Shown here piece after piece: positions 1 to 64,000 of a stretch of DNA of 64,000 bases. Origin of the DNA: Gemmatimonadota bacterium (GTDB lineage: Bacteria; Gemmatimonadota; Gemmatimonadetes; Palauibacterales; Palauibacteraceae); assembly GCA_022820995.1 (NCBI GenBank), contig JAJEEM010000023.1, positions 1 through 64,000 on the forward strand, written 5' to 3'. A program made the translations under genes and the position numbers. The number at the start of each line of letters is the position of its first letter. Position 1 is the first letter of the stretch. A model generated the notes under the pieces. That model was not told where the DNA came from. It saw only the letters and a list, made by a program, of their open reading frames with translations, and did not search any database.

Positions 1-1
1 G

Positions 2-421
2 CCGGAACTGGGGAAGCTCGCGAATCTCGAAGAGTTGTGGCTGAACGGGCACCAGCTAACCGGTCAAATCCCTCCCGAACTCGGCAACCTGGCCAACCTC
101 AAGCAGCTATGGCTCCGCCAGAACGAGTTGAGCGGATCCGTGCCGCCCGAACTCGGACAGCTCGAGCAGCTGGAGAGGCTGGAACTCAACCACACGGAGT
201 TGAGCGGGCCGATGCCGGAGGCGTTCGGAAATCTCACCCGCCTCGAGGTGCTGATGCTCGGCAGCACGCGCATGAGCGGACCGCTGCCCCGGTCTGCCAC
301 GCGCATGACGTCGCTCAGGACTCTCTCGATGGTGTCGACGCTGTGCGTGCCGCGCGACTCCGCGTTCGACGCGTGGGTGGCGGGAATCATGTGGTTCACG
401 GGAACGCGCTGCCGCAACTGA
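2..421 (+). CDS. Leucine-rich repeat protein, 3' end only
   Basis: The reading frame is open from the first bases, so the gene begins upstream of the window; 139 residues are visible. At least four LRR units of about 24 residues follow the plant-type pattern LxxLxxLxLxxNxLxGxIPxE (for example LANLKQLWLRQNELSGSVPP). The last repeat runs into a Cys-containing C-terminal cap (LCVP, then FTGTRCRN at the stop), where the two cysteines could form a disulfide, which would suit an exported protein. A role in binding proteins or glycans at the cell surface is inferred from the repeat type only. No neighbour helps, because the next gene is 186 nt away and unrelated. Confidence 0.85.
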   Translation, partial: PELGKLANLEELWLNGHQLTGQIPPELGNLANLKQLWLRQNELSGSVPPELGQLEQLERLELNHTELSGPMPEAFGNLTRLEVLMLGSTRMSGPLPRSATRMTSLRTLSMVSTLCVPRDSAFDAWVAGIMWFTGTRCRN

Positions 422-607
422 CGGCCGCCGCGGCCCGCGACTCCCGGGGTGCCATGCGACCCGTCACCGCGGCACGGCCGCCAAGCTGGTTGCACCCTCC
501 CCGCAACCCGCTCTAGACTGAATCCCCCCGGCCGACGGGCGGCCGGATGAGTCCCGTTCCGGGAGCTCCATCGGCGCTCCCGCCGGCACAGGATCAGGAG
601 CGGCCGC
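422..607. other. Intergenic region upstream of the coxS-like gene
   Basis: The 186-nt gap between the LRR gene and the molybdenum hydroxylase operon. I see no convincing -35/-10 pair and no intrinsic terminator. The only clear signal is a purine-rich Shine-Dalgarno (AGGAG, 596-600) just before the ATG at 608. Confidence 0.4.
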
Positions 608-1075
608 ATGAAGCGCATCTCCGTCACCGTGAACGGGGTTCGGCACGAGGCGGACGTCGAACCCCGCACCCTCCTCGTTCATTTCATCCGCGAACAACTC
701 GAACTGACCGGCACCAACGTGGGCTGCGACACGTCCTCGTGCGGCGCCTGCACGATCCTGATGGACGGTCAGTCGGCGAAGTCGTGTACCGTGCTCGCCG
801 TCCAGGCGGATGGCGCGGAGGTGACGACCGTTGAGGGTCTCGCGTCGAACGGCGACTGGCACCCGGTCCAGAAGGCGTTCCACGAAAATCACGGCCTCCA
901 GTGCGGGTTCTGCACGCCCGGGATGATGATGGCCGCGGTGGGATATCTGGATGAGAACCCGTCGCCATCGGAGGACGAAGTCCGGCTCGCGCTGGAGGGC
1001 AACCTCTGCCGGTGCACCGGCTACCACAACATCGTCAAGGCGGTGCTCGCGGCCGCCGACGACATGGGCTCTTAG
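608..1075 (+). CDS. (2Fe-2S) small subunit of xanthine dehydrogenase/CoxS family
   Basis: A 155-residue electron-transfer subunit of a molybdenum hydroxylase. The N-terminal plant-ferredoxin-like domain carries C40-x4-C45-x2-C48 and C60 ([12 protein letters not shown]). The C-terminal four-helix domain holds the second cluster with C99-x2-C102 and C134-x-C136 (CGFCTPG, then [10 protein letters not shown]). Length and both motifs are complete for the CoxS/XdhC family. It would pass electrons from the molybdenum site to FAD. The large subunit starts 15 nt after its stop and the FAD subunit follows, so the three genes encode one complex. Substrate cannot be read from this subunit. Confidence 0.95.
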
Positions 1076-1090
1076 GCGAGGAGAGAGAAC

Positions 1091-3457
1091 ATGGCGACGG
1101 CTGAGAAATACGTTGGCGGTGGGGTCCCGCGGAAAGAGGATCCCAAGCTTCTCACGGGGCAGGGCCAGTTCCTGGAAGGCCTCACGCTCCCCGGCATGCT
1201 TCACGCGGCGCTCGTGCGGAGTCCGCACGGGTCGGCGCGCATCGACTCGGTGGACGTCTCCGCCGCCGCGGCCGCGGACGGCGTGGTCGCCGCGTACAGC
1301 GGCGCGGATCTGGCCGACGAATGGGCGGCGGGGCTCCCCATGGCGTGGCCCGTGACCGACGACATCCGGATCCCCGATCACTGGCCGGTGGCGCAGGATG
1401 TCGCGCGCTACGTGGGCGATGCCGTGGCGGTCGTGGTCGCCACGAGCCGCAACGCGGCGCTCGACGCGGCGGAACTCGTGGAGGTCGACTACGAGGTGCT
1501 CGACGCGGTCGTGGACGTGGAGGCGGCGGTGGCCGATGGCGCGCCGCGCGTGCACGAGTCGTTCGACGACAACAAGAGCTACACCTGGGCGCTGACGAAC
1601 GGCGAGGTGGATGAGGCGTTCGCGAAGGCGGATGTCGTCGTCAAGGAGCGCTACACGCAGCCGCGGCTGATCCCGAACGCGATGGAGCCGCGCGCGGTCG
1701 TCGCGCAGCCCGTCCCCTCGACGGGCGACTTCACCGTGTGGTCCACGACGCAGATTCCGCACGTCGCGAAGGTGCTGTTCGCGCTCACGCTGGGGATTCC
1801 CGAGTCGCAGATCCGGGTCATTGCGCCCTCCGACGTGGGCGGCGGCTTCGGCTCGAAGCTGAACGTGTACGCGGAGGAGGCGCTCTGCATCGCCCTCGCG
1901 CGCCGGCTGGGGAAGCCGGTCAAGTGGGTCGCGGGCCGCAGCGAGGGATACCTCGCGACGATTCACGGCCGGGACCAGGTCCAGGAGATCGAGATCGCGG
2001 CGACCTCCGACGGCGACATCCTCGGATACCGCGTCCACATCCTCGCGGCGATGGGCGCCTACCTGCAGCTCGTGGCGCCGGGAGTGCCGCTCCTGGGCGC
2101 CTTCCTCTACTGCGGCTGCTACGGCGGGGAGGCGTATCACTTCGAGTGCACGGGCGTGTTCACGAACACGACCCCGACGGACGCCTACCGGGGTGCCGGC
2201 AGGCCCGAGGCGACCTACGCCATCGAGCGGGCGATCGACTCGCTCGCGCGGGAGGTCGGCGTGGACCCGGCGGAGATCCGGCGGCGGAACTTCCTCCCGG
2301 CCGGCGACATGGTGCAGAGCCCGGGCGGGCTCGCCTTCGATTCGGCCGACTACGAGCCCGCGCTCGACCGGGCGCTGGAACTGCTGGACTACGACGGGTT
2401 CCGGAGCGACCAGGCGGAGCGCAGGGAGGGAGGGGGCAGCAGGCAGATCGGCGTCGGGTTCTCGTCCTACGTGGAAATCTGCGGGCTCGCGCCCTCGCAG
2501 GTGCTCGCCTCGCTGAAGTACGCCGCCGGCGGCTGGGACGCGGCGACGGTGCGCATGTTGCCGACCGGAAAGGCGGAGGTCGTGACGGGCAGTTCGCCGC
2601 ACGGGCAGGGGCACGTGACCTCCTGGTCACAGATCGCGGCGGACGCGCTCGGGATCCCCTACGAGGACGTCACGGTCCTCCACGGGGACACGCACGTGGC
2701 GCCGCACGGGATGAACACCTACGGGAGCCGCAGCCTCGCGGTGGCGGGGGTCGCGGTTCACAACGCGTGCGACCGGGTGGTAGACAAGGCGCGCGGGCTC
2801 GCGGCGCACCTGCTCGAAGTGGCGCCGGAGGACCTCGAGTACGAGGCGGGGATCTTCTCGGTGAAGGGCGTCCCGGACCGCACGAAGTCGATGCCGGAAC
2901 TCGCCTTCGCGGCGTGGACGGCCCACAGCCTGCCGGAGGATTCGGAGCCCGGGCTCGAGGCGAGCTGCGTGTACGACCCGCCGAACTTCACCTTCCCCTT
3001 CGGCACGCACGTGGCCGTCGTGGAAGTGGATACGGAGACGGGCGCCGTGGATCTCGTCCGCTACATCGCGGTGGACGACTGCGGGCCGGTGATCAACCCC
3101 GTCATCGTGGACGGCCAGGTGCACGGCGGCGTGGCGCAGGGGATCGCGGCCGCGCTGTACGAGGAGGCGACGTACGCGGAGGACGGGACGCTCGAGACCT
3201 CGTCGATGGTCAACTACCTCGTGCCCTCCGCGGCGGAGTTCCCGTCCTTCGAGACGGATCGGACGGTGACGCCGAGCACCTCGAACCCCATGGGCGTGAA
3301 GGGGATCGGCGAGGCGGGGACGATCGGGTCCGCGCCGGCGGTGATCAACGCGATCGTGGATGCGCTCTCGCATCTCGGCGTGACGGACGTCCCGATGCCG
3401 GCGAGTCCGGAACGGGTATGGCGAGCGATTCAGGCGGCCCAGGGAGGTGAGGCATGA
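1091..3457 (+). CDS. Molybdopterin-binding large subunit, CoxL/xanthine dehydrogenase family (form II-like)
   Basis: A 788-residue catalytic subunit of a molybdenum hydroxylase. The N-terminal hammerhead domain (GVPRKEDPKLLTGQGQF) is followed by the Mo-cofactor domains with the glycine-rich motif DVGGGFGSK. The base-catalyst glutamate is in GIGEAGTIG (about E741). The active-site loop reads AYRGAGR, the signature of form II CoxL-like enzymes, not the AYxCSFR of true CO dehydrogenase. CO oxidation is therefore unlikely; aldehyde or N-heterocycle hydroxylation is more probable, although the substrate is unknown. The start has a good Shine-Dalgarno (GAGGAGAG). The stop overlaps the next gene's ATG (ATGA at 3454-3457), which indicates translational coupling. 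Confidence 0.93.
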   Translation: MATAEKYVGGGVPRKEDPKLLTGQGQFLEGLTLPGMLHAALVRSPHGSARIDSVDVSAAAAADGVVAAYSGADLADEWAAGLPMAWPVTDDIRIPDHWPVAQDVARYVGDAVAVVVATSRNAALDAAELVEVDYEVLDAVVDVEAAVADGAPRVHESFDDNKSYTWALTNGEVDEAFAKADVVVKERYTQPRLIPNAMEPRAVVAQPVPSTGDFTVWSTTQIPHVAKVLFALTLGIPESQIRVIAPSDVGGGFGSKLNVYAEEALCIALARRLGKPVKWVAGRSEGYLATIHGRDQVQEIEIAATSDGDILGYRVHILAAMGAYLQLVAPGVPLLGAFLYCGCYGGEAYHFECTGVFTNTTPTDAYRGAGRPEATYAIERAIDSLAREVGVDPAEIRRRNFLPAGDMVQSPGGLAFDSADYEPALDRALELLDYDGFRSDQAERREGGGSRQIGVGFSSYVEICGLAPSQVLASLKYAAGGWDAATVRMLPTGKAEVVTGSSPHGQGHVTSWSQIAADALGIPYEDVTVLHGDTHVAPHGMNTYGSRSLAVAGVAVHNACDRVVDKARGLAAHLLEVAPEDLEYEAGIFSVKGVPDRTKSMPELAFAAWTAHSLPEDSEPGLEASCVYDPPNFTFPFGTHVAVVEVDTETGAVDLVRYIAVDDCGPVINPVIVDGQVHGGVAQGIAAALYEEATYAEDGTLETSSMVNYLVPSAAEFPSFETDRTVTPSTSNPMGVKGIGEAGTIGSAPAVINAIVDALSHLGVTDVPMPASPERVWRAIQAAQGGEA

Positions 3458-4320
3458 TCCCCGCGTCTTTCGACTACGAGCGCGCTTCGTCTCTCGATGA
3501 GGCGCTGAGCCTGCTCGCGGCGGGCGGCGAGGACGCGCGGCCGCTGGCGGGCGGACATTCGCTCCTGCCGCTCATGCGGCTGCGGCTGGCGCGGCCCTCG
3601 CTGCTCGTGGACATCGGCGGTATCGATGAACTGCGCGGCGTGCGGGACGATGGTGATTCGGTCACGATCGGAGCCCTGACGACGCACCACGAGGTGGCCG
3701 GCGCGGCCGCTCTCACGGGTGGGAGCGGTCTCATCGCGAAGGTGGCGGAGGGGATCGGCGACCCCCAGGTGCGGCACCGCGGCACGCTCGGCGGTTCGGT
3801 GGCGCACGCGGATCCGGCCTCGGACCTGCCGGCGGCCCTGCTCGCGCTCGATGCCGAGGTCACCCTCGCGGGGCCCGGCGGCACGCGCTCGGTCGCGGCG
3901 GCGGACTTCTTCGTCGGGCCGTTCATGTCGGCGGCGGACGATGGCGAAATCGTGACCGGCGTCCGGGTGCCGAAGCGGGAGGGCTGGGGCAGCGCCTACC
4001 AGAAGTTCCAGCGCCGGGCACAGGACTGGGCGATCGTCGGCGTGGCCGCGGTCGTGAACTGGACGGACTCCGGCATCGCGGGCGCCGCGATCGGGCTCAC
4101 GAACATGGGCGGCACGCCGCTCAGGGCGCACGCGGTCGAGGCGGCGCTGACCGGCACGTCCGAGAAGGCGCAGATCCTCGCGGCGGTGTCGAAGGTGTCG
4201 GAACTCGAGACGCCCCCGGCGGATGAGAACGCGAGTTCGGAGTACCGCCTCCACCTCGCGCAGGTGTTGATCGCGCGCGCGGTGGCGGAGGCCGCCGGCT
4301 GTCCGGGGATGCAGCGATAG
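3454..4320 (+). CDS. FAD-binding subunit of xanthine dehydrogenase/CoxM family
   Basis: A 288-residue subunit with the FAD-binding fold of the CoxM/XdhB family. The pyrophosphate loop AGGHSLLP lies near residue 30, and a second flavin motif ([15 protein letters not shown]) lies near residue 110. It accepts electrons from the FeS subunit and passes them on to a quinone or other acceptor. It overlaps coxL by 4 nt. The order small-large-medium differs from the medium-small-large order of Oligotropha coxMSL. The last 22 nt appear to overlap the start of the downstream Tat-exported oxidase. Confidence 0.93.
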
Positions 4321-5546
4321 CGGTCAGCCGCCGGCACTTTCTCGTCCAGGGAGGCGGCGCACTCGTCTCCCTCTCCCTGGGCACCGGCTGTTCGGACGGC
4401 GGGCTGGGGCCCCCACCGCCGCCGCCACCGCCGCCAGGAGACAGGGTCGACGTGATCGTGGTCGGCGCCGGCCTGTCCGGGCTCGTCGCCGCGTACGAGT
4501 TGGTCCGTGCGGGGCACGATGTCAGGGTGCTGGAAGCACGAGACGCCGCCGGGGGCCGGGCGCAGACGCTTCGCGAGCCCTTCGATGATGGGCTCATCGC
4601 CGAACCCGGCCCGGCCCGCATCCCGCCCGACCACGATCGAACGCTCGGCTACATCGACCACTTCGGCATCGAGACCTCTCCCTTCTACACGCAGGAAGGC
4701 GAGTACCTCATCGTTCCCGAGCAGGGGGACCGCTACCGGGAGACGCCGGGCGTCTTCCTGGACAGGGGGCGGGATGCGTGGCTCAAGATTCCGGCCGGGA
4801 CCGATGCCCTGCCGCTGGCGTTCGCCGAAGCGCTCGGAGACCGCGTGCGGTACGATTCGCCGGTGACGAGGGTGGTCCGGGATGATGCCGGGGTGGTGGC
4901 CACATACGGCACCGGCGGGGCCGCGACGGAACTGAGGGGCGGCCGCCTCATCTGCACCGTACCCCTCCCCGTCATCGACAGGATCGCCTTCGACCCCGTC
5001 CTCTCGGCAGCGAAGCGGGCGGCCTTCGCGGCCACCTCCTACCAGGACGTCACGCGCGTCTACGTTCAGTATGCGGCGCGGGCGTGGGAGGAGCACGGCC
5101 TGAACGGATGGGGACTGTCGTTCGTGGGAGGGTTCTCGGAATTCTGGCACCCCACCTGGAACCAGGAGGGGCCTCGGGGGATTCTGATGTCCTACCTGTA
5201 CGGAGACATGGCGCGCGCGGTCGCGGCGATGGAGGCCGGCGCCATCGTGCCCGGGTTCATCGACCGCTTCGATGACCTGTTCCCCGGCTCAGGCGAGGTC
5301 GCGGAGGGCGGGACTCACTTTGCATGGGAGCACCAGCCCTGGATCGGGGCCGCCTACACCCGGGACGACCCCCCGTTTTCGGAGCGCCCGGAACTCGCAT
5401 CGCCCGAGGGCCCCGTTCACTTCGCGGGGGAGCACGCCTCGGGGGAGCGGGGATGGATGCAGGGGGCCCTCCAGTCGGGCCTCCGGGCCGCCTCGGAGAT
5501 CGACGCGACGGTGACGGGGTCGCGCGCCCGCGCGGCTGCGGCCTAG
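4299..5546 (+). CDS. Tat-exported FAD-dependent amine oxidase family protein, probable CTG start
   Basis: A flavin oxidoreductase of the monoamine oxidase/LAAO type. The dinucleotide-binding motif [15 protein letters not shown] is followed by the second-strand motif [12 protein letters not shown]. The C-terminal flavin-contact segment [17 protein letters not shown] is typical of the family. The first conventional start (GTG 4452) would begin directly at the Rossmann fold. In frame upstream lies a full Tat-type signal, [11 protein letters not shown], then a hydrophobic run ending in LGTGC (also a lipobox), then a poly-proline linker. No ATG, GTG or TTG exists between the in-frame stop at 4224 and 4452. 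I place the start at CTG 4299, 7 nt after GGAGG (4287-4291); ATA 4317 is an alternative. The substrate is unknown. Confidence 0.75.
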
Positions 5547-7264
5547 CCTCCGCGTGTCGGCCCGGCGGGGCGGGGCGCTACGGCGGCGCCCTCCCAGTCG
5601 GGATCGGCGGCCCCGATCCAGGTGCGCGTGGCGGCGTCGTACTGGAGGCCGTGAATGCGCCCGAACGCGCCCTGCCGCGGCGTGGGCGTGATCTCGAATC
5701 CCATCTCCCGGAATTCCTCGACCGAAGTCCCCGACCAGCCGTCCTCGGGGCCCGCTTCCACGGAGAAGCCCGCGAGCCCGTCCGGCCCCATGTCGGGATG
5801 CACGCGCGGCGCCGCGAGGGCGGCGGGCAGCGCCAGACCGTCGTCGACGACCCGGGTCACGGCCTGGACGACGGCCGAGATGATCCGGATGCCGCCGGCC
5901 GCGCCCAGCACGAGCAGCGGCTCGCCGTCGTCGAGCACCATGAACGGCGTGATGCCGGACCGCGCGCGCTCTCCCGGCTCGCTGATCCCCAGGTAACCGC
6001 CCAGCGTCACGGCGTAGAGGAACCCGAGTCCGGGCGTGGCGACCTTTGCTCCCATGCCGGGACCGATGGTCTGCGTGAGCGCGATGGCCATGCCGTTACC
6101 GTCCGCGGCGGAAAGGTGGGTCGTGTGGCCGTCCTCCGGCGGCAGATCCAGCCCCGCGACGGCGCCGGCGAGCCATGAACTTCCGGTTCCCGCCGCCGCC
6201 CGCGGTTCGCCGTCCACCTCCATCGTCGCTTCCGCGGGCACGCGCACCTGCCCGGAGAGTTCGCGGGCGAAGGCCTTCGAGGTCACGCGCACGGCGGAGG
6301 AGTCGGAACCGTCCCGCCGGTACTCCGTCATCGCGAGGGCGAGGGATTGGGCGATGACGGAAGCCCACGCCTCGTCGCTCATGCCGTCGGGATCGAAGGC
6401 CTCGGCGATCTGGAGGGCGAGGATCGCGATCGCGCCGGAGGCCGGGATGTCGGAACCGACGATCTCGAACCCCCGGTAGGATCCGCGCACGATCCGCGAG
6501 TCCTCCGCCTCGTAGGCCGCGAGCGCCTCGCGCGTCAGGAAGCCGCCGTTCGCCGCCATGTCGTCGGCGATGCGGCCCGCGATCTCCCCCCGGTAGAAGG
6601 CGTCGTCGCCGCCGAGGGAAATCGCCCTCAGCGTCGCGGCCATGTCGGACTGCACGAGCCGGTCGCCGGGGCGGTAGGGCGATCCGTCCGCCTTCAGGTA
6701 GTAGCGCCGGGCGCCTTCGGACTCCGCGACCTGGTCGCGCGATCCCGCCTGGCGGCGCGCCTCTCCCGGCAGCAACCGGAACCCGTGCGCCGCGTAGTCG
6801 ATCGCCGGAGCCATGATCGTGGTCAGAGGAAGGGATCCGTACTCCTCGTGGAGGCGCATGAGGCCCGCCACCGATCCGGGCACGCCCACGGTCGGATAGC
6901 CGTAGGCGGCGCGGGGCGCCGTGGCCGGGTCGTATCCCAGCGGGACGGACGTCGTGCCGTCGATGCCCGCGACCCCGCCGTCGGGCGTACGAATCAGGAT
7001 CTGGTTTCGTCCCCCGATGCTGTTCATGCTCGGTTCGACCACGGAGATCGCGAACGCGGCGGCGACGGCCGCATCCGCGGCGTTGCCCCCGAGTTCCAGC
7101 ATCCGCGCGCCCGCGGCAGCGGCCAGCGGCTGCGCCGCGACGACGACCCCGTCCGCCGAGCGCGCGACCTGAGGCGCACTCTGCGCGTCCAGCCGAAGCG
7201 GAACCGCCGCGAACGCGAGTACCGCGAGAACGGTCGTGCTGTACGCCCGGATGCCTGGCTTCAT
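5543..7264 (-). CDS. ggt: Gamma-glutamyltransferase (gamma-glutamyltranspeptidase)
   Basis: A 573-residue N-terminal-nucleophile hydrolase that removes or transfers gamma-glutamyl groups, as from glutathione. The N-terminus is a Sec signal peptide ending near LRLDAQSA, so it acts outside the cytoplasm. The autoprocessing site and nucleophile are in [10 protein letters not shown] (first Thr, about residue 381), followed by the conserved small-subunit segment ending in VLGAAGG. Length matches the family. The start has GGAGG four bases upstream. It is transcribed towards the flavin oxidase, and the two stop codons share the four bases CTAG at 5543-5546. At its 5' end it is divergent from tetR. 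Confidence 0.93.
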
Positions 7265-7366
7265 GGATCCTCCGTCGGGTTTTCGGGGTTGAGCAGCCCG
7301 TGGGAAAAGGCCCTGCTGCGGGGAAACTTGCGCACGGTACGGGGCGTGACTAGGGTTCGGCTTTTC

Positions 7367-7396
7367 TTGACAAGAATGTTAAACGATTTCGATAAC
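7367..7396 (+). promoter_or_regulatory. Sigma-70-like promoter and possible TetR operator
   Basis: A consensus -35 box TTGACA (7367-7372) is followed after 18 nt by GATAAC (7391-7396, four of six matches to TATAAT). An imperfect inverted repeat GTTA-N11-TAAC (7378-7396) lies over the spacer and -10, with a smaller CGA-TT-TCG repeat inside it. This suits autorepression by the TetR protein encoded just downstream. The local sequence is much more AT-rich than its surroundings. Confidence 0.55.
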
Positions 7397-7408
7397 GCGA
7401 GGATCAGG

Positions 7409-8077
7409 ATGGTTCCGCAAGCTCCGGCCGCGACCCGACCGCCGGATACCGAACAGAGGATCTTCGACGCCGCGCTTACGGTATTCGCCCGCAAGGGGCG
7501 GGACGGCGCGCGATTGCAGGAGATCGCGGATCACGCGGGGATCAACCGCGCGCTGCTGCACTATTATTTCCGCACCAAGGAACAGCTTTACGAGGCCGTG
7601 TTCGAGCACGGGTGCCGGCAGTTCATGGCCGGGCTCAGCCAGTCGCTGCGCGCGGAGGAGGGGGTCGAGGACAGCCTGCGCGCGTTCGTGTACGGCTACA
7701 TCGACTACATCTACGAGCACCAGGACATGGCCCGTCTCATGCTGAACGAATGCCTGTGCGGCGGCGGCGTCCTGGAGCGGCACCTCGCCGCCGCGATCGA
7801 GGCGCGCGAGGAGGTGCCGGGGCTCCTGCTCGAGGACCGGTTGCGCGCGGCCATCGGCGCGGGCGAGATCCGGGAGATCGACCTCCGGCACACGCTGCTC
7901 ACGATCGTGTCGGCCTGCCTGTTCCCGTTCGTCGCGCTCCCGACGGTCCGCCTCTTCCACTCCCGCGCCGTGGAGGATTTCGATCGCTTCCTGCAGGAAC
8001 GGAAGGCGCACATCGTCGATCTCCTGCTCGCGGGTCTGCGGCCGGCGGGAGGCATCCGGCGGGGAGAACTCGCGTGA
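7409..8077 (+). CDS. TetR/AcrR family transcriptional regulator
   Basis: A 222-residue repressor-type protein. The N-terminal helix-turn-helix is clear: TEQRIFDAALTVFARKG, then LQEIADHAGINRALLHYYF, the standard TetR DNA-reading helix. The remaining roughly 150 residues form the ligand-binding and dimerisation domain. An ATG at 7376 is in frame but sits inside the predicted promoter; the ATG at 7409, preceded by AGGATCAGG, is preferred. Its stop overlaps the start of the outer-membrane factor (GTGA, 8074-8077), so it leads the efflux operon and most likely represses it until the pump's substrate binds. Confidence 0.9.
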   Translation: MVPQAPAATRPPDTEQRIFDAALTVFARKGRDGARLQEIADHAGINRALLHYYFRTKEQLYEAVFEHGCRQFMAGLSQSLRAEEGVEDSLRAFVYGYIDYIYEHQDMARLMLNECLCGGGVLERHLAAAIEAREEVPGLLLEDRLRAAIGAGEIREIDLRHTLLTIVSACLFPFVALPTVRLFHSRAVEDFDRFLQERKAHIVDLLLAGLRPAGGIRRGELA

Positions 8078-9672
8078 GCGCCGCGGCGGCGGCGTCGAAG
8101 GTCCGCGCCGGCGGTCTCGGTCGAACCGGCGGGCTTCTCCTGCTCGCGGCGGCGGGTGCGTGTTCGTTCGCGCCGGGTCCGCGGCTCCCGGCCACCGTGG
8201 CCGAGCTCCCCGCGGCGTACGAAGCGGAAGCTCCCCCCGCCGACACGGCGCCCGAGCCCCGCGACTGGTGGCGCGCGTTCGACGACGCGACGCTGGACCG
8301 CTTGATCGAGACGGCGCTCGTCGCCAACCTCGACCTGCACGAAGCCGTCGCGCGGCTCGAGGAATTGCGGCACCGGTACCGGATCGCGCGGGCGCCGCTC
8401 TTCCCGGCGCTGACGCTCGACGCGAACGGGAACCGGTCCAGCACGCCCGCCAATACGGGGCTGGGGTCGCAGTTCGGCGGCGACGGCGAAGACGGCGAAG
8501 ACGGCGGCGGCCCGATTCCGGGGCTCAGCTTCAACTTCCCCGACCGGTTCGAGTTCACGACGTATTCGGCCTCGCTGGGCTTCGCGTACGAACTTGATTT
8601 CTGGGGCCGGCTGCGCAACGAATCCGGGGCGGCGGTCCGCGACTTCCTGGCTTCCCGGGCGGACGCGGAGACGGTGCGGCTCACGGTCATCGCGTCCACG
8701 ATCTCGACGTATCTCGAAGTCGTCGCCGCGCGGGCCCAGCTCGCCATCGCCGAGGACAACGTCGATCTGCTCAGGGAGCGCGCGGAACTCACCCGGGAGC
8801 GGTATCAGGCCGGCGTCACGAACACGTTTGAACTCTATGCGATCCGGCAGCAGTACCGGACCGCCGAGTCGAACCTGCCGGGCCTGCGCACGGCCGTGGA
8901 CGATGCGGAGGGGCGCCTGGCCCTCCTCGTGGGACGATACGCGGGGACGATCGAGGACCTGCTGCCGGCCGCGCTCGAGCCGGCGGTCGATACGACCCCG
9001 ATGCCCGGCGGGCTGCCGGTGTCGCTCCTCGAGGACCGGCCCGACGTCATGGCCGCGTTCGAGCGCGTCGAGGCGGCGCGCCGCAGGGTGGGGGCGCGCA
9101 GGGCCGAACTCCTCCCCACGATCTCCATCAACGGAGCCGTGGGGCGCCAGGCGGGCGCGCCCGAGGATCTGCGGTTCATCGACCAGTGGTTCTCGAACCT
9201 CATCGGCGGCCTCGTCGCGCCGATCTTCCAGGGCGGCCGCCTGCGCGCCAACGTCGGGGTGGCCTGGGCGCAGTACGACCAGGCGCTCATCGCCTACGCG
9301 CGCACGGTCCTGGACGCCTTCCGGGAGGTGCGGACGAGCCTGCGGCAGTTCGAGAACGAACGGGAACGGTACGCGCAGGTCATGGAACAGGTCGCCGATG
9401 CCCGCGCCTCGCTGGAGAACCAGTTGGAGCGCTACCAGAGCGGGGTGGGGGACTACGTCGAGTACCTCGATGCGCGGGTCAACCTGAACGGCGCCGAGAA
9501 CACGCGGGTACTCGCCGAACGCGGCATCGGAGAGGCGCGGCTCGCGGTGCACCGCGCCCTGGGCGGCGCATGGGTGTCGGAGGACGTCGAGGACGTCGAG
9601 GGCGTCGAGACGAGTGAAGACGACACGAGTGAAGACCCGGGGGGCGCGGCGTCGCTCCCCCATCGGAGATAG
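8074..9672 (+). CDS. NodT-family RND efflux outer membrane factor (TolC-like lipoprotein)
   Basis: The outer-membrane channel of a tripartite efflux pump, 532 residues. The N-terminus is a lipoprotein signal with lipobox LAAAGAC, followed by RDWWRAFDDATLDRLIETAL, which is characteristic of the NodT/OprM family. Two OEP repeats follow: the first includes the coiled-coil region around RERAELTRERYQAGVTNTFE, the second LENQLERYQSGVGDYVEYLD. A short glycine/aspartate insert lies near residue 145, and an acidic Glu/Asp tail near the C-terminus is unusual. The GTG start overlaps the tetR stop and has GGGGAGA upstream. Confidence 0.92.
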   Translation: MSAAAAASKVRAGGLGRTGGLLLLAAAGACSFAPGPRLPATVAELPAAYEAEAPPADTAPEPRDWWRAFDDATLDRLIETALVANLDLHEAVARLEELRHRYRIARAPLFPALTLDANGNRSSTPANTGLGSQFGGDGEDGEDGGGPIPGLSFNFPDRFEFTTYSASLGFAYELDFWGRLRNESGAAVRDFLASRADAETVRLTVIASTISTYLEVVAARAQLAIAEDNVDLLRERAELTRERYQAGVTNTFELYAIRQQYRTAESNLPGLRTAVDDAEGRLALLVGRYAGTIEDLLPAALEPAVDTTPMPGGLPVSLLEDRPDVMAAFERVEAARRRVGARRAELLPTISINGAVGRQAGAPEDLRFIDQWFSNLIGGLVAPIFQGGRLRANVGVAWAQYDQALIAYARTVLDAFREVRTSLRQFENERERYAQVMEQVADARASLENQLERYQSGVGDYVEYLDARVNLNGAENTRVLAERGIGEARLAVHRALGGAWVSEDVEDVEGVETSEDDTSEDPGGAASLPHRR

Positions 9673-9681
9673 GGCGGAGTG

Positions 9682-10989
9682 ATGGAAGACGGAACGCGGC
9701 GGACGCCGCACGAGTCAGGGAACGCGGAGGCGCCCGTCGCCCGGCCGGCGCTCCTGAGGCGGATGGTGCAGGGGACGATCGTCCTCGGCGTGGGAGTACT
9801 CGGCTTCGCGATCCTGTTCGGCATGCGCGCGGCACCCGCGGAGGTGGAGCCGCCGCGCGTGATCCCGACGGTCAGCACGGTGCCCGCCCGGGTGACGCAG
9901 GGCGCAATCAAGGTGCGCGGCGGCGGCACGGTGCGGCCCAGCGCCGAGGTCACGATCGCGCCGCAGGTCGGCGGGCGCGTGATCTGGACTTCGCCCGCGC
10001 TCGTGAGCGGCGGACGGTTCCTCGAGAACGAGTCGCTCCTGCGCGTGGACCCGGCGGACTACGAGAACGCCGTCGAGGCCGCGGAGGCGGACGTCGCCCA
10101 GCGCGAGGTCGCACTGCTGGAGGCCGAGGAGAACGCGCGGCTGGCGCTCGACGAATGGCGGCGGCTCGCCGAACGCGAGAACCTCGACCCGACCCCGCCG
10201 AACGCGCTCGTCACGCGGCAGCCGCAACTGGATGCGGCCGCCGCGGCGCTCAGGAGCGCCCGCGCCAGACTGGAAGATGCGCGGCTCGCCCTGGAACGGA
10301 CCTGGATTCGGGCCCCGTTCAACGGGATCGTGCGCGAGGAGACGGTCGACCTCGGACAGTTCGTCGCGGCCGGCCAGACCGTCGGCCGTCTGTACGCGAC
10401 GGACGCGGTGGAGATCGTCGTACCGCTGAGCGACAACGAGGCGGCGCTGATCGAGCGCCTCTGGAGCGCGCGAGCGGGGGATGCCGCGACCCGGATCCCC
10501 GTCGAGATCGTGTCCGAGTACGGCGGGACCGAGTACGCGTGGTCGGGATACGTGGACCGGGCGGAGGCGGCGCTCGACGAGCAGACGCGAACGGTCGACG
10601 TCGTCGTCACCGTCCCTGAGCCGTTCACGCCCCCCGAGGACGATCCCGGCCGCCCGCCGCTCCTGATCGGCAGCTACGCGACGGTGGACATCGAGGGCAC
10701 GAGCTTCGAGGAGTACGCCGTGGTTCCAGCCGCCGCCGTGCGGGACGGCGACGTCCTCTGGACCGTGGCGGACGACACGCTGCTCGTCATGACCCCGGTC
10801 GAGCCGATCCAGGAAGTGGACGATGAAGCCGTGGTGCTCGGACCGATCCCGGACGGAACCCCGGTGATCGTTTCGATGCTCCTCTTCGTCACCGACGGCA
10901 TGACGGTGCGGCCGGTTCAGATGCTGGAGAGCGCCGAGCCGTGGCGGCCCGGCGCCAACGGGGACGGGCGGGAAGGAGATGGCTCATGA
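9682..10989 (+). CDS. RND efflux periplasmic adaptor (HlyD/MFP family)
   Basis: The membrane-fusion subunit of the pump, 435 residues. A single N-terminal membrane anchor (MVQGTIVLGVGVLGFAILFG) is followed by a first barrel/lipoyl half (VRPSAEVTIAPQVGGRVI), an alpha-helical hairpin rich in Ala, Glu and Arg (about residues 115-205), the second lipoyl half (TWIRAPFNGIVREE) and a beta-barrel domain. This order is standard for AcrA/HlyD adaptors. A GTG at 9679 directly precedes ATG 9682 in frame; the ATG is better spaced from GGGCGGAG. The stop overlaps the pump's ATG. Confidence 0.92.
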   Translation: MEDGTRRTPHESGNAEAPVARPALLRRMVQGTIVLGVGVLGFAILFGMRAAPAEVEPPRVIPTVSTVPARVTQGAIKVRGGGTVRPSAEVTIAPQVGGRVIWTSPALVSGGRFLENESLLRVDPADYENAVEAAEADVAQREVALLEAEENARLALDEWRRLAERENLDPTPPNALVTRQPQLDAAAAALRSARARLEDARLALERTWIRAPFNGIVREETVDLGQFVAAGQTVGRLYATDAVEIVVPLSDNEAALIERLWSARAGDAATRIPVEIVSEYGGTEYAWSGYVDRAEAALDEQTRTVDVVVTVPEPFTPPEDDPGRPPLLIGSYATVDIEGTSFEEYAVVPAAAVRDGDVLWTVADDTLLVMTPVEPIQEVDDEAVVLGPIPDGTPVIVSMLLFVTDGMTVRPVQMLESAEPWRPGANGDGREGDGS

Positions 10990-13900
10990 GGCGGGCGATC
11001 GGGTGGATGGCCAGGCACGGAGTCGCCGCCAACCTGTTGATGGTGCTGATCATCCTCGCGGGATTCGTGAGCCTCATCGGCCTGCCCCAGGAGACGTTCC
11101 CGGAGATCTCGCTCGACACGATCCAGGTACAGGTCCAGTACCCCGGCGCGTCGCCCGACGAAGTCGAACAGGCGATCGTGCGGCGGGTCGAGGAGCGGAT
11201 CACGGGCATCCAGGGCGTCGACCGCGTCACGAGCGCCGCCTCGGAGAACGTCGGCATCGTGCTCGCCGAACTGTCGCTGGGCACGGACGAGTCGAAGACG
11301 CTCGATGAAATCAAGTCCGCCATCGACCGGATCACGAGCTTCCCCGTCGATGCCGAGGAGCCGGAGGTCGTCGCGCTGAGCGCGGAAGGCCGCGTCATGG
11401 AGATCGCGATCTTCGGCGATGCTCCGGAGCGGACCCTCAAGGAGATCGCGAACCGGGTCAAGGACGACCTCACCTCGCTGCCGACGATCTCCCTCGTCCG
11501 CGTTTCCGGCGTGCGGCAGTACGAGATCTCGATCGAAGTCTCGAAGGAGGCCCTGCGCGCTCACGGCCTGACGCTCGACGAGGTGGCCGCGGCGGTGCGG
11601 CGCGGCAGCCTCGACCTTCCCGGCGGCAGCGTCGAGACCGATCGCGAGGAGATTCTCGTTCACATCCGGGGCCAGAACTACACCCGGGCGGACTTCGCGG
11701 ACATCGTCGTGAGGGCGAACGTCGACGGGTCGATGCTCCGTCTCACCGACATCGCGGACATCCAGGACGGTTTCGAGCACGTCGACCTCATCAACGCCTA
11801 CAATGGGCAGCCGACGGCCTTCGTCCAGGTCCTGCGGACGGGAGACGAGCGTGTCCTGGAGATCTCCGACGAAGTCGAACGCTACCTGGAAGAGGAGTTG
11901 GCCGGCTCGCTGCCGCGCGGTGTCGACTACAGCATCTGGCGCAGCGAGGCCTCGTACCTGCAGAGCCGGATCGACCTCCTCATCAAGAACGGCCGGCTGG
12001 GTCTGATCCTGGTGCTCATTGCGCTGGCCCTGTTCCTGGATCTGCGCCTCGCGTTCTGGACCGCGGTCGGGATCTTCCTCTCCTTCGCCGGCGTGTTCGC
12101 GGTGATGGCGTGGGTCGGCATCTCCATCAACATGATGACGCTGTTCGGTTTCATCCTCGCGATCGGGATCGTGGTGGACGACGCGATCGTGGTGGGGGAG
12201 AACATCTTCGCCGAACGGGAGAAGGGAGCGCCCGCGCTGCGGGCGGCGATCAAAGGCACGAGACGCGTCTCCGTGCCCGTGATCTTCGCCGTGCTCACGA
12301 CCGTGGCGGCCTTCACCCCGCTCCTCTTCGTGCCGGGAAGCCTCGGGAAGTTCCTCTACGTGATCCCCGCGATCGTGATCTCCGTGCTCCTGCTCTCGCT
12401 CGTCGAGGTCCTGTTCATCCTCCCCTATCACCTCTCCCATCTTCCGGAACCGGGCTCGGGCCGGGGCAGGGGCGGGCTGCTGGGACCCGTGTACCGCGCG
12501 CAGGCGCTCGTCCAGACGAACCTGCAGCGCTTCATCGACGGCCCGCTGGAGCGCTCCGTGCGCTTCGCGGTGCGGCGCCCGGGGCTGACCGTCCTCGGCG
12601 CCGTCTCCTCCCTCATGATCGTCGGGGGGCTGGTGGCGGGACGGCACCTCCGGTTCAGCCTTCTGCCCGTGATCGAGGGCGAGGAGGTCGTCGCCTACAT
12701 CGAGATGGCCGAGGGCACGACGAGCGAGCGCACGCTGGAAGTCGCCAGCTATGTGGAAGGGCAGGGATACGCGGCGATCGCGGACCTGGAGGCGCAGTTG
12801 CCGGATGACGAGCCGCCCCTGGTCGAAGCGGTCTTCACGAGCGTCGGGCAGCGTCCTTCGCAGGCCGGAGGCCCGGGGATGAGCGCCGAGGCGAGCTTCA
12901 TCCGGTCGAACGTCGCCGAGGTCAGCCTGCGGCTGACGGACCCGGAGATCCGGGACCTGCCGGCCATCGAGGTAGAGCGGGCCTGGCGCGAGCGCGTCGG
13001 GCCGGTCGCCGGCGCCCGGGAACTCACGTTCAGTTCGATCCTCATCGATCTGGGAGCGCCGGTACAGGTGGAGCTGTCCCACCCGGACACGGCCATGTTG
13101 AACGCGGCGGTGCCGGCGTTCGCGGACCGCCTGACGCGCATTGCGGGCGTGACGGAGGTCCGCGACGACCGGGGCCGGGGGAAACGGGAGCTGGAGCTGG
13201 AGCTCAAGCCCGCCGCCCGCACGCTCGGGATCACGCTCGACGACCTGGCGCGCCAGGTGCGCGGGGCGTTCTTCGGGAACGAGGTCTACCGTCTGCAGCG
13301 GGGCCGCGACGAGGTGCGCGTCTACGTGCGGCTTCCCGAGTCGGAGCGGAACACGCTCGCCGACCTCCGGGACTACCGGATCCGCACGCCGACCGGAGGC
13401 GAGGCGCCGCTGTCGGAGGTCGCGGACGTCTCGTTCGGCGTCGCCTCATCGACGATCAACCGGATCGATGGGCGGCGCATCGTGACGGTCACGGCGGACG
13501 TGGACGCCGCCGTCATCACGGGGCAGGAGGTCAACACGGAGATCACCTCGGCGATCCTGCCGGAACTGCAGGCCCAATACCCGGGCCTTCGCTACGGCTT
13601 CGGCGGAGAACAGCGCCAGCAGACGCTGGCGTTCGAGGGAATCGCCCGCGGTTTCCTGCTCGCGCTGCTCGCGATCTACGCGCTCCTCGCCATCCCCTTC
13701 CGTTCGTACCTGCAGCCGCTCGTCGTCATGGCCTCGATCCCCCTGGGGCTCGTCGGCGCCGCGATCGGGCACCTCATCATGGGGCTCGACCTCGGCATGC
13801 TCTCCATGTTCGGGCTCGTGGGCCTGTCGGGCGTGGTCGTGAACGATTCGCTCGTGCTGATCGACTTCATCAACGAACGGCACCGGTCGGGGCTCCCCAT

Positions 13901-14198
13901 GTCGGAAGCCATCGTGCAGGGGGCCAAGGTCCGCTTCCGTCCCATCATGCTGACCTCCGTGACGACCTTCCTCGGGGTCTCGCCGATCATCCTCGAGCGC
14001 AGCACGCAGGCGCAGTTCCTCTCTCCCATGGCGGTGAGCCTCGGGTTCGGGATCCTGTTCGCGACCTTCATCATCATGCTCGCCGTGCCCGCGCTGGCGA
14101 TGATGAACTACACGTTCACGATGAGGGCGAAGCGGGCCTTCGTCCGCAGGCGGCGAAGGCCGCGACTGGGCCTGGCCGCGGGAGGGATCGAGCGCTGA
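10986..14198 (+). CDS. RND efflux pump permease (AcrB/MMPL-type)
   Basis: A 1070-residue proton-driven inner-membrane pump. It has the canonical layout: TM1 near residues 12-30, a large periplasmic loop, TM2-6, TM7, a second periplasmic loop, and TM8-12. The TM4 proton-relay pair is visible in [13 protein letters not shown], and the second half has the matching [14 protein letters not shown] in TM10. The ATG at 10986 overlaps the adaptor stop (ATGA) and follows AAGGAG. With the adaptor, outer-membrane factor and TetR it forms a complete pump operon. The substrate is unknown. The stop codon overlaps the probable CTG start of cysD (CTGA). Confidence 0.94.
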
Positions 14199-15103
14199 GC
14201 GATCTCTCGGGCACCTGGCTGGCGTCGCTCGAGTCCGAAGCCATCGAAATCCTTCGGGAGGGCCTCGCGGCGGCGTCGCGGCCCGTGATGCTGTATTCGA
14301 TCGGGAAGGACTCCTCGGTGCTCCTTCACCTCTCGCGGAAGGCCTTCTGGCCGGCCGCGCCGCCCTTCCCGCTGCTGCACATCGACACGACGTGGAAGTT
14401 CCGGGACATGATCGCGTTCCGGGACCGCACGGCGGCGGAAACGGGCGTGGAACTCCGGGTTCACACCAACGAGGACGGGCTGCGCGAAGGCGTGAATCCG
14501 TTCGATCACGGGTCCGAACGCTACACCGATGTGATGAAGACGGCGGCGCTGCGGCAGGCGCTCGACGAGGGCGGGTACGACATCGTGTTCGTCGGCGCAC
14601 GGCGGGACGAGGAGAAGTCGCGCGCCAAGGAACGCGTCTTCTCGCTGCGCAACGCGGCCCACCAATGGGATCCGAAGGCGCAGCGTCCCGAGCCGTGGAA
14701 CCTGTACAACACCCGCCTGGCTCCCGGCGAGTCCCTGCGCGTCTCTCCGCTCTCCAACTGGACCGAAGCGGATGTCTGGCGATACATCCGCGCGGAGGAG
14801 ATCCCGATCGTGCCCCTCTACTACGCCGCCGAACGTCCCGTCGTCGAGCGGGATGGACGGTGGATCATGGTCGACGACGGCCGAATGCCGCTGCTCCCCG
14901 GCGAGGAGCCCCGGAAACGGCGCATCCGCTTCCGGACGCTGGGGTGCTACCCGCTGACGGCGGCGGTCGAAAGCGACGCGGATACGCTCGACGCGGTCAT
15001 TGCCGAGACGCTCGCGACGGAAGGTTCCGAACGCGAGGGGCGTCTCATCGACCATGACCGCGACGGCTCGATGGAACACAAGAAGAAGCAGGGCTATTTC
15101 TGA
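14195..15103 (+). CDS. cysD: Sulfate adenylyltransferase subunit 2, probable CTG start
   Basis: The catalytic PP-loop subunit of ATP sulfurylase, which makes adenosine phosphosulfate from sulfate and ATP. The ATP-binding motif [36 protein letters not shown] and the C-terminal KKKQGYF all match CysD. The first conventional start (GTG 14285/ATG 14288) would remove the conserved N-terminal helix [16 protein letters not shown] that precedes VMLYSIGKD in CysD proteins. Extending to CTG 14195 gives 302 residues, the usual family length. GGAGGG (14181-14186) sits 8 nt upstream. The CTG overlaps the RND pump stop as CTGA, suggesting coupling. Its stop overlaps the cysNC ATG. Confidence 0.93.
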
Positions 15104-16959
15104 TGCCGCCGGCGCTTCGCTTCGTGCTCTGCGGCAGCGTCGACGACGGCAAGAGCACGGTCATCGGCCGACTTCTGCATGACTGCCGGCAGGTCTTCTC
15201 GGACGAGCTGAAGCGGGTCGAGCAGGACTCGGTGCGCTACGGCACGCAGGGGACGGCGACGGATCTCGCCCTGCTCGTCGACGGACTGAGGGACGAGCGC
15301 GAGCAGGGCATTACGATCGATGTCGCGTACCGGAGCTTCGAGACGCCGCGGCGCCGCTTCATCGTGGCCGACGCGCCGGGCCACGAGCAGTACACGCGGA
15401 ATATGGCGACGGGCGCCTCGACGGCCGATCTGGCCGTCGTGCTGGTGGACGCGCGCAAGGGCGTTCTGCCCCAGACGGCGCGGCACACGCGGATCGCGGC
15501 CATGTTCGGCGTCCGCCGCGTCGTGCTCGCCGTGAACAAGATGGATCTCGTCGGGTGGGACCGGGACACCTTCGAATCGATCCGGGACGCCTACCGCGGA
15601 ATCGCCGACGAGATCGGTCTCGCCGCGGTCGAGGCGATTCCGGTTTCGGCGCTGACCGGGGCCAACCTCACCCGAACCGGCGCGTCGGCGCCCTGGTATG
15701 CGGGTCCGACGCTTCTCGCCCATCTCGAGACCGTGGACATCGAGGAATCTGCCGCCGGCCGGCCCTTCCGGATGCCGGTGCAGTACGTGAATCGGCCGTA
15801 CGCCGACTTTCGCGGATACTGCGGACGCGTGGCCGCCGGCACGGTGGCGGTCGGCGATGCCGTCGGCATCTCGCCCGCCGGAACCGAGAGCCGCGTGGCG
15901 TCGATCTCGGTGGGGGACCGAACCCGCGAGCGCGCCGCCCGGGGCGACTCCGTGACGTTGACGCTGGCTCCCGATGTCGACGTCACGCGGGGCGACGTCG
16001 TCGCGAGCGCCGGCGAACCCGTCGAGGTTGCGGACCAGTTCCAGGCACGCCTCGTCTGGATGCACGACGAGCCTCTCGCCGTGGGCCGCCCGTACGTGTT
16101 GAAGCTCCACACGCGGGAGGTGGGGGCCGCGGTCACCCGGATCCGGCACCGGCTGGACGTGTCCAACGGCAGCGAGTTGGCCGCTTCCGTTCTGCACTTG
16201 AACGACCTCGGGACCGTGAACCTCGCGACCAGCCGTCCCGTCCCCTTCGCGCCCTTCGAAGAGTCGCGCACGCTGGGCGGCTTCATCCTGATCGATCGCG
16301 CCACGAACGCGACCGCCGCCGCCGGCACGATCGTCTTCCCGCTCATGCGGGCGGCGAACGTGAGTTGGCAGCAGCTGGACGTATCGAAGGATGTCCGCTC
16401 GCGGATGAAGCTTCAGCGCCCCCAGTGCGTGTGGCTGACCGGGATGTCGGCTTCCGGGAAGTCCACCATTGCCAACCTGCTCGACCGCCGGCTGACCATC
16501 GAGGGACGGCACACGTATCTCCTGGACGGCGACAACGTGCGTCACGGCCTGTGCCGCGACCTGGGCTTCACCGAGGCGGACCGGGTGGAGAACATCCGGC
16601 GGGTAGCGGAGGTCGCCCGCCTCATGGTCGACGCCGGCCTGATCGTGATCGTCGCCTTCATCAGCCCGTTCCGGTCGGAACGCGACTACGCCCGAGGTCT
16701 GTTTGCGTCCGGCGAATTCATGGAAGTTCATGTGGACGCATCGCTCGAGGCGTGTGCGGAGCGCGACCCGAAGGGCCTTTACGCCAAGGCGCTCAGGGGA
16801 GAGATCAGGAACTTCACGGGAGTCGACAGCCCCTACGAACGGCCCGAAGATCCCGATCTGCGCCTGGATACGGAAGAACTCTCTCCGGAGGAATGCGTGG
16901 ACCTGCTGACGGAGCGACTCGACCGCGAGCTCCCGACTGCCATGACGGACGCCAACTGA
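15103..16959 (+). CDS. cysNC: Bifunctional sulfate adenylyltransferase subunit 1 / APS kinase
   Basis: A 618-residue fusion. Residues 1 to about 420 are the CysN GTPase: G1 loop GSVDDGKST, switch/G3 DAPGHEQYT and G4 NKMD, followed by two beta-barrels. Residues from about 435 are the CysC kinase with P-loop GMSASGKST (G447) and the DGDNVRHGL motif. With CysD it converts sulfate to APS and then to PAPS. No PAPS reductase (cysH) or sulfite reductase is in the cluster, so PAPS may be destined for sulfation and not only for cysteine synthesis. The start overlaps cysD by one base (TGATG). Confidence 0.95.
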   Translation: MPPALRFVLCGSVDDGKSTVIGRLLHDCRQVFSDELKRVEQDSVRYGTQGTATDLALLVDGLRDEREQGITIDVAYRSFETPRRRFIVADAPGHEQYTRNMATGASTADLAVVLVDARKGVLPQTARHTRIAAMFGVRRVVLAVNKMDLVGWDRDTFESIRDAYRGIADEIGLAAVEAIPVSALTGANLTRTGASAPWYAGPTLLAHLETVDIEESAAGRPFRMPVQYVNRPYADFRGYCGRVAAGTVAVGDAVGISPAGTESRVASISVGDRTRERAARGDSVTLTLAPDVDVTRGDVVASAGEPVEVADQFQARLVWMHDEPLAVGRPYVLKLHTREVGAAVTRIRHRLDVSNGSELAASVLHLNDLGTVNLATSRPVPFAPFEESRTLGGFILIDRATNATAAAGTIVFPLMRAANVSWQQLDVSKDVRSRMKLQRPQCVWLTGMSASGKSTIANLLDRRLTIEGRHTYLLDGDNVRHGLCRDLGFTEADRVENIRRVAEVARLMVDAGLIVIVAFISPFRSERDYARGLFASGEFMEVHVDASLEACAERDPKGLYAKALRGEIRNFTGVDSPYERPEDPDLRLDTEELSPEECVDLLTERLDRELPTAMTDAN

Positions 16960-18722
16960 TGGCGAACGGACCCGGTTCGGATGTAGCGGAGCTGCGATTC
17001 GCGGCCGACGAACGTCCGCCGCGAGCGGCGAGCCTGGTGATCGGCGTACAGACGGCACTCCTTGTGTGCGTGCCGGTGGTCGTGGTCACGACGATCGTCA
17101 CGCGCGTCGCGAACCAGAGCGACGAATACCTCTCCTGGGCGATCTTCGCGAGCATGGTGATCGGGGGCTTTCTCACGATCGTCCAGGCGAAGCGCTTCGC
17201 CGGTCTCGGGGGCGGAACGCTGACCGTGATGGGCGCTTCGGGGGCTTCGATCGGGGTCGGCGTGCTCGCTCTCGTCGCGGGCGGCCCCGCGCTGCTGGGG
17301 GTGCTGGTCCTCGCCGCGGGGCTGTGCCAACTTGCCCTGGCGGCCCGTCTGGCGCTGCTCCGGCGCATTATCACGCCGGTCGTGTCGGGCACGCTGACGG
17401 CGCTCGTGGCCGTGACGATCATGCCCCTGGCGTTCGCCATGCTCACGCGCGTGCCGGAGAACGCTCCGCCGGCCGCGGCCCCCACCGTCGCCGCGGTCAC
17501 GATGCTGTGCGTCATGGGCCTCCTGCTCCGGGGCAAGCGGTTCGTGCGGGCGTGGAACGCTCCCATCGGCATCGCCGCGGGCTGCCTGACCGCCGCGCTG
17601 TTCGGGATTCTCGACTTCGAGCGCGTGGCGGCGGCCCGCTGGATCGGGATCCCCAGCCCCACGCTGTCCGGCCTCGACCTGAGTTTCGACGCGAGCTTCT
17701 GGTTGCTCCTGCCCGGGTTCCTCTTCGTGTCGTTCGTGATCACGATCCGGCAGGTCAGCGACAACGTCCGCATGCAGCACCTCTCCCGGCGCGAGCCGAG
17801 GGCGGTCGATTTTCGCCGGGTCCAGGGGTCCGTCGCCGCCTGCGGGGCCGGCACGCTCCTGTCGGGTTTCGCGGGCGTGCTGCCGCCGTGGCCGTACGTC
17901 GCCGGAATCGCCCTCGCGAGCGGCATCGGCGTCGCCGCCCGCAGCATCGGCGTCGTCATCGGGGTCGTCTTCATCGCCCTCGCCTTCGTGCCGAAGCTCA
18001 CGGCCGTCATCCTCTCGATCCCGGCGCCGGTGCTCGGCGCCTACATCATGGTCGTCTTCGGCCTCATCTTCGTGCAGGGCATGCGGATCCTCTTCCAGGA
18101 GGGGATCGACCGGCAGTATTCGCTGATCGCCGGGCTGGCGTTCTGGATCGGGGCGGGAATCCAGTTCCAGGCGATCTTCCCCGCCTACCTCGCCACGCCT
18201 ATGGGCCGCATGCTCGCGAACGGCCTCACGGTGGGCGGGCTGTCCATCCTCCTCCTGAACCTGTTTCTCGACGTGACCGGACCCCGCCGCCACAGGATCG
18301 AGATGGCGCTGCGCCCGGAGAACCTCCGGGAACTCGACGGGTTCCTCCAGGATTTCGCGGCCAGGTACAAGTGGAGCGGCAAGGCGACGGACCGCCTGCG
18401 GGCGGCGGCCGAAGAGGCGCTCCTGAGTCTCGTGCGGCAGGAAGAGGACGGGGACGCCCCGGCCGCGGAAGAGCGCCGGCTGCGCGTCGTGGCCCGGAAC
18501 CTCCGTTTCGGCGCCGGGCTGGAGTTCACCGCGGCGACGCACGAGGGCAACCTCGAGAACCAGATGGCTCTGCTCGGGGATCGCCCCGACCCGACGAGCG
18601 AGCGGGACCTGTCCCTGGCGCTGCTGCGGCATCACGCCTCCTCCGTCAAGCACCACCAGTACCACAACGCCGATGTCCTGACCGTGCACGTGAACCGCGC
18701 CTGGGCCGCGGACCGGTCGTGA
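16959..18722 (+). CDS. UraA/SulP-fold (NCS2-type) permease with C-terminal ATPase-like domain
   Basis: A 587-residue membrane protein. Residues about 25-435 contain around 12 to 14 hydrophobic segments arranged like the nucleobase/ascorbate (NCS2) family, which shares its fold with SulP sulfate transporters; the glycine-rich GLGGGTLTVMGASGASIGVG near residue 85 fits the half-helix substrate site. From about residue 442 a soluble domain begins (NLRELDGFLQDFAARYKW, RLRAAAEEALLSLV) that resembles the histidine-kinase-type ATPase fold of anti-sigma/regulatory proteins, with its phosphate-loop residues poorly conserved. It starts on the last base of cysNC, so sulfate import is a reasonable inference, but nucleobase transport is not excluded. 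Confidence 0.75.
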   Translation: MANGPGSDVAELRFAADERPPRAASLVIGVQTALLVCVPVVVVTTIVTRVANQSDEYLSWAIFASMVIGGFLTIVQAKRFAGLGGGTLTVMGASGASIGVGVLALVAGGPALLGVLVLAAGLCQLALAARLALLRRIITPVVSGTLTALVAVTIMPLAFAMLTRVPENAPPAAAPTVAAVTMLCVMGLLLRGKRFVRAWNAPIGIAAGCLTAALFGILDFERVAAARWIGIPSPTLSGLDLSFDASFWLLLPGFLFVSFVITIRQVSDNVRMQHLSRREPRAVDFRRVQGSVAACGAGTLLSGFAGVLPPWPYVAGIALASGIGVAARSIGVVIGVVFIALAFVPKLTAVILSIPAPVLGAYIMVVFGLIFVQGMRILFQEGIDRQYSLIAGLAFWIGAGIQFQAIFPAYLATPMGRMLANGLTVGGLSILLLNLFLDVTGPRRHRIEMALRPENLRELDGFLQDFAARYKWSGKATDRLRAAAEEALLSLVRQEEDGDAPAAEERRLRVVARNLRFGAGLEFTAATHEGNLENQMALLGDRPDPTSERDLSLALLRHHASSVKHHQYHNADVLTVHVNRAWAADRS

Positions 18723-18828
18723 GCTCCCGCCGGATGGGGGGTCGGTTGACCGAAACAGGTCGTCCCTGCATGATTTTTTCGCGACACACGGAAGCGACCT
18801 CCAAACCCACTCAGCGAGGATGGAGCAG

Positions 18829-19104
18829 ATGAGCGAGCCACGCCCGGCCCCGACCATGCGGAACGCGGTCGATCTCAGCATCGTCGGAGACAACATCCTG
18901 GACATCGCGGACTTCGCGATCGAGAAGTACGAGTTCACGAACGGCACGACGCTGTCCGATGAGGCACGGACGGAGGCGGTGGAGAAGGTCCGCGACGCGC
19001 TGTGGGAAATGGTGAACGCGTTCCGGGCCCGCCGGAAGGAATGGCGCGCGAGGCTGTTCGCCGCCGCCGACGACGCCGTGCGCGACTGCGTCGAAGGATC
19101 CTGA
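18829..19104 (+). CDS. Small conserved-looking protein of unknown function
   Basis: A 91-residue soluble, charged and mostly helical protein (IVGDNILDIADFAIEKYEFT, then EAVEKVRDALWEMVNAFRAR). No known domain is recognised. Two in-frame ATGs occur (18820, 18829); the second is preceded by GGATGGAG and is preferred. It lies 106 nt after the permease and 40 nt before the radical SAM gene, in the same direction, so it probably belongs to the sulfation/PKS cluster. It lacks the DSL serine motif that would mark a carrier protein. Confidence 0.65.
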   Translation: MSEPRPAPTMRNAVDLSIVGDNILDIADFAIEKYEFTNGTTLSDEARTEAVEKVRDALWEMVNAFRARRKEWRARLFAAADDAVRDCVEGS

Positions 19105-19144
19105 TTCGCATGGAATAGCCGGCTGGCGACCGGACCAGGTCAAC

Positions 19145-20917
19145 ATGCCAAACGCCCTGCTGCTCTACCCCAGGCACCCGCCGACGTACTGGGGCCACGA
19201 CTACGCCCTGGATCTCATGGGCATCAGGGCGGCCTTTCCTCCTCTCGGCCTGCTCACCGTCGCCGCGATGTTTCCGTCGCGGTATAACCTGCGCGTGGTC
19301 GACCTGAACGTGACTCCGCTCGAGGACGCCGACCTGGAGTGGGCGGACCTGGCCTTCACGTCGAGCATGATCCCGCAACGCCCCTCGCTGGAGCAGATCG
19401 TGGGGCGCTGCAACCGCGCGCGGGTTCCCGTCATCGCCGGCGGCCCGCACCCCACCACCTTTCACGAGGAGATGGAGGGCGTCGATCACTTTGTGCTCGA
19501 TGAGGTCGAGGAGACCTTCCCCACCTTTCTTCGCGACCTGGAGAACGGCGCCGCAAAGGCCGTCTATCGCGCCCCGAGGAAGCCTGATGTGACCCTCGCT
19601 CCGCTGCCCCGTTTCGACCTCATCGACCTGAACGACTACTACTCGATGTGCCTGCAGTTCTCGCGGGGGTGCCCCTTCGACTGTGAGTTCTGTGACATCA
19701 CGAAGCTGTACGGCCGCGTGTCCCGAACGAAATCCCCGGAACAGATGGTTGCCGAGTTCGACCTCCTGTATGGCCTGGGATGGCGGGGTCCTCTCTTTCT
19801 CGTCGACGACAACTTCATCGGCAACAAGCGCGAGGTCTCAAGGCTCCTCCCGGCGATCGCAGAATGGCAAAAGGAGCGCGACCACCCCTTCTCCCTGTTC
19901 ACGGAAGCGAGCGTCAATCTCGTCCGAATGGACGACTTGATGGATGTCATGATCGAGGCCGGTTTCGACTCCGTCTTCCTGGGAATCGAGACGCCCAACC
20001 CGAAGGCTCTCAAGAAGATGAAGAAGCCTCAGAACATCGACATGCGCGATGACGACTACCTGTTCAAGGCTGTGCGAAAGATCCAGGGGAAGGGCATGCA
20101 GGTTCTCGGCGGCTTCATTCTCGGGCTCGACGACGACGACGACAACGCGTTCGATGCCCAGATCGATTTCATTCAGCAAGCCGGGATTCCGATGGCACTG
20201 ATCGGGTTGCTGACCGCACTCAAGGGAACGAATCTCTGGACCCGGCTGGAGCGGGAGAATCGATTGTTGGACAAAGCTGTCGAAATCGACGACACCTCCC
20301 TGAACTTCAAGCCGCAAATGGACCCCACGACGCTGGTGGAGGGGTATCTCCGGGTCATCGGGACCATCTACGATTCGACGCTGGAGAACTATTTCGACCG
20401 CTGCCTGACTCTGCTGGACCACCTCAATCCCGTACCGCACCTCCACAAGCGTGTGAACGCGCACATCCTCTACGGGGGCATCATGGGAATCCGCCGGCGC
20501 CTCACGCCGGAACAAATCCCGCCGTTTTCACGCTACATCGCCAAGGTCTCCAGAGACCACCCTCGACTCCTGCCGCTGGCCATCAGTCTGGCCGCCACCG
20601 GCCACCACTGCGAGAAGTTCACGCGCCAGCAGACCGCTCTCCGCAGCTTCAAGGACTACCTGAAGTCGGAGTCGGCGGCGTTCCATGAAGCCGGACGGGA
20701 TCCCGGTTCAGTCGCCGGCCCGGAGGACCCTCTCGTACGGAAGGCTCTGCAACGGGCCAAGAGGCGCCGGAACGCCATCCCCGGTGAATTCCGGTTTACG
20801 GGAGACGGTGTCGGCGAGGCTCTGGCGGACTTCGAGCTTGCGTTGATTTCGGAGCCGAGACCCGCCGGACCGTCGAAGGCGACGCTGCCGGTTCTCGGGG
20901 CCACGACGCGCTCCTGA
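19145..20917 (+). CDS. B12-binding domain radical SAM protein
   Basis: A 590-residue class B-type radical SAM enzyme. An N-terminal Rossmann-like cobalamin-binding region (about residues 1-140, ending VPVIAGGPHPTTF) precedes the radical SAM barrel with the 4Fe-4S motif SRGCPFDCEFCD (CxxxCxxC, about residues 178-188) and a further helical C-terminal domain of the DUF4070 kind. Enzymes of this architecture usually methylate unactivated carbon or phosphorus, or rearrange carbon skeletons; HpnP hopanoid methylase is one example. Its place directly before a PKS with a degenerate methyltransferase domain makes a tailoring methylation role an attractive but unproven inference. Confidence 0.88.
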   Translation: MPNALLLYPRHPPTYWGHDYALDLMGIRAAFPPLGLLTVAAMFPSRYNLRVVDLNVTPLEDADLEWADLAFTSSMIPQRPSLEQIVGRCNRARVPVIAGGPHPTTFHEEMEGVDHFVLDEVEETFPTFLRDLENGAAKAVYRAPRKPDVTLAPLPRFDLIDLNDYYSMCLQFSRGCPFDCEFCDITKLYGRVSRTKSPEQMVAEFDLLYGLGWRGPLFLVDDNFIGNKREVSRLLPAIAEWQKERDHPFSLFTEASVNLVRMDDLMDVMIEAGFDSVFLGIETPNPKALKKMKKPQNIDMRDDDYLFKAVRKIQGKGMQVLGGFILGLDDDDDNAFDAQIDFIQQAGIPMALIGLLTALKGTNLWTRLERENRLLDKAVEIDDTSLNFKPQMDPTTLVEGYLRVIGTIYDSTLENYFDRCLTLLDHLNPVPHLHKRVNAHILYGGIMGIRRRLTPEQIPPFSRYIAKVSRDHPRLLPLAISLAATGHHCEKFTRQQTALRSFKDYLKSESAAFHEAGRDPGSVAGPEDPLVRKALQRAKRRRNAIPGEFRFTGDGVGEALADFELALISEPRPAGPSKATLPVLGATTRS

Positions 20918-21122
20918 AGGTGACCTTAACCTGGCGGTGGATGGCACGTGCCCTGCTGCGTTCGGGCGGCCTCCGGCGACGTTTGCTGGCGGGGGGACGG
21001 CTCGCTAACGTGGCCGCGGTCATTCCAGCGGCCATTCCGGAAGCGCTCAAAGCAATCTCGATACAACAACAGGCCGGCGTCCCGGCGTCCGCGCTCGGGG
21101 GCGCCCGCCGAGCGGAGGCCAC
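20918..21122 (+). other. Intergenic leader before the PKS gene
   Basis: A 205-nt gap inside an otherwise compact run. A 68-codon frame opens at GTG 20920 and reaches the PKS start, but its composition (Ala/Arg/Leu-rich, no family features) looks accidental. I see no strong promoter. GGAGG at 21114-21118 serves the PKS GTG at 21123, with an unusually short spacing of 4 nt. Confidence 0.4.
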
Positions 21123-24100
21123 GTGACTTCCATCGCGGATACATCCGGCGATCCCATCGCCATCGTCGGCTACGCCTACCGGATGCCCGGCGGCCTCCGC
21201 ACGGACGAAGATTTCTGGCGGCTCCTCAGCAAGCGAGAGGTCGTCCAGGAGTCCGTCACGGAGCGCTACGGCCGGGGCTACCAGCCGATCGGCCGGTTCT
21301 CGGGTCCGGGCCGTTTCGGCAGTCCGTACGAAGGGCTGCTCCGGGATGACCTGGAGCAGCGGATGGATCCGGGTCTGTTCGGCGTCTCACACCATGAAAT
21401 GGCCTATATGGATCCGCAGATCCGGATGCTGCTGGGCTGCGCATGGGAAAGCTGCGAACACGCCGGCTGGAGCCTGAACGCCCTCCGCAACAGCCGCACG
21501 GGCGTCTTCATCGGAGCCCAGGTCGCCTCCACCGCGAACTGGCGCGCCCTGTTCGGGACCAACGAGTTCTCCATCCTGAGCATCGACGCCTCGATGCTGG
21601 CGAACCGGATCTCCTACCATCTCAACCTCATGGGGCCGTCGATCGCGACCTCCACCGCCTGCTCGGCGTCGCTGACCGCGCTTCACACGGCGGTGAACTC
21701 GATGCGTCAAGGCGATTGCGAGCAGGCTCTGGTGGGCGCCGCCACCTACCTGGGGTCCGCCCGCTGCAGCGCCTCCTTCAACGCACTCGGCGTCATTAGT
21801 CCGGATGGCCGGTGCCATTCCTTCGACGCCGACGCCAATGGCTACATGCGGTCGGAGGGCGCGTTCGTGTTCGCCGTGAAGCCGCTGGAGGCGGCCGAGC
21901 GGGACGGAGACCACATCTTCGCGTCGATCGAAGCCACGGCGGTCAACACGGCCGGGACCGCCGATGACGCCGCCGGATTCGCCCAGGGGCGCTACATCAC
22001 GGCGCCGACGCGCCATTCGCAGGTCGAACTCATGCGCGAGGCCTGCGGGCGCGCGGGACTGCGGCCGGAGGACTTCGACTACGTGGAGGCGCACGCGACC
22101 GGCACGGTCGTGGGCGACCGCATCGAAGGAAACGCCATTGCCGAGGCGTTCGGCGGCGTCGAGCGCGAGGCGCCCCTCCGCGTGGCCAGTGTGAAGAGCA
22201 ACGTGGGACACCTCGAGGCGGCGGCGTTCAGCTGTGCGCTGCTGAAGGTCATCCTCATGATGGAGCGGCGGACGTTCGCCCCCATCTCGGAGAACTACCT
22301 GGTTCCGAACCCGGAGATCGATTTCGACCTCGGGCCCATCGAGGTGCAGACCGCCTGCGAGCCGTTCCCGGACCGCCCGGTCGTGGTCGGGATCAACTCC
22401 TTCGGGTTCGGCGGCGCGAACGGACACTGCGTCGTGCGGGAGTACCGGCGGGACCGATCGAGCGAATGGTCGGTGCCGCTGGCGCCCGACGCCGGCTACA
22501 TGATCCCCCTCTCGGCGCGGACGCCGAAGGCCCTCGAGGAGAGCGCGCGACGCCTGCGCGAGTACCTCGAAGGGCGGGAGACCGACCTCTACACGCTGGC
22601 CGGGAATCTGAGCCGGCGCCGCGCCCGGTTCCCCGCGCGCACGGCGTTCGCGGTCCGCAGCCGCTCGGAGCTGGTCGAGGCACTGGACGCCTTCGTGGAA
22701 GACCCCGCCCGCGTCTCCACGGTGGAAGCGGGCGACCGCCGGGTGGCCATGGTGTTCTCGGGACAGGGTACGCAGTGGGCAGGGTGCGGGCGCGATCTCT
22801 ACGACGCGGATCCCGTATTCCGGCGGGTGGTCGATGCCATCGAGGAGGAATGGCGGAAACACTCGGACGCGTCGCTGCGCGACGCCTGTTTCTCGGCGAG
22901 CCAGGAGGAGTTGAACGAGGTTCAGCTCGCCCAGCCGGCCATTTTCATGATTCAGTGTGCCCTGGTGGAGATGCTGGCGGCCTGGGGCGTCCATCCGGAG
23001 TGCGTCGTCGGACACAGTTCGGGCGAGGTCGCCGCGGCGTACGCGAGCGGGGCGATTTCACTCGCCGATGCGACGCGGCTCGTCTACCACCGGGCCACGC
23101 TGCAGCAGCGGGTGGCCGGCTCCGGCCGGATGCTGGCGATCGGCCTCGACCGGCCGGCCGTCGAGGATCTGCTGAGAAACCACCGGCCCGCCGAGGCGGA
23201 GATCGCCTGCGAGAACTCGCCCGCCAACACCGTCATCTGCGGGAAGGAAGCCGCGCTGCGGCCCGTGATGGACGAACTCGACCGGCGCGGCCTGCAGAAC
23301 CGGCTGATCCCCGGGAACATCGCCTTCCATTCCACCGCGATGGATCCGCTGCGCGACGACGCGCTGGAGGCGCTCGCCTTCCTGAACGATCGCGACTTCG
23401 ACGGCGACGTGCCCATGGTGTCCTCCGTCACGGGGGAGACCGTGGAGCGTCTGGACAACGCCTACTGGTGGTCCAACATCCGGAAGCCCGTCCTCTTCGG
23501 CATGGCGATGGAGACCGTGAGGCGGGAATGCCGCCCCGACGTGGTTCTGGAGATCGCCCCCCACGGCGCGCTGCAGCCCCTGATCCGGCAGTGCCTGGAA
23601 GCGGCCGGCCCGGCCGCGGTCTGTCTCCCTACGCTGATGAAGGATGAGGATGCGTGCCCGGGCTTTCAGGAGGCCCTGGGGAACCTCTACCGGGCCGGCG
23701 TCGCGCTGGATTTCACCTCGCAGTATCCGCGTCCGGAACCCATCGCCCATCTCCTTCCCGGCCATCCCAGGGAAGAGACCACGAGCAACGACGACCTCGT
23801 CGACGACGAGATGTTCGTCCAGCGCGGCGAGTATTCCCACGGACCCTTCGTCGGACACCGAGTGGCCTGCGACCACATCCTGTTCGAGGCGCGGCTCTCC
23901 GAGAAGGACTTTCCCTGGCTGACCGACCACCGCGTCCACCGGGCCCCGATCGTTCCGGCCGCCGGATACATCGAACTCCTGCTGCAGGCGTTCTCCGGGG
24001 ACCCCATCAACATCGAGGAGATCGAGTTCCTGCAACACACGCCGGTGAGTCCGACGCCGGTGCGGCTGCAGACCGCCCTCTTTCCCGTGCCCGACGCTCC

Positions 24101-27100
24101 GGGCCAGTACACGTTCACCATCTCCACCCGATCCTTCGAGGATGATGAAGCCGGGACGCTGCACTGCCGCGGAAGGGTGCGGCGCGTGGATGAAAACCAT
24201 GCAGTCGACGCCTTTCCGACGCTGGACGATCTCCTCGCTTCCGATTTCGATCCCTCGCCCCTCGCGACGGGGGAGGAGTTCTACGACCAGATTGAAGCGG
24301 TCGTCGGGGATGCCTTCGAGTTCGGGCCCGAGTTCCGCAGCGTCCAGCGGATCGAGATGGACTCGGGTTCGACGGACATGCTGTTCGAAATCGAGGTCGA
24401 CGAGGAACTGTGGGCGTCCGGCCGCGAGGAGGGATATCTCCTCTACCCCCCGCTTACCGACGGCGGGCTGCAGATTTTCCTGCGCTACCTGATGCGCCTG
24501 CCCGACTTCTTCTCCATGCCGCAGCGGGCGTGCGACATTACGTTCGTGCGCCCCCCGACGGGGCCGCGCATCACCTGCTTTCTCGTCGATACGGGGGACT
24601 GGTTCGACGTGGACGAGCGGGGCCAGTACAACAAACCTCTCGGCGAGCTGTATATCGGGCGGCTCAGCCTCTACGACACCGACACGGGACAACTGCTCGC
24701 CCACATCGGAGAGTATCACTCCTTCAACAGCAATCCGCGCTGGAGCGACGTCCCGGACAGCAAGCACCTCATCCGCTGGCAACCGAAGTTCGTGCCTCCG
24801 GCGCCCCGGATCGGAGACGCGGTCCGCGACGGGGATGTCGATCCCGCCGCCCTCATCGCCGCCCTCGAACAGGGCGCGGCAGGCAGCGCGTACGCCTGTC
24901 ACGTCGTCGAAATCGCCGGCCGCCGGGAGGCGGAACGGACCATGCTCAACCGATGCCTGGAGCATCTCTCCGGCCCCGATGCGCAGAGCGAGTATTGGCT
25001 GCTCGGGGACGACGAGGAATCCACGCACGCACTCTACGAAGCCTTCAATCACCGCGATGCCGCGATTCGCTTCGCCTCGCTGGAAGCCGCGGCGGAGGGC
25101 GCCTCCGAGACGGACATGGCGACGGGTCTGCTACGACCCGCCGCGGCCGAGATCGTTCTTCTGCACCATGACGCGGGCGAAGACGGAGCGGCCGGGGATC
25201 GCTGGTCCGAAGCGTGGGCGCTCCTCGAGCGGCTGGCCGTGCCCGGGGGACTCGCGCTCGTCTCGCATGACGAGGGCGACATCATCGAGCCGGGGAACGG
25301 CTGGAGCACACTTCACGCCGGCCCCCGCGCGACGCTCCTGCAGGCCGCGCAGGAGGATCCCGCGCCGACCGGCGCCGCCGCGGTTTCGGCCGGTACCGCC
25401 GGTCCCCGCTGGGTGATCGGCGAACCCGGCAGCCCGGCCACGGAGTGGATCGCGCAACTCGATCCGACCCAGGCGTACAGCGTCCCCTGGAGCGCCTTCG
25501 AGGACGGTGATTTCGCATCGCTGGAAGTGTGGCCGTGGGGTGCGGACCTCGAGGCGATCGATTTCTTCGTCGGGCCGGCCCCGGACGATCCGACGGGCGA
25601 GCGAGCGGTGTGGCGCCTCGTCGCCTTCCTCCAGGCCCTGGCGCCCCTCCGGCTTGAGAGCGCGAACCGGACTTGTCGCCTGAACGTTGTAACGCAGGGC
25701 GCCGTCTGCGGCGTGGAGGCGCCGCGAGGAAGCGCGCTGTGGGGGGCGGTACGCAGCCTGGCGCTCGAGCTTCTCGCCGAGGACACGAAGCTCGACTTCC
25801 GTCTCGTGGATCTGGGCACGGCGGGCGACCTCGAGACGCTGGCGCGACTCGACGCGTGCGACCCGCGCGAGCGGGAACTGGCTGTCAGGGACGGACGCCT
25901 GTGGGTACCGCGCGTCGTGAGCGTTCGGGATCGTTGGCCGCTCGTGCCCGCGGGCGCAGATCCCCCCTATCGGCTCCGGCTGGACAACCCCGGCCAGGTG
26001 AGCGGCCTGCAGGTGGCGACAACGGCGTTGCCCCGGCTCGGACCCTCCGATGTCGAGATCGAAATGGCCGCGGCGGCACTGAACTTCCGGGATGTCATGG
26101 TCACGCTGGGGCTCCTCCCCGCGCTGGCCTACGAGCGCTCGGCGCTGGGCCGCGAGGTCGGCATCGAGGGGAGCGGGGTCGTGCGCCGCGCCGGCCCGGA
26201 CGTGAAGCGTCTGAGTCCCGGCGACGAGGTGGCCGTCACGACGGGCGGCTGCATCGCCAATCGAATCGTCGTGAACGAGCACCTGGCCTTCCTCAAACCG
26301 CCCGGGCTGAGCATGGAGGAGGCCGCGGCGTCCCTCTCCGTGACCGTGACCGCCTACTACGCGCTCATCCATCTGGCGCGGCTGAGAGAGGGGCAGCGGG
26401 TCCTCATCCACTCCGCGATGGGCGGCGTCGGACAGGCGGCGATCGCGCTGGCGCACCACGTCGGGGCGGAGGTCTACGCGACCGCCGGCAACCGGAGCAA
26501 GCGCGAGCAGTTGCTCGAGATGGGCGTGCGCGGGGCGTTCGATTCGCACAGCCACGGCTGGTACGATGACCTGATGGAGGCCACGGGAGGCGAAGGCGTC
26601 GACGTCGTGCTGAACTCGCTCGCCGGCCACCACATCGCCCTCTGCCTCAAGGCCCTGAGGCCCTCGGGGTGGCACTGCGAGATCGGGAAGGTCGACATCT
26701 TCACGGACAACTCGCTCGGCATGCGGGTCTTCCGCAAGAACCTCCGCTTCGCCGCGATCGACGTCGACCGGTTGATGCTCGACGATCCGGTGCTGTCGCA
26801 CATGCTCTCGCAGGCCTGTCTGGACCTCATGAACGAGGGCGCCGTGCCGCCACCTCGACTCACCGCCTACGAGTACCGCGACTACGCCAGGGCCCTCCGC
26901 CTGATGACGACGGGCGGGCACCAGGGGAAACTGGTCCTGAAGGCGCCGTCCGACCCGGCGGGTAGGGGGTTCGCGATCGCGGACACGCGCCCCTTCCTCG
27001 ACCCCGAGGCCACCTATCTGGTCACGGGCGGGCTGGGTGGCTTCGGGCTGCGCCTGGTGCCGTACCTGATCGCGGCGGGGGCTCGGCACGTCACGCTGAT

Positions 27101-28187
27101 GGACCGCGACCCGGAGCGTCGACGGAGCGTCGAGTGGCTCCGCCAGACGACCACGCTGTCAAAGATGACCGGCGATTACGAGATCGAGATCGTTTCGGGC
27201 GACGTGCGCGACGAGGAGGACGTGCGCCGCTGCATCGCGGGGCTGCAGCGGCCGCTCAAGGGTGTTTTCCACCTCGCCGGGACGCTGGAGGACCGCTCGT
27301 TCCTCGACACCTCCGCCGAGTCGCTGGAGAACGTGTTCGCGCCCAAGGCCCGCGGCGCCCTCAACCTGCACGACGCCACGACCGACTGCGCCCTCGACTA
27401 CTTCGTCCTCTTCTCCTCCATCGCTTCGACGTTCGGGAACGTGGGGCAGGTCAACTACAGCAGCGCGAGCGCTTTCCTGGACGGGCTGGCGGCCTGGCGT
27501 CGCCGGCAGGGGCTGGCGGGGTTCTCGTATAACCTCGGTCCCGTCACGGAGGTCGGGATGGCGGCGCGCAGCCTCCACGTGATGCGCATGATGCGCGCGG
27601 CGGGGATGATGACGGTGAGCGCGAATTTCGCGATCGCCAATCTCGACTACGCCCTGCGCGCTATGGCGCCCGACCCGACGGAGCCCGGCACGCAGGGACA
27701 TGACCACATGGTCACCGCGCTGTTCTCCAACCCGGCGTGGACCGTCGATTCCCCGGACTACATGCGCAACGGGCGCCTGCTCAACAATCAGGCGGCGTTC
27801 GAGGTGAACGTGCGCGGCGAACTGACCCTGGAGAGCGTTGTCGCGCAGATCTCCGCCAAGGTGGCCGAACTTTGCGGGCACGAAGAGGGCGATGTCGCGG
27901 AGCCGCTGTCGAGCTTCGGGCTCACGTCGATTTCAGTCGCCGAACTCGGCGCCTTCATTCAGGCGCAGTACAATCGGCAGGTGAGCGCCCTCGAGCTGAT
28001 GACGACCGCCTCCGCCCTGTCACTGGCGGAGATGATCGTGCACGGAGCCGAGTCGGATGCGGAAGGTGAGGCCGTAGCCGAAACCGATGGATCGGCGGAT
28101 GTCTCACAGCAACGCGTACACCAGGCACGCAGGCGGCGTTCGCCCTTTGCGAACAGGTTGGAGGACCACTTCCCGATCCAGGCATGA
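21123..28187 (+). CDS. Single-module highly reducing type I polyketide synthase (KS-AT-DH-degenerate MT-ER-KR-ACP)
   Basis: A 2354-residue multienzyme. KS: residues about 10-430, active Cys180 (TACSAS), His324 (HATGT) and His363 (NVGHLEA). AT: from about 540, nucleophile Ser632 (GHSSGEV). DH: from about 900, His936, where the usual HxxxGxxxxP reads HRVHRAPIVP with Arg in place of Gly, and DGGLQ as the second acid motif. A vestigial C-methyltransferase lies near 1255-1400: the SAM loop expected as EIGxGxG reads EIAGRREAE. ER: about 1614-1940 (AMGGVGQAAIAL). KR: from about 1960 (TGGLGGFGL, Tyr2112). ACP: about 2225-2300, Ser2269 (GLTS). There is no thioesterase; the next gene, overlapping by 4 nt, supplies a reductase. 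It likely builds a saturated lipid-like chain iteratively. Confidence 0.93.
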   Translation: MTSIADTSGDPIAIVGYAYRMPGGLRTDEDFWRLLSKREVVQESVTERYGRGYQPIGRFSGPGRFGSPYEGLLRDDLEQRMDPGLFGVSHHEMAYMDPQIRMLLGCAWESCEHAGWSLNALRNSRTGVFIGAQVASTANWRALFGTNEFSILSIDASMLANRISYHLNLMGPSIATSTACSASLTALHTAVNSMRQGDCEQALVGAATYLGSARCSASFNALGVISPDGRCHSFDADANGYMRSEGAFVFAVKPLEAAERDGDHIFASIEATAVNTAGTADDAAGFAQGRYITAPTRHSQVELMREACGRAGLRPEDFDYVEAHATGTVVGDRIEGNAIAEAFGGVEREAPLRVASVKSNVGHLEAAAFSCALLKVILMMERRTFAPISENYLVPNPEIDFDLGPIEVQTACEPFPDRPVVVGINSFGFGGANGHCVVREYRRDRSSEWSVPLAPDAGYMIPLSARTPKALEESARRLREYLEGRETDLYTLAGNLSRRRARFPARTAFAVRSRSELVEALDAFVEDPARVSTVEAGDRRVAMVFSGQGTQWAGCGRDLYDADPVFRRVVDAIEEEWRKHSDASLRDACFSASQEELNEVQLAQPAIFMIQCALVEMLAAWGVHPECVVGHSSGEVAAAYASGAISLADATRLVYHRATLQQRVAGSGRMLAIGLDRPAVEDLLRNHRPAEAEIACENSPANTVICGKEAALRPVMDELDRRGLQNRLIPGNIAFHSTAMDPLRDDALEALAFLNDRDFDGDVPMVSSVTGETVERLDNAYWWSNIRKPVLFGMAMETVRRECRPDVVLEIAPHGALQPLIRQCLEAAGPAAVCLPTLMKDEDACPGFQEALGNLYRAGVALDFTSQYPRPEPIAHLLPGHPREETTSNDDLVDDEMFVQRGEYSHGPFVGHRVACDHILFEARLSEKDFPWLTDHRVHRAPIVPAAGYIELLLQAFSGDPINIEEIEFLQHTPVSPTPVRLQTALFPVPDAPGQYTFTISTRSFEDDEAGTLHCRGRVRRVDENHAVDAFPTLDDLLASDFDPSPLATGEEFYDQIEAVVGDAFEFGPEFRSVQRIEMDSGSTDMLFEIEVDEELWASGREEGYLLYPPLTDGGLQIFLRYLMRLPDFFSMPQRACDITFVRPPTGPRITCFLVDTGDWFDVDERGQYNKPLGELYIGRLSLYDTDTGQLLAHIGEYHSFNSNPRWSDVPDSKHLIRWQPKFVPPAPRIGDAVRDGDVDPAALIAALEQGAAGSAYACHVVEIAGRREAERTMLNRCLEHLSGPDAQSEYWLLGDDEESTHALYEAFNHRDAAIRFASLEAAAEGASETDMATGLLRPAAAEIVLLHHDAGEDGAAGDRWSEAWALLERLAVPGGLALVSHDEGDIIEPGNGWSTLHAGPRATLLQAAQEDPAPTGAAAVSAGTAGPRWVIGEPGSPATEWIAQLDPTQAYSVPWSAFEDGDFASLEVWPWGADLEAIDFFVGPAPDDPTGERAVWRLVAFLQALAPLRLESANRTCRLNVVTQGAVCGVEAPRGSALWGAVRSLALELLAEDTKLDFRLVDLGTAGDLETLARLDACDPRERELAVRDGRLWVPRVVSVRDRWPLVPAGADPPYRLRLDNPGQVSGLQVATTALPRLGPSDVEIEMAAAALNFRDVMVTLGLLPALAYERSALGREVGIEGSGVVRRAGPDVKRLSPGDEVAVTTGGCIANRIVVNEHLAFLKPPGLSMEEAAASLSVTVTAYYALIHLARLREGQRVLIHSAMGGVGQAAIALAHHVGAEVYATAGNRSKREQLLEMGVRGAFDSHSHGWYDDLMEATGGEGVDVVLNSLAGHHIALCLKALRPSGWHCEIGKVDIFTDNSLGMRVFRKNLRFAAIDVDRLMLDDPVLSHMLSQACLDLMNEGAVPPPRLTAYEYRDYARALRLMTTGGHQGKLVLKAPSDPAGRGFAIADTRPFLDPEATYLVTGGLGGFGLRLVPYLIAAGARHVTLMDRDPERRRSVEWLRQTTTLSKMTGDYEIEIVSGDVRDEEDVRRCIAGLQRPLKGVFHLAGTLEDRSFLDTSAESLENVFAPKARGALNLHDATTDCALDYFVLFSSIASTFGNVGQVNYSSASAFLDGLAAWRRRQGLAGFSYNLGPVTEVGMAARSLHVMRMMRAAGMMTVSANFAIANLDYALRAMAPDPTEPGTQGHDHMVTALFSNPAWTVDSPDYMRNGRLLNNQAAFEVNVRGELTLESVVAQISAKVAELCGHEEGDVAEPLSSFGLTSISVAELGAFIQAQYNRQVSALELMTTASALSLAEMIVHGAESDAEGEAVAETDGSADVSQQRVHQARRRRSPFANRLEDHFPIQA

Positions 28188-30700
28188 CGCGGTCCACGGC
28201 GACAACGGCGCCCCGCAGCTCGGTCCCGCGACTGGTCGGGAAGCTGCCGCCGCACTGTGAACGCGACCTCTCGGAGCTGCGTCGCTTCGTGCGCGCCGCC
28301 GTGACCGGAGCGGCGCCGGCCGAAGCCGTCTCTCCTTCGGAAATCCGCCGCGTGCTCGTGACCGGTGCGACCGGTTTCGTCGGGCGCTTCCTGGTGCGCG
28401 ACCTGCTGGCGCATGACGCCGGCCTGGAGGTGCACTGCCTCGTGCGGGCGGCGAGCGAGGAGGAGGGTCTCGGCCGGCTGCGCGCGAACATGGAGCACGC
28501 GGAGACCTGGGACGATGACTTCGCTCCGCGCATCCACGTCCACACGGGGGACATCGCCCAGCCGCGGCTCGGTTTGCCGCGCGCCGAGTTCGACCATCTC
28601 CGCGCGAACGTCGACGCCGTCTATCACCTCGCCGCCACGCTGAGCCTGGCCGCCTCGTACGCCGGCATCCGCAGCGTGAACACGTCCAGTCTTCGCAACG
28701 TGCTGGAGCTGTGCCTGCGCACGCGCCGCAAGCACCTCTTCTACGCCGGGACGATGGGGATCTTCCCCGAGTACGTCTGCACCTTCGCGCACGAGTACGA
28801 GGGGAACCGCATCGCCCACCAGGGGCAGCCCGATCTGGCGAGCATGAAGAAGACGTTTCCGCTCGGGCTGCTCGGATATCCCTGGAGCAAGCTGGTTGCC
28901 GAGCAGGCGCTGCTGTTCGCGCAGTCGGCCGGGCTCCCCGTGGCCGTGTTTCGCCTGGGGCAGACCAGCATGGCAACGACCGGATACAGTGAGCCGAACA
29001 ACATCACTCAGCGACTCTTCGCGGCGATCGTCGACACCGGATTGGTTCCATCCGGGTTCGCCCTGCAGTCGACCAACGACCCGGTCGATACACTGAGTCG
29101 CATCTGCACCGACATCTCATTGAACCCGGAACGACGGTTCACGCTCTACAACTGCTGCAATCCGACGCCTTCCTATCGCACAGTGTCGCTCGAGGAGCTC
29201 GGGCTGGATTTGCCGGAGGTGTCGTACCAGGCCTTCAGGCGCGCCTGCCAGGCTCGCGGCGACGCCTCTCCCATGGCCGGGTACTGGCCGGTGCTCGATC
29301 ACTTCGGACGCTATTGGCTGCAAGGGGCCGCGGCGGCCACGTCGCTCCCGATCAGCGACCGCGCCATTCGCGAGGACTGCCCCGAGCCGATCGAATGGCT
29401 CGGCCCGCTTACCCGCTACGTGCGTCATAACCGGTGGGTGCGGGCGCATCGCGAGGACTGGCCCTATCCGCAGCCGCGCCGCAGCCTGGACTTCGACCGG
29501 CTGGTGACGCAGGCGCGGCGTTACGCCGGAGAAAACGGCGTCTCCTTCGAGGACACCTACCCCGAGTGGATGCTCGAAGGGCTGGAGCAGCTTGTGGACG
29601 CGCTCAACTCGCCCGAAGCGACCCTGCCGGAAGATCGGGTCGGCCACATGGTCTTCGACATGTGCCGGATCCTTCGGAACAACGCCGAACTCGCCGGCGA
29701 ACGCCTGCGCCATCCCGCGATCGAGCGGCAGGAGATCGTCCGGCCGGTGTTCATCGTGGGCATCAACCGGACGGGCACGACCTACCTGCACCGCCTCATG
29801 GCCCGGGATCCCCGGTTCTGGGCGCTGCGGGCGTACGAGTACGTCGAGCCCGTCATCGCCGGCGGCGATGACGCCGGCCTGGCCGGCACGTCCGAGGACC
29901 CGCGCCGCGCGCTGGCGAGGGACGTGTTCCGGGCGTCCGGCATCATCGATTCCTTCGAGGGGACGCATCATGTCGGCCTCGACGAGCCGGAAGAGGACAT
30001 GGCGATTCTCCGGCTCTCGTTCAGAGCCTGGATGTTCGCCACGCGGCATCCAATCCCGACCTACGAGCGCTGGCTCGAAGCGAGCGGCTCGCGCGAATCG
30101 TATGCTCTGCACCGGCGCGTCATGCAGCACTACACCTGGCAGCGCCGGGAGTGGAATCGCGGGGCCGACGGACAGTGGCTGTTCAAGATGCCGGCGCATC
30201 TCAGGGAGCTGGAGGCGCTGACCGAAGCGTATCCCGACGCTCTGTTCATCCAGACGCACCGCGAGCCCGTGCAGTTCATGGGATCGTGGTGCAGCCTGGT
30301 GGAGCGGATCCGCGCGGACGTCAGCAAGCCGCGTCCCCCGGATGAGTTGGGCGCCGAGCAGTTGCGCGCGATGGGCCTCCTCCTCGATCGGGCGGTGGCG
30401 TTTCGCGAGTCGCGCCCGGAGCTTGACGACCGCTGGATCGACGTCAGCTACTACGATCTGGTGCAGGATCCGACGGCCGTCGTGGCCCACGTTTACGATC
30501 GTTTCGGCTGGCCCCTGAGACCCGAAGTCGTCGCCGCCATGGAAGCGTGGCTCGACGAGCAGAGCGAGCGCCGCCGCACCGAGAAGCGCCACACGTACGA
30601 CATCGCCGACTACGGGCTGACGCAGGAAATGATCGACGAGGCGTTCGTCCGCTATCGCGATTTTCTTTCGGGCCACAGCCGCCGGGCCTCGCTGTTGTGA
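28184..30700 (+). CDS. Thioester reductase-sulfotransferase fusion protein
   Basis: An 838-residue fusion of two enzymes. Residues about 55-390 form a Rossmann-type terminal reductase of the carboxylate/thioester reductase kind: VTGATGFVG at about 59, HLAATLSL, and the YPWSK motif carrying catalytic Tyr and Lys near 232. Residues about 515-800 form a PAPS-dependent sulfotransferase (Sulfotransfer_3 type): 5'-phosphosulfate loop FIVGINRTGTTYLHR, and the 3'-phosphate segment QTHREPVQFMGSW. The likely chemistry is reductive release of the ACP-bound chain to an aldehyde or alcohol, then O-sulfation. It overlaps the PKS stop (ATGA), so the two are co-translated. The PAPS genes lie upstream in the same run. 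Confidence 0.88.
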   Translation: MTRSTATTAPRSSVPRLVGKLPPHCERDLSELRRFVRAAVTGAAPAEAVSPSEIRRVLVTGATGFVGRFLVRDLLAHDAGLEVHCLVRAASEEEGLGRLRANMEHAETWDDDFAPRIHVHTGDIAQPRLGLPRAEFDHLRANVDAVYHLAATLSLAASYAGIRSVNTSSLRNVLELCLRTRRKHLFYAGTMGIFPEYVCTFAHEYEGNRIAHQGQPDLASMKKTFPLGLLGYPWSKLVAEQALLFAQSAGLPVAVFRLGQTSMATTGYSEPNNITQRLFAAIVDTGLVPSGFALQSTNDPVDTLSRICTDISLNPERRFTLYNCCNPTPSYRTVSLEELGLDLPEVSYQAFRRACQARGDASPMAGYWPVLDHFGRYWLQGAAAATSLPISDRAIREDCPEPIEWLGPLTRYVRHNRWVRAHREDWPYPQPRRSLDFDRLVTQARRYAGENGVSFEDTYPEWMLEGLEQLVDALNSPEATLPEDRVGHMVFDMCRILRNNAELAGERLRHPAIERQEIVRPVFIVGINRTGTTYLHRLMARDPRFWALRAYEYVEPVIAGGDDAGLAGTSEDPRRALARDVFRASGIIDSFEGTHHVGLDEPEEDMAILRLSFRAWMFATRHPIPTYERWLEASGSRESYALHRRVMQHYTWQRREWNRGADGQWLFKMPAHLRELEALTEAYPDALFIQTHREPVQFMGSWCSLVERIRADVSKPRPPDELGAEQLRAMGLLLDRAVAFRESRPELDDRWIDVSYYDLVQDPTAVVAHVYDRFGWPLRPEVVAAMEAWLDEQSERRRTEKRHTYDIADYGLTQEMIDEAFVRYRDFLSGHSRRASLL

Positions 30701-31782
30701 CACTCGGTCGGCTGCGACCGCGCGGGCCGGTTCTCGTCACGGGCGCAAACGGCTACGTCGCGTCGTGGCTCGTGAAGAGGCTTCTGGAACTGGGCATCGA
30801 CGTTCACGGGACCGTGCGCGATCCCCGGGATCCCGCGAGAACCGGCCATCTGCGGACGATCGCCCGGGGCCGTCCCGGGACCCTGTCCCTGTTCCGCGCG
30901 GACCTCCTCGATCCCGACGGGTTCGACCGGGCGATGGCGGGATGCCCGCTGGTCTTCCACACCGCTTCCCCGCTCATCGTGCGCGACGTCGACGATCCGT
31001 CGCGCGACCTCATCGAGCCCGCGACGCGCGGCACGCGCCACGTACTCGAGGCCGCTGGCCGGACGGGCGCGGTCCGGCGGGTGGTGCTGACTTCCAGCAT
31101 CGTGGCGATCTATGGGGACGCGGCAGACCTGGAGCAGATCGAGGCGGACCGATTCGACGAGAGCCACTGGAACACCACCAGCCACGAAGGCCACCAGCCC
31201 TATTCCTACTCCAAGACGCTGTCGGAGCGGCTGGCCTGGAAGATGGCGGAGGAACAGACCCGGTGGGACCTGGTGGTCGTGAATCCCGGGCTGGTTCTCG
31301 GACCCGGCCTCAGCCGGAGTACGAACGCCGAAGGGGTCCTGATCATGCGCGATCTGGGAAACGGCGCCCATCGCGTCGGTGCCGCGGAACTGGAGTTCGC
31401 CATCGTCGACGTCCGGGATGTCGCGGAAGGCCACCTGCAGGCGGGCCTCATGCGGGAGGCGGAGGGACGCCACATCCTGGTCAGCGAGACCCGCAGCCTG
31501 ATCGAAATCGCCGGGATCCTGCGGGACCGCTTCGGCGACCGCTTTCCCCTGCCCCGGCGCACCGTGCCCATTCCGATGTCCATCTCGTACGCACCCCTGC
31601 GGGGTATCCCCCGCGCCGTGGCGAAGCGCAACGTGGGGTACCCGCTGAGGTTCGAGAACGCGCGCGCCAGGACCGTCCTCGGCGTCGAATTCCGTCCCGT
31701 CGAGGAGACCATTACGAGTCACTTCCAGCAACTGCTCGACGACGGTCTCGTCTCCGCGCCCCGGGGCGGCCGCCGAGGCTGA
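30697..31782 (+). CDS. NAD(P)-dependent SDR/epimerase family reductase (dihydroflavonol reductase-like)
   Basis: A 361-residue extended short-chain dehydrogenase. The cofactor motif VTGANGYVASWLVKRLLE is near the N-terminus, followed by FHTASP, the catalytic Ser in TSSIVAIYG and the YSYSK motif (Tyr, Lys). It resembles dihydroflavonol-4-reductase/cinnamoyl-CoA reductase-like enzymes that reduce aldehydes or ketones. The GTG start overlaps the preceding stop (GTGA, 30697-30700), so it belongs to the PKS operon. It could reduce the aldehyde released by the reductase domain to the alcohol that is sulfated, or act on a keto group; which is unknown. Confidence 0.88.
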   Translation: MTLGRLRPRGPVLVTGANGYVASWLVKRLLELGIDVHGTVRDPRDPARTGHLRTIARGRPGTLSLFRADLLDPDGFDRAMAGCPLVFHTASPLIVRDVDDPSRDLIEPATRGTRHVLEAAGRTGAVRRVVLTSSIVAIYGDAADLEQIEADRFDESHWNTTSHEGHQPYSYSKTLSERLAWKMAEEQTRWDLVVVNPGLVLGPGLSRSTNAEGVLIMRDLGNGAHRVGAAELEFAIVDVRDVAEGHLQAGLMREAEGRHILVSETRSLIEIAGILRDRFGDRFPLPRRTVPIPMSISYAPLRGIPRAVAKRNVGYPLRFENARARTVLGVEFRPVEETITSHFQQLLDDGLVSAPRGGRRG

Positions 31783-31802
31783 AAGCGGCCGTCACCCTGG
31801 CG

Positions 31803-33170
31803 TCAGTCGCCGACCCAGACCGTCTTCACGTTCACGAACTCGCGGATCGCGTGGGGGCCGAGTTCCCGCCCGTAGCCGGAGCGCTTGACGCCGCCGAAGG
31901 GGACGCGGGGATCGGAGGCGGACATCCCGTTGATGAAGACGCCGCCGGCCTCCAGGTCGCGGACGGCCCGGGCCCGTTCCTCGGGATCGTTCGTCCAGAT
32001 GGCGGAGCAGAGGCCGAACTCCGTCGCGTTCGCCAGCTCGATGGCCTCGTCCATGTCGGCGACCGGGAAGATGCTGGCGACCGGACCGAAGATCTCGTCA
32101 TCCGTGGCCGGGGATCCGTCCGGGATGTCCGTGAGCACGGTCGGCTCGTAGAACCATCCGTGCCGGTCGGGTACGCGCCCGCCCGTGGCCACGCGGGCGC
32201 CGGCCGCCACGGTAGCCTCCACCTGCTCCGCGACCGCGTCCCGCAGGTCGCGGCGGGCCAGCGGTCCGATCTCGACCTCGGCCTCCTTCGGGTCGCCGAC
32301 GTGAAGCGCCGCCACGCGCTCGACGAGCCGCTCCGTGAACTCGTCGACGATCGAACTCTGGACGAGCATCCGCTTGGCGGCGATGCACGACTGGCCGTTG
32401 TTCCACATGCGGGCATCGACGGCGGTCGCGACGGCCCGATCCATGTCCGCGCTCTCCATGACGATGAAGGGATCGCTGCCGCCGAGTTCGAGCACGGTCG
32501 TCTTGATGCGGCGTCCCGCCTCGGCCGCGAGCGCGGATCCCGCGGCGACGGAGCCCGTGAGGGAGGCGGCCTGCACGACCGGGTCGTCGAGCACGCGCGG
32601 GATGTCCTCGACCTCGACGAAGACGTTCTGGAGTACGCCCTCGGGGAATCCGGCGCGCGAGAACAGCCCCTCGAGCGCGACCGCACACTGCGGCACGTTG
32701 GGCGAGTGCTTGAGCAGGAAGACGTTTCCCGCCATCACCGTCGGCACCGCGGAGCGCATCGCCTGCCAGAACGGGAAGTTCCACGGCATGATCCCGAGCA
32801 CCGCGCCCAGGGGATGGTACTCGACCCAGCAGTGCGTGCCCGTGGACTCGAAGCGCTCGGGCGCCAGGTGTGCCGGCCCGTGCTCCGCGTAGTAGCGGCA
32901 CACCCAGGCGCATTTTTCCGCCTCGGCGACCGCGCTGGCCAGCGGCTTGCCCATCTCGCGCGTCATCAGCAGGCCGTATGCCGCCTTGCCCCGCTCCACG
33001 AGCTCCGCCAGCGCGAGCAGGCGTTCGGCCCTCTCGGCCACCGGCACCCGCCTCCACACCTCGAACGCGTCCCGCGCCCGCTCGAGCGCAGCGTCGATCC
33101 CGGCGGCATCGAGGGCGGGGAACGAGGCGAGCCGTTCCTCCGTGGTCGGATCTATGCTCTCAAAGGGCAT
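31803..33170 (-). CDS. NAD(P)-dependent aldehyde dehydrogenase (succinate-semialdehyde dehydrogenase type)
   Basis: A 455-residue aldehyde dehydrogenase. The conserved segments are MPWNFPFWQAMR (cofactor site), SLTGSVAAGSALA, LELGGSDPFIV (general-base Glu) and NNGQSCIAAKR (catalytic Cys). The C-terminal GGVKRSGYGRELG matches the GabD/Sad subgroup, which oxidises succinate semialdehyde and similar aldehydes. ATG 33170, preceded by AGAGAGGA, is preferred over GTG 33185. It is convergent with the SDR gene (20-nt gap) and divergent from the FAH-family gene. It could detoxify aldehydes from the PKS pathway, but its orientation argues for an independent unit. Confidence 0.9.
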   Translation of the reverse strand: MPFESIDPTTEERLASFPALDAAGIDAALERARDAFEVWRRVPVAERAERLLALAELVERGKAAYGLLMTREMGKPLASAVAEAEKCAWVCRYYAEHGPAHLAPERFESTGTHCWVEYHPLGAVLGIMPWNFPFWQAMRSAVPTVMAGNVFLLKHSPNVPQCAVALEGLFSRAGFPEGVLQNVFVEVEDIPRVLDDPVVQAASLTGSVAAGSALAAEAGRRIKTTVLELGGSDPFIVMESADMDRAVATAVDARMWNNGQSCIAAKRMLVQSSIVDEFTERLVERVAALHVGDPKEAEVEIGPLARRDLRDAVAEQVEATVAAGARVATGGRVPDRHGWFYEPTVLTDIPDGSPATDDEIFGPVASIFPVADMDEAIELANATEFGLCSAIWTNDPEERARAVRDLEAGGVFINGMSASDPRVPFGGVKRSGYGRELGPHAIREFVNVKTVWVGD

Positions 33171-33265
33171 CTCGTCCTCTCTCACGAGACGTTACGATTA
33201 GCAAAATCGTCCGGTCTCGGAGCTTGAGCCGCAAGCCCCGGCCGGACCCGGACCCGGAGCCGCGC

Positions 33266-34111
33266 ATGACCAGAGCCGAGACCGAAATCGCCGCCGGCGA
33301 CGAGAGCACCGCCGCCACGGCGCGTTTCGAAGCGGATCTCGCGCGGGACCTTCTGTCCGCTCGTGACGGATGCGGGACGACCAAGCCGCCGACAGAGCGG
33401 GCGGAGGGGTTCGGGCTGGATCGGGCCTATCGCGTCGGGGCGGCCCTCGACCGCCGGCTCCGGCGGCGCGGATACGACCGGATCGGCTGCAAGGTCGGGT
33501 TCACGAACCGGGCGATCTGGCCCCGATTCGGGCTGGATGAACCCATCCTGGCCCCGGTCTACGACCGTACCCTGCGGCTCGCCAGACCGACGGCCGAAAT
33601 CCCGACCGGGATGTTTCGCGCGCCGATGATCGAAGTGGAGGTCGTGTTCGGATTCGCGCCGGAGGGTGCGGACGATGGCCATCCGGACTGGGTCGCGCTC
33701 GGGTTCGAGATCGTCGACTGCCACTACCCCGAGTGGCACCTCACGCCGGCGGACTCCGTCGCGGATTTCGGGCTCCATGGCGCCCTCGTCGTCGGCCGGC
33801 CGGTGAATTCCCGCCACCCCGGATTCGAGGAACGCGTGGCCCGCCTCGACGAGTTGGAGGTCCGCCTCTTCCGGAACGAGGCGCCGGTGGCCCGGGGACG
33901 CGGGAGCGATGTCCTCGGGCATCCGCTTGCGGCGCTGGAAGTCGTGCCGCGGCTCCTCTCGCACTTCGCGGAGGAAGGGGACCCGCCCCTCTGCGGTGTC
34001 GTGAGCACGGGGACGATGACCGCCCTCGAGCCGCTGTCCCCCGGCGAGCAGTGGCGCGTGGAAGCGGCGGGCGTGGACCTCCCGGGCCTCCACGTGGCGC
34101 TCACGGGGTGA
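33266..34111 (+). CDS. 2-oxopent-4-enoate hydratase-like protein (fumarylacetoacetase C-terminal family)
   Basis: A 281-residue protein with the hydratase/decarboxylase layout of the FAH family. Diagnostic segments are IGCKVGFTN, the metal-binding Glu pair in MIEVEVVFGF, and the later GFEIVDCHYPEW and GHPLAALEVVPRL. Members hydrate 2-keto-4-pentenoate or decarboxylate oxalocrotonate in meta-cleavage pathways; no ring-cleavage genes are nearby, so the substrate is open. The ATG at 33266 has GGAG 7 nt upstream. It is divergent from the aldehyde dehydrogenase with a 95-nt gap; the two may share regulation in a small catabolic pathway. Confidence 0.85.
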   Translation: MTRAETEIAAGDESTAATARFEADLARDLLSARDGCGTTKPPTERAEGFGLDRAYRVGAALDRRLRRRGYDRIGCKVGFTNRAIWPRFGLDEPILAPVYDRTLRLARPTAEIPTGMFRAPMIEVEVVFGFAPEGADDGHPDWVALGFEIVDCHYPEWHLTPADSVADFGLHGALVVGRPVNSRHPGFEERVARLDELEVRLFRNEAPVARGRGSDVLGHPLAALEVVPRLLSHFAEEGDPPLCGVVSTGTMTALEPLSPGEQWRVEAAGVDLPGLHVALTG

Positions 34112-34220
34112 ACGGGCTTGCCCGGTCCGGCGCGACGATGGAACATAGCAGCGCCATCTGACCGCCGGCCCACGCGCGACCGCCGTCGCGACCGCACCGA
34201 ACCTCCCACGGGGAGCACGC

Positions 34221-35798
34221 ATGCCGGAGTCCTCAGAGACAGGGACCGAGACGGCCCGCTGGGCGAAGGTCATCGATCACACGCGCTGTATCGGCTGCCA
34301 CGCCTGCACGACGGCCTGCAAGTCGGAGAACGAGGTCCCGCTCGGCGTCACCCGCACCTACGTGAAGTACGCGGACGTGGGGACGTTCCCCGCCGCGCGG
34401 CGCGCCTTCCAGGTCACGCGCTGCAACCAGTGCGACGACGCGCCGTGCACGACCGCGTGCCCCACCCAGGCCATGTTCCGCCGTCCCGACGGGATCGTGG
34501 ACTTCGACAAGTCGATCTGTATCGGCTGCAAGGCGTGCATCGCCGCCTGCCCGTATGACGCGATCTTCATCAACCCGGACGACCATTCGGCCGAGAAGTG
34601 CAACTTCTGCGCGCACCGCATCGACATGGGGCTGGAGCCGGCCTGCGTCACGGTGTGCCCGACGGAGGCGATCATCGTCGGCGACCTCGACGACCCGGAA
34701 TCGAAGGTCTCTCAATACGTGGGGCGCGACCCGGTGAGCGTCCGGCGGCCGGAGAAGGAGACGCACCCGAAGCTGTTCTACAAGGGGGCGCACCAGGCGA
34801 CGCTCGATCCGCTGGCCGCCGTCCGTCCCGGCGGCGGGCTGTACATGTGGAGTGAGCAGCCCGGGGGCTCGCACGAGATCGGCTCTGGACAGCCGCACCC
34901 GATGGGAGCCGACGGGCGTCACGGCCCGAACTCGTCGGCCGCCGCGATTCTCTCCTATGACATCTCGCACACCGCGCCATGGGACTGGCGCGTGAGCCTG
35001 TACACGCTCACCAAGGGGGTCTCCGCCGGCGTGTATCTCGCGGTCCTCCTCCTCTGCCTGCTGGGCGGGCTCGCGTGGCAGAGCGGGACCTGGCTCACGC
35101 TCACGCCGCTCCTCGGCCTCGCCGCGCTCGCGCTCACCGGCGGGCTCCTGATCTGGGACCTCGAGCACCCGAAGCGCTTCTTCCTCATCTTCACGAGGCC
35201 CCACATGAAGAGTTGGCTCGTGCGGGGCGCCTTCGTGATCGCGGGTTACGGTGCGGCCCTGACCGCGCACCTCGGGGCGGCGCTGGTCGGCGGCGCCGGC
35301 GCCGCGGAGACGACGCGCTGGATGGCGTGGGCGGGGGCGCCTCTGGCCGGCATGACCGCGGTCTACACGGCCTACCTCTTCGCGCAGGCCAGGGCGCGCG
35401 ATCTGTGGCAGAATCCGCTCCTGCCGCCGCACTTTCTCGTACAGGCGGTGCTGGCCGGCGGCGCGGCCCTGATGCTCTTCCCGTCGCTCGGCGGCTCCGC
35501 CGCGCTGGGCCGGCTCGTGGGGCTCACGGCCGCCGCGCACCTCCTCCTCGTGCTCGCCGAACTCACGCTCACGCACGCGACGGCCCACGCCGCCCTCGCC
35601 GCCCGGAACATGGTGCGCGGCCGCTACGCCCCGTGGTTCTGGAGCGGCATCCTGCTCGTGACGCTGGCGGCCGCCCTCACCGTGAGCCCGCTCGCCGGCG
35701 CCTGGGTTGCCCCGCTGATCGGCATCGCCGCCCTCGCGGGGCTCCTCGCGCACGAGCACGCGTACGTGCAGGCCGGCCAGTCCGTGCCCCTCGCATGA
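34221..35798 (+). CDS. Fused four-cluster ferredoxin and NrfD-type membrane subunit
   Basis: A 525-residue fusion. Residues about 15-165 are a DmsB/PsrB-type electron-transfer domain with four cysteine groups: CIGCHACTTACK, CNQCDDAPCTTACP, CIGCKACIAACP and CNFC with a later ACVTVCP, enough for four 4Fe-4S clusters. After a linker, residues about 245-520 hold eight or nine hydrophobic helices of the NrfD/PsrC quinone-reactive subunit. Normally these are two separate polypeptides. It starts the operon (GGGGAG upstream) and overlaps the catalytic subunit (ATGA, 35795-35798). It should shuttle electrons between quinone and the molybdenum site. Confidence 0.92.
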   Translation: MPESSETGTETARWAKVIDHTRCIGCHACTTACKSENEVPLGVTRTYVKYADVGTFPAARRAFQVTRCNQCDDAPCTTACPTQAMFRRPDGIVDFDKSICIGCKACIAACPYDAIFINPDDHSAEKCNFCAHRIDMGLEPACVTVCPTEAIIVGDLDDPESKVSQYVGRDPVSVRRPEKETHPKLFYKGAHQATLDPLAAVRPGGGLYMWSEQPGGSHEIGSGQPHPMGADGRHGPNSSAAAILSYDISHTAPWDWRVSLYTLTKGVSAGVYLAVLLLCLLGGLAWQSGTWLTLTPLLGLAALALTGGLLIWDLEHPKRFFLIFTRPHMKSWLVRGAFVIAGYGAALTAHLGAALVGGAGAAETTRWMAWAGAPLAGMTAVYTAYLFAQARARDLWQNPLLPPHFLVQAVLAGGAALMLFPSLGGSAALGRLVGLTAAAHLLLVLAELTLTHATAHAALAARNMVRGRYAPWFWSGILLVTLAAALTVSPLAGAWVAPLIGIAALAGLLAHEHAYVQAGQSVPLA

Positions 35799-38700
35799 GC
35801 GATCCGGGCGGCCCGGGCCGCAACGGCTCCGGCGCGGGCGGCAACGGCTCCGGCCCGGACGGCGTCTCGCGCCGGCTGCACGAACTCAGCGAACGCGTGA
35901 GCGCGGCGCGCTCCGAGACCGAGAGTCGCGGCGAGACCTTCTATCCCGGTCCCAGCCGCGCCCAGCTCGCCGCCTTCCCCCCGCGGGAACGCTGGGACGA
36001 CTGGGTCGAACTCGACTCGAAGGCGTGGCCGGAAAAGCGCGAACGGCGCTACATGCTCGTGCCCACGACCTGCTTCAACTGCGAGTCCGCGTGCGGGCTC
36101 CTCGCCTACGTCGACCGCGACACCCTGCAGGTGCGGAAGTTCGAGGGGAACCCCGAGCACCCGGGCTCCCGCGGCAGGAACTGCGCCAAGGGCCCGGCCA
36201 CGCTGAACCAGATCGTCGACCCCGACCGCGTCCTCTACCCGCTCAGGCGCGCCGGCGAGCGCGGGGAGGGGAAGTGGGTGCGCGTCTCGTGGGAGGAGGC
36301 GCTCAACGACATCGCCACGCGCATCCGCACGGCCATCGACGAGGGCCGCCAGCGCGAGGTCATGTACCACGTGGGCCGTCCGGGCGAGGACGGGTTCACG
36401 GAGCGGCTGCTCGCCGCCTGGGGCGTCGACGGCCACAACTCGCACACGAACATCTGCTCCTCGAGCGCACGCGCCGGCTACCAGTTCTGGCTCGGCATGG
36501 ACCGCCCCAGCCCCGACCACGCCCGCGCGGACGTCATCCTTCTCGTGAGTTCGCACCTGGAGGCGGGGCACTACTTCAACCCCCACGCCCAGCGCATCCT
36601 GGACGGGGTCAAGAAGGGGGCGCGGCTCATCGTCTTCGACACGCGCCTGTCGAACACGGCGACGCACGCCGACCACTGGCTCCCCACGCAGCCCGGCTCC
36701 GAGGCCGCCGTCCTCCTCGCGATCGCGAACCACCTGATCGCGACGGGTGCCTGGGACCGCGAATTCGTCCGTCGCTGGTTCAATTGGGAGGAGTACCTCG
36801 CCGCCGAGAAGCCGGACCTCCCGCGCACCTTCGAATCGTTCGAGGCCGTCCTCCGCGAGCTGTACGAAGCGTGCACCTTCGAGTGGGCGGCGGAAGAGTC
36901 CGGCGTGGATGCGGAGCAGATCGGCGAGGTCGCCGAACTCGTCGCCCGGGCCGGTTCGCGCCTCTCCACGCACAACTGGCGGAGCGCCGCATCGGGCAAC
37001 GAGGGCGGCTGGCAGGTGGCCCGGACCCTCTTCTTCCTCAACGCCCTCACGGGTTCCATCGCGACCCCCGGCGGCACCTATCCGAGCACGTGGAACAAGT
37101 TCATCCCGAAGCCGATCCGGATGCCCCGGCACCCCGAGCACTGGAACGAACTCACGTGGCCCGACGAGTATCCGCTGGCGATGTACGAGGTCTCCTACCT
37201 CCTCCCGCATCTGCTCAGGGAGGGACGCGGCAAGCTCGACGTCTATTTCACGCGCGTGTACAACCCGGTGTGGACGAACCCGGACGGGTTCGCGTGGATC
37301 GAGGCCCTGACGGATGAGGAGAAGGTCGGGCTCCACGTCGCGCTCACGCCGACCTGGAACGAGTCCGCCTACTTCGCGGACTACATCCTTCCGATGGGGC
37401 ACGGACCCGAGCGGCACGACCTCCACTCCTACGAGACCCACGATGGGCAGTGGATCGGCTTCCGGCAGCCGGTCCTCCGCTCCGCGCGCGAGCGGCTCGG
37501 CGAGCGGGTGGCGGACACGCGCCACACGAACCCGGGCGAGGTGTGGGAGGAGAACGAGTTCTGGCTCGAACTCTCCTGGCGCATCGACCCGGACGGGAGC
37601 CGCGGCATCCGCGAGTTCGTGGAGTCGAAGGAGAATCCCGGGCAGCGCCTCACGGTGGACGAGTACTACGCCTGGATGTTCGAACACTCCGTGCCCGGCC
37701 TGCCGGAGGCGGCTGCCGCGGAGGGGCTCTCGCCGCTGGACTACATGCGCCGCTACGGCGCCTTCGAGGTCGCGCGCGACATCGGCCCGCTTCACGAACG
37801 CCCCGTCCCTGACGAGGAACTCGAGGACGCGCGGGAGGACGAATTCGGCCGCATCTACACGCGGGCCCCCGCCTCCGCCGCGGTGAACCTGGCGCCCATG
37901 GGTGCGCCCGACTCCGACCCGGAGGGACGGCGCCCGGTGGGAGTCCGCGTGGGAGACACGATTCGCCGCGGATTCCCGACCCCGAGCGGCAAGCTGGAGT
38001 TCTACTCCCCCACGCTCGTCCGCTGGGGCTGGCCCGAGTACGCCGTTCCCGCCTACATCAGGAGCCACGTGCACCCGGCCGCGATGGAGCCGGACCAGAT
38101 GTGTCTCATCTCCACCTTCCGGCTCCCGGTGCAGATCCACACGCGTTCAGCCAACTCCAAGTGGCTGGACGAGATCGCCCACACGAACCCGCTCTGGCTC
38201 CACCCGTCCGACGCGGCGCGGAAGGGGGTGAAAACCGGAGATCTCGTGCGGGTCGAGACCGAGATCGGCCATTTCGTCCTCAAGGCGTGGGTGACCGAGG
38301 GGATCAAGCCGGGCGTCGTCGCGTGCAGCCACCACATGGGGCGCTGGAAGCTGGCGGACGCCGGTGCATCGGGCCCGAACGGGGGCGAACCCGGAACGGC
38401 CGGGCGCGGCGAGCGGGAACCCGTCGCCGGTCAGCGGCAGCTCATGGCGACGGTCTCCCTCACCGGGAAGGGCGGTGACTGGAAGCTGTCGCGCAAGCAG
38501 GGCGCGGCGCCGTACGAGACCGACGATCCGGACACGTCGCGGATCTGGTGGACGGATGTGGGCGTCCATCAGAACCTCACCTTCCCGGTGCACCCCGACC
38601 CCGTGTCCGGCATGCACTGCTGGCACCAGGCGGTGCGCGTGGTCAAGGCGTCGCGGCGCGACCGCCACGGGGACATTCACGTCGACACGGAGCGGTCGCA

Positions 38701-38917
38701 CGAGGTGTACCGGCGTTGGCTCGACAAGACGCGCGGAGCCCGGCGGCATTCTCCCGACGGGACGCGCCGGCCGCACTGGCTCATCCGCCCCGTGCGTCCC
38801 GTGCGCACGGCCTACGACCTCCCGGAACCGCGGGGCCCTGAGTCGCCCGGCCGGGACCCGGCGAATACGGATGGGGCGCAACTTGACAGCAAATCGAGGC
38901 CCCCATCTACTTCATAA
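35795..38917 (+). CDS. Molybdopterin oxidoreductase catalytic subunit (Psr/Phs-like)
   Basis: A 1040-residue member of the DMSO reductase superfamily. The N-terminal 4Fe-4S motif reads CFNCESAC, then a fourth Cys in GRNCAKGP. The molybdenum region includes HTNICSSSARAGYQFW, where Cys or Ser could ligate the metal. Later segments include RLIVFDTRLSNTATHADHWL and the C-terminal cofactor domain (LWLHPSDAARKGVKTGDLVR). A twin-arginine pair near residue 50 (SRRL) has no hydrophobic stretch after it, so I see no Tat signal and the enzyme is probably cytoplasmic, unlike PsrA and PhsA. An N-terminal Gly/Asn/Ser-rich tail (residues 2-22) is odd. Substrate unknown; sulfur, arsenic or selenium oxyanions are possible. 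Confidence 0.9.
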   Translation: MSDPGGPGRNGSGAGGNGSGPDGVSRRLHELSERVSAARSETESRGETFYPGPSRAQLAAFPPRERWDDWVELDSKAWPEKRERRYMLVPTTCFNCESACGLLAYVDRDTLQVRKFEGNPEHPGSRGRNCAKGPATLNQIVDPDRVLYPLRRAGERGEGKWVRVSWEEALNDIATRIRTAIDEGRQREVMYHVGRPGEDGFTERLLAAWGVDGHNSHTNICSSSARAGYQFWLGMDRPSPDHARADVILLVSSHLEAGHYFNPHAQRILDGVKKGARLIVFDTRLSNTATHADHWLPTQPGSEAAVLLAIANHLIATGAWDREFVRRWFNWEEYLAAEKPDLPRTFESFEAVLRELYEACTFEWAAEESGVDAEQIGEVAELVARAGSRLSTHNWRSAASGNEGGWQVARTLFFLNALTGSIATPGGTYPSTWNKFIPKPIRMPRHPEHWNELTWPDEYPLAMYEVSYLLPHLLREGRGKLDVYFTRVYNPVWTNPDGFAWIEALTDEEKVGLHVALTPTWNESAYFADYILPMGHGPERHDLHSYETHDGQWIGFRQPVLRSARERLGERVADTRHTNPGEVWEENEFWLELSWRIDPDGSRGIREFVESKENPGQRLTVDEYYAWMFEHSVPGLPEAAAAEGLSPLDYMRRYGAFEVARDIGPLHERPVPDEELEDAREDEFGRIYTRAPASAAVNLAPMGAPDSDPEGRRPVGVRVGDTIRRGFPTPSGKLEFYSPTLVRWGWPEYAVPAYIRSHVHPAAMEPDQMCLISTFRLPVQIHTRSANSKWLDEIAHTNPLWLHPSDAARKGVKTGDLVRVETEIGHFVLKAWVTEGIKPGVVACSHHMGRWKLADAGASGPNGGEPGTAGRGEREPVAGQRQLMATVSLTGKGGDWKLSRKQGAAPYETDDPDTSRIWWTDVGVHQNLTFPVHPDPVSGMHCWHQAVRVVKASRRDRHGDIHVDTERSHEVYRRWLDKTRGARRHSPDGTRRPHWLIRPVRPVRTAYDLPEPRGPESPGRDPANTDGAQLDSKSRPPSTS

Positions 38918-38966
38918 GGTGAAAGTGAACAGTGCCGCACGCGCTGTCGGCGCGGGACATTAGGCC

Positions 38967-39872
38967 ATGGAGCTTTTTCGCGCCCTCGGCGCGCTTCTCG
39001 ATGGTCCGTGCGGGGAGAATCGGCTCATTGGCCACCTCCTCGAGCTGGGCCCGGTGCCGGACGAGCCCACGCACAACGACCTCTTTCTCTTCCAGCTCTA
39101 TCCGTACGCCTCCGCCTTTCTGGGCACCGACGGCCACATGGGCGGGGAGGCGCGCGACCGCGTCGCCGGCTTCTGGCGCGCGCTCGGGACGACGCCCCCG
39201 GAGGATCCGGACCACCTGCGGGCCCTGCTCGGGGGCTACGCCTGGCTCGTGGAAGCACAGCAGAGCGGGAACGGAAAGACGGCACAGGCCTGTCACGATG
39301 CGCGCCACGCTTTCCTCTGGGAGCACCTTCTCTCGTGGGTCCTCCCCTTTCTCGAGAAGCTCAGGCAGATCGCGCCCCCCTTCTACCGGGAGTGGGCCGA
39401 CACGCTCGAAGCCCTCCTCTTCAGAGAATCGGCCCGGCTCGGGCCGCCGACGCGCCGCCCGCTCGCGCTGCGCGAGGCGAAACCGGTGCCCGACCCGCGC
39501 CGGACCGACGGGGACAGCTTCTTCAGCGCCCTCCTGAGCCCGGTCCGCAGCGGACTCGTCCTCACGCGCGCCGACCTCGCGAGAGCTGCGCGCGACCTCG
39601 ATCTCGGTCTCCGCGTGGGCGAACGCGCCTACATTCTCCGGTCGATGATGTCGCAGGGCCCGCGCGCGACGCTGGACTGGCTCGCCTGCGAGGCGCGGGA
39701 CTGGGCGCACCTCCACGACCGCGGGGGGACCACGGCGCCGGAGGTCGCGGATTTCTGGACGCAGCGCGCGACCGCGACGGGTCGCCTCCTCGGCGACCTC
39801 AGCGCCGACATCGACTCCGACACCACCGCGAACATCAGCGCCGACATCCGCGCCGACGCCCGCAATGGCTGA
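38967..39872 (+). CDS. TorD/DmsD-family molybdoenzyme chaperone
   Basis: A 301-residue all-helical protein. The pattern YREWADTLEALLFRE and the ARHAFLWEHLLSWVLPFLEKL helix, with the conserved hydrophobic/acidic spacing, resemble TorD-like chaperones that bind the molybdoenzyme during cofactor insertion. It lies 49 nt after the catalytic subunit, as expected for a dedicated chaperone. The C-terminal 100 residues (from about FFSALLSPVRSGLVLTRADL) go beyond the usual 200-residue length and form an extra helical region. Its end overlaps the AI-2E gene by 8 nt. Confidence 0.8.
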   Translation: MELFRALGALLDGPCGENRLIGHLLELGPVPDEPTHNDLFLFQLYPYASAFLGTDGHMGGEARDRVAGFWRALGTTPPEDPDHLRALLGGYAWLVEAQQSGNGKTAQACHDARHAFLWEHLLSWVLPFLEKLRQIAPPFYREWADTLEALLFRESARLGPPTRRPLALREAKPVPDPRRTDGDSFFSALLSPVRSGLVLTRADLARAARDLDLGLRVGERAYILRSMMSQGPRATLDWLACEARDWAHLHDRGGTTAPEVADFWTQRATATGRLLGDLSADIDSDTTANISADIRADARNG

Positions 39873-41094
39873 CGCGGGCGGGAGCCCGCCTCTTCATCCG
39901 GGACGTTTCCGCGCCGTCTTCCTGCTCCTCCTCGTCGTCGGGATCAGCCTCCTCTTTCTGGAGATGATCCGGACGTTCCTCACGGCGCTCTTCCTGGGAG
40001 CGATCCTCAGCGGCCTCATGTACCCGGCCTACCGGACGCTTCGCCGCTGGTTCGGCGGAAGGGATGGGCTCGCCTCCTTCGCCGCGGTCGGACTGTTCGT
40101 CATCCTCCTCATCGGACCCGTCACGGCGTTCCTCGGCATCGTCGCGAACCAGGCCGTGCAGGTCACGCAGTCGGCGGGCCCCTGGATAGAAAATATGCAG
40201 GCCCAGCTGCGGCAGCCGGGCGGGGTCGACGAGCTGCTCGACCGGATTCCCTGGCTGGACTCGCTGCGGCCGTATCAGGAGCAGCTCCTCCAGAGGCTGG
40301 GCGAAGTCGCGGGATCCGTCGGCGGTCTGGTGGTCGACTGGCTCGCCGGCGTCACGACGGCGACCGTGCGCGTCGTCTTCCTCCTGCTGCTGATGCTGTA
40401 CGCCATGTTCTTCTTCCTGAAGGACGGCCGGGGCGTGCTGCACAAGGTCCTCTACTACCTCCCGCTCTCCGACGAGGACGAGCGCCGCATGCTCGACCGC
40501 TTCGTCTCCGTGACCCGCGCGATGGTGAAGGGGACGTTTCTCATCGGCATCGTGCAGGGCGCGCTCGCCGGGCTCGCCTTCTGGGTGGCGGGGATTCCGT
40601 CGGCCGCCTTCTGGGGCACGGTCATGGCGGTCCTCTCGATCGTCCCCGGGATCGGGTCCGCGCTCGTGTGGCTGCCCGCCGCGATCTACCTCCTCGCCTC
40701 GGACCAGGTCGTGGCCGGCATCGGGCTGATCCTGTGGTGCGGCCTCGTGGTGGGGACGCTGGACAACCTCATGCGCCCCTGGCTCGTCGGGCGCGACACG
40801 CGGATGCCGGACCTGATGATCCTGCTCGGCACCCTCGGCGGGCTCATCGCCTTCGGCATGGCCGGAGTGCTCATCGGCCCCATCGTCGCGGCGCTCTTCA
40901 TCACCGTGTGGGAACTCTACGGCGAATCCTTCCGGGACGTCCTGCCCGCCACCGCGTTCGGCGCGCCATCGCCCGCGGCGGCCGGCGCCGGAGAGGCGGA
41001 GCCGGATGTCGCGCCGGCGGCGGCACCGGAAGCCGCCGCGGACGACGCCGACGCGCCGGCAACCGCGCCGGACGATCCCCCGCCCGGGGCGTAG
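39865..41094 (+). CDS. AI-2E family transporter (PerM/YdiK-like)
   Basis: A 409-residue membrane protein. Two or three N-terminal helices precede a soluble coiled region (QLRQPGGVDELLDRIPWL) and then five further helices containing the family motif GTVMAVLSIVPGIGSALVWLP. It ends in a 50-residue Ala/Pro/Asp-rich cytoplasmic tail, which is not part of the family core. Family members are exporters or permeases for small molecules or sodium; autoinducer-2 export is shown only for a few. It overlaps the TorD gene by 8 nt. Confidence 0.9.
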   Translation: MADAGGSPPLHPGRFRAVFLLLLVVGISLLFLEMIRTFLTALFLGAILSGLMYPAYRTLRRWFGGRDGLASFAAVGLFVILLIGPVTAFLGIVANQAVQVTQSAGPWIENMQAQLRQPGGVDELLDRIPWLDSLRPYQEQLLQRLGEVAGSVGGLVVDWLAGVTTATVRVVFLLLLMLYAMFFFLKDGRGVLHKVLYYLPLSDEDERRMLDRFVSVTRAMVKGTFLIGIVQGALAGLAFWVAGIPSAAFWGTVMAVLSIVPGIGSALVWLPAAIYLLASDQVVAGIGLILWCGLVVGTLDNLMRPWLVGRDTRMPDLMILLGTLGGLIAFGMAGVLIGPIVAALFITVWELYGESFRDVLPATAFGAPSPAAAGAGEAEPDVAPAAAPEAAADDADAPATAPDDPPPGA

Positions 41095-41112
41095 CCCGAT
41101 CCGCCGAACGGC

Positions 41113-42504
41113 ATGAGCGGGAACCCGCTGGACCGGCTGCGCGCGAGCGGCGCGGCGCTTTCCCGCGTCACGGAACGCTGGGTGCCCGACGCGTGGGTCA
41201 TCCTCATGTCGCTGACCGTGGTCGCGCTCCTGCTCGCGGTCACCGGGGGCGGCGCCTCGATCCCGGAGGCGGGGCTGGCGTGGGGCGCCGGCGTGTGGAC
41301 GCTGCTGGAACTGGCGATGCAGTTCTCCATCGCCATGGTCGCGGCCCACGCGTGCGCCTCGTCGCCACCCGTCTACCGGCTGCTCGACCGCCTCGCCGGC
41401 TGCCCGAACCCGGAGCGCCCGGTCCAGGCCGTCGCCCTCGCCGCCGGGTTCTCCATGGCGGTCGGCTACCTCAACTGGGCGTTCGGGCTCGTCGGTTCCG
41501 CGCTCTTCGTCCCGTTCATCCTGAAGCGCAACCCGCGCGCCGACGTGCGCCTCGTCATCGCCGCGGCGTACATGGGCATCGGGACCGTGTGGCAATCCGG
41601 CCTCTCGAGTTCCGCCCCGCTGATCATGGCCACGCCCGGCAACCCCCTGCTGGAGCCGGGGACCGGCGCGCCCGTCGTGGACCGCCTCTACCCGGTCACC
41701 GAGACGCTCTTTCATCCGTTCAACCTCGGGTATGCCGCCGCGATGCTGCTCGTCGGCCTCGTCGCCGCCATGGCGCTCCACCCGCACCGCGACGTCGTCA
41801 CCCTGACCGAGGCGGAGGTCGACGAGATCCTCCCGGCGCCCCCGCCGCGCTCCGAGGCCGGGACGACGCCCGCCGAGCGGCTCGACCGCTTCCGCGGCTG
41901 GTCGCTCCTCGCCGCCCTCCTGTTCGCGTACCCGCTCGCCCACTCCATCGTCACGCGGGGCTTCGGCGCGAGCTGGACGATCAACGCCTACAACACCGTG
42001 TTCCTCGTTCTCGCGATCGTCCTCCACGGCCGCCCGACGTCGTTCCTCCGCGCCTGCTGCGACGGCGTGGGCGCCGCGTGGGGGATCATCCTGCAGTTCC
42101 CGTTCTACGCCGGCATCTTCGGCCTCATCCAGAACACGAACCTCGGAGGCTGGCTCGGCGAGCAGTTCGCGGAGGTCGCCACGACCCGGCTCTACCCCCT
42201 CGTGGTCTACGTCTATTCGGGGATCATGAGCATGTTCATCCCTTCGGCGGGCTCGAAGTGGATGATCGAGGCTCCGTACGTGATCCCCGCCGGAGAGGCG
42301 CTCGATGTTTCCGTCATGACCGTGCTCCTCGCGTATACGTACGGGGACTCCGCCTTCAACCTCATCCACCCGTTCTGGGCGCTCCCCATCCTCGCCGTGA
42401 CGCGGAGGCGCTTCGGGGAGATCCTCGGGTACGCTTTCCTCCTCTGGCTGGCGACGATCCTCCTGGGCGTCGCGACCATGCTCGTGATCCCGATCCGCTG
42501 GTGA
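41113..42504 (+). CDS. AtoE-type short-chain fatty acid transporter family protein
   Basis: A 463-residue permease with about 12 hydrophobic helices. The N-terminus (RVTERWVPDAWVILMSLTVV) and the internal segment NWAFGLVGSALFVPFI match the short-chain fatty acid transporter family typified by E. coli AtoE. It likely imports short-chain fatty acids such as acetoacetate or butyrate. It starts 18 nt after the AI-2E gene; the ribosome site is weak, suggesting coupled translation. No acetoacetate catabolic genes are adjacent. Confidence 0.88.
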   Translation: MSGNPLDRLRASGAALSRVTERWVPDAWVILMSLTVVALLLAVTGGGASIPEAGLAWGAGVWTLLELAMQFSIAMVAAHACASSPPVYRLLDRLAGCPNPERPVQAVALAAGFSMAVGYLNWAFGLVGSALFVPFILKRNPRADVRLVIAAAYMGIGTVWQSGLSSSAPLIMATPGNPLLEPGTGAPVVDRLYPVTETLFHPFNLGYAAAMLLVGLVAAMALHPHRDVVTLTEAEVDEILPAPPPRSEAGTTPAERLDRFRGWSLLAALLFAYPLAHSIVTRGFGASWTINAYNTVFLVLAIVLHGRPTSFLRACCDGVGAAWGIILQFPFYAGIFGLIQNTNLGGWLGEQFAEVATTRLYPLVVYVYSGIMSMFIPSAGSKWMIEAPYVIPAGEALDVSVMTVLLAYTYGDSAFNLIHPFWALPILAVTRRRFGEILGYAFLLWLATILLGVATMLVIPIRW

Positions 42505-42526
42505 CGCCCGTGAAACCCGGGACCCC

Positions 42527-43018
42527 ATGAAGACCCTGCTCATCCTCCGGCACGCGAAGTCGTCCTGGGACCATCCCGGGCTCCGCGACCACGACCGGCC
42601 CCTGAATCCCCGCGGCCGCCGCGCCGCGCCCCGCATGGGCCGCTTCCTCGCGGAACAGGATCTCGTGCCGGAGCGGATCGTGAGTTCGACCGCCGTCCGC
42701 GCGCGCACGACGGCGGAACTCGCGGCGGCGGAGTTCGGACAGGAGGTGGAGATCGAGACGACGAGCGACCTCTACGGCGCGTCGCCCGACGGCTACATCG
42801 AGGTCGCGGAGGCGATGGGGGGAGCGGCGGAGCGGCTGATGCTGGTCGGGCACAACCCGGGCATCACCTCTCTCGTCTGGCAGTTGACGGGCAAGGGCGA
42901 GTACATGCCGACCGCTGCGCTCGCCGCGGTGGAACTGGACATCGAGGACTGGTCGGAACTGGGACTGGCCCGCCGCGGCCGCCTCATCGGCTTCTGGCGC
43001 CCCAAGGCGCTCCCGTGA
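42527..43018 (+). CDS. SixA-like histidine phosphatase family protein
   Basis: A 163-residue histidine phosphatase. The RHG-type motif LRHAKSSWDHP holds the nucleophilic His near residue 8, with a conserved Arg in RDHDRPLNPRGRRAA. A second His is in GHNPGI near the C-terminus. The KSSW and DRPLN segments mark the SixA subgroup, which removes phosphate from phosphohistidine proteins such as HPt domains. It closes the plus-strand run and converges on the choice-of-anchor V gene; its stop lies within a short tandem repeat. Confidence 0.9.
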   Translation: MKTLLILRHAKSSWDHPGLRDHDRPLNPRGRRAAPRMGRFLAEQDLVPERIVSSTAVRARTTAELAAAEFGQEVEIETTSDLYGASPDGYIEVAEAMGGAAERLMLVGHNPGITSLVWQLTGKGEYMPTAALAAVELDIEDWSELGLARRGRLIGFWRPKALP

Positions 43019-43069
43019 CGGTCAGCGCGCTCCCCTGACGTCAGCGCCCGCCCCTGACGTCAGCGCCCG
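43012..43069. repeat. Tandem repeat of 19 nt with TGACGTCA core
   Basis: Two perfect 19-nt copies (43032-43050 and 43051-43069) contain the palindrome TGACGTCA. A diverged copy precedes them (43012-43031). The repeat spans the gap between two convergent genes and supplies the stop codon of the choice-of-anchor V gene at 43060-43062 and lies over the SixA stop at 43016-43018. Confidence 0.85.
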
Positions 43070-43671
43070 CCCGTCGGGATCGTGACCGAGAGCGCGTAGA
43101 CGAGGTCGTCGAGCGGGGAATCGTCGCCGCCGCCGGAGTTGGCGGCGATGTGAAGGACGACGGGCGCCTCCGCGTCGGGAGCCTGCCACTCGAATGTCCA
43201 CTCGATGGCGCCGTCGGTCGGCGCCGAGCCGGCGCGGGTGTGCTGGACGTACTCCGTGTCGCCGCCCTCCCCGCGGACGACGGTGACCCGGTCGTCGAGC
43301 GGCCGGATCCCGCCGGCCCCGGCGCCGCGCCGATCCCCGTCTTCGAAGCGGAACGCCCCCTGGAAGCCGGCCGCGAGCATGTCGAAGCTCTCGAAACGGA
43401 CCGTCACCGCGTGGCGCTGGCCCGGCCGGTAGCCGCCCTCGAGTCCGGCGACCTCGAGCGTGGCCCCGGGTTGGTTGAGCGGAGCCCCGAAGTGGCAGGT
43501 GGCGCAGGTCGGCTCCCCGAAGCCGCCCGTGTGGCCCGGGGGCGGTCCCTCGATGTGCGTCGGGGGGTGCGCCGCGGCGTGTGGCCGGTCCCCGGAGTCC
43601 CACGCGGCGGCCCCGACCATCGCAAAGAGGCCCGCGGCGCACAGCGCGGCCGCGGGCCCCGGGAGGGACAT
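43060..43671 (-). CDS. Choice-of-anchor V-like exported protein with a CxxCH motif
   Basis: A 203-residue protein with an N-terminal hydrophobic signal (GPAAALCAAGLFAMVGAAA). It is followed by the segment HTGGFGEPTCATCHFGAPLN, which includes a haem-binding type CxxCH, and a beta-sandwich domain (PGQRHAVTVRFES, IEWTFEWQAP, VVLHIAANSGGGDDSPL). This combination matches the choice-of-anchor V family of exported proteins of unknown function; in that family GGxPGxxxCxxCH is the hallmark, and whether haem is bound is not established. The final stretch after the sandwich is very short here, with no C-terminal membrane anchor. Its ATG overlaps the stop of the Vgb-like gene by one base. Confidence 0.8.
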   Translation of the reverse strand: MSLPGPAAALCAAGLFAMVGAAAWDSGDRPHAAAHPPTHIEGPPPGHTGGFGEPTCATCHFGAPLNQPGATLEVAGLEGGYRPGQRHAVTVRFESFDMLAAGFQGAFRFEDGDRRGAGAGGIRPLDDRVTVVRGEGGDTEYVQHTRAGSAPTDGAIEWTFEWQAPDAEAPVVLHIAANSGGGDDSPLDDLVYALSVTIPTGGR

Positions 43672-44729
43672 CAGCGCGAGCGCGGCGACACCACCGCCCG
43701 GCCGACCGTGTTCACGTCCGCCCCGAACCAGATCGAGTCCGTGGCCGGATCGTAGTACATGTGCCGGATCGTGCCGCCCCCGCTCGGCACGTCGAGCATG
43801 CCCACGAACTCCTCCGTGTCCGTGTCGAAGCCGACGAACCGGTTCGGCTGGATCCCCGTCTCGACGAGCCACACGACGTCGTACTTGTCGATCGCCACGC
43901 CGTAGGGCCGCGACTCCTCGCCCGCCGGCAGGTCGTACTCCCGCTGGAATCCGCCGCCCTCGACGACGAGACCGATCTTCCCGCGGCTGTAGTCCACGTA
44001 CCAGATCCGGTCCTTCGAGTCGATGACCAGGCGGCGCGGCCGCGCGCCCTCGGGCAGGTCGTAGCCGATGAGTTCGAACGAGGACGGCTCCACCATCCCG
44101 ATGAGGTTCGTGTTGAAGTGCGCGATCCAGGGCCGGTTCTCCGAGTCCAGCTTGACCCCGTACGGACGGCTCGAACCCATGCCCTGGCGCGTCTCGACCT
44201 CGGGCGCCTCCACCAGCCGCACCTCCCTCGACGCCTTGTCGAGGAAGCCGATCAGGTTCCCGCCCTGCACCGAGAACCAGATGTCCCCGTTGTCGTCCCA
44301 GATCAGCGTGTGCGGATCCCGCGCCCGCTCGTCCGGCATCATGATCTTGTCGATCTCGCCCGTCTCCGGATCGATGATCCCGATGTGGTTCGCCCGGTTG
44401 CCGGCGTAGTAGACCAGTCCGTCGTCATCGACGATCAGGTTGTGGGGCCCCGTGCCGTCGTCCATGTCATAGCGCCTGAACTCCCCGCTGGCCGGATCCA
44501 GCACGGCGGCGTAGTGCGCGGCCTGTCCCACGAACCAGACGCGGCCGTCCGGTCCGACGAACGGGTCGCGCGGACGGCTGTCGGGGTAGGGGACCGTCCA
44601 TTCCTCGATGGTGAGCACATCGGTGGCCGCGGTATGGTCCTGCGCCGCCGCCTCCGCGGAGCCGATGAACGTCGCCGCCGCCGCGAACCCTGCCGCCGCC
44701 AGCGTCGCGACCCGAATTCGATGAATCAT
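43671..44729 (-). CDS. Exported Vgb/NHL-type beta-propeller (streptogramin lyase-like)
   Basis: A 352-residue protein with a signal peptide ending near SAEAAAQD and at least six repeats of about 42 residues containing D-G-x-V/I-W (PDGRVWFVGQ, DNGDIWFSVQG, SKDRIWYVDYSRG). This is the virginiamycin B lyase/NHL propeller fold. Vgb itself linearises streptogramin antibiotics, but most exported homologues have unknown roles. Its partners here (an exported CxxCH protein and a flippase) do not suggest antibiotic resistance. The ATG overlaps the flippase stop (ATGA). Confidence 0.85.
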   Translation of the reverse strand: MIHRIRVATLAAAGFAAAATFIGSAEAAAQDHTAATDVLTIEEWTVPYPDSRPRDPFVGPDGRVWFVGQAAHYAAVLDPASGEFRRYDMDDGTGPHNLIVDDDGLVYYAGNRANHIGIIDPETGEIDKIMMPDERARDPHTLIWDDNGDIWFSVQGGNLIGFLDKASREVRLVEAPEVETRQGMGSSRPYGVKLDSENRPWIAHFNTNLIGMVEPSSFELIGYDLPEGARPRRLVIDSKDRIWYVDYSRGKIGLVVEGGGFQREYDLPAGEESRPYGVAIDKYDVVWLVETGIQPNRFVGFDTDTEEFVGMLDVPSGGGTIRHMYYDPATDSIWFGADVNTVGRAVVSPRSR

Positions 44730-46231
44730 TTCCCTGCCTCCTCGATCGCTGTTGCCGCTTCGTGCCTCGCCGCCCGCACCTTGGGCGTCAGATAGATATT
44801 GGCGGTCAGGCGGCCCAACAGAAAGCCGGTGAAGGCGGCGGTCGCGCCGACCCAGCTCAGCCCCCAGCCGACCGCGACGAACACGAGCGCGACGGCCGTG
44901 ATCTCCGCGGCGGTCCCGACGATGATCGGACCCGTCCTCCGGTGCCGGATCAGCGTGCCCCGCTGGAGCGAGAGGAGAACGCCGAGGAAGGGGACGGGGG
45001 TGAGCACCCGGGCGGCCGGAATCGCGAAGGAGGCGAGTTCGGGCGTGAGGCCGGACACGTGGACGAACCAGAGGTGGGAGAGCGGGGTGAACGCGAGCAG
45101 CGCGAGGATGCCGGAGAGCGTCGCGCCGAGACCGATCGCGAAGCGGCGGATCTCCTCGTAGCCCTCGTTTCCCCGGCCCAGTAGCGCGATGACCGCATCC
45201 TGGAAGCTGAGACCCACGGAACGGAAGATGAATCCGAGCGAGTGCACGACGGGAAACACGGCGAGCGACTCGACCGGCGACGCCGCGCGCCCCATGAAGA
45301 AGGTGAGCATCGGCTGGATCGCGATCCCGATCAGCGACGTGAGCATCAGGGGGAGGTAGAACCGCCCGATCTCGCCGAAGCGCAGTTCGCCGCCTTCTGT
45401 CGCGGCGCCCGACTCCGGATCCGCGGTCGAGACGCCGACGCGGCCGATCTCCGCGATGTCGTGGGGGTCGGACGAGACCGCCACGGGGTCTGTCGCCTCC
45501 GCCCGCCCGCCCGCCGGGACGAGCAGGGCGCGAATGGCGTCCCGGGCCATCCAGCGCGCGACCGCCGCTTCCATCACGACGCCGAACGAGAGCGCGGAGG
45601 CCCCGACCGCGGCGCCGGGAAGATCCGTGGCGATGGCGAGGACGAGCGCGGCGACCGACATCGAGACGAGCCGCACGACCGTCCCGCCCGCCACGAGCCG
45701 CGTGCGCCCGGAGCGGATGAGCACGCCCTGCCAGAAGCGCCGGTAGCCGATCGCCGCCGGCCAGGGCAGGAAGCACCACAGCGCCCCGTACGTCAGGCGC
45801 GCCAGCTCCTCCGGCAGCCCGAGCGCCCCCAGCATGAGCCCGCGGTGCACCGGCGGCACGAGCACGACGAGGAGCATCAGCGTGGAGAAGGCGTTCAGCC
45901 CGTGCGCGAACGTCCGCAGCCTCCGGTACGAGACGGCGTCCTCCACGAGGGCCGTCGAGGCGCTCAGCAGCATGATGACCGGCGCCTCCATCAGCACGGC
46001 AAGCGCGATCGCGACGCCGTAGGCCGCCAGCCCCAGCGTGGGCTCCGGAAGCCGCGCCACGACCGCCGCGAGATAGGGCCCCTCGGCGGCCATCATCAGC
46101 CATGTGGCGGCCAGCGGGGCCCAGAAGGCGAAGATCCTGCGGGCGGAAAGGTCGGTCGTCGCGCCGGCCGAGGGGGCGGGGGAGGCGTTCAGCGGAGGAG
46201 ATCTTCCAGGCGCTCGAGCGACCAGGTCCAC
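44726..46231 (-). CDS. MOP-superfamily multispanning membrane protein (MATE/flippase-like)
   Basis: A protein of up to 501 residues with about 12 hydrophobic helices and the low-similarity pattern of polysaccharide or lipid flippases and MATE exporters (WAPLAATWLMMAAEGPYLAA at helix 1). A cytoplasmic loop of about 50 residues near the middle is acidic and lacks clear motifs. The substrate is unknown. The start is uncertain: GTG 46231 would overlap the SRPBCC gene by 43 nt, while CTG at 46192-46190 would overlap only its stop (CTGA) but has a weaker Shine-Dalgarno. Helix 1 begins shortly after either start. Confidence 0.8.
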   Translation of the reverse strand: MDLVARAPGRSPPLNASPAPSAGATTDLSARRIFAFWAPLAATWLMMAAEGPYLAAVVARLPEPTLGLAAYGVAIALAVLMEAPVIMLLSASTALVEDAVSYRRLRTFAHGLNAFSTLMLLVVLVPPVHRGLMLGALGLPEELARLTYGALWCFLPWPAAIGYRRFWQGVLIRSGRTRLVAGGTVVRLVSMSVAALVLAIATDLPGAAVGASALSFGVVMEAAVARWMARDAIRALLVPAGGRAEATDPVAVSSDPHDIAEIGRVGVSTADPESGAATEGGELRFGEIGRFYLPLMLTSLIGIAIQPMLTFFMGRAASPVESLAVFPVVHSLGFIFRSVGLSFQDAVIALLGRGNEGYEEIRRFAIGLGATLSGILALLAFTPLSHLWFVHVSGLTPELASFAIPAARVLTPVPFLGVLLSLQRGTLIRHRRTGPIIVGTAAEITAVALVFVAVGWGLSWVGATAAFTGFLLGRLTANIYLTPKVRAARHEAATAIEEAGK

Positions 46232-46629
46232 CCGAGGCGGTGTCCCTCCGCGGCCTCGGCGGCGGGGAAGCCTTCATGGGCGATGACGACCTCGGTCGAC
46301 GCGCCGTCGGCGAGGAAGTCGACCGTGACGAGCGTCTCGCCGACCGCGGCCTCCGGCTCTTCCCAGTCCCAGGTATACGTGAGCCGGTTCGGAGCGTCGA
46401 TCTCGCGGTACACGCCGAATGCCGTATGGAGCGTCCCCCCTTCCGCCTCGATGAGAAGGCGGTACGCCCCCCCGGGCACGAGGTCGACCTGCGAGTCGCG
46501 GATCGTCGCTCCCGGAGGGCAGGACCACTGGCGGATCAGTTCCGGTTCGGTCCAGGCCCGGAACACCGCCTCCGGAGGCGCGGGGATCGCTCTCCGGACA
46601 CGGCAGCGTCGATCTGCGGAATCGGTCAT
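46189..46629 (-). CDS. SRPBCC (AHSA1-type START-like) domain protein
   Basis: A 146-residue single-domain protein. The segments IPAPPEAVFRAWTEPELIRQW, GGAYRLLIEAEGG and the C-terminal GWTWSLERLEDLL helix match the AHSA1/START-like lipid- or ligand-binding fold. ATG 46629 is preferred because GAGGAG lies 7 nt upstream; a frame extends to 46656 without such a site. It is the first gene of the minus-strand operon leading into the flippase, propeller and CxxCH protein. Ligand unknown. Confidence 0.88.
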   Translation of the reverse strand: MTDSADRRCRVRRAIPAPPEAVFRAWTEPELIRQWSCPPGATIRDSQVDLVPGGAYRLLIEAEGGTLHTAFGVYREIDAPNRLTYTWDWEEPEAAVGETLVTVDFLADGASTEVVIAHEGFPAAEAAEGHRLGWTWSLERLEDLLR

Positions 46630-46740
46630 CTGGATTCTCCTCGGAATCTGGCGCAAAGGGAACCGGCGGGATCAGGTTGTCCATTGCTATGATGGTTGGC
46701 GACTCGTCGGGCAAGGACCTCTCTCGATCGTGAACCGTTC

Positions 46741-47313
46741 GTGATTCCCCGGAAGCTGCTCGTTCCCGCCGTCGTCTTCGGCCTGTGGGCGCCGGCCGAA
46801 GCGGCCGCCCAGGGATCTCCTTCGAGCCGGGACCGGTTCGCCCTGTTCGCCGCCTGCCGCCCCGTTCCGGTGGAGGTTTTCGTCACCAACACCGGCGGTC
46901 CCGCCGGCATCACGACACCCGCCGTGGAGGGCATGGCGACGAGCCGGCTGCGAGCCGCCGGGATCGACGCCCCCGCCGGCAGCGCGGGCGGATCCACGCT
47001 CCAGCTGTCCGTTTTCGTCAGCGCGCAGAGACTCTCCCCAAGCGCCGTGATAACCGTCTACGTCATCCGTCTGCGTCTCCTGAAGCTCGTTTACGACCAG
47101 CAGAGCGATCCCCGGTCGAGGGAGGCCGGGAGCCCGGCCGACGTTCCCGGCGCGGCGCCGGAATGGCTGAACTGGGCCCCGACGTGGGAAACGCCGCAAC
47201 AGGGAATCGGCTTCTATCTCGGACGCGATGAGGATCCCGTCACGAGTCTGGTCGGCAGGATGCTGGACGAGTTCGTGCAGGAGTACGTGCGCGTAAACGC
47301 GGAGGCGTGCTAA
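46741..47313 (+). CDS. Exported protein of unknown function
   Basis: A 190-residue protein with a typical Sec signal peptide (MIPRKLLVPAVVFGLWAP, cleavage near AEA-AAQ). The mature part contains FAACRPVPVEVFVTNT, a central hydrophobic beta-like stretch (LQLSVFVSAQRL, VITVYVIRLRLLKLVYD) and a C-terminal Cys as the last residue, perhaps disulfide-bonded with the earlier Cys. No domain is recognised. GTG 46741 fits the signal peptide; TTG 46696 in frame is possible. It is divergent from the SRPBCC operon. Confidence 0.7.
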   Translation: MIPRKLLVPAVVFGLWAPAEAAAQGSPSSRDRFALFAACRPVPVEVFVTNTGGPAGITTPAVEGMATSRLRAAGIDAPAGSAGGSTLQLSVFVSAQRLSPSAVITVYVIRLRLLKLVYDQQSDPRSREAGSPADVPGAAPEWLNWAPTWETPQQGIGFYLGRDEDPVTSLVGRMLDEFVQEYVRVNAEAC

Positions 47314-47425
47314 CGGGCCGCGGCCCGCCGGTCGATTGCCGCCGGGCGTTGCCCGAACCTAGGTTGCTCGATTCCGCGGCACGCCCGACCCGGCTGCGCG
47401 TGCACCCATTCCGAGAGGATCGCCG

Positions 47426-48994
47426 TTGCGCAAGCTCCATGTAGGTATCGTGGACCTGGTCTCGAAGGGACCCACGAAGGCCCTGTACGCCAAGGTGATG
47501 CACGCGAACCTCGCGAGCATCATGCCGCAGGTTCTCGGCGCGTGGTGCGAGGAGGCCGGGCACGATGTGAGCCTCGTCTGCTACACCGGCCTCGAAGACC
47601 TCGTCGACGACCTCCCGCAGGACATCGACCTGCTCTTCGTGAGCGCCTTCTCGCAGGGGGCCCAGCTCTCCTACGCGATCAGCGAGATGTTCCGCAGGCG
47701 CGGCGCCGTCACCTGTATCGGCGGTCCGCACGCCCGCTGCTATCCCCAGGACGCGCAGAAGTACTTCGACTACGTGTTCGGCTTCACGGACAAGGCCGTG
47801 CTGAACGACGTCCTCGACGAGTGCCTCCCCCACCGTCCGCTCGGCCGCCACGTGACCGCCGAGACGCAGCCGGTGTCCCTGCCCGGGGTGCGCGCGCGCT
47901 GGAAGTTCATCGAGCCGACGCTGCAGAAGGCGCCGCTGTTCAAGATCGTCCCGATGCTCGGCAGCCTCGGGTGTCCGTACACGTGCAGCTTCTGCATCGA
48001 TTCGGTCATCCCCTACCAGCCCCTCGACTTCGACGAGATGCGGGACGACCTCCGGTTCCTCGCGAAGAAGATGAAGCGGCCGATCGTCGGCTGGCACGAT
48101 CCGAACTTCGGCGTCCGGTTCGACGACGTACTGGGGGCCATCGAGGAGGCCGTCCCTCCCGGGACGGTCGAGTTCATCGCGGAAAGCAGCCTCTCGCTCC
48201 TCGGGGAGCCGCGGCTCAAGCGACTCGCGAAGGCCGGGTTCCGCGCGATCCTGCCCGGCGTGGAGTCGTGGTACATGCTGGGCAACAAGTCGAAGTCCCG
48301 GAATCGCCACGGGATCGAGAAAGTCCGCCAGGTGTCGGACCATTCGAACCTCATCACCAGCTACATCCCGTATCTCCAGACGAATTTCGTCATGGGTCTC
48401 GACTGCGACGAGGGTCCCGAACCCTTCGAACTCACGAAGAGATTCCTCGATGCCTCGCCCGCCGCCTTCCCCGGCTACTCCCTGCTCACGTCGTTCGGAG
48501 AGGCGGCCCCGCTCAACCTCGAATACCAGCAGGAAGGCCGGGTGCTCGGTTTCCCGTTCCACTTCCTGAACAACAATCACGCGATGAACCTCAAGCCGAA
48601 GAACTACGAGTGGATCGAGTTCTACGACCACGTCATCGACCTCACGAGCTACAGCTTCTCGAAGCGTGCGGTCTGGCGCCGCCTGAGGGCGAACCGCGGC
48701 GGCATCCCCAGGCTCCTGAACGCCGTGCGCGCGCTCTCGTCGGAGGGGAACGGGAGGATCGCGTACTACACGACCGTGCGCGACAAGCTCAGGACGGACC
48801 GGAAGTTCCGCGACTACTTCGAGGGAGAGACGCAGGAGCTGCCGCAGTTCTTCGTCGACCGCATGAAGCACGATCTCGGGCCCCTCTGGGAGTTCCTCCC
48901 GGAAGGCGCGATCGAACACGACCCCTATGCCTACCTCAAGAGCACCGGAGGCAAGCCGCCCGTGCAGGCGCGGGCCGGGGCCGTCGTCCACTAA
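47426..48994 (+). CDS. B12-binding type radical SAM protein (second copy in window)
   Basis: A 522-residue radical SAM protein. The N-terminal region (VPNIL-like Rossmann pattern, DIDLLFVSAFSQGAQLSYA, CIGGPHARCYP) resembles a cobalamin-binding domain. The 4Fe-4S motif is LGCPYTCSFCID (CxxxCxxC, about residues 181-188). The C-terminal 200 residues (from about GYSLLTSFGEAAPLNLEYQ) are an accessory helical domain. A TTG start at 47426 is preceded by GAGAGG. Substrate unknown. It is not closely related in sequence to the radical SAM protein at 19145, so it is not a recent duplicate. It stands alone, with a small conserved gene downstream. Confidence 0.82.
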   Translation: MRKLHVGIVDLVSKGPTKALYAKVMHANLASIMPQVLGAWCEEAGHDVSLVCYTGLEDLVDDLPQDIDLLFVSAFSQGAQLSYAISEMFRRRGAVTCIGGPHARCYPQDAQKYFDYVFGFTDKAVLNDVLDECLPHRPLGRHVTAETQPVSLPGVRARWKFIEPTLQKAPLFKIVPMLGSLGCPYTCSFCIDSVIPYQPLDFDEMRDDLRFLAKKMKRPIVGWHDPNFGVRFDDVLGAIEEAVPPGTVEFIAESSLSLLGEPRLKRLAKAGFRAILPGVESWYMLGNKSKSRNRHGIEKVRQVSDHSNLITSYIPYLQTNFVMGLDCDEGPEPFELTKRFLDASPAAFPGYSLLTSFGEAAPLNLEYQQEGRVLGFPFHFLNNNHAMNLKPKNYEWIEFYDHVIDLTSYSFSKRAVWRRLRANRGGIPRLLNAVRALSSEGNGRIAYYTTVRDKLRTDRKFRDYFEGETQELPQFFVDRMKHDLGPLWEFLPEGAIEHDPYAYLKSTGGKPPVQARAGAVVH

Positions 48995-49060
48995 CCGGGG
49001 GACGGTACGGGGTCCGGGAGCGATCCCGGGCCGAAGCCGCCTCGAAGCCGGCACTTCACG

Positions 49061-49342
49061 ATGTCCCGAGCCTTCGTCAACGAAGATGCGACGCACGAAC
49101 CCGAGCCGCGCTACGTCCTCCCTCCGCGCGAGTCGCCACGCTTCGACGCGGCTGCGGCGCGAGCCCTCCTGGAAGGCGCTCATGTCGGGAACACGCGGAG
49201 CGCGGAGAGGGCGACCGGCTACGGCTGGGGCGAGCCCGCGCTGGCTCCGCACATTGAGGACCTGATCCGAGAGGCGGAGGGACTCGGCGACGAGCGCATG
49301 GCTCGCCTCGGGCGACGCTACCTGACGGCGGCCCGCCGCTGA
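49061..49342 (+). CDS. Small soluble protein of unknown function
   Basis: A 93-residue charged protein without membrane segments or signal. The central motif FDAAAARALLEGAHVGNTRSA is followed by ATGYGWGEPALAPHIEDLI and a helical end. No family is recognised. It lies 66 nt after the radical SAM gene in the same direction and 55 nt before the acyltransferase, so it may be co-transcribed with both. Confidence 0.65.
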   Translation: MSRAFVNEDATHEPEPRYVLPPRESPRFDAAAARALLEGAHVGNTRSAERATGYGWGEPALAPHIEDLIREAEGLGDERMARLGRRYLTAARR

Positions 49343-49397
49343 CGGGAGGCGAAGAGACCGCCGTACTCGACCCACGACGGGGGATGGAGGCGGAAAC

Positions 49398-50780
49398 CTG
49401 GATCGGATACCGAGGCTGATCGCCGGCATCACCGGCACCGCGGCCGCGCTCTTCTACCGCGTGGACCGGCACGGGCCTCCGCTCCCGGACGGTCCGTTGA
49501 TCGTGGCGGCGAACCATCCCAACAGCCTTGTCGACGCCATGCTGGTCTTCCGCTGCAGCGACCGGATCACGCGGCCGCTGGGTCGCGCACCGCTCTTCGA
49601 CCGGTTGCTTCTGGGTTCGGTGCTGCGGGCGCTGGGGGGCATACCGGTCCACCGGAGGGAAGACGACCCCGACGCTATGCACCGCAACGAGGAGATGTTC
49701 CGGTCTGCGGTCGACGTGCTCCACGGGGGCGGCGCCATCCAGATCTATCCCGAGGGCAAGAGCCACTCCGAGACGCGCCTGGCGGAGTTCCGCACCGGCA
49801 CCGCGCGAATCGCGCTGCAGGCGGAGGAGGGCGCCGACTGGGGGCTCGGGCTGTCGATCGTTCCGGTCGGGATCACCTATGCCGCCAAGGAGTTGGCCCG
49901 AACCGAGGTCGCCGTGCGCTTCGGCAAGGCGTTCGGGTGCGCGGACCTGAAGGAGGCCTACCGGGAGGATCCCGTCGCGGCCGGACACAGGCTCACCGAG
50001 CGGATCGTGCGGGGGGTCCGCCGCGAGACGCTGAACTTCGGCCGCCCGCGCGACCGGATTCTCGTGGAGGTGGCGGAGCAACTCTACGTGCGCGAATTGC
50101 GGTGGGTCCCGTGGCGGGCCCGGGAACCGCTGGGTACGCGCTTCCCCCGCCTGCAGCGCTTTGCGCGGGGACTGGAGTGGATCCGTGCGGCGCACCCGGA
50201 GGAACACCGCCGGCTCGTGGAAAAGGTGGCGCGGTACGCCCGGCTGAGCGACGAACTCCGCGCCGGGGAGGGGGACGTGCCTCCCCGCTACAGCTTCCTC
50301 CCGGTCGCCAAATACGTCCTGGTGCGCGGGACGATCCTGGCGCTGGGGCTCCCTTTCGCGGTGGTCGGATCCCTGCTTTGGGCACCGATCGTCCGGCTGC
50401 CCGGCTTCGTCGTCAGGCTCGTGAAACCCGAACTCGAGGTCACGGCGACGGTCAAGCTGGGGACGCTCCTGGCCGGGACGTTCGCGGCCTGGATCCTGGG
50501 GCCCCTGCTGGGCTATCTCGTGGGGGGATGGACGGTCGCCGCGGTGGCGGCCGTGCTGCCCCCTGCGTGCGGCTTCGTGGCCATGCTGTGGATGGAACTC
50601 GCCCGCGAGGTCCGCGAAGACACCGCCGTCTTCCTGCGGCTCCAGGGCCGCCCCGACCGCCGCGAGCAGTTCGCCAGGCTGCGCTCGGAACTCACCGAGA
50701 CTCTCCGGCGGCTGGAAAAGCGCTGGATGGAGGAACGCCAGATGAGCGCCCCGCAGTACCGGGACGAACCCGATACCTGA
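49398..50780 (+). CDS. PlsC-type acyltransferase with C-terminal membrane helices, probable CTG start
   Basis: An acyl-CoA/ACP-dependent acyltransferase of the 1-acylglycerol-3-phosphate acyltransferase family. The catalytic NHxxxxD motif is NHPNSLVD (His near residue 40), and the acceptor motif is YPEGKSHSE. Residues about 330-420 hold two to four hydrophobic helices. The first conventional start, GTG 49461, would cut off the N-terminal hydrophobic helix LIAGITGTAAALFYRV that normally precedes the motif. CTG 49398, 7 nt after GGAGG (49386-49390), restores it and gives 460 residues. Substrate unknown, probably a phospholipid or glycolipid precursor. Confidence 0.85.
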   Translation: MDRIPRLIAGITGTAAALFYRVDRHGPPLPDGPLIVAANHPNSLVDAMLVFRCSDRITRPLGRAPLFDRLLLGSVLRALGGIPVHRREDDPDAMHRNEEMFRSAVDVLHGGGAIQIYPEGKSHSETRLAEFRTGTARIALQAEEGADWGLGLSIVPVGITYAAKELARTEVAVRFGKAFGCADLKEAYREDPVAAGHRLTERIVRGVRRETLNFGRPRDRILVEVAEQLYVRELRWVPWRAREPLGTRFPRLQRFARGLEWIRAAHPEEHRRLVEKVARYARLSDELRAGEGDVPPRYSFLPVAKYVLVRGTILALGLPFAVVGSLLWAPIVRLPGFVVRLVKPELEVTATVKLGTLLAGTFAAWILGPLLGYLVGGWTVAAVAAVLPPACGFVAMLWMELAREVREDTAVFLRLQGRPDRREQFARLRSELTETLRRLEKRWMEERQMSAPQYRDEPDT

Positions 50781-50916
50781 CCGTGGCGGACGCCAGCTTA
50801 CCTCGGCAGATGTTGTTGGCAGACGTTGTTGCTGATGCCAACAGCAGCCGCTATGCTGGAAGCTGCTAAATGGACCCCATCGTTCCCGCGGGCACGATGG
50901 GAAAAATGGGAAAAAA
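50781..50916 (+). other. Structured intergenic region, possible small RNA
   Basis: Several stem-loops are visible: TGTTGGCA (50814-50821) pairs with TGCCAACA (50836-50843), and CCCATCGT (50876-50883) pairs with ACGATGGG (50894-50901) around an inner CCCGCGGG. A weak promoter (TTGCTG 50829, 17 nt, TATGCT 50852) precedes the second hairpin and the terminator. This could encode a short RNA of about 80 nt or be a long terminator region. No protein is supported. Confidence 0.35.
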
Positions 50917-50947
50917 GGGTCGGTCCTCGTGGGCCGGCCCTTTTTTT
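50917..50947 (+). terminator. Strong intrinsic terminator, bidirectional
   Basis: A 10-bp GC-rich stem (GGGTCGGTCC with GGGCCGGCCC, two G-U pairs) with loop TCGT is followed by seven T residues (50941-50947). Six A residues precede it (50911-50916), so the same hairpin can end transcription of the minus-strand gene at 50962 as well as the plus-strand acyltransferase operon. Confidence 0.9.
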
Positions 50948-50961
50948 GCGAGAGAATCGGC

Positions 50962-51585
50962 TTAGCGCACGCGGTATCTGAGGATCGTGAGATAGTCGGC
51001 GGGATTCCCCTGGCCGGCCATCGTCGGGCCCACGACGTACTCCTCCTCGTGTCCGCCGAACGTCTCGTAGCCTTCGGCCGCGACGAACGCCTTGAGCCGC
51101 TCGATCGTGGGTTGTTCCTGATCGTAGCGTCCGATGTGGAGGATCTCCGCGATGGTTCCGTATTCCCAGGTGGTGATTGAAGCGGTCACGCCGTCCGGCG
51201 GCGTATGCTCCGGCAGCGACTCCACGGTTTCGGGGATGGGGAGCGCGTAGCGGCCAACACAGTCGCTGCGAGGGATCTCATCCAGCCCTTCTTGCCAGCG
51301 GGCGCGTGCAACGGGGGGCGCAAAGCCCGTCGCCGCTCCACTGGAGAAGTAGAGCTGGAAGAGGAGGCCGAACGCAGCGCTACCGACCTCGTTGGGATCA
51401 CCCACGGCGCGCACTTCCAGCACCCGCTCGTCCGCCCGCTCCACGATCCGCGGCTCAGCCAGCTGCTCGTAGACGGTCGAGACCGTTTCCTGCGCGGCAA
51501 GTTGAACGGTGCCCAAGGCTGCCCCGAGGGACCACGCCAGAAGTCCTCCTTTCCAGTGCCGAACTCTCGCATGGATACGAGTCAT
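50962..51585 (-). CDS. Exported GyrI-like small-molecule-binding domain protein
   Basis: A 207-residue protein with an N-terminal signal (GGLLAWSLGAALGTVQLAAQ) followed by about 90 residues without a known domain, then a GyrI-like/AraC effector-binding region (ASITTWEYGTIAEILHIGRY, then PTIERLKAFVAAEGYETFGG and the C-terminal YLTILRYRVR). Such domains bind small hydrophobic ligands. An exported version is unusual. The ATG overlaps the stop of the Phd-type antitoxin gene (ATGA), so the two are co-translated; no toxin lies in this operon. Transcription ends at the terminator just downstream. Confidence 0.78.
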   Translation of the reverse strand: MTRIHARVRHWKGGLLAWSLGAALGTVQLAAQETVSTVYEQLAEPRIVERADERVLEVRAVGDPNEVGSAAFGLLFQLYFSSGAATGFAPPVARARWQEGLDEIPRSDCVGRYALPIPETVESLPEHTPPDGVTASITTWEYGTIAEILHIGRYDQEQPTIERLKAFVAAEGYETFGGHEEEYVVGPTMAGQGNPADYLTILRYRVR

Positions 51586-51872
51586 CTGCTTCGGTCCTCA
51601 TCGAGTTCTTCAAGCAACTCCGAAAGCGTGGCCACCGGCGGGCCGCCGCGGGGGGGCTCCGAGCCGGGAGAGGCTGCCGGCGTCAACCAGCCCCTCCGCA
51701 CTACATCGGCGAGCACGGCGTCGGCGGGGATGCGGCTTCCGGTTCGCTGCGGCGGCCCGATCTCGGCTACGACACGTCCGCGATCCGTGACGAGGATGGT
51801 CTCGCCAGCCGTCGCGCGACGCACATGCTCCATGAGCTTGCTCCTCAAGGCCGTGATGTCGACGGGTCTCAT
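51582..51872 (-). CDS. Phd/YefM-type antitoxin without an adjacent toxin
   Basis: A 96-residue protein whose N-terminus has the prevent-host-death pattern (DITALRSKLMEHVRRATAGE, ILVTDRGRVVAEI), the DNA-binding half of Phd/YefM antitoxins. The C-terminal half (PRGGPPVATLSELLEELDED) would be the toxin-binding tail. Normally a PIN or Doc toxin follows; here the next gene is the exported GyrI-like protein, so this antitoxin is an orphan or has acquired another role. Confidence 0.82.
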   Translation of the reverse strand: MRPVDITALRSKLMEHVRRATAGETILVTDRGRVVAEIGPPQRTGSRIPADAVLADVVRRGWLTPAASPGSEPPRGGPPVATLSELLEELDEDRSR

Positions 51873-51982
51873 GCCCTTTATGGGTGGCTACCAGTCGCCG
51901 ATTCCGTCAAGCGACGGGCCGTGGGGTGGGCCCTCTCGCTTGCCGATGACAGCAAACATGCTTACAGGGTAGCTGCTCCGGT

Positions 51983-52014
51983 TTGACTTTTCGTTAGCGA
52001 GATGGTACATTGTA
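51983..52014 (+). promoter_or_regulatory. Sigma-70-like promoter with a palindrome over the -10
   Basis: TTGACT (51983-51988) and TACATT (52006-52011) are separated by 17 nt, matching five and four positions of the consensus. The 9-nt palindrome TACA-T-TGTA (52006-52014) lies over the -10 box and could be an operator. A 66-nt AT-rich leader follows, with a strong Shine-Dalgarno (AAAGGAGAAG) before the ATG at 52081. Confidence 0.6.
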
Positions 52015-52080
52015 TGCTCGATGGGGGCCGCGGGCCGTAAAAATTAAACAAGTTCAAGGTTTTGGCAAAAGGAGAAGCAA

Positions 52081-52662
52081 ATGAAGGATGGGGTTACGAA
52101 GGCAATCGAGTTGCTGGAAGAAACGGAAGATTCTCTCAAAACGTTGATGCAGAGGAGTTTGCTGGACGAGCGTTATGTGGAGGTCGCGACCATTGCGAGG
52201 ATTGCGGAAGGGGTCACGGCGCTCATCGCGAAACATCAGGACGAGTCGCAGGAGGTCGGTTCCATGGGAACGGATTTTGTTCCTATCTTGGAATCAACGG
52301 AGTATCCGCGATTTGTTAGAAATGGAGAAATCTTGATCAAGGAGGGATGGTCTAAGATCAATCGTAACGTGTACAGACACCAATCGACGCTTGGAATCAC
52401 GCGGATGGTTGTGGACGCCCTTTTGGCTGGGCGCCCTAACCCGAGGAGAAGCTTCAAGATGGATGATGTCGTTCACTTGGTGCGAGATCGCGACCCGACG
52501 ATCAAGAGGTATCAGCTGGCCGTTTCGTTTGGATGGCTGAGGACTGCCGGACTTATCGCCGGGACCGGACGGTCGGGGTATCGGGTCGATCCGGACAAGC
52601 TTTCGGTGGCCGGTCTCGGAGAACTGTGGGAATTGCTCCCCGAATCTATGGAGCAGTCGTGA
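52081..52662 (+). CDS. Protein of unknown family in an AT-richer segment, possible VapC partner
   Basis: A 193-residue soluble protein. The N-terminal 60 residues are helical and acidic (KAIELLEETEDSLKTLMQRS). A middle segment (GWSKINRNVYRHQSTLGIT) and a C-terminal region resembling a winged helix (MDDVVHLVRDRD, YQLAVSFGWLRTAGLIAG, SGYRVDP) follow. No known family is recognised. Its codons use noticeably more A/T in third positions than the neighbours, suggesting transfer. It has its own promoter with a palindrome on the -10, and its stop overlaps a GTG in frame with the VapC gene (GTGA, 52659-52662). It may be a noncanonical antitoxin or regulator. Confidence 0.7.
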   Translation: MKDGVTKAIELLEETEDSLKTLMQRSLLDERYVEVATIARIAEGVTALIAKHQDESQEVGSMGTDFVPILESTEYPRFVRNGEILIKEGWSKINRNVYRHQSTLGITRMVVDALLAGRPNPRRSFKMDDVVHLVRDRDPTIKRYQLAVSFGWLRTAGLIAGTGRSGYRVDPDKLSVAGLGELWELLPESMEQS

Positions 52663-52721
52663 GCCGCGTCGCCGGACAAGCGTCGACGTCTACGGTCCAT
52701 GGGGACGAGGCCCCCGCGCGC

Positions 52722-53147
52722 ATGAGGGGGTGGCTACTCGATACGAACGTCGTATCGGAACTTCGCAGGGATCGACCGAATCCCAAGGTGAGGTCGTGGT
52801 CCGAGGCAAGATCCGCGGACAGCCTTTTCCTCAGCGACGTGACGGTCGCGGAGATCCGATACGGGATCGAAAGTCGAGCGCCGGGCGAGTTCCGGGAGGA
52901 GTTGAATCTTTGGCTGGAGCGCACGCTACGGCCCTGGTTTGCGGGGCGCATCCTGTCCGCTGACGAAGATGTGTGGTTGACTTGGCGACGGATGGTCGAC
53001 CGCGGCAGAGAAAACGGAATCACGTTCAGCCAGCCGGACCTCGTCATCGCGGCGACGGCAGAGGTTCACGGACTGGTGGTCTGCACGCGCAATGAACGTG
53101 ACTTCGTGCGAACTGGAGTGCCGGTGTTCAATCCTTGGTCGCAATGA
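52722..53147 (+). CDS. PIN-domain ribonuclease toxin (VapC family)
   Basis: A 141-residue PIN-domain protein. The acidic metal-binding residues are in LLDTNVVSEL (Asp7), VTVAEIRYGIE (Glu) and SQPDLVIAATAEV (Asp), with the terminal TRNERDF. VapC toxins cut tRNA or rRNA and are held inactive by an antitoxin. ATG 52722 gives the usual start directly before LLDTN. GTG 52659 in frame overlaps the preceding gene's stop and would add 21 residues; this cannot be settled from sequence. A Phd-type antitoxin gene lies just downstream on the opposite strand, not upstream as is usual. Confidence 0.9.
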   Translation: MRGWLLDTNVVSELRRDRPNPKVRSWSEARSADSLFLSDVTVAEIRYGIESRAPGEFREELNLWLERTLRPWFAGRILSADEDVWLTWRRMVDRGRENGITFSQPDLVIAATAEVHGLVVCTRNERDFVRTGVPVFNPWSQ

Positions 53148-53201
53148 GACAGCCGTTCGGCGGGCGGGGCCGTCACACCCGCCCGCCGACGGCTTGCTTC
53201 C

Positions 53202-53498
53202 TCAGAGTACGACGTCGCGCACCGGACTCCGTACTCCCTCTTGCTCGAAATCGAGCCGGTTCAGCGGCGACTGGGAGAGGAGTTCGTGGAGCGTAGCCGG
53301 CTTGGCCCGTGCCTGAAGCTCGTCAAAGTCGGCCGCACCGACGACGACAACGGCGTCCCGACCTCGCACGGTGACACGTTGGGGTCGGCCTGACGCCGCC
53401 AAGCGCACGACTTCGCTAAACTTCGCCTTGGCTTCGGCGAGTTTCCAAGCCAGCCGTGGAGGTTTCTGCGGGTACGATGCGGGGTTGCCTTGCGTCAG
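53202..53498 (-). CDS. Phd/YefM-type antitoxin, probable CTG start
   Basis: A 98-residue protein. The N-terminal Phd fold is clear (LAWKLAEAKAKFSEVVRLAA, RPQRVTVRGRDAVVVVGAADFDELQA), followed by a C-terminal tail (LLSQSPLNRLDFEQEG). I place the start at CTG 53498-53496, exactly 7 nt after GGAGG (complement of CCTCC, 53506-53510). In-frame TTG codons further upstream (53528 and beyond) lack any ribosome site. It converges on vapC with a 54-nt gap. It may be VapC's antitoxin although on the opposite strand. Confidence 0.8.
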   Translation of the reverse strand: MTQGNPASYPQKPPRLAWKLAEAKAKFSEVVRLAASGRPQRVTVRGRDAVVVVGAADFDELQARAKPATLHELLSQSPLNRLDFEQEGVRSPVRDVVL

Positions 53499-53801
53499 CG
53501 TGGTGCCTCCGGGTTTCGGTGTGACCAATCTAGTCAAATGATACGCGAGAGAGCCGACGACCGCCACCCCACGACGGTTGACACCACGGGGGGGTGATAC
53601 TGCTCCGCGCTCCCGGGTTCTCGACATCCGCGTACGACCGAATCGGACCAGACGGCCTCCATCGCGACCCGCAGACAACTGTGGCAAGGGTGTGGAGAGC
53701 ATGACGGCGAGTGCGGCGATCTGAGCATTTGCCCCTCGCAAGTGGATGCCAGAGCTTGGCGCTCCTTTGCGACGCTGCCGAGACGCCTAACGCATTAGGA
53801 G
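53499..53801. other. Gap without a supported gene
   Basis: About 300 nt between the antitoxin and the M50-like gene. Frames on both strands are short or of poor composition. The only structure I see is CCTAA-CGCA-TTAGG (53786-53799), just after the M50-like stop. This may be the edge of the accessory segment. Confidence 0.4.
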
Positions 53802-54317
53802 TCACGGCTCCCGGCCTCGGCCGTGATTCTCAAGGCGGATGGTCCACCAGGCGGCGGCGATCGCGGCGGCGCTGGCGATGAGATGCAGGGCGAGGCCGAT
53901 CTCCTCGGCGGATCCCAGGGCGCCGGCGCGGTCGAGGAGCAGGCGCCAGTCGTGGGGATGGTCGCCGATCAGGGGGAGGGCGAGGCGGTTCGCGTCGGCC
54001 ATGTACTCCGCCGTGTACATGAGACTCTCGGCCGACCACAGCGCGCTCACGGCCGCCGGCACGGACTCTCCGCGCCGCCACAGCCGGAACGTGATGAAGA
54101 GAGGCACCGCGAGTTGAAGCGCCGGCCCGGCCAGGACGCCGACCGTCTCCCCGAAGAGGGAGAAGACGACGTGGCCCGCCTCGTGGATGAGGAGGTTGAT
54201 CCCGTCCACCCAGTGGTAGTGGTAGAAGAACACGAGCCACGCCGCGTACACGCACATGACGACGAGCCCCACCCGCCGGGGCCCGACCGTCTTCCACAGC
54301 CACGAGAGAATCTTCAC
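53802..54317 (-). CDS. Small HEAGH-motif membrane protein (M50-like)
   Basis: A 171-residue membrane protein. Helix 1 (VGLVVMCVYAAWLVFFYHY) is followed by LLIHEAGHVVFSLFG, in which HExxH is the zinc-protease signature embedded in a second helix. Three more hydrophobic segments follow, ending with IGLALHLIASAAAIAAAW. Site-2-type metalloproteases have this HExxH in the membrane, but this protein is short and lacks the second LDG-type zinc ligand motif, so protease activity is uncertain. The stop lies near the base of a small hairpin. It is followed upstream by the palindromic element at 54438. Confidence 0.72.
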   Translation of the reverse strand: MKILSWLWKTVGPRRVGLVVMCVYAAWLVFFYHYHWVDGINLLIHEAGHVVFSLFGETVGVLAGPALQLAVPLFITFRLWRRGESVPAAVSALWSAESLMYTAEYMADANRLALPLIGDHPHDWRLLLDRAGALGSAEEIGLALHLIASAAAIAAAWWTIRLENHGRGREP

Positions 54318-54437
54318 GCGTGCGCGCCCCGATCTCGGTTACCGGCGCGGGTCCACCCGCGTGGGCGCACACAGGTGCCGAGGCGGAGCCCGGCGCCGGC
54401 GCGCGGCCGGGCTCCGCGGGCGGGCCGCCGCACCTGG

Positions 54438-54606
54438 CAGCCCGTGGCAAAACCCCGCTGCGTTCGAGCGGCGCTGCATCTCGCCTGAAACGCTGCGCTC
54501 TGCGTCGCTCCTCGGTCACGTAGCAAGGGCTATGCTCCCTCGTCGCTCCTTGTCAGGCGAGCGCTTCACCGCTCTCGGCGCTGACGCGGGGTTTTGCCAC
54601 GGGCTG
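54438..54606. repeat. 169-bp palindromic element with 21-bp perfect terminal inverted repeats
   Basis: The ends are exact 21-nt inverted copies (54438-54458 and 54586-54606, beginning CAGCCCGTGGCAAAAC). Inside, CTCGCCTGA and TCAGGCGAG form further pairing, giving a long imperfect hairpin. The right end abuts the stop codon of the BNR gene (54607-54609). No open frame inside looks real. It could be a MITE-like mobile palindrome or a large terminator hairpin. A shorter GC-rich region (54318-54437) beside it contains no gene. Confidence 0.8.
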
Positions 54607-57600
54607 CTACCCGTTCGGCGGCCAGTCGGGGAGGGCGCGACCCGTCGTCCACGGCACTCCGGCGGCCTCCAGTCGCTGCTCGAGCGCGGGCAGATCCGTT
54701 TCGATCAGCTGCTGCATGTCGGGATAGAGCGCGGTGAAGGCGTCGTTCGCGATCCGGTACTGCTCGCGGTGCGTCTGCGTGGGGCCGTGCAGGCCGTTCC
54801 AGTGGCCGCGCACGACCTGGTTCACGCGGGCCACGATCCCCGGCATCTCCGGTTCCGCGCGGGAGCCGCGGGTGCGCGAGCCGTTCAGCGTTTCCTGCAG
54901 GTCGAGGAGCCGCAGCTCGAGCGCGCGGGCCTCCTGCCGGAGGGTCGGATCGGCCGACGGCCAGCGGTCCAGGGCCTGCTTCATGGCCGTCACGCGGGAC
55001 ATCGCGGCCGCCGCCACACGCTGCGTCCCGGAGACGGCGCGGAGCAGCTCCCCGGTCTGTCGCTGGAAGGCGAGCACGGCCGCCCGGTCCTGGGGCGGGA
55101 TCGCCGAGCCTCCCATGGGCGCGATCTCGAACGGCACCGGCCCGGCCAGCTCGGTCACCTCGCCGTCCACGCGCTGCGAGAGCGACACCGTGTAGCTCCC
55201 CGGCAGCGCCATGGGCCCGTTGCCGCCGCCGCCGCCGAACCCGCCGAAGCCGCCCCCGCCACCGCCGCCGCCCGTCACCGGGTTGTAGCCCGGGTACCGG
55301 TAGTTCCACGTCGCCCGGCGCATGCCCCGCGAGGTCGAGCCGTTCACCGTGTTCACGATGTTCCCGTCCGCGTCCCGGATCGTGAGGAACACGCGCGGCG
55401 CCTCCTCCCGGTCCTCCTCCTCCAGTTCCTCCCACGTCGGGTACGGCGTGTCCTCCCCCTGCCGCTGCAGCCGGCGCTCCTCGGCCCGCCGCGCCGCCTC
55501 CCGCGTCCGCAGCGTCTCGCCCACGTAGTAGGTGAACGTGACCCCGAAGTCCGGGTTGTCCGCCGTATAGAAGTCCGCCCCGTTCGTCCCGCCCGGGCTC
55601 CAGCGCAGGTACATCTCCCCGTCCTTCACGTCGAAGATGTGCCCCTCCGACGCGAGGATCTCATCCGAACCCGCCGCGAGTTCCCGCAGCGGCGTGTAGT
55701 CGTCCACCACGTAGAAACTGCGCCCGAACGTCGCCGCGACGAGGTCACCCTCCCGCTGCTGGATCTCCAGTTCGCGCACCGGGATCGTCGGCAGCCCGCT
55801 CCCCAGTTCCATCCACGACTCGCCCCCGTTCACCGACGTGAAGGCGGAGAACTCCGTCCCCACGAAGAGGAGGTCCGGCTCCACGTGGTCCTGCACGATC
55901 GTGAACGCGGGACCGTTCTCCGGCAGGTCCCCCGAGATCGACGTCCACGTCACGCCCCGATCCGTCGACTTGAGCACGTAGGGCCGGAAGTCGCCGCGCT
56001 TGAAGTTGTTGATGACGGCGAACACCGTGTTCGGGTCGTGCAGCGACGCCTCCACGTCGTGGACGAAGCTCGTGTCCGGCACGCCCGGGAAGCTTTCCAC
56101 CGCCCGCCAGTTCTCGCCCCCGTCCTCCGTCACCTGCACGAGTCCGTCGTCCGTGCCCGCATAGATGAGCCCCTCCACGAACGGAGACTCGGAAACCGCC
56201 ACGATGTGCCCGAACACCGACGTCGAGCGGTTCTTGCCCACCGCGTCCACGCTCCACACCCGTCCCATGACCTCGAGCTGGTTGCGGTCGAGGTTCCGCG
56301 TGAGGTCGCCCGAGATCGGCCGCCACGTCGACGCCTGGTCGTCCGACTGGAAGAGGATCTGGGCCCCGTAGTAGAGCCGGTGGTTGTCGTGCGGCGACAT
56401 GTGGAGCGCCGCGTCCCAGTACCAGCGGAGCGGGGGACCGTCCGCGTCCTCCTGCGGCTGGATGTCGAGCCGTTCCTTCGACACGCGGTCGAAGCGCGAC
56501 AGGACGCCGTTCTGGAGCTGCGAGTAGATGATGTCCGGGTTCTCGGGGTCGATGACGGGGTCGAAGCCGTCGCCCCCCAGCGTCACGTACCAGTCCGAGT
56601 TCCGAATCCCCGCGTTGTCCGCCGTCTGCGAGGGGCCGCCGAGCGTGTTGTTGTCCTGCGTCCCCCCGTACACGTAGTAGAACGGCTCATCGTTCGAGGT
56701 CGCGACCTTGTAGAACTGCGTGAGCGGCAGGTTGCGGAAGAAGTGCCAGTTCTCCCCGAAGTCCCACGTCTCGTACAGCCCCCCGTCGTTGCCGAGGATG
56801 ATGTGTTCCGGGTCGTCCGGATCGAACACGATCGCGTGATGGTCCACGTGGACGCCCTGCGTCGGCAGCCGCCCCCACGTCTCCCCGCCGTCCTCCGACA
56901 TCTGCACGAAGGTGTCGAGCGAGTAGATGCGGTCGAAGCGGTGCGGGTCCGCATACAGTTCGTGGTAGTACATCGGCGCGCCCGACTGGTAGCGCGAGGT
57001 CCGCGACCAGTTCTCCCCCATGTTCTCCGACCGGAAGGTGCCGCCGGCGTCGCCGCTCGCCTCCACGATCGCGTACAGGACGTCCGGGTTCTGCGGCGAG
57101 ATCGCGAACCCGATGCGCCCCTTGTCCCCCGAGGGAAGGCCGCGGTTGATCTCGCGCCACGAGTTCCCGCCGTCCGTCGACTTGTGGATCCCGGAGCCCG
57201 GCCCGCCGTCGATCATCGTCCACTGGTGACGCCGCCGCTGCCACGAGGTCGCGTACATCACGTCCGGGTTCCTCGGGTCGAAGTAGACCTCGTTCACCCC
57301 CGTGTGTTCGTCGATATCGAGCACCCGCTCCCACGTCTCGCCCCCGTCCATCGTGCGGTACAGCCCGCGTTCGCCGCCCTCGTTCCACAGCGGCCCCTGC
57401 GCGGCCACGAATACGACATCCGAATCGTCCGGGTGGATCTGGATCTTCCCGATGTGCTCGGAGGTCTCGAGTCCCATGTTCCGGAACGAGCGTCCTCCGT
57501 CGATCGACTTGTAGACGCCGTCCCCGTATCCGACGGAGCGCTGCCCGTTGTTCTCCCCCGTCCCCACCCAGAGCGTGAGATGGTCGTTGGGGTCGAGCGC

Positions 57601-57990
57601 GATCGCCCCGATGGAGTACGAGCCGTAGTCGTCGAAGATCGGCGTCCACGTCGTCCCCGCGTTCGTCGTCTTCCACACGTTCCCGGAAGAGGCCGCGACG
57701 TACCACACGCTCCGGTCCGTGGGATCGACCGCGATGTCCGCGATGCGCCCGGAGGCGATCGCCGGGCCGATGCTGCGCCACCCGATGCCGGAGATGAACC
57801 CGGAGTTCAGTTCGGGCGCGTCGTCGGCGTCGTCATCCTCCTGGGCGGCGAGCGCTCCGGGGCCCGCCAACGCGCCGGGGGCGCCGAGGGCGGCGAGCGT
57901 CGCCATCCCCGCGAGGAAGAGGGCGGGGAAACTGGAGATGACGCCCCGACGGGCGCGCGGGTTCGCGTGGAAGCTCTCGAAGTCGATCAT
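54607..57990 (-). CDS. Exported VPS10/sortilin-like BNR-repeat protein
   Basis: A 1127-residue exported protein. After a signal-like N-terminus (FPALFLAGMATLAALG) comes a large beta-propeller built from BNR/Asp-box repeats (SxDGGxxW; for example TTNAGTTWTPIF, SIDGGRSFRNMG, TMDGGETWERVL, STDGGNSWREIN), about residues 60-760. From about residue 800 there is a two-domain C-terminal region with charged, coiled-coil-prone helices (RQTGELLRAVSGTQRVAAA) and a glycine-rich linker. Such proteins are abundant in Gemmatimonadota and related bacteria, often annotated as glycosyl hydrolases, but the substrate and activity are unknown. Confidence 0.9.
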   Translation of the reverse strand: MIDFESFHANPRARRGVISSFPALFLAGMATLAALGAPGALAGPGALAAQEDDDADDAPELNSGFISGIGWRSIGPAIASGRIADIAVDPTDRSVWYVAASSGNVWKTTNAGTTWTPIFDDYGSYSIGAIALDPNDHLTLWVGTGENNGQRSVGYGDGVYKSIDGGRSFRNMGLETSEHIGKIQIHPDDSDVVFVAAQGPLWNEGGERGLYRTMDGGETWERVLDIDEHTGVNEVYFDPRNPDVMYATSWQRRRHQWTMIDGGPGSGIHKSTDGGNSWREINRGLPSGDKGRIGFAISPQNPDVLYAIVEASGDAGGTFRSENMGENWSRTSRYQSGAPMYYHELYADPHRFDRIYSLDTFVQMSEDGGETWGRLPTQGVHVDHHAIVFDPDDPEHIILGNDGGLYETWDFGENWHFFRNLPLTQFYKVATSNDEPFYYVYGGTQDNNTLGGPSQTADNAGIRNSDWYVTLGGDGFDPVIDPENPDIIYSQLQNGVLSRFDRVSKERLDIQPQEDADGPPLRWYWDAALHMSPHDNHRLYYGAQILFQSDDQASTWRPISGDLTRNLDRNQLEVMGRVWSVDAVGKNRSTSVFGHIVAVSESPFVEGLIYAGTDDGLVQVTEDGGENWRAVESFPGVPDTSFVHDVEASLHDPNTVFAVINNFKRGDFRPYVLKSTDRGVTWTSISGDLPENGPAFTIVQDHVEPDLLFVGTEFSAFTSVNGGESWMELGSGLPTIPVRELEIQQREGDLVAATFGRSFYVVDDYTPLRELAAGSDEILASEGHIFDVKDGEMYLRWSPGGTNGADFYTADNPDFGVTFTYYVGETLRTREAARRAEERRLQRQGEDTPYPTWEELEEEDREEAPRVFLTIRDADGNIVNTVNGSTSRGMRRATWNYRYPGYNPVTGGGGGGGGFGGFGGGGGNGPMALPGSYTVSLSQRVDGEVTELAGPVPFEIAPMGGSAIPPQDRAAVLAFQRQTGELLRAVSGTQRVAAAAMSRVTAMKQALDRWPSADPTLRQEARALELRLLDLQETLNGSRTRGSRAEPEMPGIVARVNQVVRGHWNGLHGPTQTHREQYRIANDAFTALYPDMQQLIETDLPALEQRLEAAGVPWTTGRALPDWPPNG

Positions 57991-58098
57991 GATCGCACCT
58001 TGTGCCGGTGGCGGGTGGCTGTTGGGCAGTATCGCCTATGGGATTCGTGGCTTGGGAAGGTCGGCCCGAGGACGGCGGAGGGGCAACCCGTGCGGAGT

Positions 58099-58500
58099 TC
58101 AGGAGGAGTCGGTTCCGGTGCCGGGAAGGGGGACGCCGAACACGCGCCCTTCGAGGCGGGCGACCCGGTCGGACATGGCTACCCGCGTTTCGATCAGTTC
58201 GTCACGGACGGCGTCGATGCGGCCGCCGAGACGCTTCTCCACGCCGCGGAGTTCGGCGCGCACGTCCGCGATCTGCTTCTCGAGCCCGGTCCGTCCTTCC
58301 ACACCCTCCTTGCGCACACTCGCGATGTCGCCCTTGAGTTCCGTGCGCAGGGTACCGAGTTCGGCCTTGATTTCAGAGCGCAACTTGCCGATGTCGCCCT
58401 TCAACTCCGTGCGGTGGTTGCGCAGGACGCGGGCGACCGCGAGGACGCCGGCGATCAGCGCTGCGAGCAGGACGATGTCGGCAATCAAATCCGTTCCCAT
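58099..58500 (-). CDS. Small membrane-anchored coiled-coil protein, copy 1
   Basis: A 133-residue protein: one N-terminal membrane helix (LIADIVLLAALIAGVLAVAR) and then about 85 residues of heptad-rich, highly charged coiled coil (ELKGDIGKLRSEIKAELGTL, repeated with ELKGDIASVRKE). The paralogue at 58616-58870 has the same plan and a related start (MGTDLIAD versus MGPDFLAD). The two arose by tandem duplication. Function unknown; a scaffold or membrane-tethering role is a guess. Confidence 0.75.
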   Translation of the reverse strand: MGTDLIADIVLLAALIAGVLAVARVLRNHRTELKGDIGKLRSEIKAELGTLRTELKGDIASVRKEGVEGRTGLEKQIADVRAELRGVEKRLGGRIDAVRDELIETRVAMSDRVARLEGRVFGVPLPGTGTDSS

Positions 58501-58615
58501 GGCCTGACACAGACTCCCGTGAAGGTTCGCGCACGAGCGAGGGCCACGGCCCCGGCTCCTCGATCCACGCAGAACCTCCGGTCACCGGTCAACGTGCCAT
58601 CATCCCGGGAGTGCA

Positions 58616-58870
58616 TCAACCGAGACGGACGCCGCTCATGCGGCCCTCCAGGCGTTGTTCGACTTCACCGAGTTCAGCGCGCAGTGCGCCGATCTGCGAC
58701 TCGAGCCTGGCCTGTCCGAGGGCGCTCTCTTCGCGCACGCTGGCGATCTGCGCCTTCAAGTCCTCGCGCAGGCGACTCTCGACGCCGCGCAACAGGCGGC
58801 CCAGAACGGCAACGGCGCCGACGAACAAGCCCAGCAGCAGCGTGATGTCGGCAAGAAAGTCCGGTCCCAT
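58616..58870 (-). CDS. Small membrane-anchored coiled-coil protein, copy 2
   Basis: An 84-residue shorter paralogue of the protein at 58099-58500. It starts MGPDFLADITLLLGLF, with a membrane helix, followed by a coiled coil (LREDLKAQIASVREE, LESQIGALRAELGEVEQRLE). The non-coding sequence upstream of each copy is also similar (GGTCAACGxGCCATCATCC at about 58588 and 58959), so the duplicated unit included the leader. The shorter coil shows the copies have diverged by loss or gain of heptads. Confidence 0.72.
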   Translation of the reverse strand: MGPDFLADITLLLGLFVGAVAVLGRLLRGVESRLREDLKAQIASVREESALGQARLESQIGALRAELGEVEQRLEGRMSGVRLG

Positions 58871-58995
58871 GGTGCTGCGTGGCCTCCGAAGAAGGTCCGT
58901 GTGAGACTGGGGGTGACCGCCCCCGGTTCCCGATTCCACGCCGAAGCTACCGTCGCCGGTCAACGCGCCATCATCCGGCGGAACGGCGGCGGGGT

Positions 58996-60195
58996 CTATT
59001 CGACGGCGACGGGGTGGGGAAGGACGAGGTTCAGGAGATAGCCCTTGGCGTTGTAGATCGCCTCCGCCGGCTGCCGGAGGCCCGTCTCGTCGGTGGCGCG
59101 GGTGCGGAGGACATGATTTCCATGCGTGGCGTTCCACTCGAACTCGAAGCGGCTCCAGGCGTGGGGGAGACGCGGGCCGATGAGCCGGGCATCGCGCCAC
59201 GGACCGGCGGCGGAGGTCGTGCCGGCGCTCCACTCGACGCGCGCGACCGGGCCGTGCGGGGAGTAGGCGAAGCCGCGCAGGCGGTGGCCGCCGGGGGAGA
59301 GTCGCGCCGGGAGGGGAAGGGCGAGGGCGCTCTTCACCGCTCCCTCGTCGATGGGGGCCCCGGAGGCGGGGGCGTAGTCCGCCGAGGGCCACTGCTCGCC
59401 GATGAGGACGTAGGATGTCGTGTTCGCGGCCACCCACACCTTCCCCGTGGCGATCTCGATCCGGCCCAGCCACTTCACGCTCGCGGCGCCGATCCAGCCC
59501 GGGAGCAGCGCCCGCACCGGGAAGCCGTGGTCGGGATGGAGCGGGGCTCCGTTCATGGAGAGGGCGAGGAGGGTGTCGTCGTCCATCGCCTTGGCGAGCG
59601 GCATGGGGCGCTGCCACGCGGAGTCGTCGAGACCGTGGAGGTTCACGTCGACGGCGCCGGGGCGGAGGCCGGCGAGGGCGAGGACGTCGCGGAGGCGGGG
59701 GCCGCTCCACTCCGCGCAGCCGATGGCCCCGGTGCCCCACTGGCTGCCGGCGGCGGCTTGGCCGAGGACCGACTCGAAGAAGCGGCGCCAGTTGCCCGCG
59801 CACTCCAGGTAGGCGACGACCGTGTGGCTGGGGAGCGCGCGCAGGTCGGCGAGCGTGAGTTCGACCTCGCGCGCCGCGCCGGAACCGCCCACGGAGAGGC
59901 GGTAGGCCTCCGCGTCGATGATGGGGGTGGGGCTGTGGTTGCGGACGAAGAAGCGGTCGACGGGCGTGAGGAGCCCGTCCATGTCCTCCAGCCGCGCCTC
60001 GAGGTTGGAGCCGTGCACGATGAAGTTGGACGGATCCTTGACGAAGGCGGGGGGCTCCGGGGCGTCGGGTTCCAGGCTGCCGAACGACTCCCCGCACGAG
60101 GCGAGGACGAGTCCCCCGGCCGCCGTCGCGAGCGCCTCGCGCCGCGTCATGCCGATGCCGGGCGTTCGCGCGAAACCCGATACGGGTCGAGTCAT
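58996..60195 (-). CDS. Sulfite oxidase-family molybdopterin enzyme with Tat/lipoprotein signal
   Basis: A 399-residue enzyme. The N-terminus carries MTRREALATAAGGLVLASCG, which is both a twin-arginine signal and a lipobox ending in Cys. The molybdopterin domain contains the catalytic Cys132 in YLECAGNWRRFF, with HPDHGFPVRALLPGW and GAASVKWLGRIEI. A Mo-co dimerisation immunoglobulin-like domain follows (from about residue 290: GGHRLRGFAYSPHGPVARVEW, ending YNAKGYLLNLV). Sulfite oxidase-type enzymes oxidise sulfite to sulfate outside the cytoplasm. ATG 60195 is chosen over the internal ATG 60150, which lacks a ribosome site. No haem domain is attached. Confidence 0.92.
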   Translation of the reverse strand: MTRPVSGFARTPGIGMTRREALATAAGGLVLASCGESFGSLEPDAPEPPAFVKDPSNFIVHGSNLEARLEDMDGLLTPVDRFFVRNHSPTPIIDAEAYRLSVGGSGAAREVELTLADLRALPSHTVVAYLECAGNWRRFFESVLGQAAAGSQWGTGAIGCAEWSGPRLRDVLALAGLRPGAVDVNLHGLDDSAWQRPMPLAKAMDDDTLLALSMNGAPLHPDHGFPVRALLPGWIGAASVKWLGRIEIATGKVWVAANTTSYVLIGEQWPSADYAPASGAPIDEGAVKSALALPLPARLSPGGHRLRGFAYSPHGPVARVEWSAGTTSAAGPWRDARLIGPRLPHAWSRFEFEWNATHGNHVLRTRATDETGLRQPAEAIYNAKGYLLNLVLPHPVAVE

Positions 60196-60209
60196 CCCTT
60201 GGCCTCGCC

Positions 60210-61094
60210 CTATGCGTGAATTCGAAACACTTCTTCGCGGTGATACTTGAGGAAGTTCGGATGTGGACGGTGCGACGGCGTTTCCGGGACCTTCAGGCGC
60301 CGGTCCTCGTTGATGATGCGGAAGAAGTGGCCGGGGATCGCCCCTTCCCTGAGCAGCAGCGAGTAGTCGTCGGCGACCGAGATCAAACCGCGGTCGAACA
60401 TCCAGTGTGCGGTTCCGGACAACGCCAGGCCGTTGCGCATGCTGTCCGGCCCGCTCTCCGCGACGGGTTTGATGTGGGCGGCCTGAACCTCAGGTCTCCC
60501 GCCTCCGTTGATGATCCTGAGCCCGGTGACCGCGCAGGTGTTGTCGTAGGCCATGCGGACTGCGGTCGAGAACGCTCGGTCACGGAACGGCCGGCGCGAG
60601 ATCTGTTCCACGATGCGGCGCTCCGTCTCCACCGGATCGCGCTCCATGACCTGCCACCCCGCCTGGGCCAAGTCACTGAAGCCCGCCTGGAGGATCAGGT
60701 GGTATTCCGCGTCGCGGATCGACCGGACGGCGCGTCCGAACCGCCCCTTGTTCGTGGTGCCGTCCGCCTTCTGCAGGTTCCGCTCGTAGTAGAAACTCCC
60801 TTCGCGGAAGGGGACCGGCGTGTCGAACTCCAGGTAGTCCCTGACATACCCGTAGTAGTGGTCGGCCAGCGTGGGATCGGGCCGGATGTCCACGAGGCGG
60901 GCGGTGGCGAAGTACGACTGGCGCCCTCCGGAACTCGACAAGTGCGCGGTCGAACGCCGGGGTTCATAGTACACGATCCAGTCGTTCAGCGCGCCGTGCG
61001 CGGCGTTGAGGTACGTGCGCGGGAAGTGATACCGCTGCTCTGGAAGATCGTCGTAGGCGGGGTCCACCTTCGTCGTGAAGACGGCTTTCGGCAC
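60210..61094 (-). CDS. HNH endonuclease (HNH_2-type)
   Basis: A 294-residue protein with a C-terminal HNH nuclease domain: CAVTGLRI, then VQAAHIKPVAESGPDSMRNGLALSGTAH and FDRGLISV (His, Asn, His pattern). The N-terminal 180 residues (YRFPRTYLNAAHG, FYYERNLQKADG) have no recognised domain and could be a DNA-modification reader or target-recognition domain. The GTG at 61094 begins 5 nt after the stop of the preceding gene, so the two are coupled. Together with the adjacent phosphorothioate-type HNH gene it suggests a restriction-like defence locus. Confidence 0.85.
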   Translation of the reverse strand: MPKAVFTTKVDPAYDDLPEQRYHFPRTYLNAAHGALNDWIVYYEPRRSTAHLSSSGGRQSYFATARLVDIRPDPTLADHYYGYVRDYLEFDTPVPFREGSFYYERNLQKADGTTNKGRFGRAVRSIRDAEYHLILQAGFSDLAQAGWQVMERDPVETERRIVEQISRRPFRDRAFSTAVRMAYDNTCAVTGLRIINGGGRPEVQAAHIKPVAESGPDSMRNGLALSGTAHWMFDRGLISVADDYSLLLREGAIPGHFFRIINEDRRLKVPETPSHRPHPNFLKYHREEVFRIHA

Positions 61095-61099
61095 CGCGC

Positions 61100-61609
61100 C
61101 TACCCGGCCAACTCGGTGATCCCCGGACGCCGGGGCGGGGTGCCGAGCGGAAGCGTGTCGATCTCGCCGTCCATGTATTCGACGCGCGTCGCGAGGCTGA
61201 GATCCTCCCACTCGATCCAGTGTCGACGGCGAAAGGGCGGGGGCCAGCCGATGGCCTCTTCATGCACGAACATGTAGCGCCCATCGCCGTCCCGCCGGTA
61301 CAGGGCCAGCGTGTCCGGAAGACCGGAGCACTCCCGGAATCCGCGCCAGAACTCTCGGGGCGTGTAGGATGTGACCTCGTCGTCGTCGATCCAAGCGTAC
61401 CGGACTTGGAATCGTCCGCCACCGCCCGCTTCGAAGCGCCCGTCCCCCGACTCGGCAGCCACGTGCCCGAGGGTTACGCCGTTGCAGGAAACCCGGATCC
61501 GCGTGGGGACCAGCCCGGAAAGGGGCCACTCCTGCGGCGGTAGAGCCTCGTCTCCGCAAACGAGCACGATCTCGTACCGGTCTTGGTCGTCCGTTCCGCC
61601 AGTCGCCAT
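61100..61609 (-). CDS. Protein of unknown function coupled to the HNH nuclease
   Basis: A 169-residue soluble protein rich in acidic and aromatic residues (FQVRYAWIDDDEVTSY, HEEAIGWPPPFRRRHWIEWEDL). The fold appears mixed beta with no membrane or signal region. No family is recognised. Its stop is 5 nt before the HNH gene start and its ATG follows GGCGGAATGGCG; co-translation implies a shared role, perhaps immunity, specificity or a regulatory subunit. Confidence 0.65.
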   Translation of the reverse strand: MATGGTDDQDRYEIVLVCGDEALPPQEWPLSGLVPTRIRVSCNGVTLGHVAAESGDGRFEAGGGGRFQVRYAWIDDDEVTSYTPREFWRGFRECSGLPDTLALYRRDGDGRYMFVHEEAIGWPPPFRRRHWIEWEDLSLATRVEYMDGEIDTLPLGTPPRRPGITELAG

Positions 61610-61720
61610 TCCGCCTCCCGTCCTCCACTCAAGCTCTTCGTTTCGGCGTCCATGATCCGGGGAGGATCTGAACTTCCCGTCCGTTCGCCGCCGGAAGATG
61701 AGACAGCGTCGGCGACCTCA

Positions 61721-62749
61721 TCAACCCCGCCCCCGGATCTGGAGTGACGGGCCGCGGAAGACCTCTCTGGAGTGCCAATCGACGAAAAGGATTGCGGGTG
61801 CCTGGGACGCAGTGCGGGGGGGCCGAATCCGGCGGCCGGAGAACTCGATGAGCGATCCCGCCGTCTCGCGCCGTGACTCCCCCACTTCGTGCGAAATGAG
61901 CACGTTGAGGCCCGTCCCCTTGCGCTCCTCCAAGCCGAGCGCACCGCGGTCGAGGGCCTCGTGATGAAGAGGGCAGAGGGCGAGGCCGTTCGCTACCTCA
62001 TCTGGACCGGCGTGCGAATGCCACTGGATGTGCGCGGCCTCCACGCCGAACGGTTGCTGGCCAAAGCGGATGTCGAGGTCACACACCGCGCAGCGTTCCA
62101 TGTATTCGTCGAGCACTCTACGGCGGAAAAAGGGGTCGCGGCGCCGTCGGCGCGCCAGGTACGAATAGAAGCTCGGCTGGCCGACTTCCCGCTCCCGCAA
62201 GGTTGGAGCTGCGGGTTCATTCTTCGCCTCGCGTGCCTCTTGCACTTCCCGGAGGTCGGCCGCCTCGCGGATCTCGCGGTGCAGGGATTCGGGAAAATGT
62301 CCGTGCAGGATCTCTTCGGCCGCTTGCCACACGAGATCGGGGTTGGCGCGAAGGAGGTCGTACATCTTCTCGGGGAAGCCCCCTTCAACGCCCATATCCC
62401 GCAATTGCGAGACGTACAAGTCTCCGCTCGCGTTCTTCGAAAGCTCCGCATACCGAGGGATCTCCCAGAGTCCATCGGAGAGCAGCCAGCGGAATGGATA
62501 GTGCGGACGAACGGAACTCCGGGGTGACCCGAAGCGTTGCATCAGCTCCCCCACACGTCGGTCCACTTCCTCGTAGGGTATAAGGCGGTCGCGGTCGCGA
62601 AGCACGCGCCCCAAGGCGAAAAGGAGCAGGAGCGGTTTGTGTGGCGCCCGTATGCCGCGGCTCTGATGGGTATTGAGCCGCGCGAGTCGGCTAAGAAAAT
62701 CGCCGGGCGTCATTGGTTCTGCGGATGAACTCATGTCCTGCACAATCAC
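61721..62749 (-). CDS. Phosphorothioate-DNA-type HNH restriction endonuclease (SprMcrA/ScoMcrA-like)
   Basis: A 342-residue two-domain enzyme. The N-terminal region (about residues 15-170) has the sulfur-binding domain pattern (RAPHKPLLLLFALGRVL, then HYPFRWLLSDGLWE). The C-terminal HNH domain contains CAVCDLDIRF, AAHIQWHSHAGPDEVANGLALCPLHHEALD. Enzymes of this family cut DNA carrying phosphorothioate modification, a type IV restriction activity. No dnd modification genes are visible in the window, as expected for a restriction enzyme that targets foreign modified DNA. GTG 62749 and ATG 62734 are both possible starts. A perfect 18-bp palindrome sits directly upstream. Confidence 0.85.
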   Translation of the reverse strand: MIVQDMSSSAEPMTPGDFLSRLARLNTHQSRGIRAPHKPLLLLFALGRVLRDRDRLIPYEEVDRRVGELMQRFGSPRSSVRPHYPFRWLLSDGLWEIPRYAELSKNASGDLYVSQLRDMGVEGGFPEKMYDLLRANPDLVWQAAEEILHGHFPESLHREIREAADLREVQEAREAKNEPAAPTLREREVGQPSFYSYLARRRRRDPFFRRRVLDEYMERCAVCDLDIRFGQQPFGVEAAHIQWHSHAGPDEVANGLALCPLHHEALDRGALGLEERKGTGLNVLISHEVGESRRETAGSLIEFSGRRIRPPRTASQAPAILFVDWHSREVFRGPSLQIRGRG

Positions 62750-62757
62750 GCTCTCAA

Positions 62758-62775
62758 TCTCTTGCCGGCAAGAGA
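62758..62775. promoter_or_regulatory. Perfect 18-bp palindrome upstream of the restriction gene
   Basis: TCTCTTGCCGGCAAGAGA is completely self-complementary and ends 8 nt upstream of the GTG at 62749 of the minus-strand restriction gene. Its position over the expected promoter/leader suggests an operator for a dimeric regulator, though a hairpin in the mRNA leader is also possible. I saw no second copy in the window. Confidence 0.6.
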
Positions 62776-62874
62776 CTTGTCCGAAACACTGGAGCTGCTA
62801 CAGAGCAGGTGACGAGACGATGAGGCCGTTAGGACACGGGGTCCTGAAATGCCCCGAGCGAACAGGGATCGGCC

Positions 62875-63783
62875 ATGCTTCAACAATTCGACGAACGGAA
62901 CCGGGACCTTCTCGTCAACGTGAACGGCGCGCTGGTTCACCGGGACGAGGCCGGCGTGAGCCCCTTCGACTCGGTGGTGCAGGGGGGCGACGCCGTCTGG
63001 GAAGGGCTGCGGCTGTACGACGGTCGCATCTTCAAGCTGCGGGAGCACCTCGCGCGGCTCCGCTCCTCCGCCCTGGCGCTCGCCTTCGCCGAGATTCAGT
63101 CGGACGAGGAGATCTTCGAGGAGATCCGCCGCACGCTCGCCGCGAACGGCATGCGCGACGGGGTGCACATCCGGCTCACGTTGACGCGGGGCGTGAAGGT
63201 CACGAGCGGCATGGATCCGCGCCTCAACCAGTCGGGCCCCACGCTGATCGTGCTCGCCGAGCACAAGGCGCCGGTCTACGACCGCTCCGGCCTCCGGCTG
63301 ATCACGAGTTCGCTGCGCCGTTTCGGGCCGGACACGCTGGATCCGAAGATCCATCACGCGAACCTCCTCCAGTCGATCCTCGCCAAGATCGAGGCGAACG
63401 CGGCCGGCGCCGACGACGCGCTGATGCTCGACCAGCGCGGATTCATCGCCGAGACGAACGCGACGAACCTCTTCTTCGTCTCGGGCGGCGTCGTGATGAC
63501 GAGCCGGACCGTCGCGTGTCCCGAGGGGATCACGCGCGCCACGGTGCTCGAACTCTGCGCGGAACACGACATCCCCAGCCGGGTGAAGGATCTCTCCCTC
63601 ACCGAGGCCTACCGCGCGGACGAGGCGTTCTGCACCGGCACGATGGGAGAACTGGCGGGCGTGACCGAAATCGATGGGCGGGTCATCGGAGATGGGGCGC
63701 CGGGGTCGCTCACGAAACGCCTCTCCGATCTCTACCGGGACCTGACTGCGCGCGAAGGCGTCGTCGTCTCGCAATCCGCGTAG
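62875..63783 (+). CDS. Class IV aminotransferase (branched-chain/D-amino acid/ADC lyase family)
   Basis: A 302-residue PLP enzyme. The fold-type IV pattern is present: SVVQGGDAVWEGLRLYDGRIF near the start, the catalytic Lys in LDPKIHHANLLQSILAK (about residue 160), and the cofactor loop GFIAETNATNLFFV followed by GITRATVLELC. IlvE, D-amino-acid aminotransferase and ADC lyase share this pattern. The arginine-rich IHIRLTLTRG segment leans towards the branched-chain group, but I would not assign IlvE. The ATG at 62875 has AGGGA upstream. It is divergent from the restriction gene. Confidence 0.85.
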   Translation: MLQQFDERNRDLLVNVNGALVHRDEAGVSPFDSVVQGGDAVWEGLRLYDGRIFKLREHLARLRSSALALAFAEIQSDEEIFEEIRRTLAANGMRDGVHIRLTLTRGVKVTSGMDPRLNQSGPTLIVLAEHKAPVYDRSGLRLITSSLRRFGPDTLDPKIHHANLLQSILAKIEANAAGADDALMLDQRGFIAETNATNLFFVSGGVVMTSRTVACPEGITRATVLELCAEHDIPSRVKDLSLTEAYRADEAFCTGTMGELAGVTEIDGRVIGDGAPGSLTKRLSDLYRDLTAREGVVVSQSA

Positions 63784-63818
63784 CGGGCGCATATCATCCC
63801 CACGGGAAAGGGGGGGCC

Positions 63819-64000
63819 ATGACGACACCGGAGTGGCGGGTTCCGGAGCCGCTCGACACCGTCGAGGTCGAGGCGGCCGGCGGCGCCCGCATAATTCTCA
63901 GGCGGCACGGGGACGTGAAGGGCCCGCGGCTCGTGCTCAGCCATGACAACGGGCTCGCGATCGACCTCTATTACCCCTTCTGGTCGCGCCTCGCGTCCCG
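63819..64000 (+). CDS. Alpha/beta hydrolase, 5' end only
   Basis: About 60 residues are visible before the window ends. The start MTTPEWRVPEPLDTVEVE leads to RIILRRHGDVKGPRLVLSHD and NGLAIDLYYPFWSRL, which matches alpha/beta fold hydrolases in the strand before the HGxG oxyanion loop. Here the loop reads HDNG, with Asp in place of the usual Gly. The GGGGGGG run upstream acts as the ribosome site. Catalytic residues lie beyond the window. Confidence 0.75.
   Translation, partial: MTTPEWRVPEPLDTVEVEAAGGARIILRRHGDVKGPRLVLSHDNGLAIDLYYPFWSRLAS

What the first reader, a model, noticed from the sequence alone, without database searches (positions are those of the whole stretch)
14195..31782. PAPS-making genes run directly into a PKS, thioester reductase-sulfotransferase fusion and reductase: candidate sulfated polyketide/lipid pathway
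Seen: cysD, cysNC, a UraA/SulP-fold permease, a small protein, a B12 radical SAM protein, a single-module reducing PKS, a reductase-sulfotransferase fusion and an SDR all lie on one strand, most with overlapping or short junctions. Known: CysD and CysN-CysC make PAPS, and Sulfotransfer_3-type enzymes use PAPS. The cluster lacks cysH and sulfite reductase, so the PAPS is not obviously routed to cysteine here. Inference: the cluster builds a lipid-like chain, releases it reductively, and sulfates the resulting alcohol, perhaps a surface or secreted sulfolipid. I know of no described cluster with this exact set.
Basis: partly seen in the sequence, partly recalled or inferred. Interest (0 to 1): 0.9.

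Follow-up and report, generated by a model that had tools for sequence, protein, structure and literature searches.

The report
Sponge symbiont sulfated-lipid gene island
A bacterium that lives in marine sponges carries one block of genes that activates sulfate and, by inference, attaches it to a fatty alcohol made by the same block; the fatty-chain part was described in 2013, but its tie to the cell's sulfate-activating genes appears to be new.

Summary
Window 14195-31782 encodes CysD, CysN-CysC, an NCS2/UraA-type permease, a 94-aa protein, a B12 radical SAM protein, a one-module KS-AT-DH-ER-KR-ACP synthase, a thioester reductase-sulfotransferase fusion and an extended SDR, all on one strand. 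The genome is a Candidatus Palauibacter-type Gemmatimonadota sponge symbiont. The synthase, fusion and radical SAM genes match the swf cluster (swfA, swfB, swfC) described in 2013 (PMC3908369), whose authors already proposed an alkyl sulfate. So the core is not new. What appears new: (1) no CysH or sulfite reductase was found in the genome, and the island's CysNC is its only APS kinase match; (2) all 12 swf+ genomes of the genus carry cysD-cysNC-permease-small protein directly beside swf; (3) in 4 of 5 swf-free genomes of the genus the efflux-pump gene neighbours the aldehyde dehydrogenase gene with no island between; (4) swf genes at this site have been exchanged with another family while the PAPS block stayed; (5) two further cysDNC loci in the genus also sit with sulfotransferases. 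Best reading: a PAPS-to-alkyl-sulfate island. The product is inferred, not shown. Verdict: new variant of a known kind.

The parts
14195..15103 (+). cysD, sulfate adenylyltransferase small subunit; likely CTG start after a GGAGG-like site, overlapping the RND stop by 4 bases
   Evidence: TIGR02039 474.8 bits, NF009214 493 bits; the only PAPS_reduct-family match in the genome; CTG codon and 4-base overlap in 11 of 11 swf+ genomes where both genes lie on one stretch
15103..16959 (+). cysNC, sulfate adenylyltransferase large subunit fused to APS kinase
   Evidence: NF004035 910.8 bits; APS_kinase 224.1 bits; only APS_kinase match in the genome
16959..18722 (+). NCS2/UraA-fold permease with an extra ~145-aa C-terminal domain, weakly similar to HATPase_c_2
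   Evidence: Xan_ur_permease 121.6 bits; C-terminal domain 20.7 bits against a cut-off of 27.4, unproven; a permease closest to SupE stands upstream of swfA in a 2013 fosmid
18820..19104 (+). small 94-aa protein of unknown function, found beside many swf clusters
   Evidence: homologues in 17 of 20 swf loci fetched from another family; in a 2013 fosmid a 92-aa ORF19 stands in the same place (homology to it not tested here)
19145..20917 (+). swfC, B12-binding radical SAM protein, likely methyltransferase
   Evidence: B12-binding, Radical_SAM, DUF4070; under every NCBIfam cut-off; CPFDCEFC motif
21123..28187 (+). swfA, one-module synthase KS-AT-DH-ER-KR-ACP, 2354 aa
   Evidence: Pfam domains in that order; catalytic motifs present; KS has DPQI, not DPQQ, and AT has FSGQGTQW
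28184..30700 (+). swfB, thioester reductase + PAPS-dependent sulfotransferase fusion, 838 aa
   Evidence: NAD_binding_4 161.6 bits and Sulfotransfer_3 122.6 bits; NCBIfam thioester-reductase model 196.1 bits, under its cut-off of 213.35; GATGF, YPWSK, GINRTGTT and HREP motifs
30697..31782 (+). extended SDR (Epimerase/3-beta-HSD/HpnA-like), candidate aldehyde or ketone reductase
   Evidence: Pfam and NCBIfam hits, the latter under cut-off; YSYSK motif; beside swf in 11 of 20 loci of another family
10986..14198 (+). flank: RND (AcrB-type) pump, last gene of an outer-membrane factor / fusion protein / RND run; part of the host site, not of the island
   Evidence: ACR_tran 559.8 bits; next to ALDH without an island in G024, G030, G033 and G034
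14135..31799 (.). stretch absent from the relative G024
   Evidence: left homology ends at 14134, right resumes at about 31800
31803..33185 (-). flank: aldehyde dehydrogenase (ALDH) on the opposite strand, right border of the site
   Evidence: Aldedh 466.3 bits; follows the island in 12 of 12 swf+ genomes

Best explanation
[quoted passage not shown] Proposed path: sulfate taken up by a SulP transporter coded elsewhere is turned into APS and then PAPS by CysD/CysNC. SwfA builds a reduced acyl chain from malonyl units, working repeatedly. The SwfB reductase releases the chain as an aldehyde or alcohol, with the SDR possibly finishing the reduction, and the SwfB sulfotransferase moves sulfate from PAPS to the new alcohol, giving an alkyl sulfate. 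SwfC adds methyl branches. The permease, and perhaps the adjoining RND pump, handle transport. Shown by sequence: gene content, motifs, conserved linkage, island boundaries, no CysH or sulfite reductase found. Inferred: every chemical step, the product, methylation, transport and co-transcription.
For: Domains and motifs. No CysH and no sulfite reductase found in the genome. Island CysNC is the only full-length APS kinase match in 11 of 12 swf+ genus genomes; G025 has two. cysD in 12 of 12 swf+ genus genomes and 1 of 5 swf-free ones. SulP in 13 of 13 cysD+ and 0 of 4 cysD- genus genomes. cysD-cysNC-permease-small protein beside swf in 12 of 12. Empty sites. A separate cysDNC-swf arrangement in another family, G257. 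Two further cysDNC loci sit with sulfotransferases. Closest solved reductase domain is MxaA, 4u7w; the published study of the myxalamid reductase speaks in its title of primary alcohols (Barajas et al. 2015, seen only as a reference entry; that 4u7w comes from it is recalled).
Against: No product is known. Two other sulfotransferase genes in the genome (C25) would draw on the same PAPS. In the other swf+ family only 1 of 20 fetched loci has cysDNC next to swf, and PAPS_reduct matches there (65 of 121 genomes) are not limited to swf+ genomes. Four of 17 genus genomes lack cysD, yet three of those have an APS kinase, and G033, with neither, has a sulfotransferase-like gene; so sulfotransferases and PAPS making in the family are wider than this island. 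The permease's best models are nucleobase transporters. Flanks are also conserved across the genus, so synteny inside it is partly plain inheritance. The 205-bp swfC-swfA gap could hold a promoter.
Confidence: 0.68

Rival explanations
1. Sulfation is a leaving-group trick, as in curacin synthesis: the sulfate ester is lost again and the end product is an alkene or other unsulfated lipid.
For: The 2013 authors raise this precedent for SwfB. A sulfotransferase beside a reductive synthase is compatible with it.
Against: No thioesterase or decarboxylase Pfam hit among the eight proteins; in SwfB a reductase, not a thioesterase, is joined to the sulfotransferase.
Confidence: 0.12
2. cysDNC is a general PAPS supply for all sulfotransferases of the cell, and its position beside swf has no special meaning.
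For: Two other sulfotransferase genes in the genome; a stand-alone ~430-aa sulfotransferase in 10 of 12 swf+ genus genomes; G029 has cysDNC without swf.
Against: cysDNC and swf are absent together at the site in G024, G030, G033 and G034; a second family has its own cysDNC-swf pairing, though in 1 of 20 loci; the G025 and G029 extra cysDNC copies are also beside sulfotransferases. A shared supply and a dedicated island do not exclude each other.
Confidence: 0.15
3. cysDNC serves cysteine synthesis and the neighbourhood is chance.
For: CysD and CysNC are classic assimilation enzymes (recalled).
Against: One PAPS_reduct match in the genome, CysD itself; sulfite reductase in 0 of 35 family genomes while 11 of 14 controls ring.
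Confidence: 0.03

Closest known systems
swf cluster of sponge symbionts (swfA-swfB-swfC; PMC3908369, fosmids PS11G3 and PSA11D7)
   Same: Same three genes with the same domain orders and near-identical lengths (2349/839/585 aa in PS11G3, 2354/838/590 here); a permease and a 92-aa protein upstream in PS11G3.
   Different: Here cysD and cysNC lead the run and an SDR ends it. The two published gene tables list no cysD or cysNC. A STAS-type gene stands between permease and small protein in PS11G3 and STAS genes occur in 8 of 20 loci of another family; none was found in the stretches read from 17 genus genomes, and in the swf+ ones permease and small protein are 60-121 bp apart.
NodP-NodQ with NodH (rhizobial Nod-factor sulfation) and RaxP-RaxQ with RaxST (recalled, no call)
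   Same: A CysD + CysNC pair kept with a sulfotransferase to sulfate a host-directed molecule.
   Different: Here no CysH or sulfite reductase was found in the genome, and the presumed substrate is a polyketide-type chain.
Mycobacterial sulfolipid-1 pathway (Pks2, Stf0, MmpL8; recalled)
   Same: Reducing one-module synthase, sulfotransferase, and an RND-type pump nearby.
   Different: The Pks2 model matches at 892.2 bits against a cut-off of 2400; the pump here is an older neighbour; reductase-sulfotransferase fusion.
Curacin-type sulfotransferase release (named; details recalled)
   Same: PAPS-dependent sulfotransferase working with a type I synthase.
   Different: Reductase-sulfotransferase instead of sulfotransferase-thioesterase.

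Membership tests
swf cluster | SwfA: one module KS-AT-DH-ER-KR-ACP of about 2350 aa | tested here: met
   2354 aa
swf cluster | SwfA KS lacks the DPQQ motif (stated in PMC4245539) | tested here: met
   DPQI in the window; DPQQ in none of 19 SwfA rows examined, several of them partial
swf cluster | AT primer regions FSGQGTQW and QCALVEL | tested here: inconclusive
   window SwfA has FSGQGTQW but not QCALVEL letter for letter
swf cluster | SwfB: reductase + sulfotransferase fusion of about 839 aa | tested here: met
   838 aa
swf cluster | SwfC: B12-binding radical SAM protein (absent from one published cluster) | tested here: met
swf cluster | direct sequence identity to the published swf proteins | not tested
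   one accession guessed from memory was not found; the published sequences were not at hand
PAPS synthesis (CysD + CysNC) | CysD and CysN-CysC above curated cut-offs | tested here: met
Assimilatory sulfate reduction | CysH and sulfite reductase present | tested here: not met
Sulfolipid-1 Pks2 equivalog | NF041183 cut-off 2400 bits | tested here: not met
   892.2 bits
Curacin/olefin-type release | sulfotransferase followed by thioesterase | tested here: not met
   no thioesterase hit in swfA or swfB
Alkyl sulfate biosynthesis | product detected | not testable with these tools
   needs chemistry

The most novel reading that the evidence does not exclude
In this genus sulfate is activated only to decorate exported lipids. 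A fixed hub (cysD-cysNC-permease-small protein) sits at one chromosomal site, and different swf cassettes are swapped in behind it by gene transfer between sponge symbionts of at least two families, so that each species keeps the sulfation supply but changes the lipid. The genus also uses cysDNC with other sulfotransferase sets, including one (G025) with the same SDR and permease types but with MPAB oxygenases in place of the synthase, which would make the hub a general sulfation module for host-facing lipids.
Probability: 0.4. Interest if true: 0.75.

Novelty: new variant of a known kind. Interest (0 to 1): 0.58.

Why it matters
swf is one of the one-module synthase families reported to be widespread in marine sponges, and the 2013 paper left its product unknown. 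Finding it joined to the only PAPS-making genes found in a bacterium with no detected sulfate-reduction genes argues that its product is a sulfate ester and says what to look for by mass spectrometry. Alkyl sulfates are known from sponges and ascidians; one review says in its abstract that no ecological role has been proposed and in its introduction that evidence for such roles is growing (PMC6780655, passages). Symbionts with this island would be candidate makers. A conserved supply block with exchangeable synthesis genes would also be a useful case of how symbionts vary their surface chemistry.

Tried and rejected
Sulfate assimilation: rejected because neither CysH nor sulfite reductase was found in the genome.

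RND pump as part of the island: rejected as a founder gene, because it stays next to ALDH in four swf-free genomes; it may still have been recruited, since cysD overlaps it in 11 of 11 readable cases.

Permease as the only sulfate importer: unlikely, because a SulP transporter with a STAS domain exists elsewhere in the genome (G000:C78).

C-terminal permease domain as a HATPase: not settled. Pfam gives 20.7 bits, under the cut-off of 27.4, for the window domain, 12.9 bits for one relative and no such hit for three others; the profile finds no solved structure. Structure prediction could not be run: the machine was full each time.

'cysD-free relatives make no PAPS': dropped. APS kinase is in 30 of 35 family genomes, and one other genus has ATP sulfurylase next to it (G018).

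Within-genus synteny as proof of function: weakened, because flanks are equally conserved; the weight was put on empty sites, cassette exchange and the second family.
Full report
What is there. The window is contig 42 of a 3.72-Mb genome, 94.71% complete and 3.12% contaminated by the database's figures. A same-genus genome, G026, has a 144,131-bp contig with the swfB match at the same place as a record titled Candidatus Palauibacter rhopaloidicola, so I place the window in that Gemmatimonadota sponge-symbiont genus. The run 14195-31782 holds eight genes on the + strand: cysD, cysNC, NCS2 permease, a 94-aa protein, a B12 radical SAM protein, a one-module synthase, a reductase-sulfotransferase fusion and an SDR. 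Junctions are -1, -1, 97, 40, 205, -4 and -4 bases in that order, and cysD overlaps the upstream RND gene by 4 bases.

Motifs. SwfA keeps the KS cysteine and both histidine motifs (TACSAS, EAHATGT, KSNVGH), AT GHSSG with an IAFH specificity stretch that I read, from recalled rules, as malonyl type, the DH H...P and DGGLQ stretches, ER GGVGQAA, KR TGGLGGFG with a Tyr and Asn in the expected stretch, and ACP GLTS. The DH glycine of the usual HxxxGxxxxP is R in the window and G in G025. In SwfB the YxxxK of the reductase is kept in 17 of 17 near full-length rows, one of which (G026) has an in-frame stop inside the motif. The GxNRTGTT loop of the sulfotransferase is in 17 of 19 rows, the other two being fragments. 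The best solved matches are the MxaA reductase (4u7w, 140.9 bits) and two chains named only 'putative uncharacterized protein', 2zq5 and 2z6v, for the sulfotransferase (recalled to be mycobacterial). The NCBIfam thioester-reductase model scores 196.1, under its cut-off of 213.35. SwfC has CPFDCEFC.

The core is known. PMC3908369 (passages and part 1 of section 5) describes swfA (KS-AT-DH-ER-KR-ACP, 2349 aa), swfB (R+ST, 839 aa) and swfC (radical SAM, 585 aa), with a SupE-like permease, a STAS-type protein and a 92-aa protein upstream on one fosmid. The authors suggested an alkyl sulfate, possibly methylated by SwfC, and also raised the leaving-group alternative. Their two gene tables list no cysD or cysNC. 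Of later papers, seen as passages, PMC9426513 reports swf-like clusters in Nitrospirota, Latescibacterota and Acidobacteriota MAGs, PMC4245539 reports swfA amplicons and lifts the earlier assignment to Poribacteria, and PMC9864124 says that SupA and SwfA take part in making methyl-branched fatty acids, citing earlier work. Searches for at least two of swfA/swfB/swfC (only the 2013 paper), for sulfated-lipid clusters with cysD and PAPS (two papers on sulfated capsules) and for sponge symbiont sulfotransferase clusters with sulfate adenylyltransferase (one paper, not opened) showed no description of a cysDNC-swf link in their listings; this covers only the open PubMed Central papers held. PMC10469786, on the order Palauibacterales, has no word beginning with sulfate, sulfotransferase or cys in its main text.

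No route to cysteine found. The only PAPS_reduct match in the genome is CysD. Sulfite reductase (NIR_SIR) is in 0 of 35 genomes of the family, with 11 of 14 controls positive. Elsewhere in the genus two weak PAPS_reduct matches occur besides CysD (G032 36.8 bits, G025 35.1 bits), which I did not identify. The only APS_kinase match in this genome is the island's CysNC; of the 12 swf+ genomes of the genus, 11 have one full-length match, their other matches covering some 40 positions at 23.1 bits or less, and G025 has two full ones. Against exclusivity: APS kinase occurs in 30 of 35 family genomes, so APS or PAPS use in the family is wider than this island, and G018 has ATP sulfurylase beside it.

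Co-occurrence in the genus (17 genomes). swfB is found in 12, counting G019, where it is split over two contigs. cysD is found in 13: those 12 and G029. SulP is found in the same 13 and in none of the other four. Of the 18 other family genomes none has cysD or a near full-length swfB (partial reductase or sulfotransferase hits occur), but some have SulP. These genomes are related, so they are not independent trials.

Linkage. cysD-cysNC-permease-small protein stand in this order and directly beside a swf gene on the same contig in 12 of 12 swf+ genus genomes. The cassette behind them differs: swfC first, then swfA and swfB, in the window and most others; swfA-swfC-swfB in G020, G022, G023 and G027; and an SDR inverted between swfC and swfA in G021. 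The SDR was found in G000, G019, G021, G026, G028, G031 and G032 and not in the stretches read from G020, G022, G023, G025 or G027.

Empty sites. In G024 the left flank matches to window 14134 and the right flank from about 31800, with the RND gene's last codons running into the ALDH gene; the altered RND end suggests later loss. In G030, G033 and G034 the RND and ALDH genes are neighbours with about 280 to 610 bp between the DNA matches and no island. In G029 GGT is next to ALDH, an RND match lies on another contig, and cysDNC is on a third. The FastTree of RND+ALDH put G024 beside these outgroups with support 0.86, so gain after G024 branched off is not excluded.

Cassette exchange. In the swf+ genomes, identity to the window is 96-99% for RND and 88-94% for CysNC, but 64-98% for SwfA and 53-99% for SwfB. 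G026 SwfB falls among f6 rows, G025 pairs with f6 G257, and G020, G022, G023 and G027 form a group that includes f6 G362. The program warned of long branches joining this last group to the alphaproteobacterial rows and flagged G021, so I make no claim there. The CysNC tree keeps the 12 island copies on short branches, with G029 and G257 distant.

Other family. swfB at E<=1e-100 is in 33 of 395 phylum genomes: 10 of the genus and 23 of family f6. PF01507 matches are in 21 of those 23, but also in other genomes of that family, 65 of 121 in all. Of 20 f6 loci fetched (the 3 partial ones not fetched), 17 have the small protein, 11 the SDR, 8 a STAS gene and 5 the permease within the stretch, and 1 (G257) has cysD-cysNC-small protein on the opposite strand right behind swfC. 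In six more genomes cysD is on the same contig 33-39 kb away.

Second sulfation sets. G025:C90 has a permease 43% identical over nearly its whole length including the C-terminal domain, an SDR 61% identical, a CysNC 88% identical, a Sulfotransfer_3 protein and two MPAB oxygenases. G029:C31 has two sulfotransferase ORFs, one read on from a P450 piece, an MPAB oxygenase, and cysD-cysNC. cysDNC in this genus is therefore found with sulfotransferases at each of the three kinds of locus seen.

Judgement. The tie to PAPS, the island boundaries and the exchange of cassettes appear to be additions. The chemistry remains inference.

Noticed in passing
L162 (G025:C90), 1380-13517: A second PAPS set: permease, LuxR-type gene, MPAB oxygenases, cysNC, cysD, SDR and sulfotransferase; no synthase was seen among the ORFs tested in the stretch read.
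   Followed up: partly
L106 (G029:C31), 66-7342: Sulfotransferases and an MPAB oxygenase upstream of cysD-cysNC in a genome where swf was not found.
   Followed up: partly
window 14195-14197: cysD seems to start with CTG inside the stop of the RND gene (CTGA), with a GGAGG-like site ahead; the same codon in 11 of 11 readable swf+ genomes including the window.
   Followed up: partly
L157 (G000:C25), 5092-7733: Two adjoining sulfotransferase genes, one with a glycosyltransferase-like part, which would also need PAPS.
   Followed up: no
window 34221-38917: Fe-S/NrfD and molybdopterin oxidoreductase genes, nearest models tetrathionate/thiosulfate reductase types but far below cut-offs; conserved flank, possibly sulfur-related.
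   Followed up: no
L158 (G020:C38), 2440-3690: A stand-alone Sulfotransfer_3 gene next to an SDR and a DUF1214 gene; similar hits (145-176 bits) in 10 of 12 swf+ genus genomes; among the five swf-free ones only G033 has a sulfotransferase hit, weaker at 73.6 bits.
   Followed up: partly
G031 contigs C5 and C45: The contigs share 141 bases of window match at the RND/cysD border, which may reflect a fork in the assembly between strains with and without the island.
   Followed up: no
L044 2082-2426 and other f6 loci: A STAS gene between permease and small protein; not found in the stretches read from the 17 genus genomes.
   Followed up: partly
L010 / G026:C31 6206-8704: The G026 swfB has one in-frame TAG, so it may be broken or misread.
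   Followed up: no
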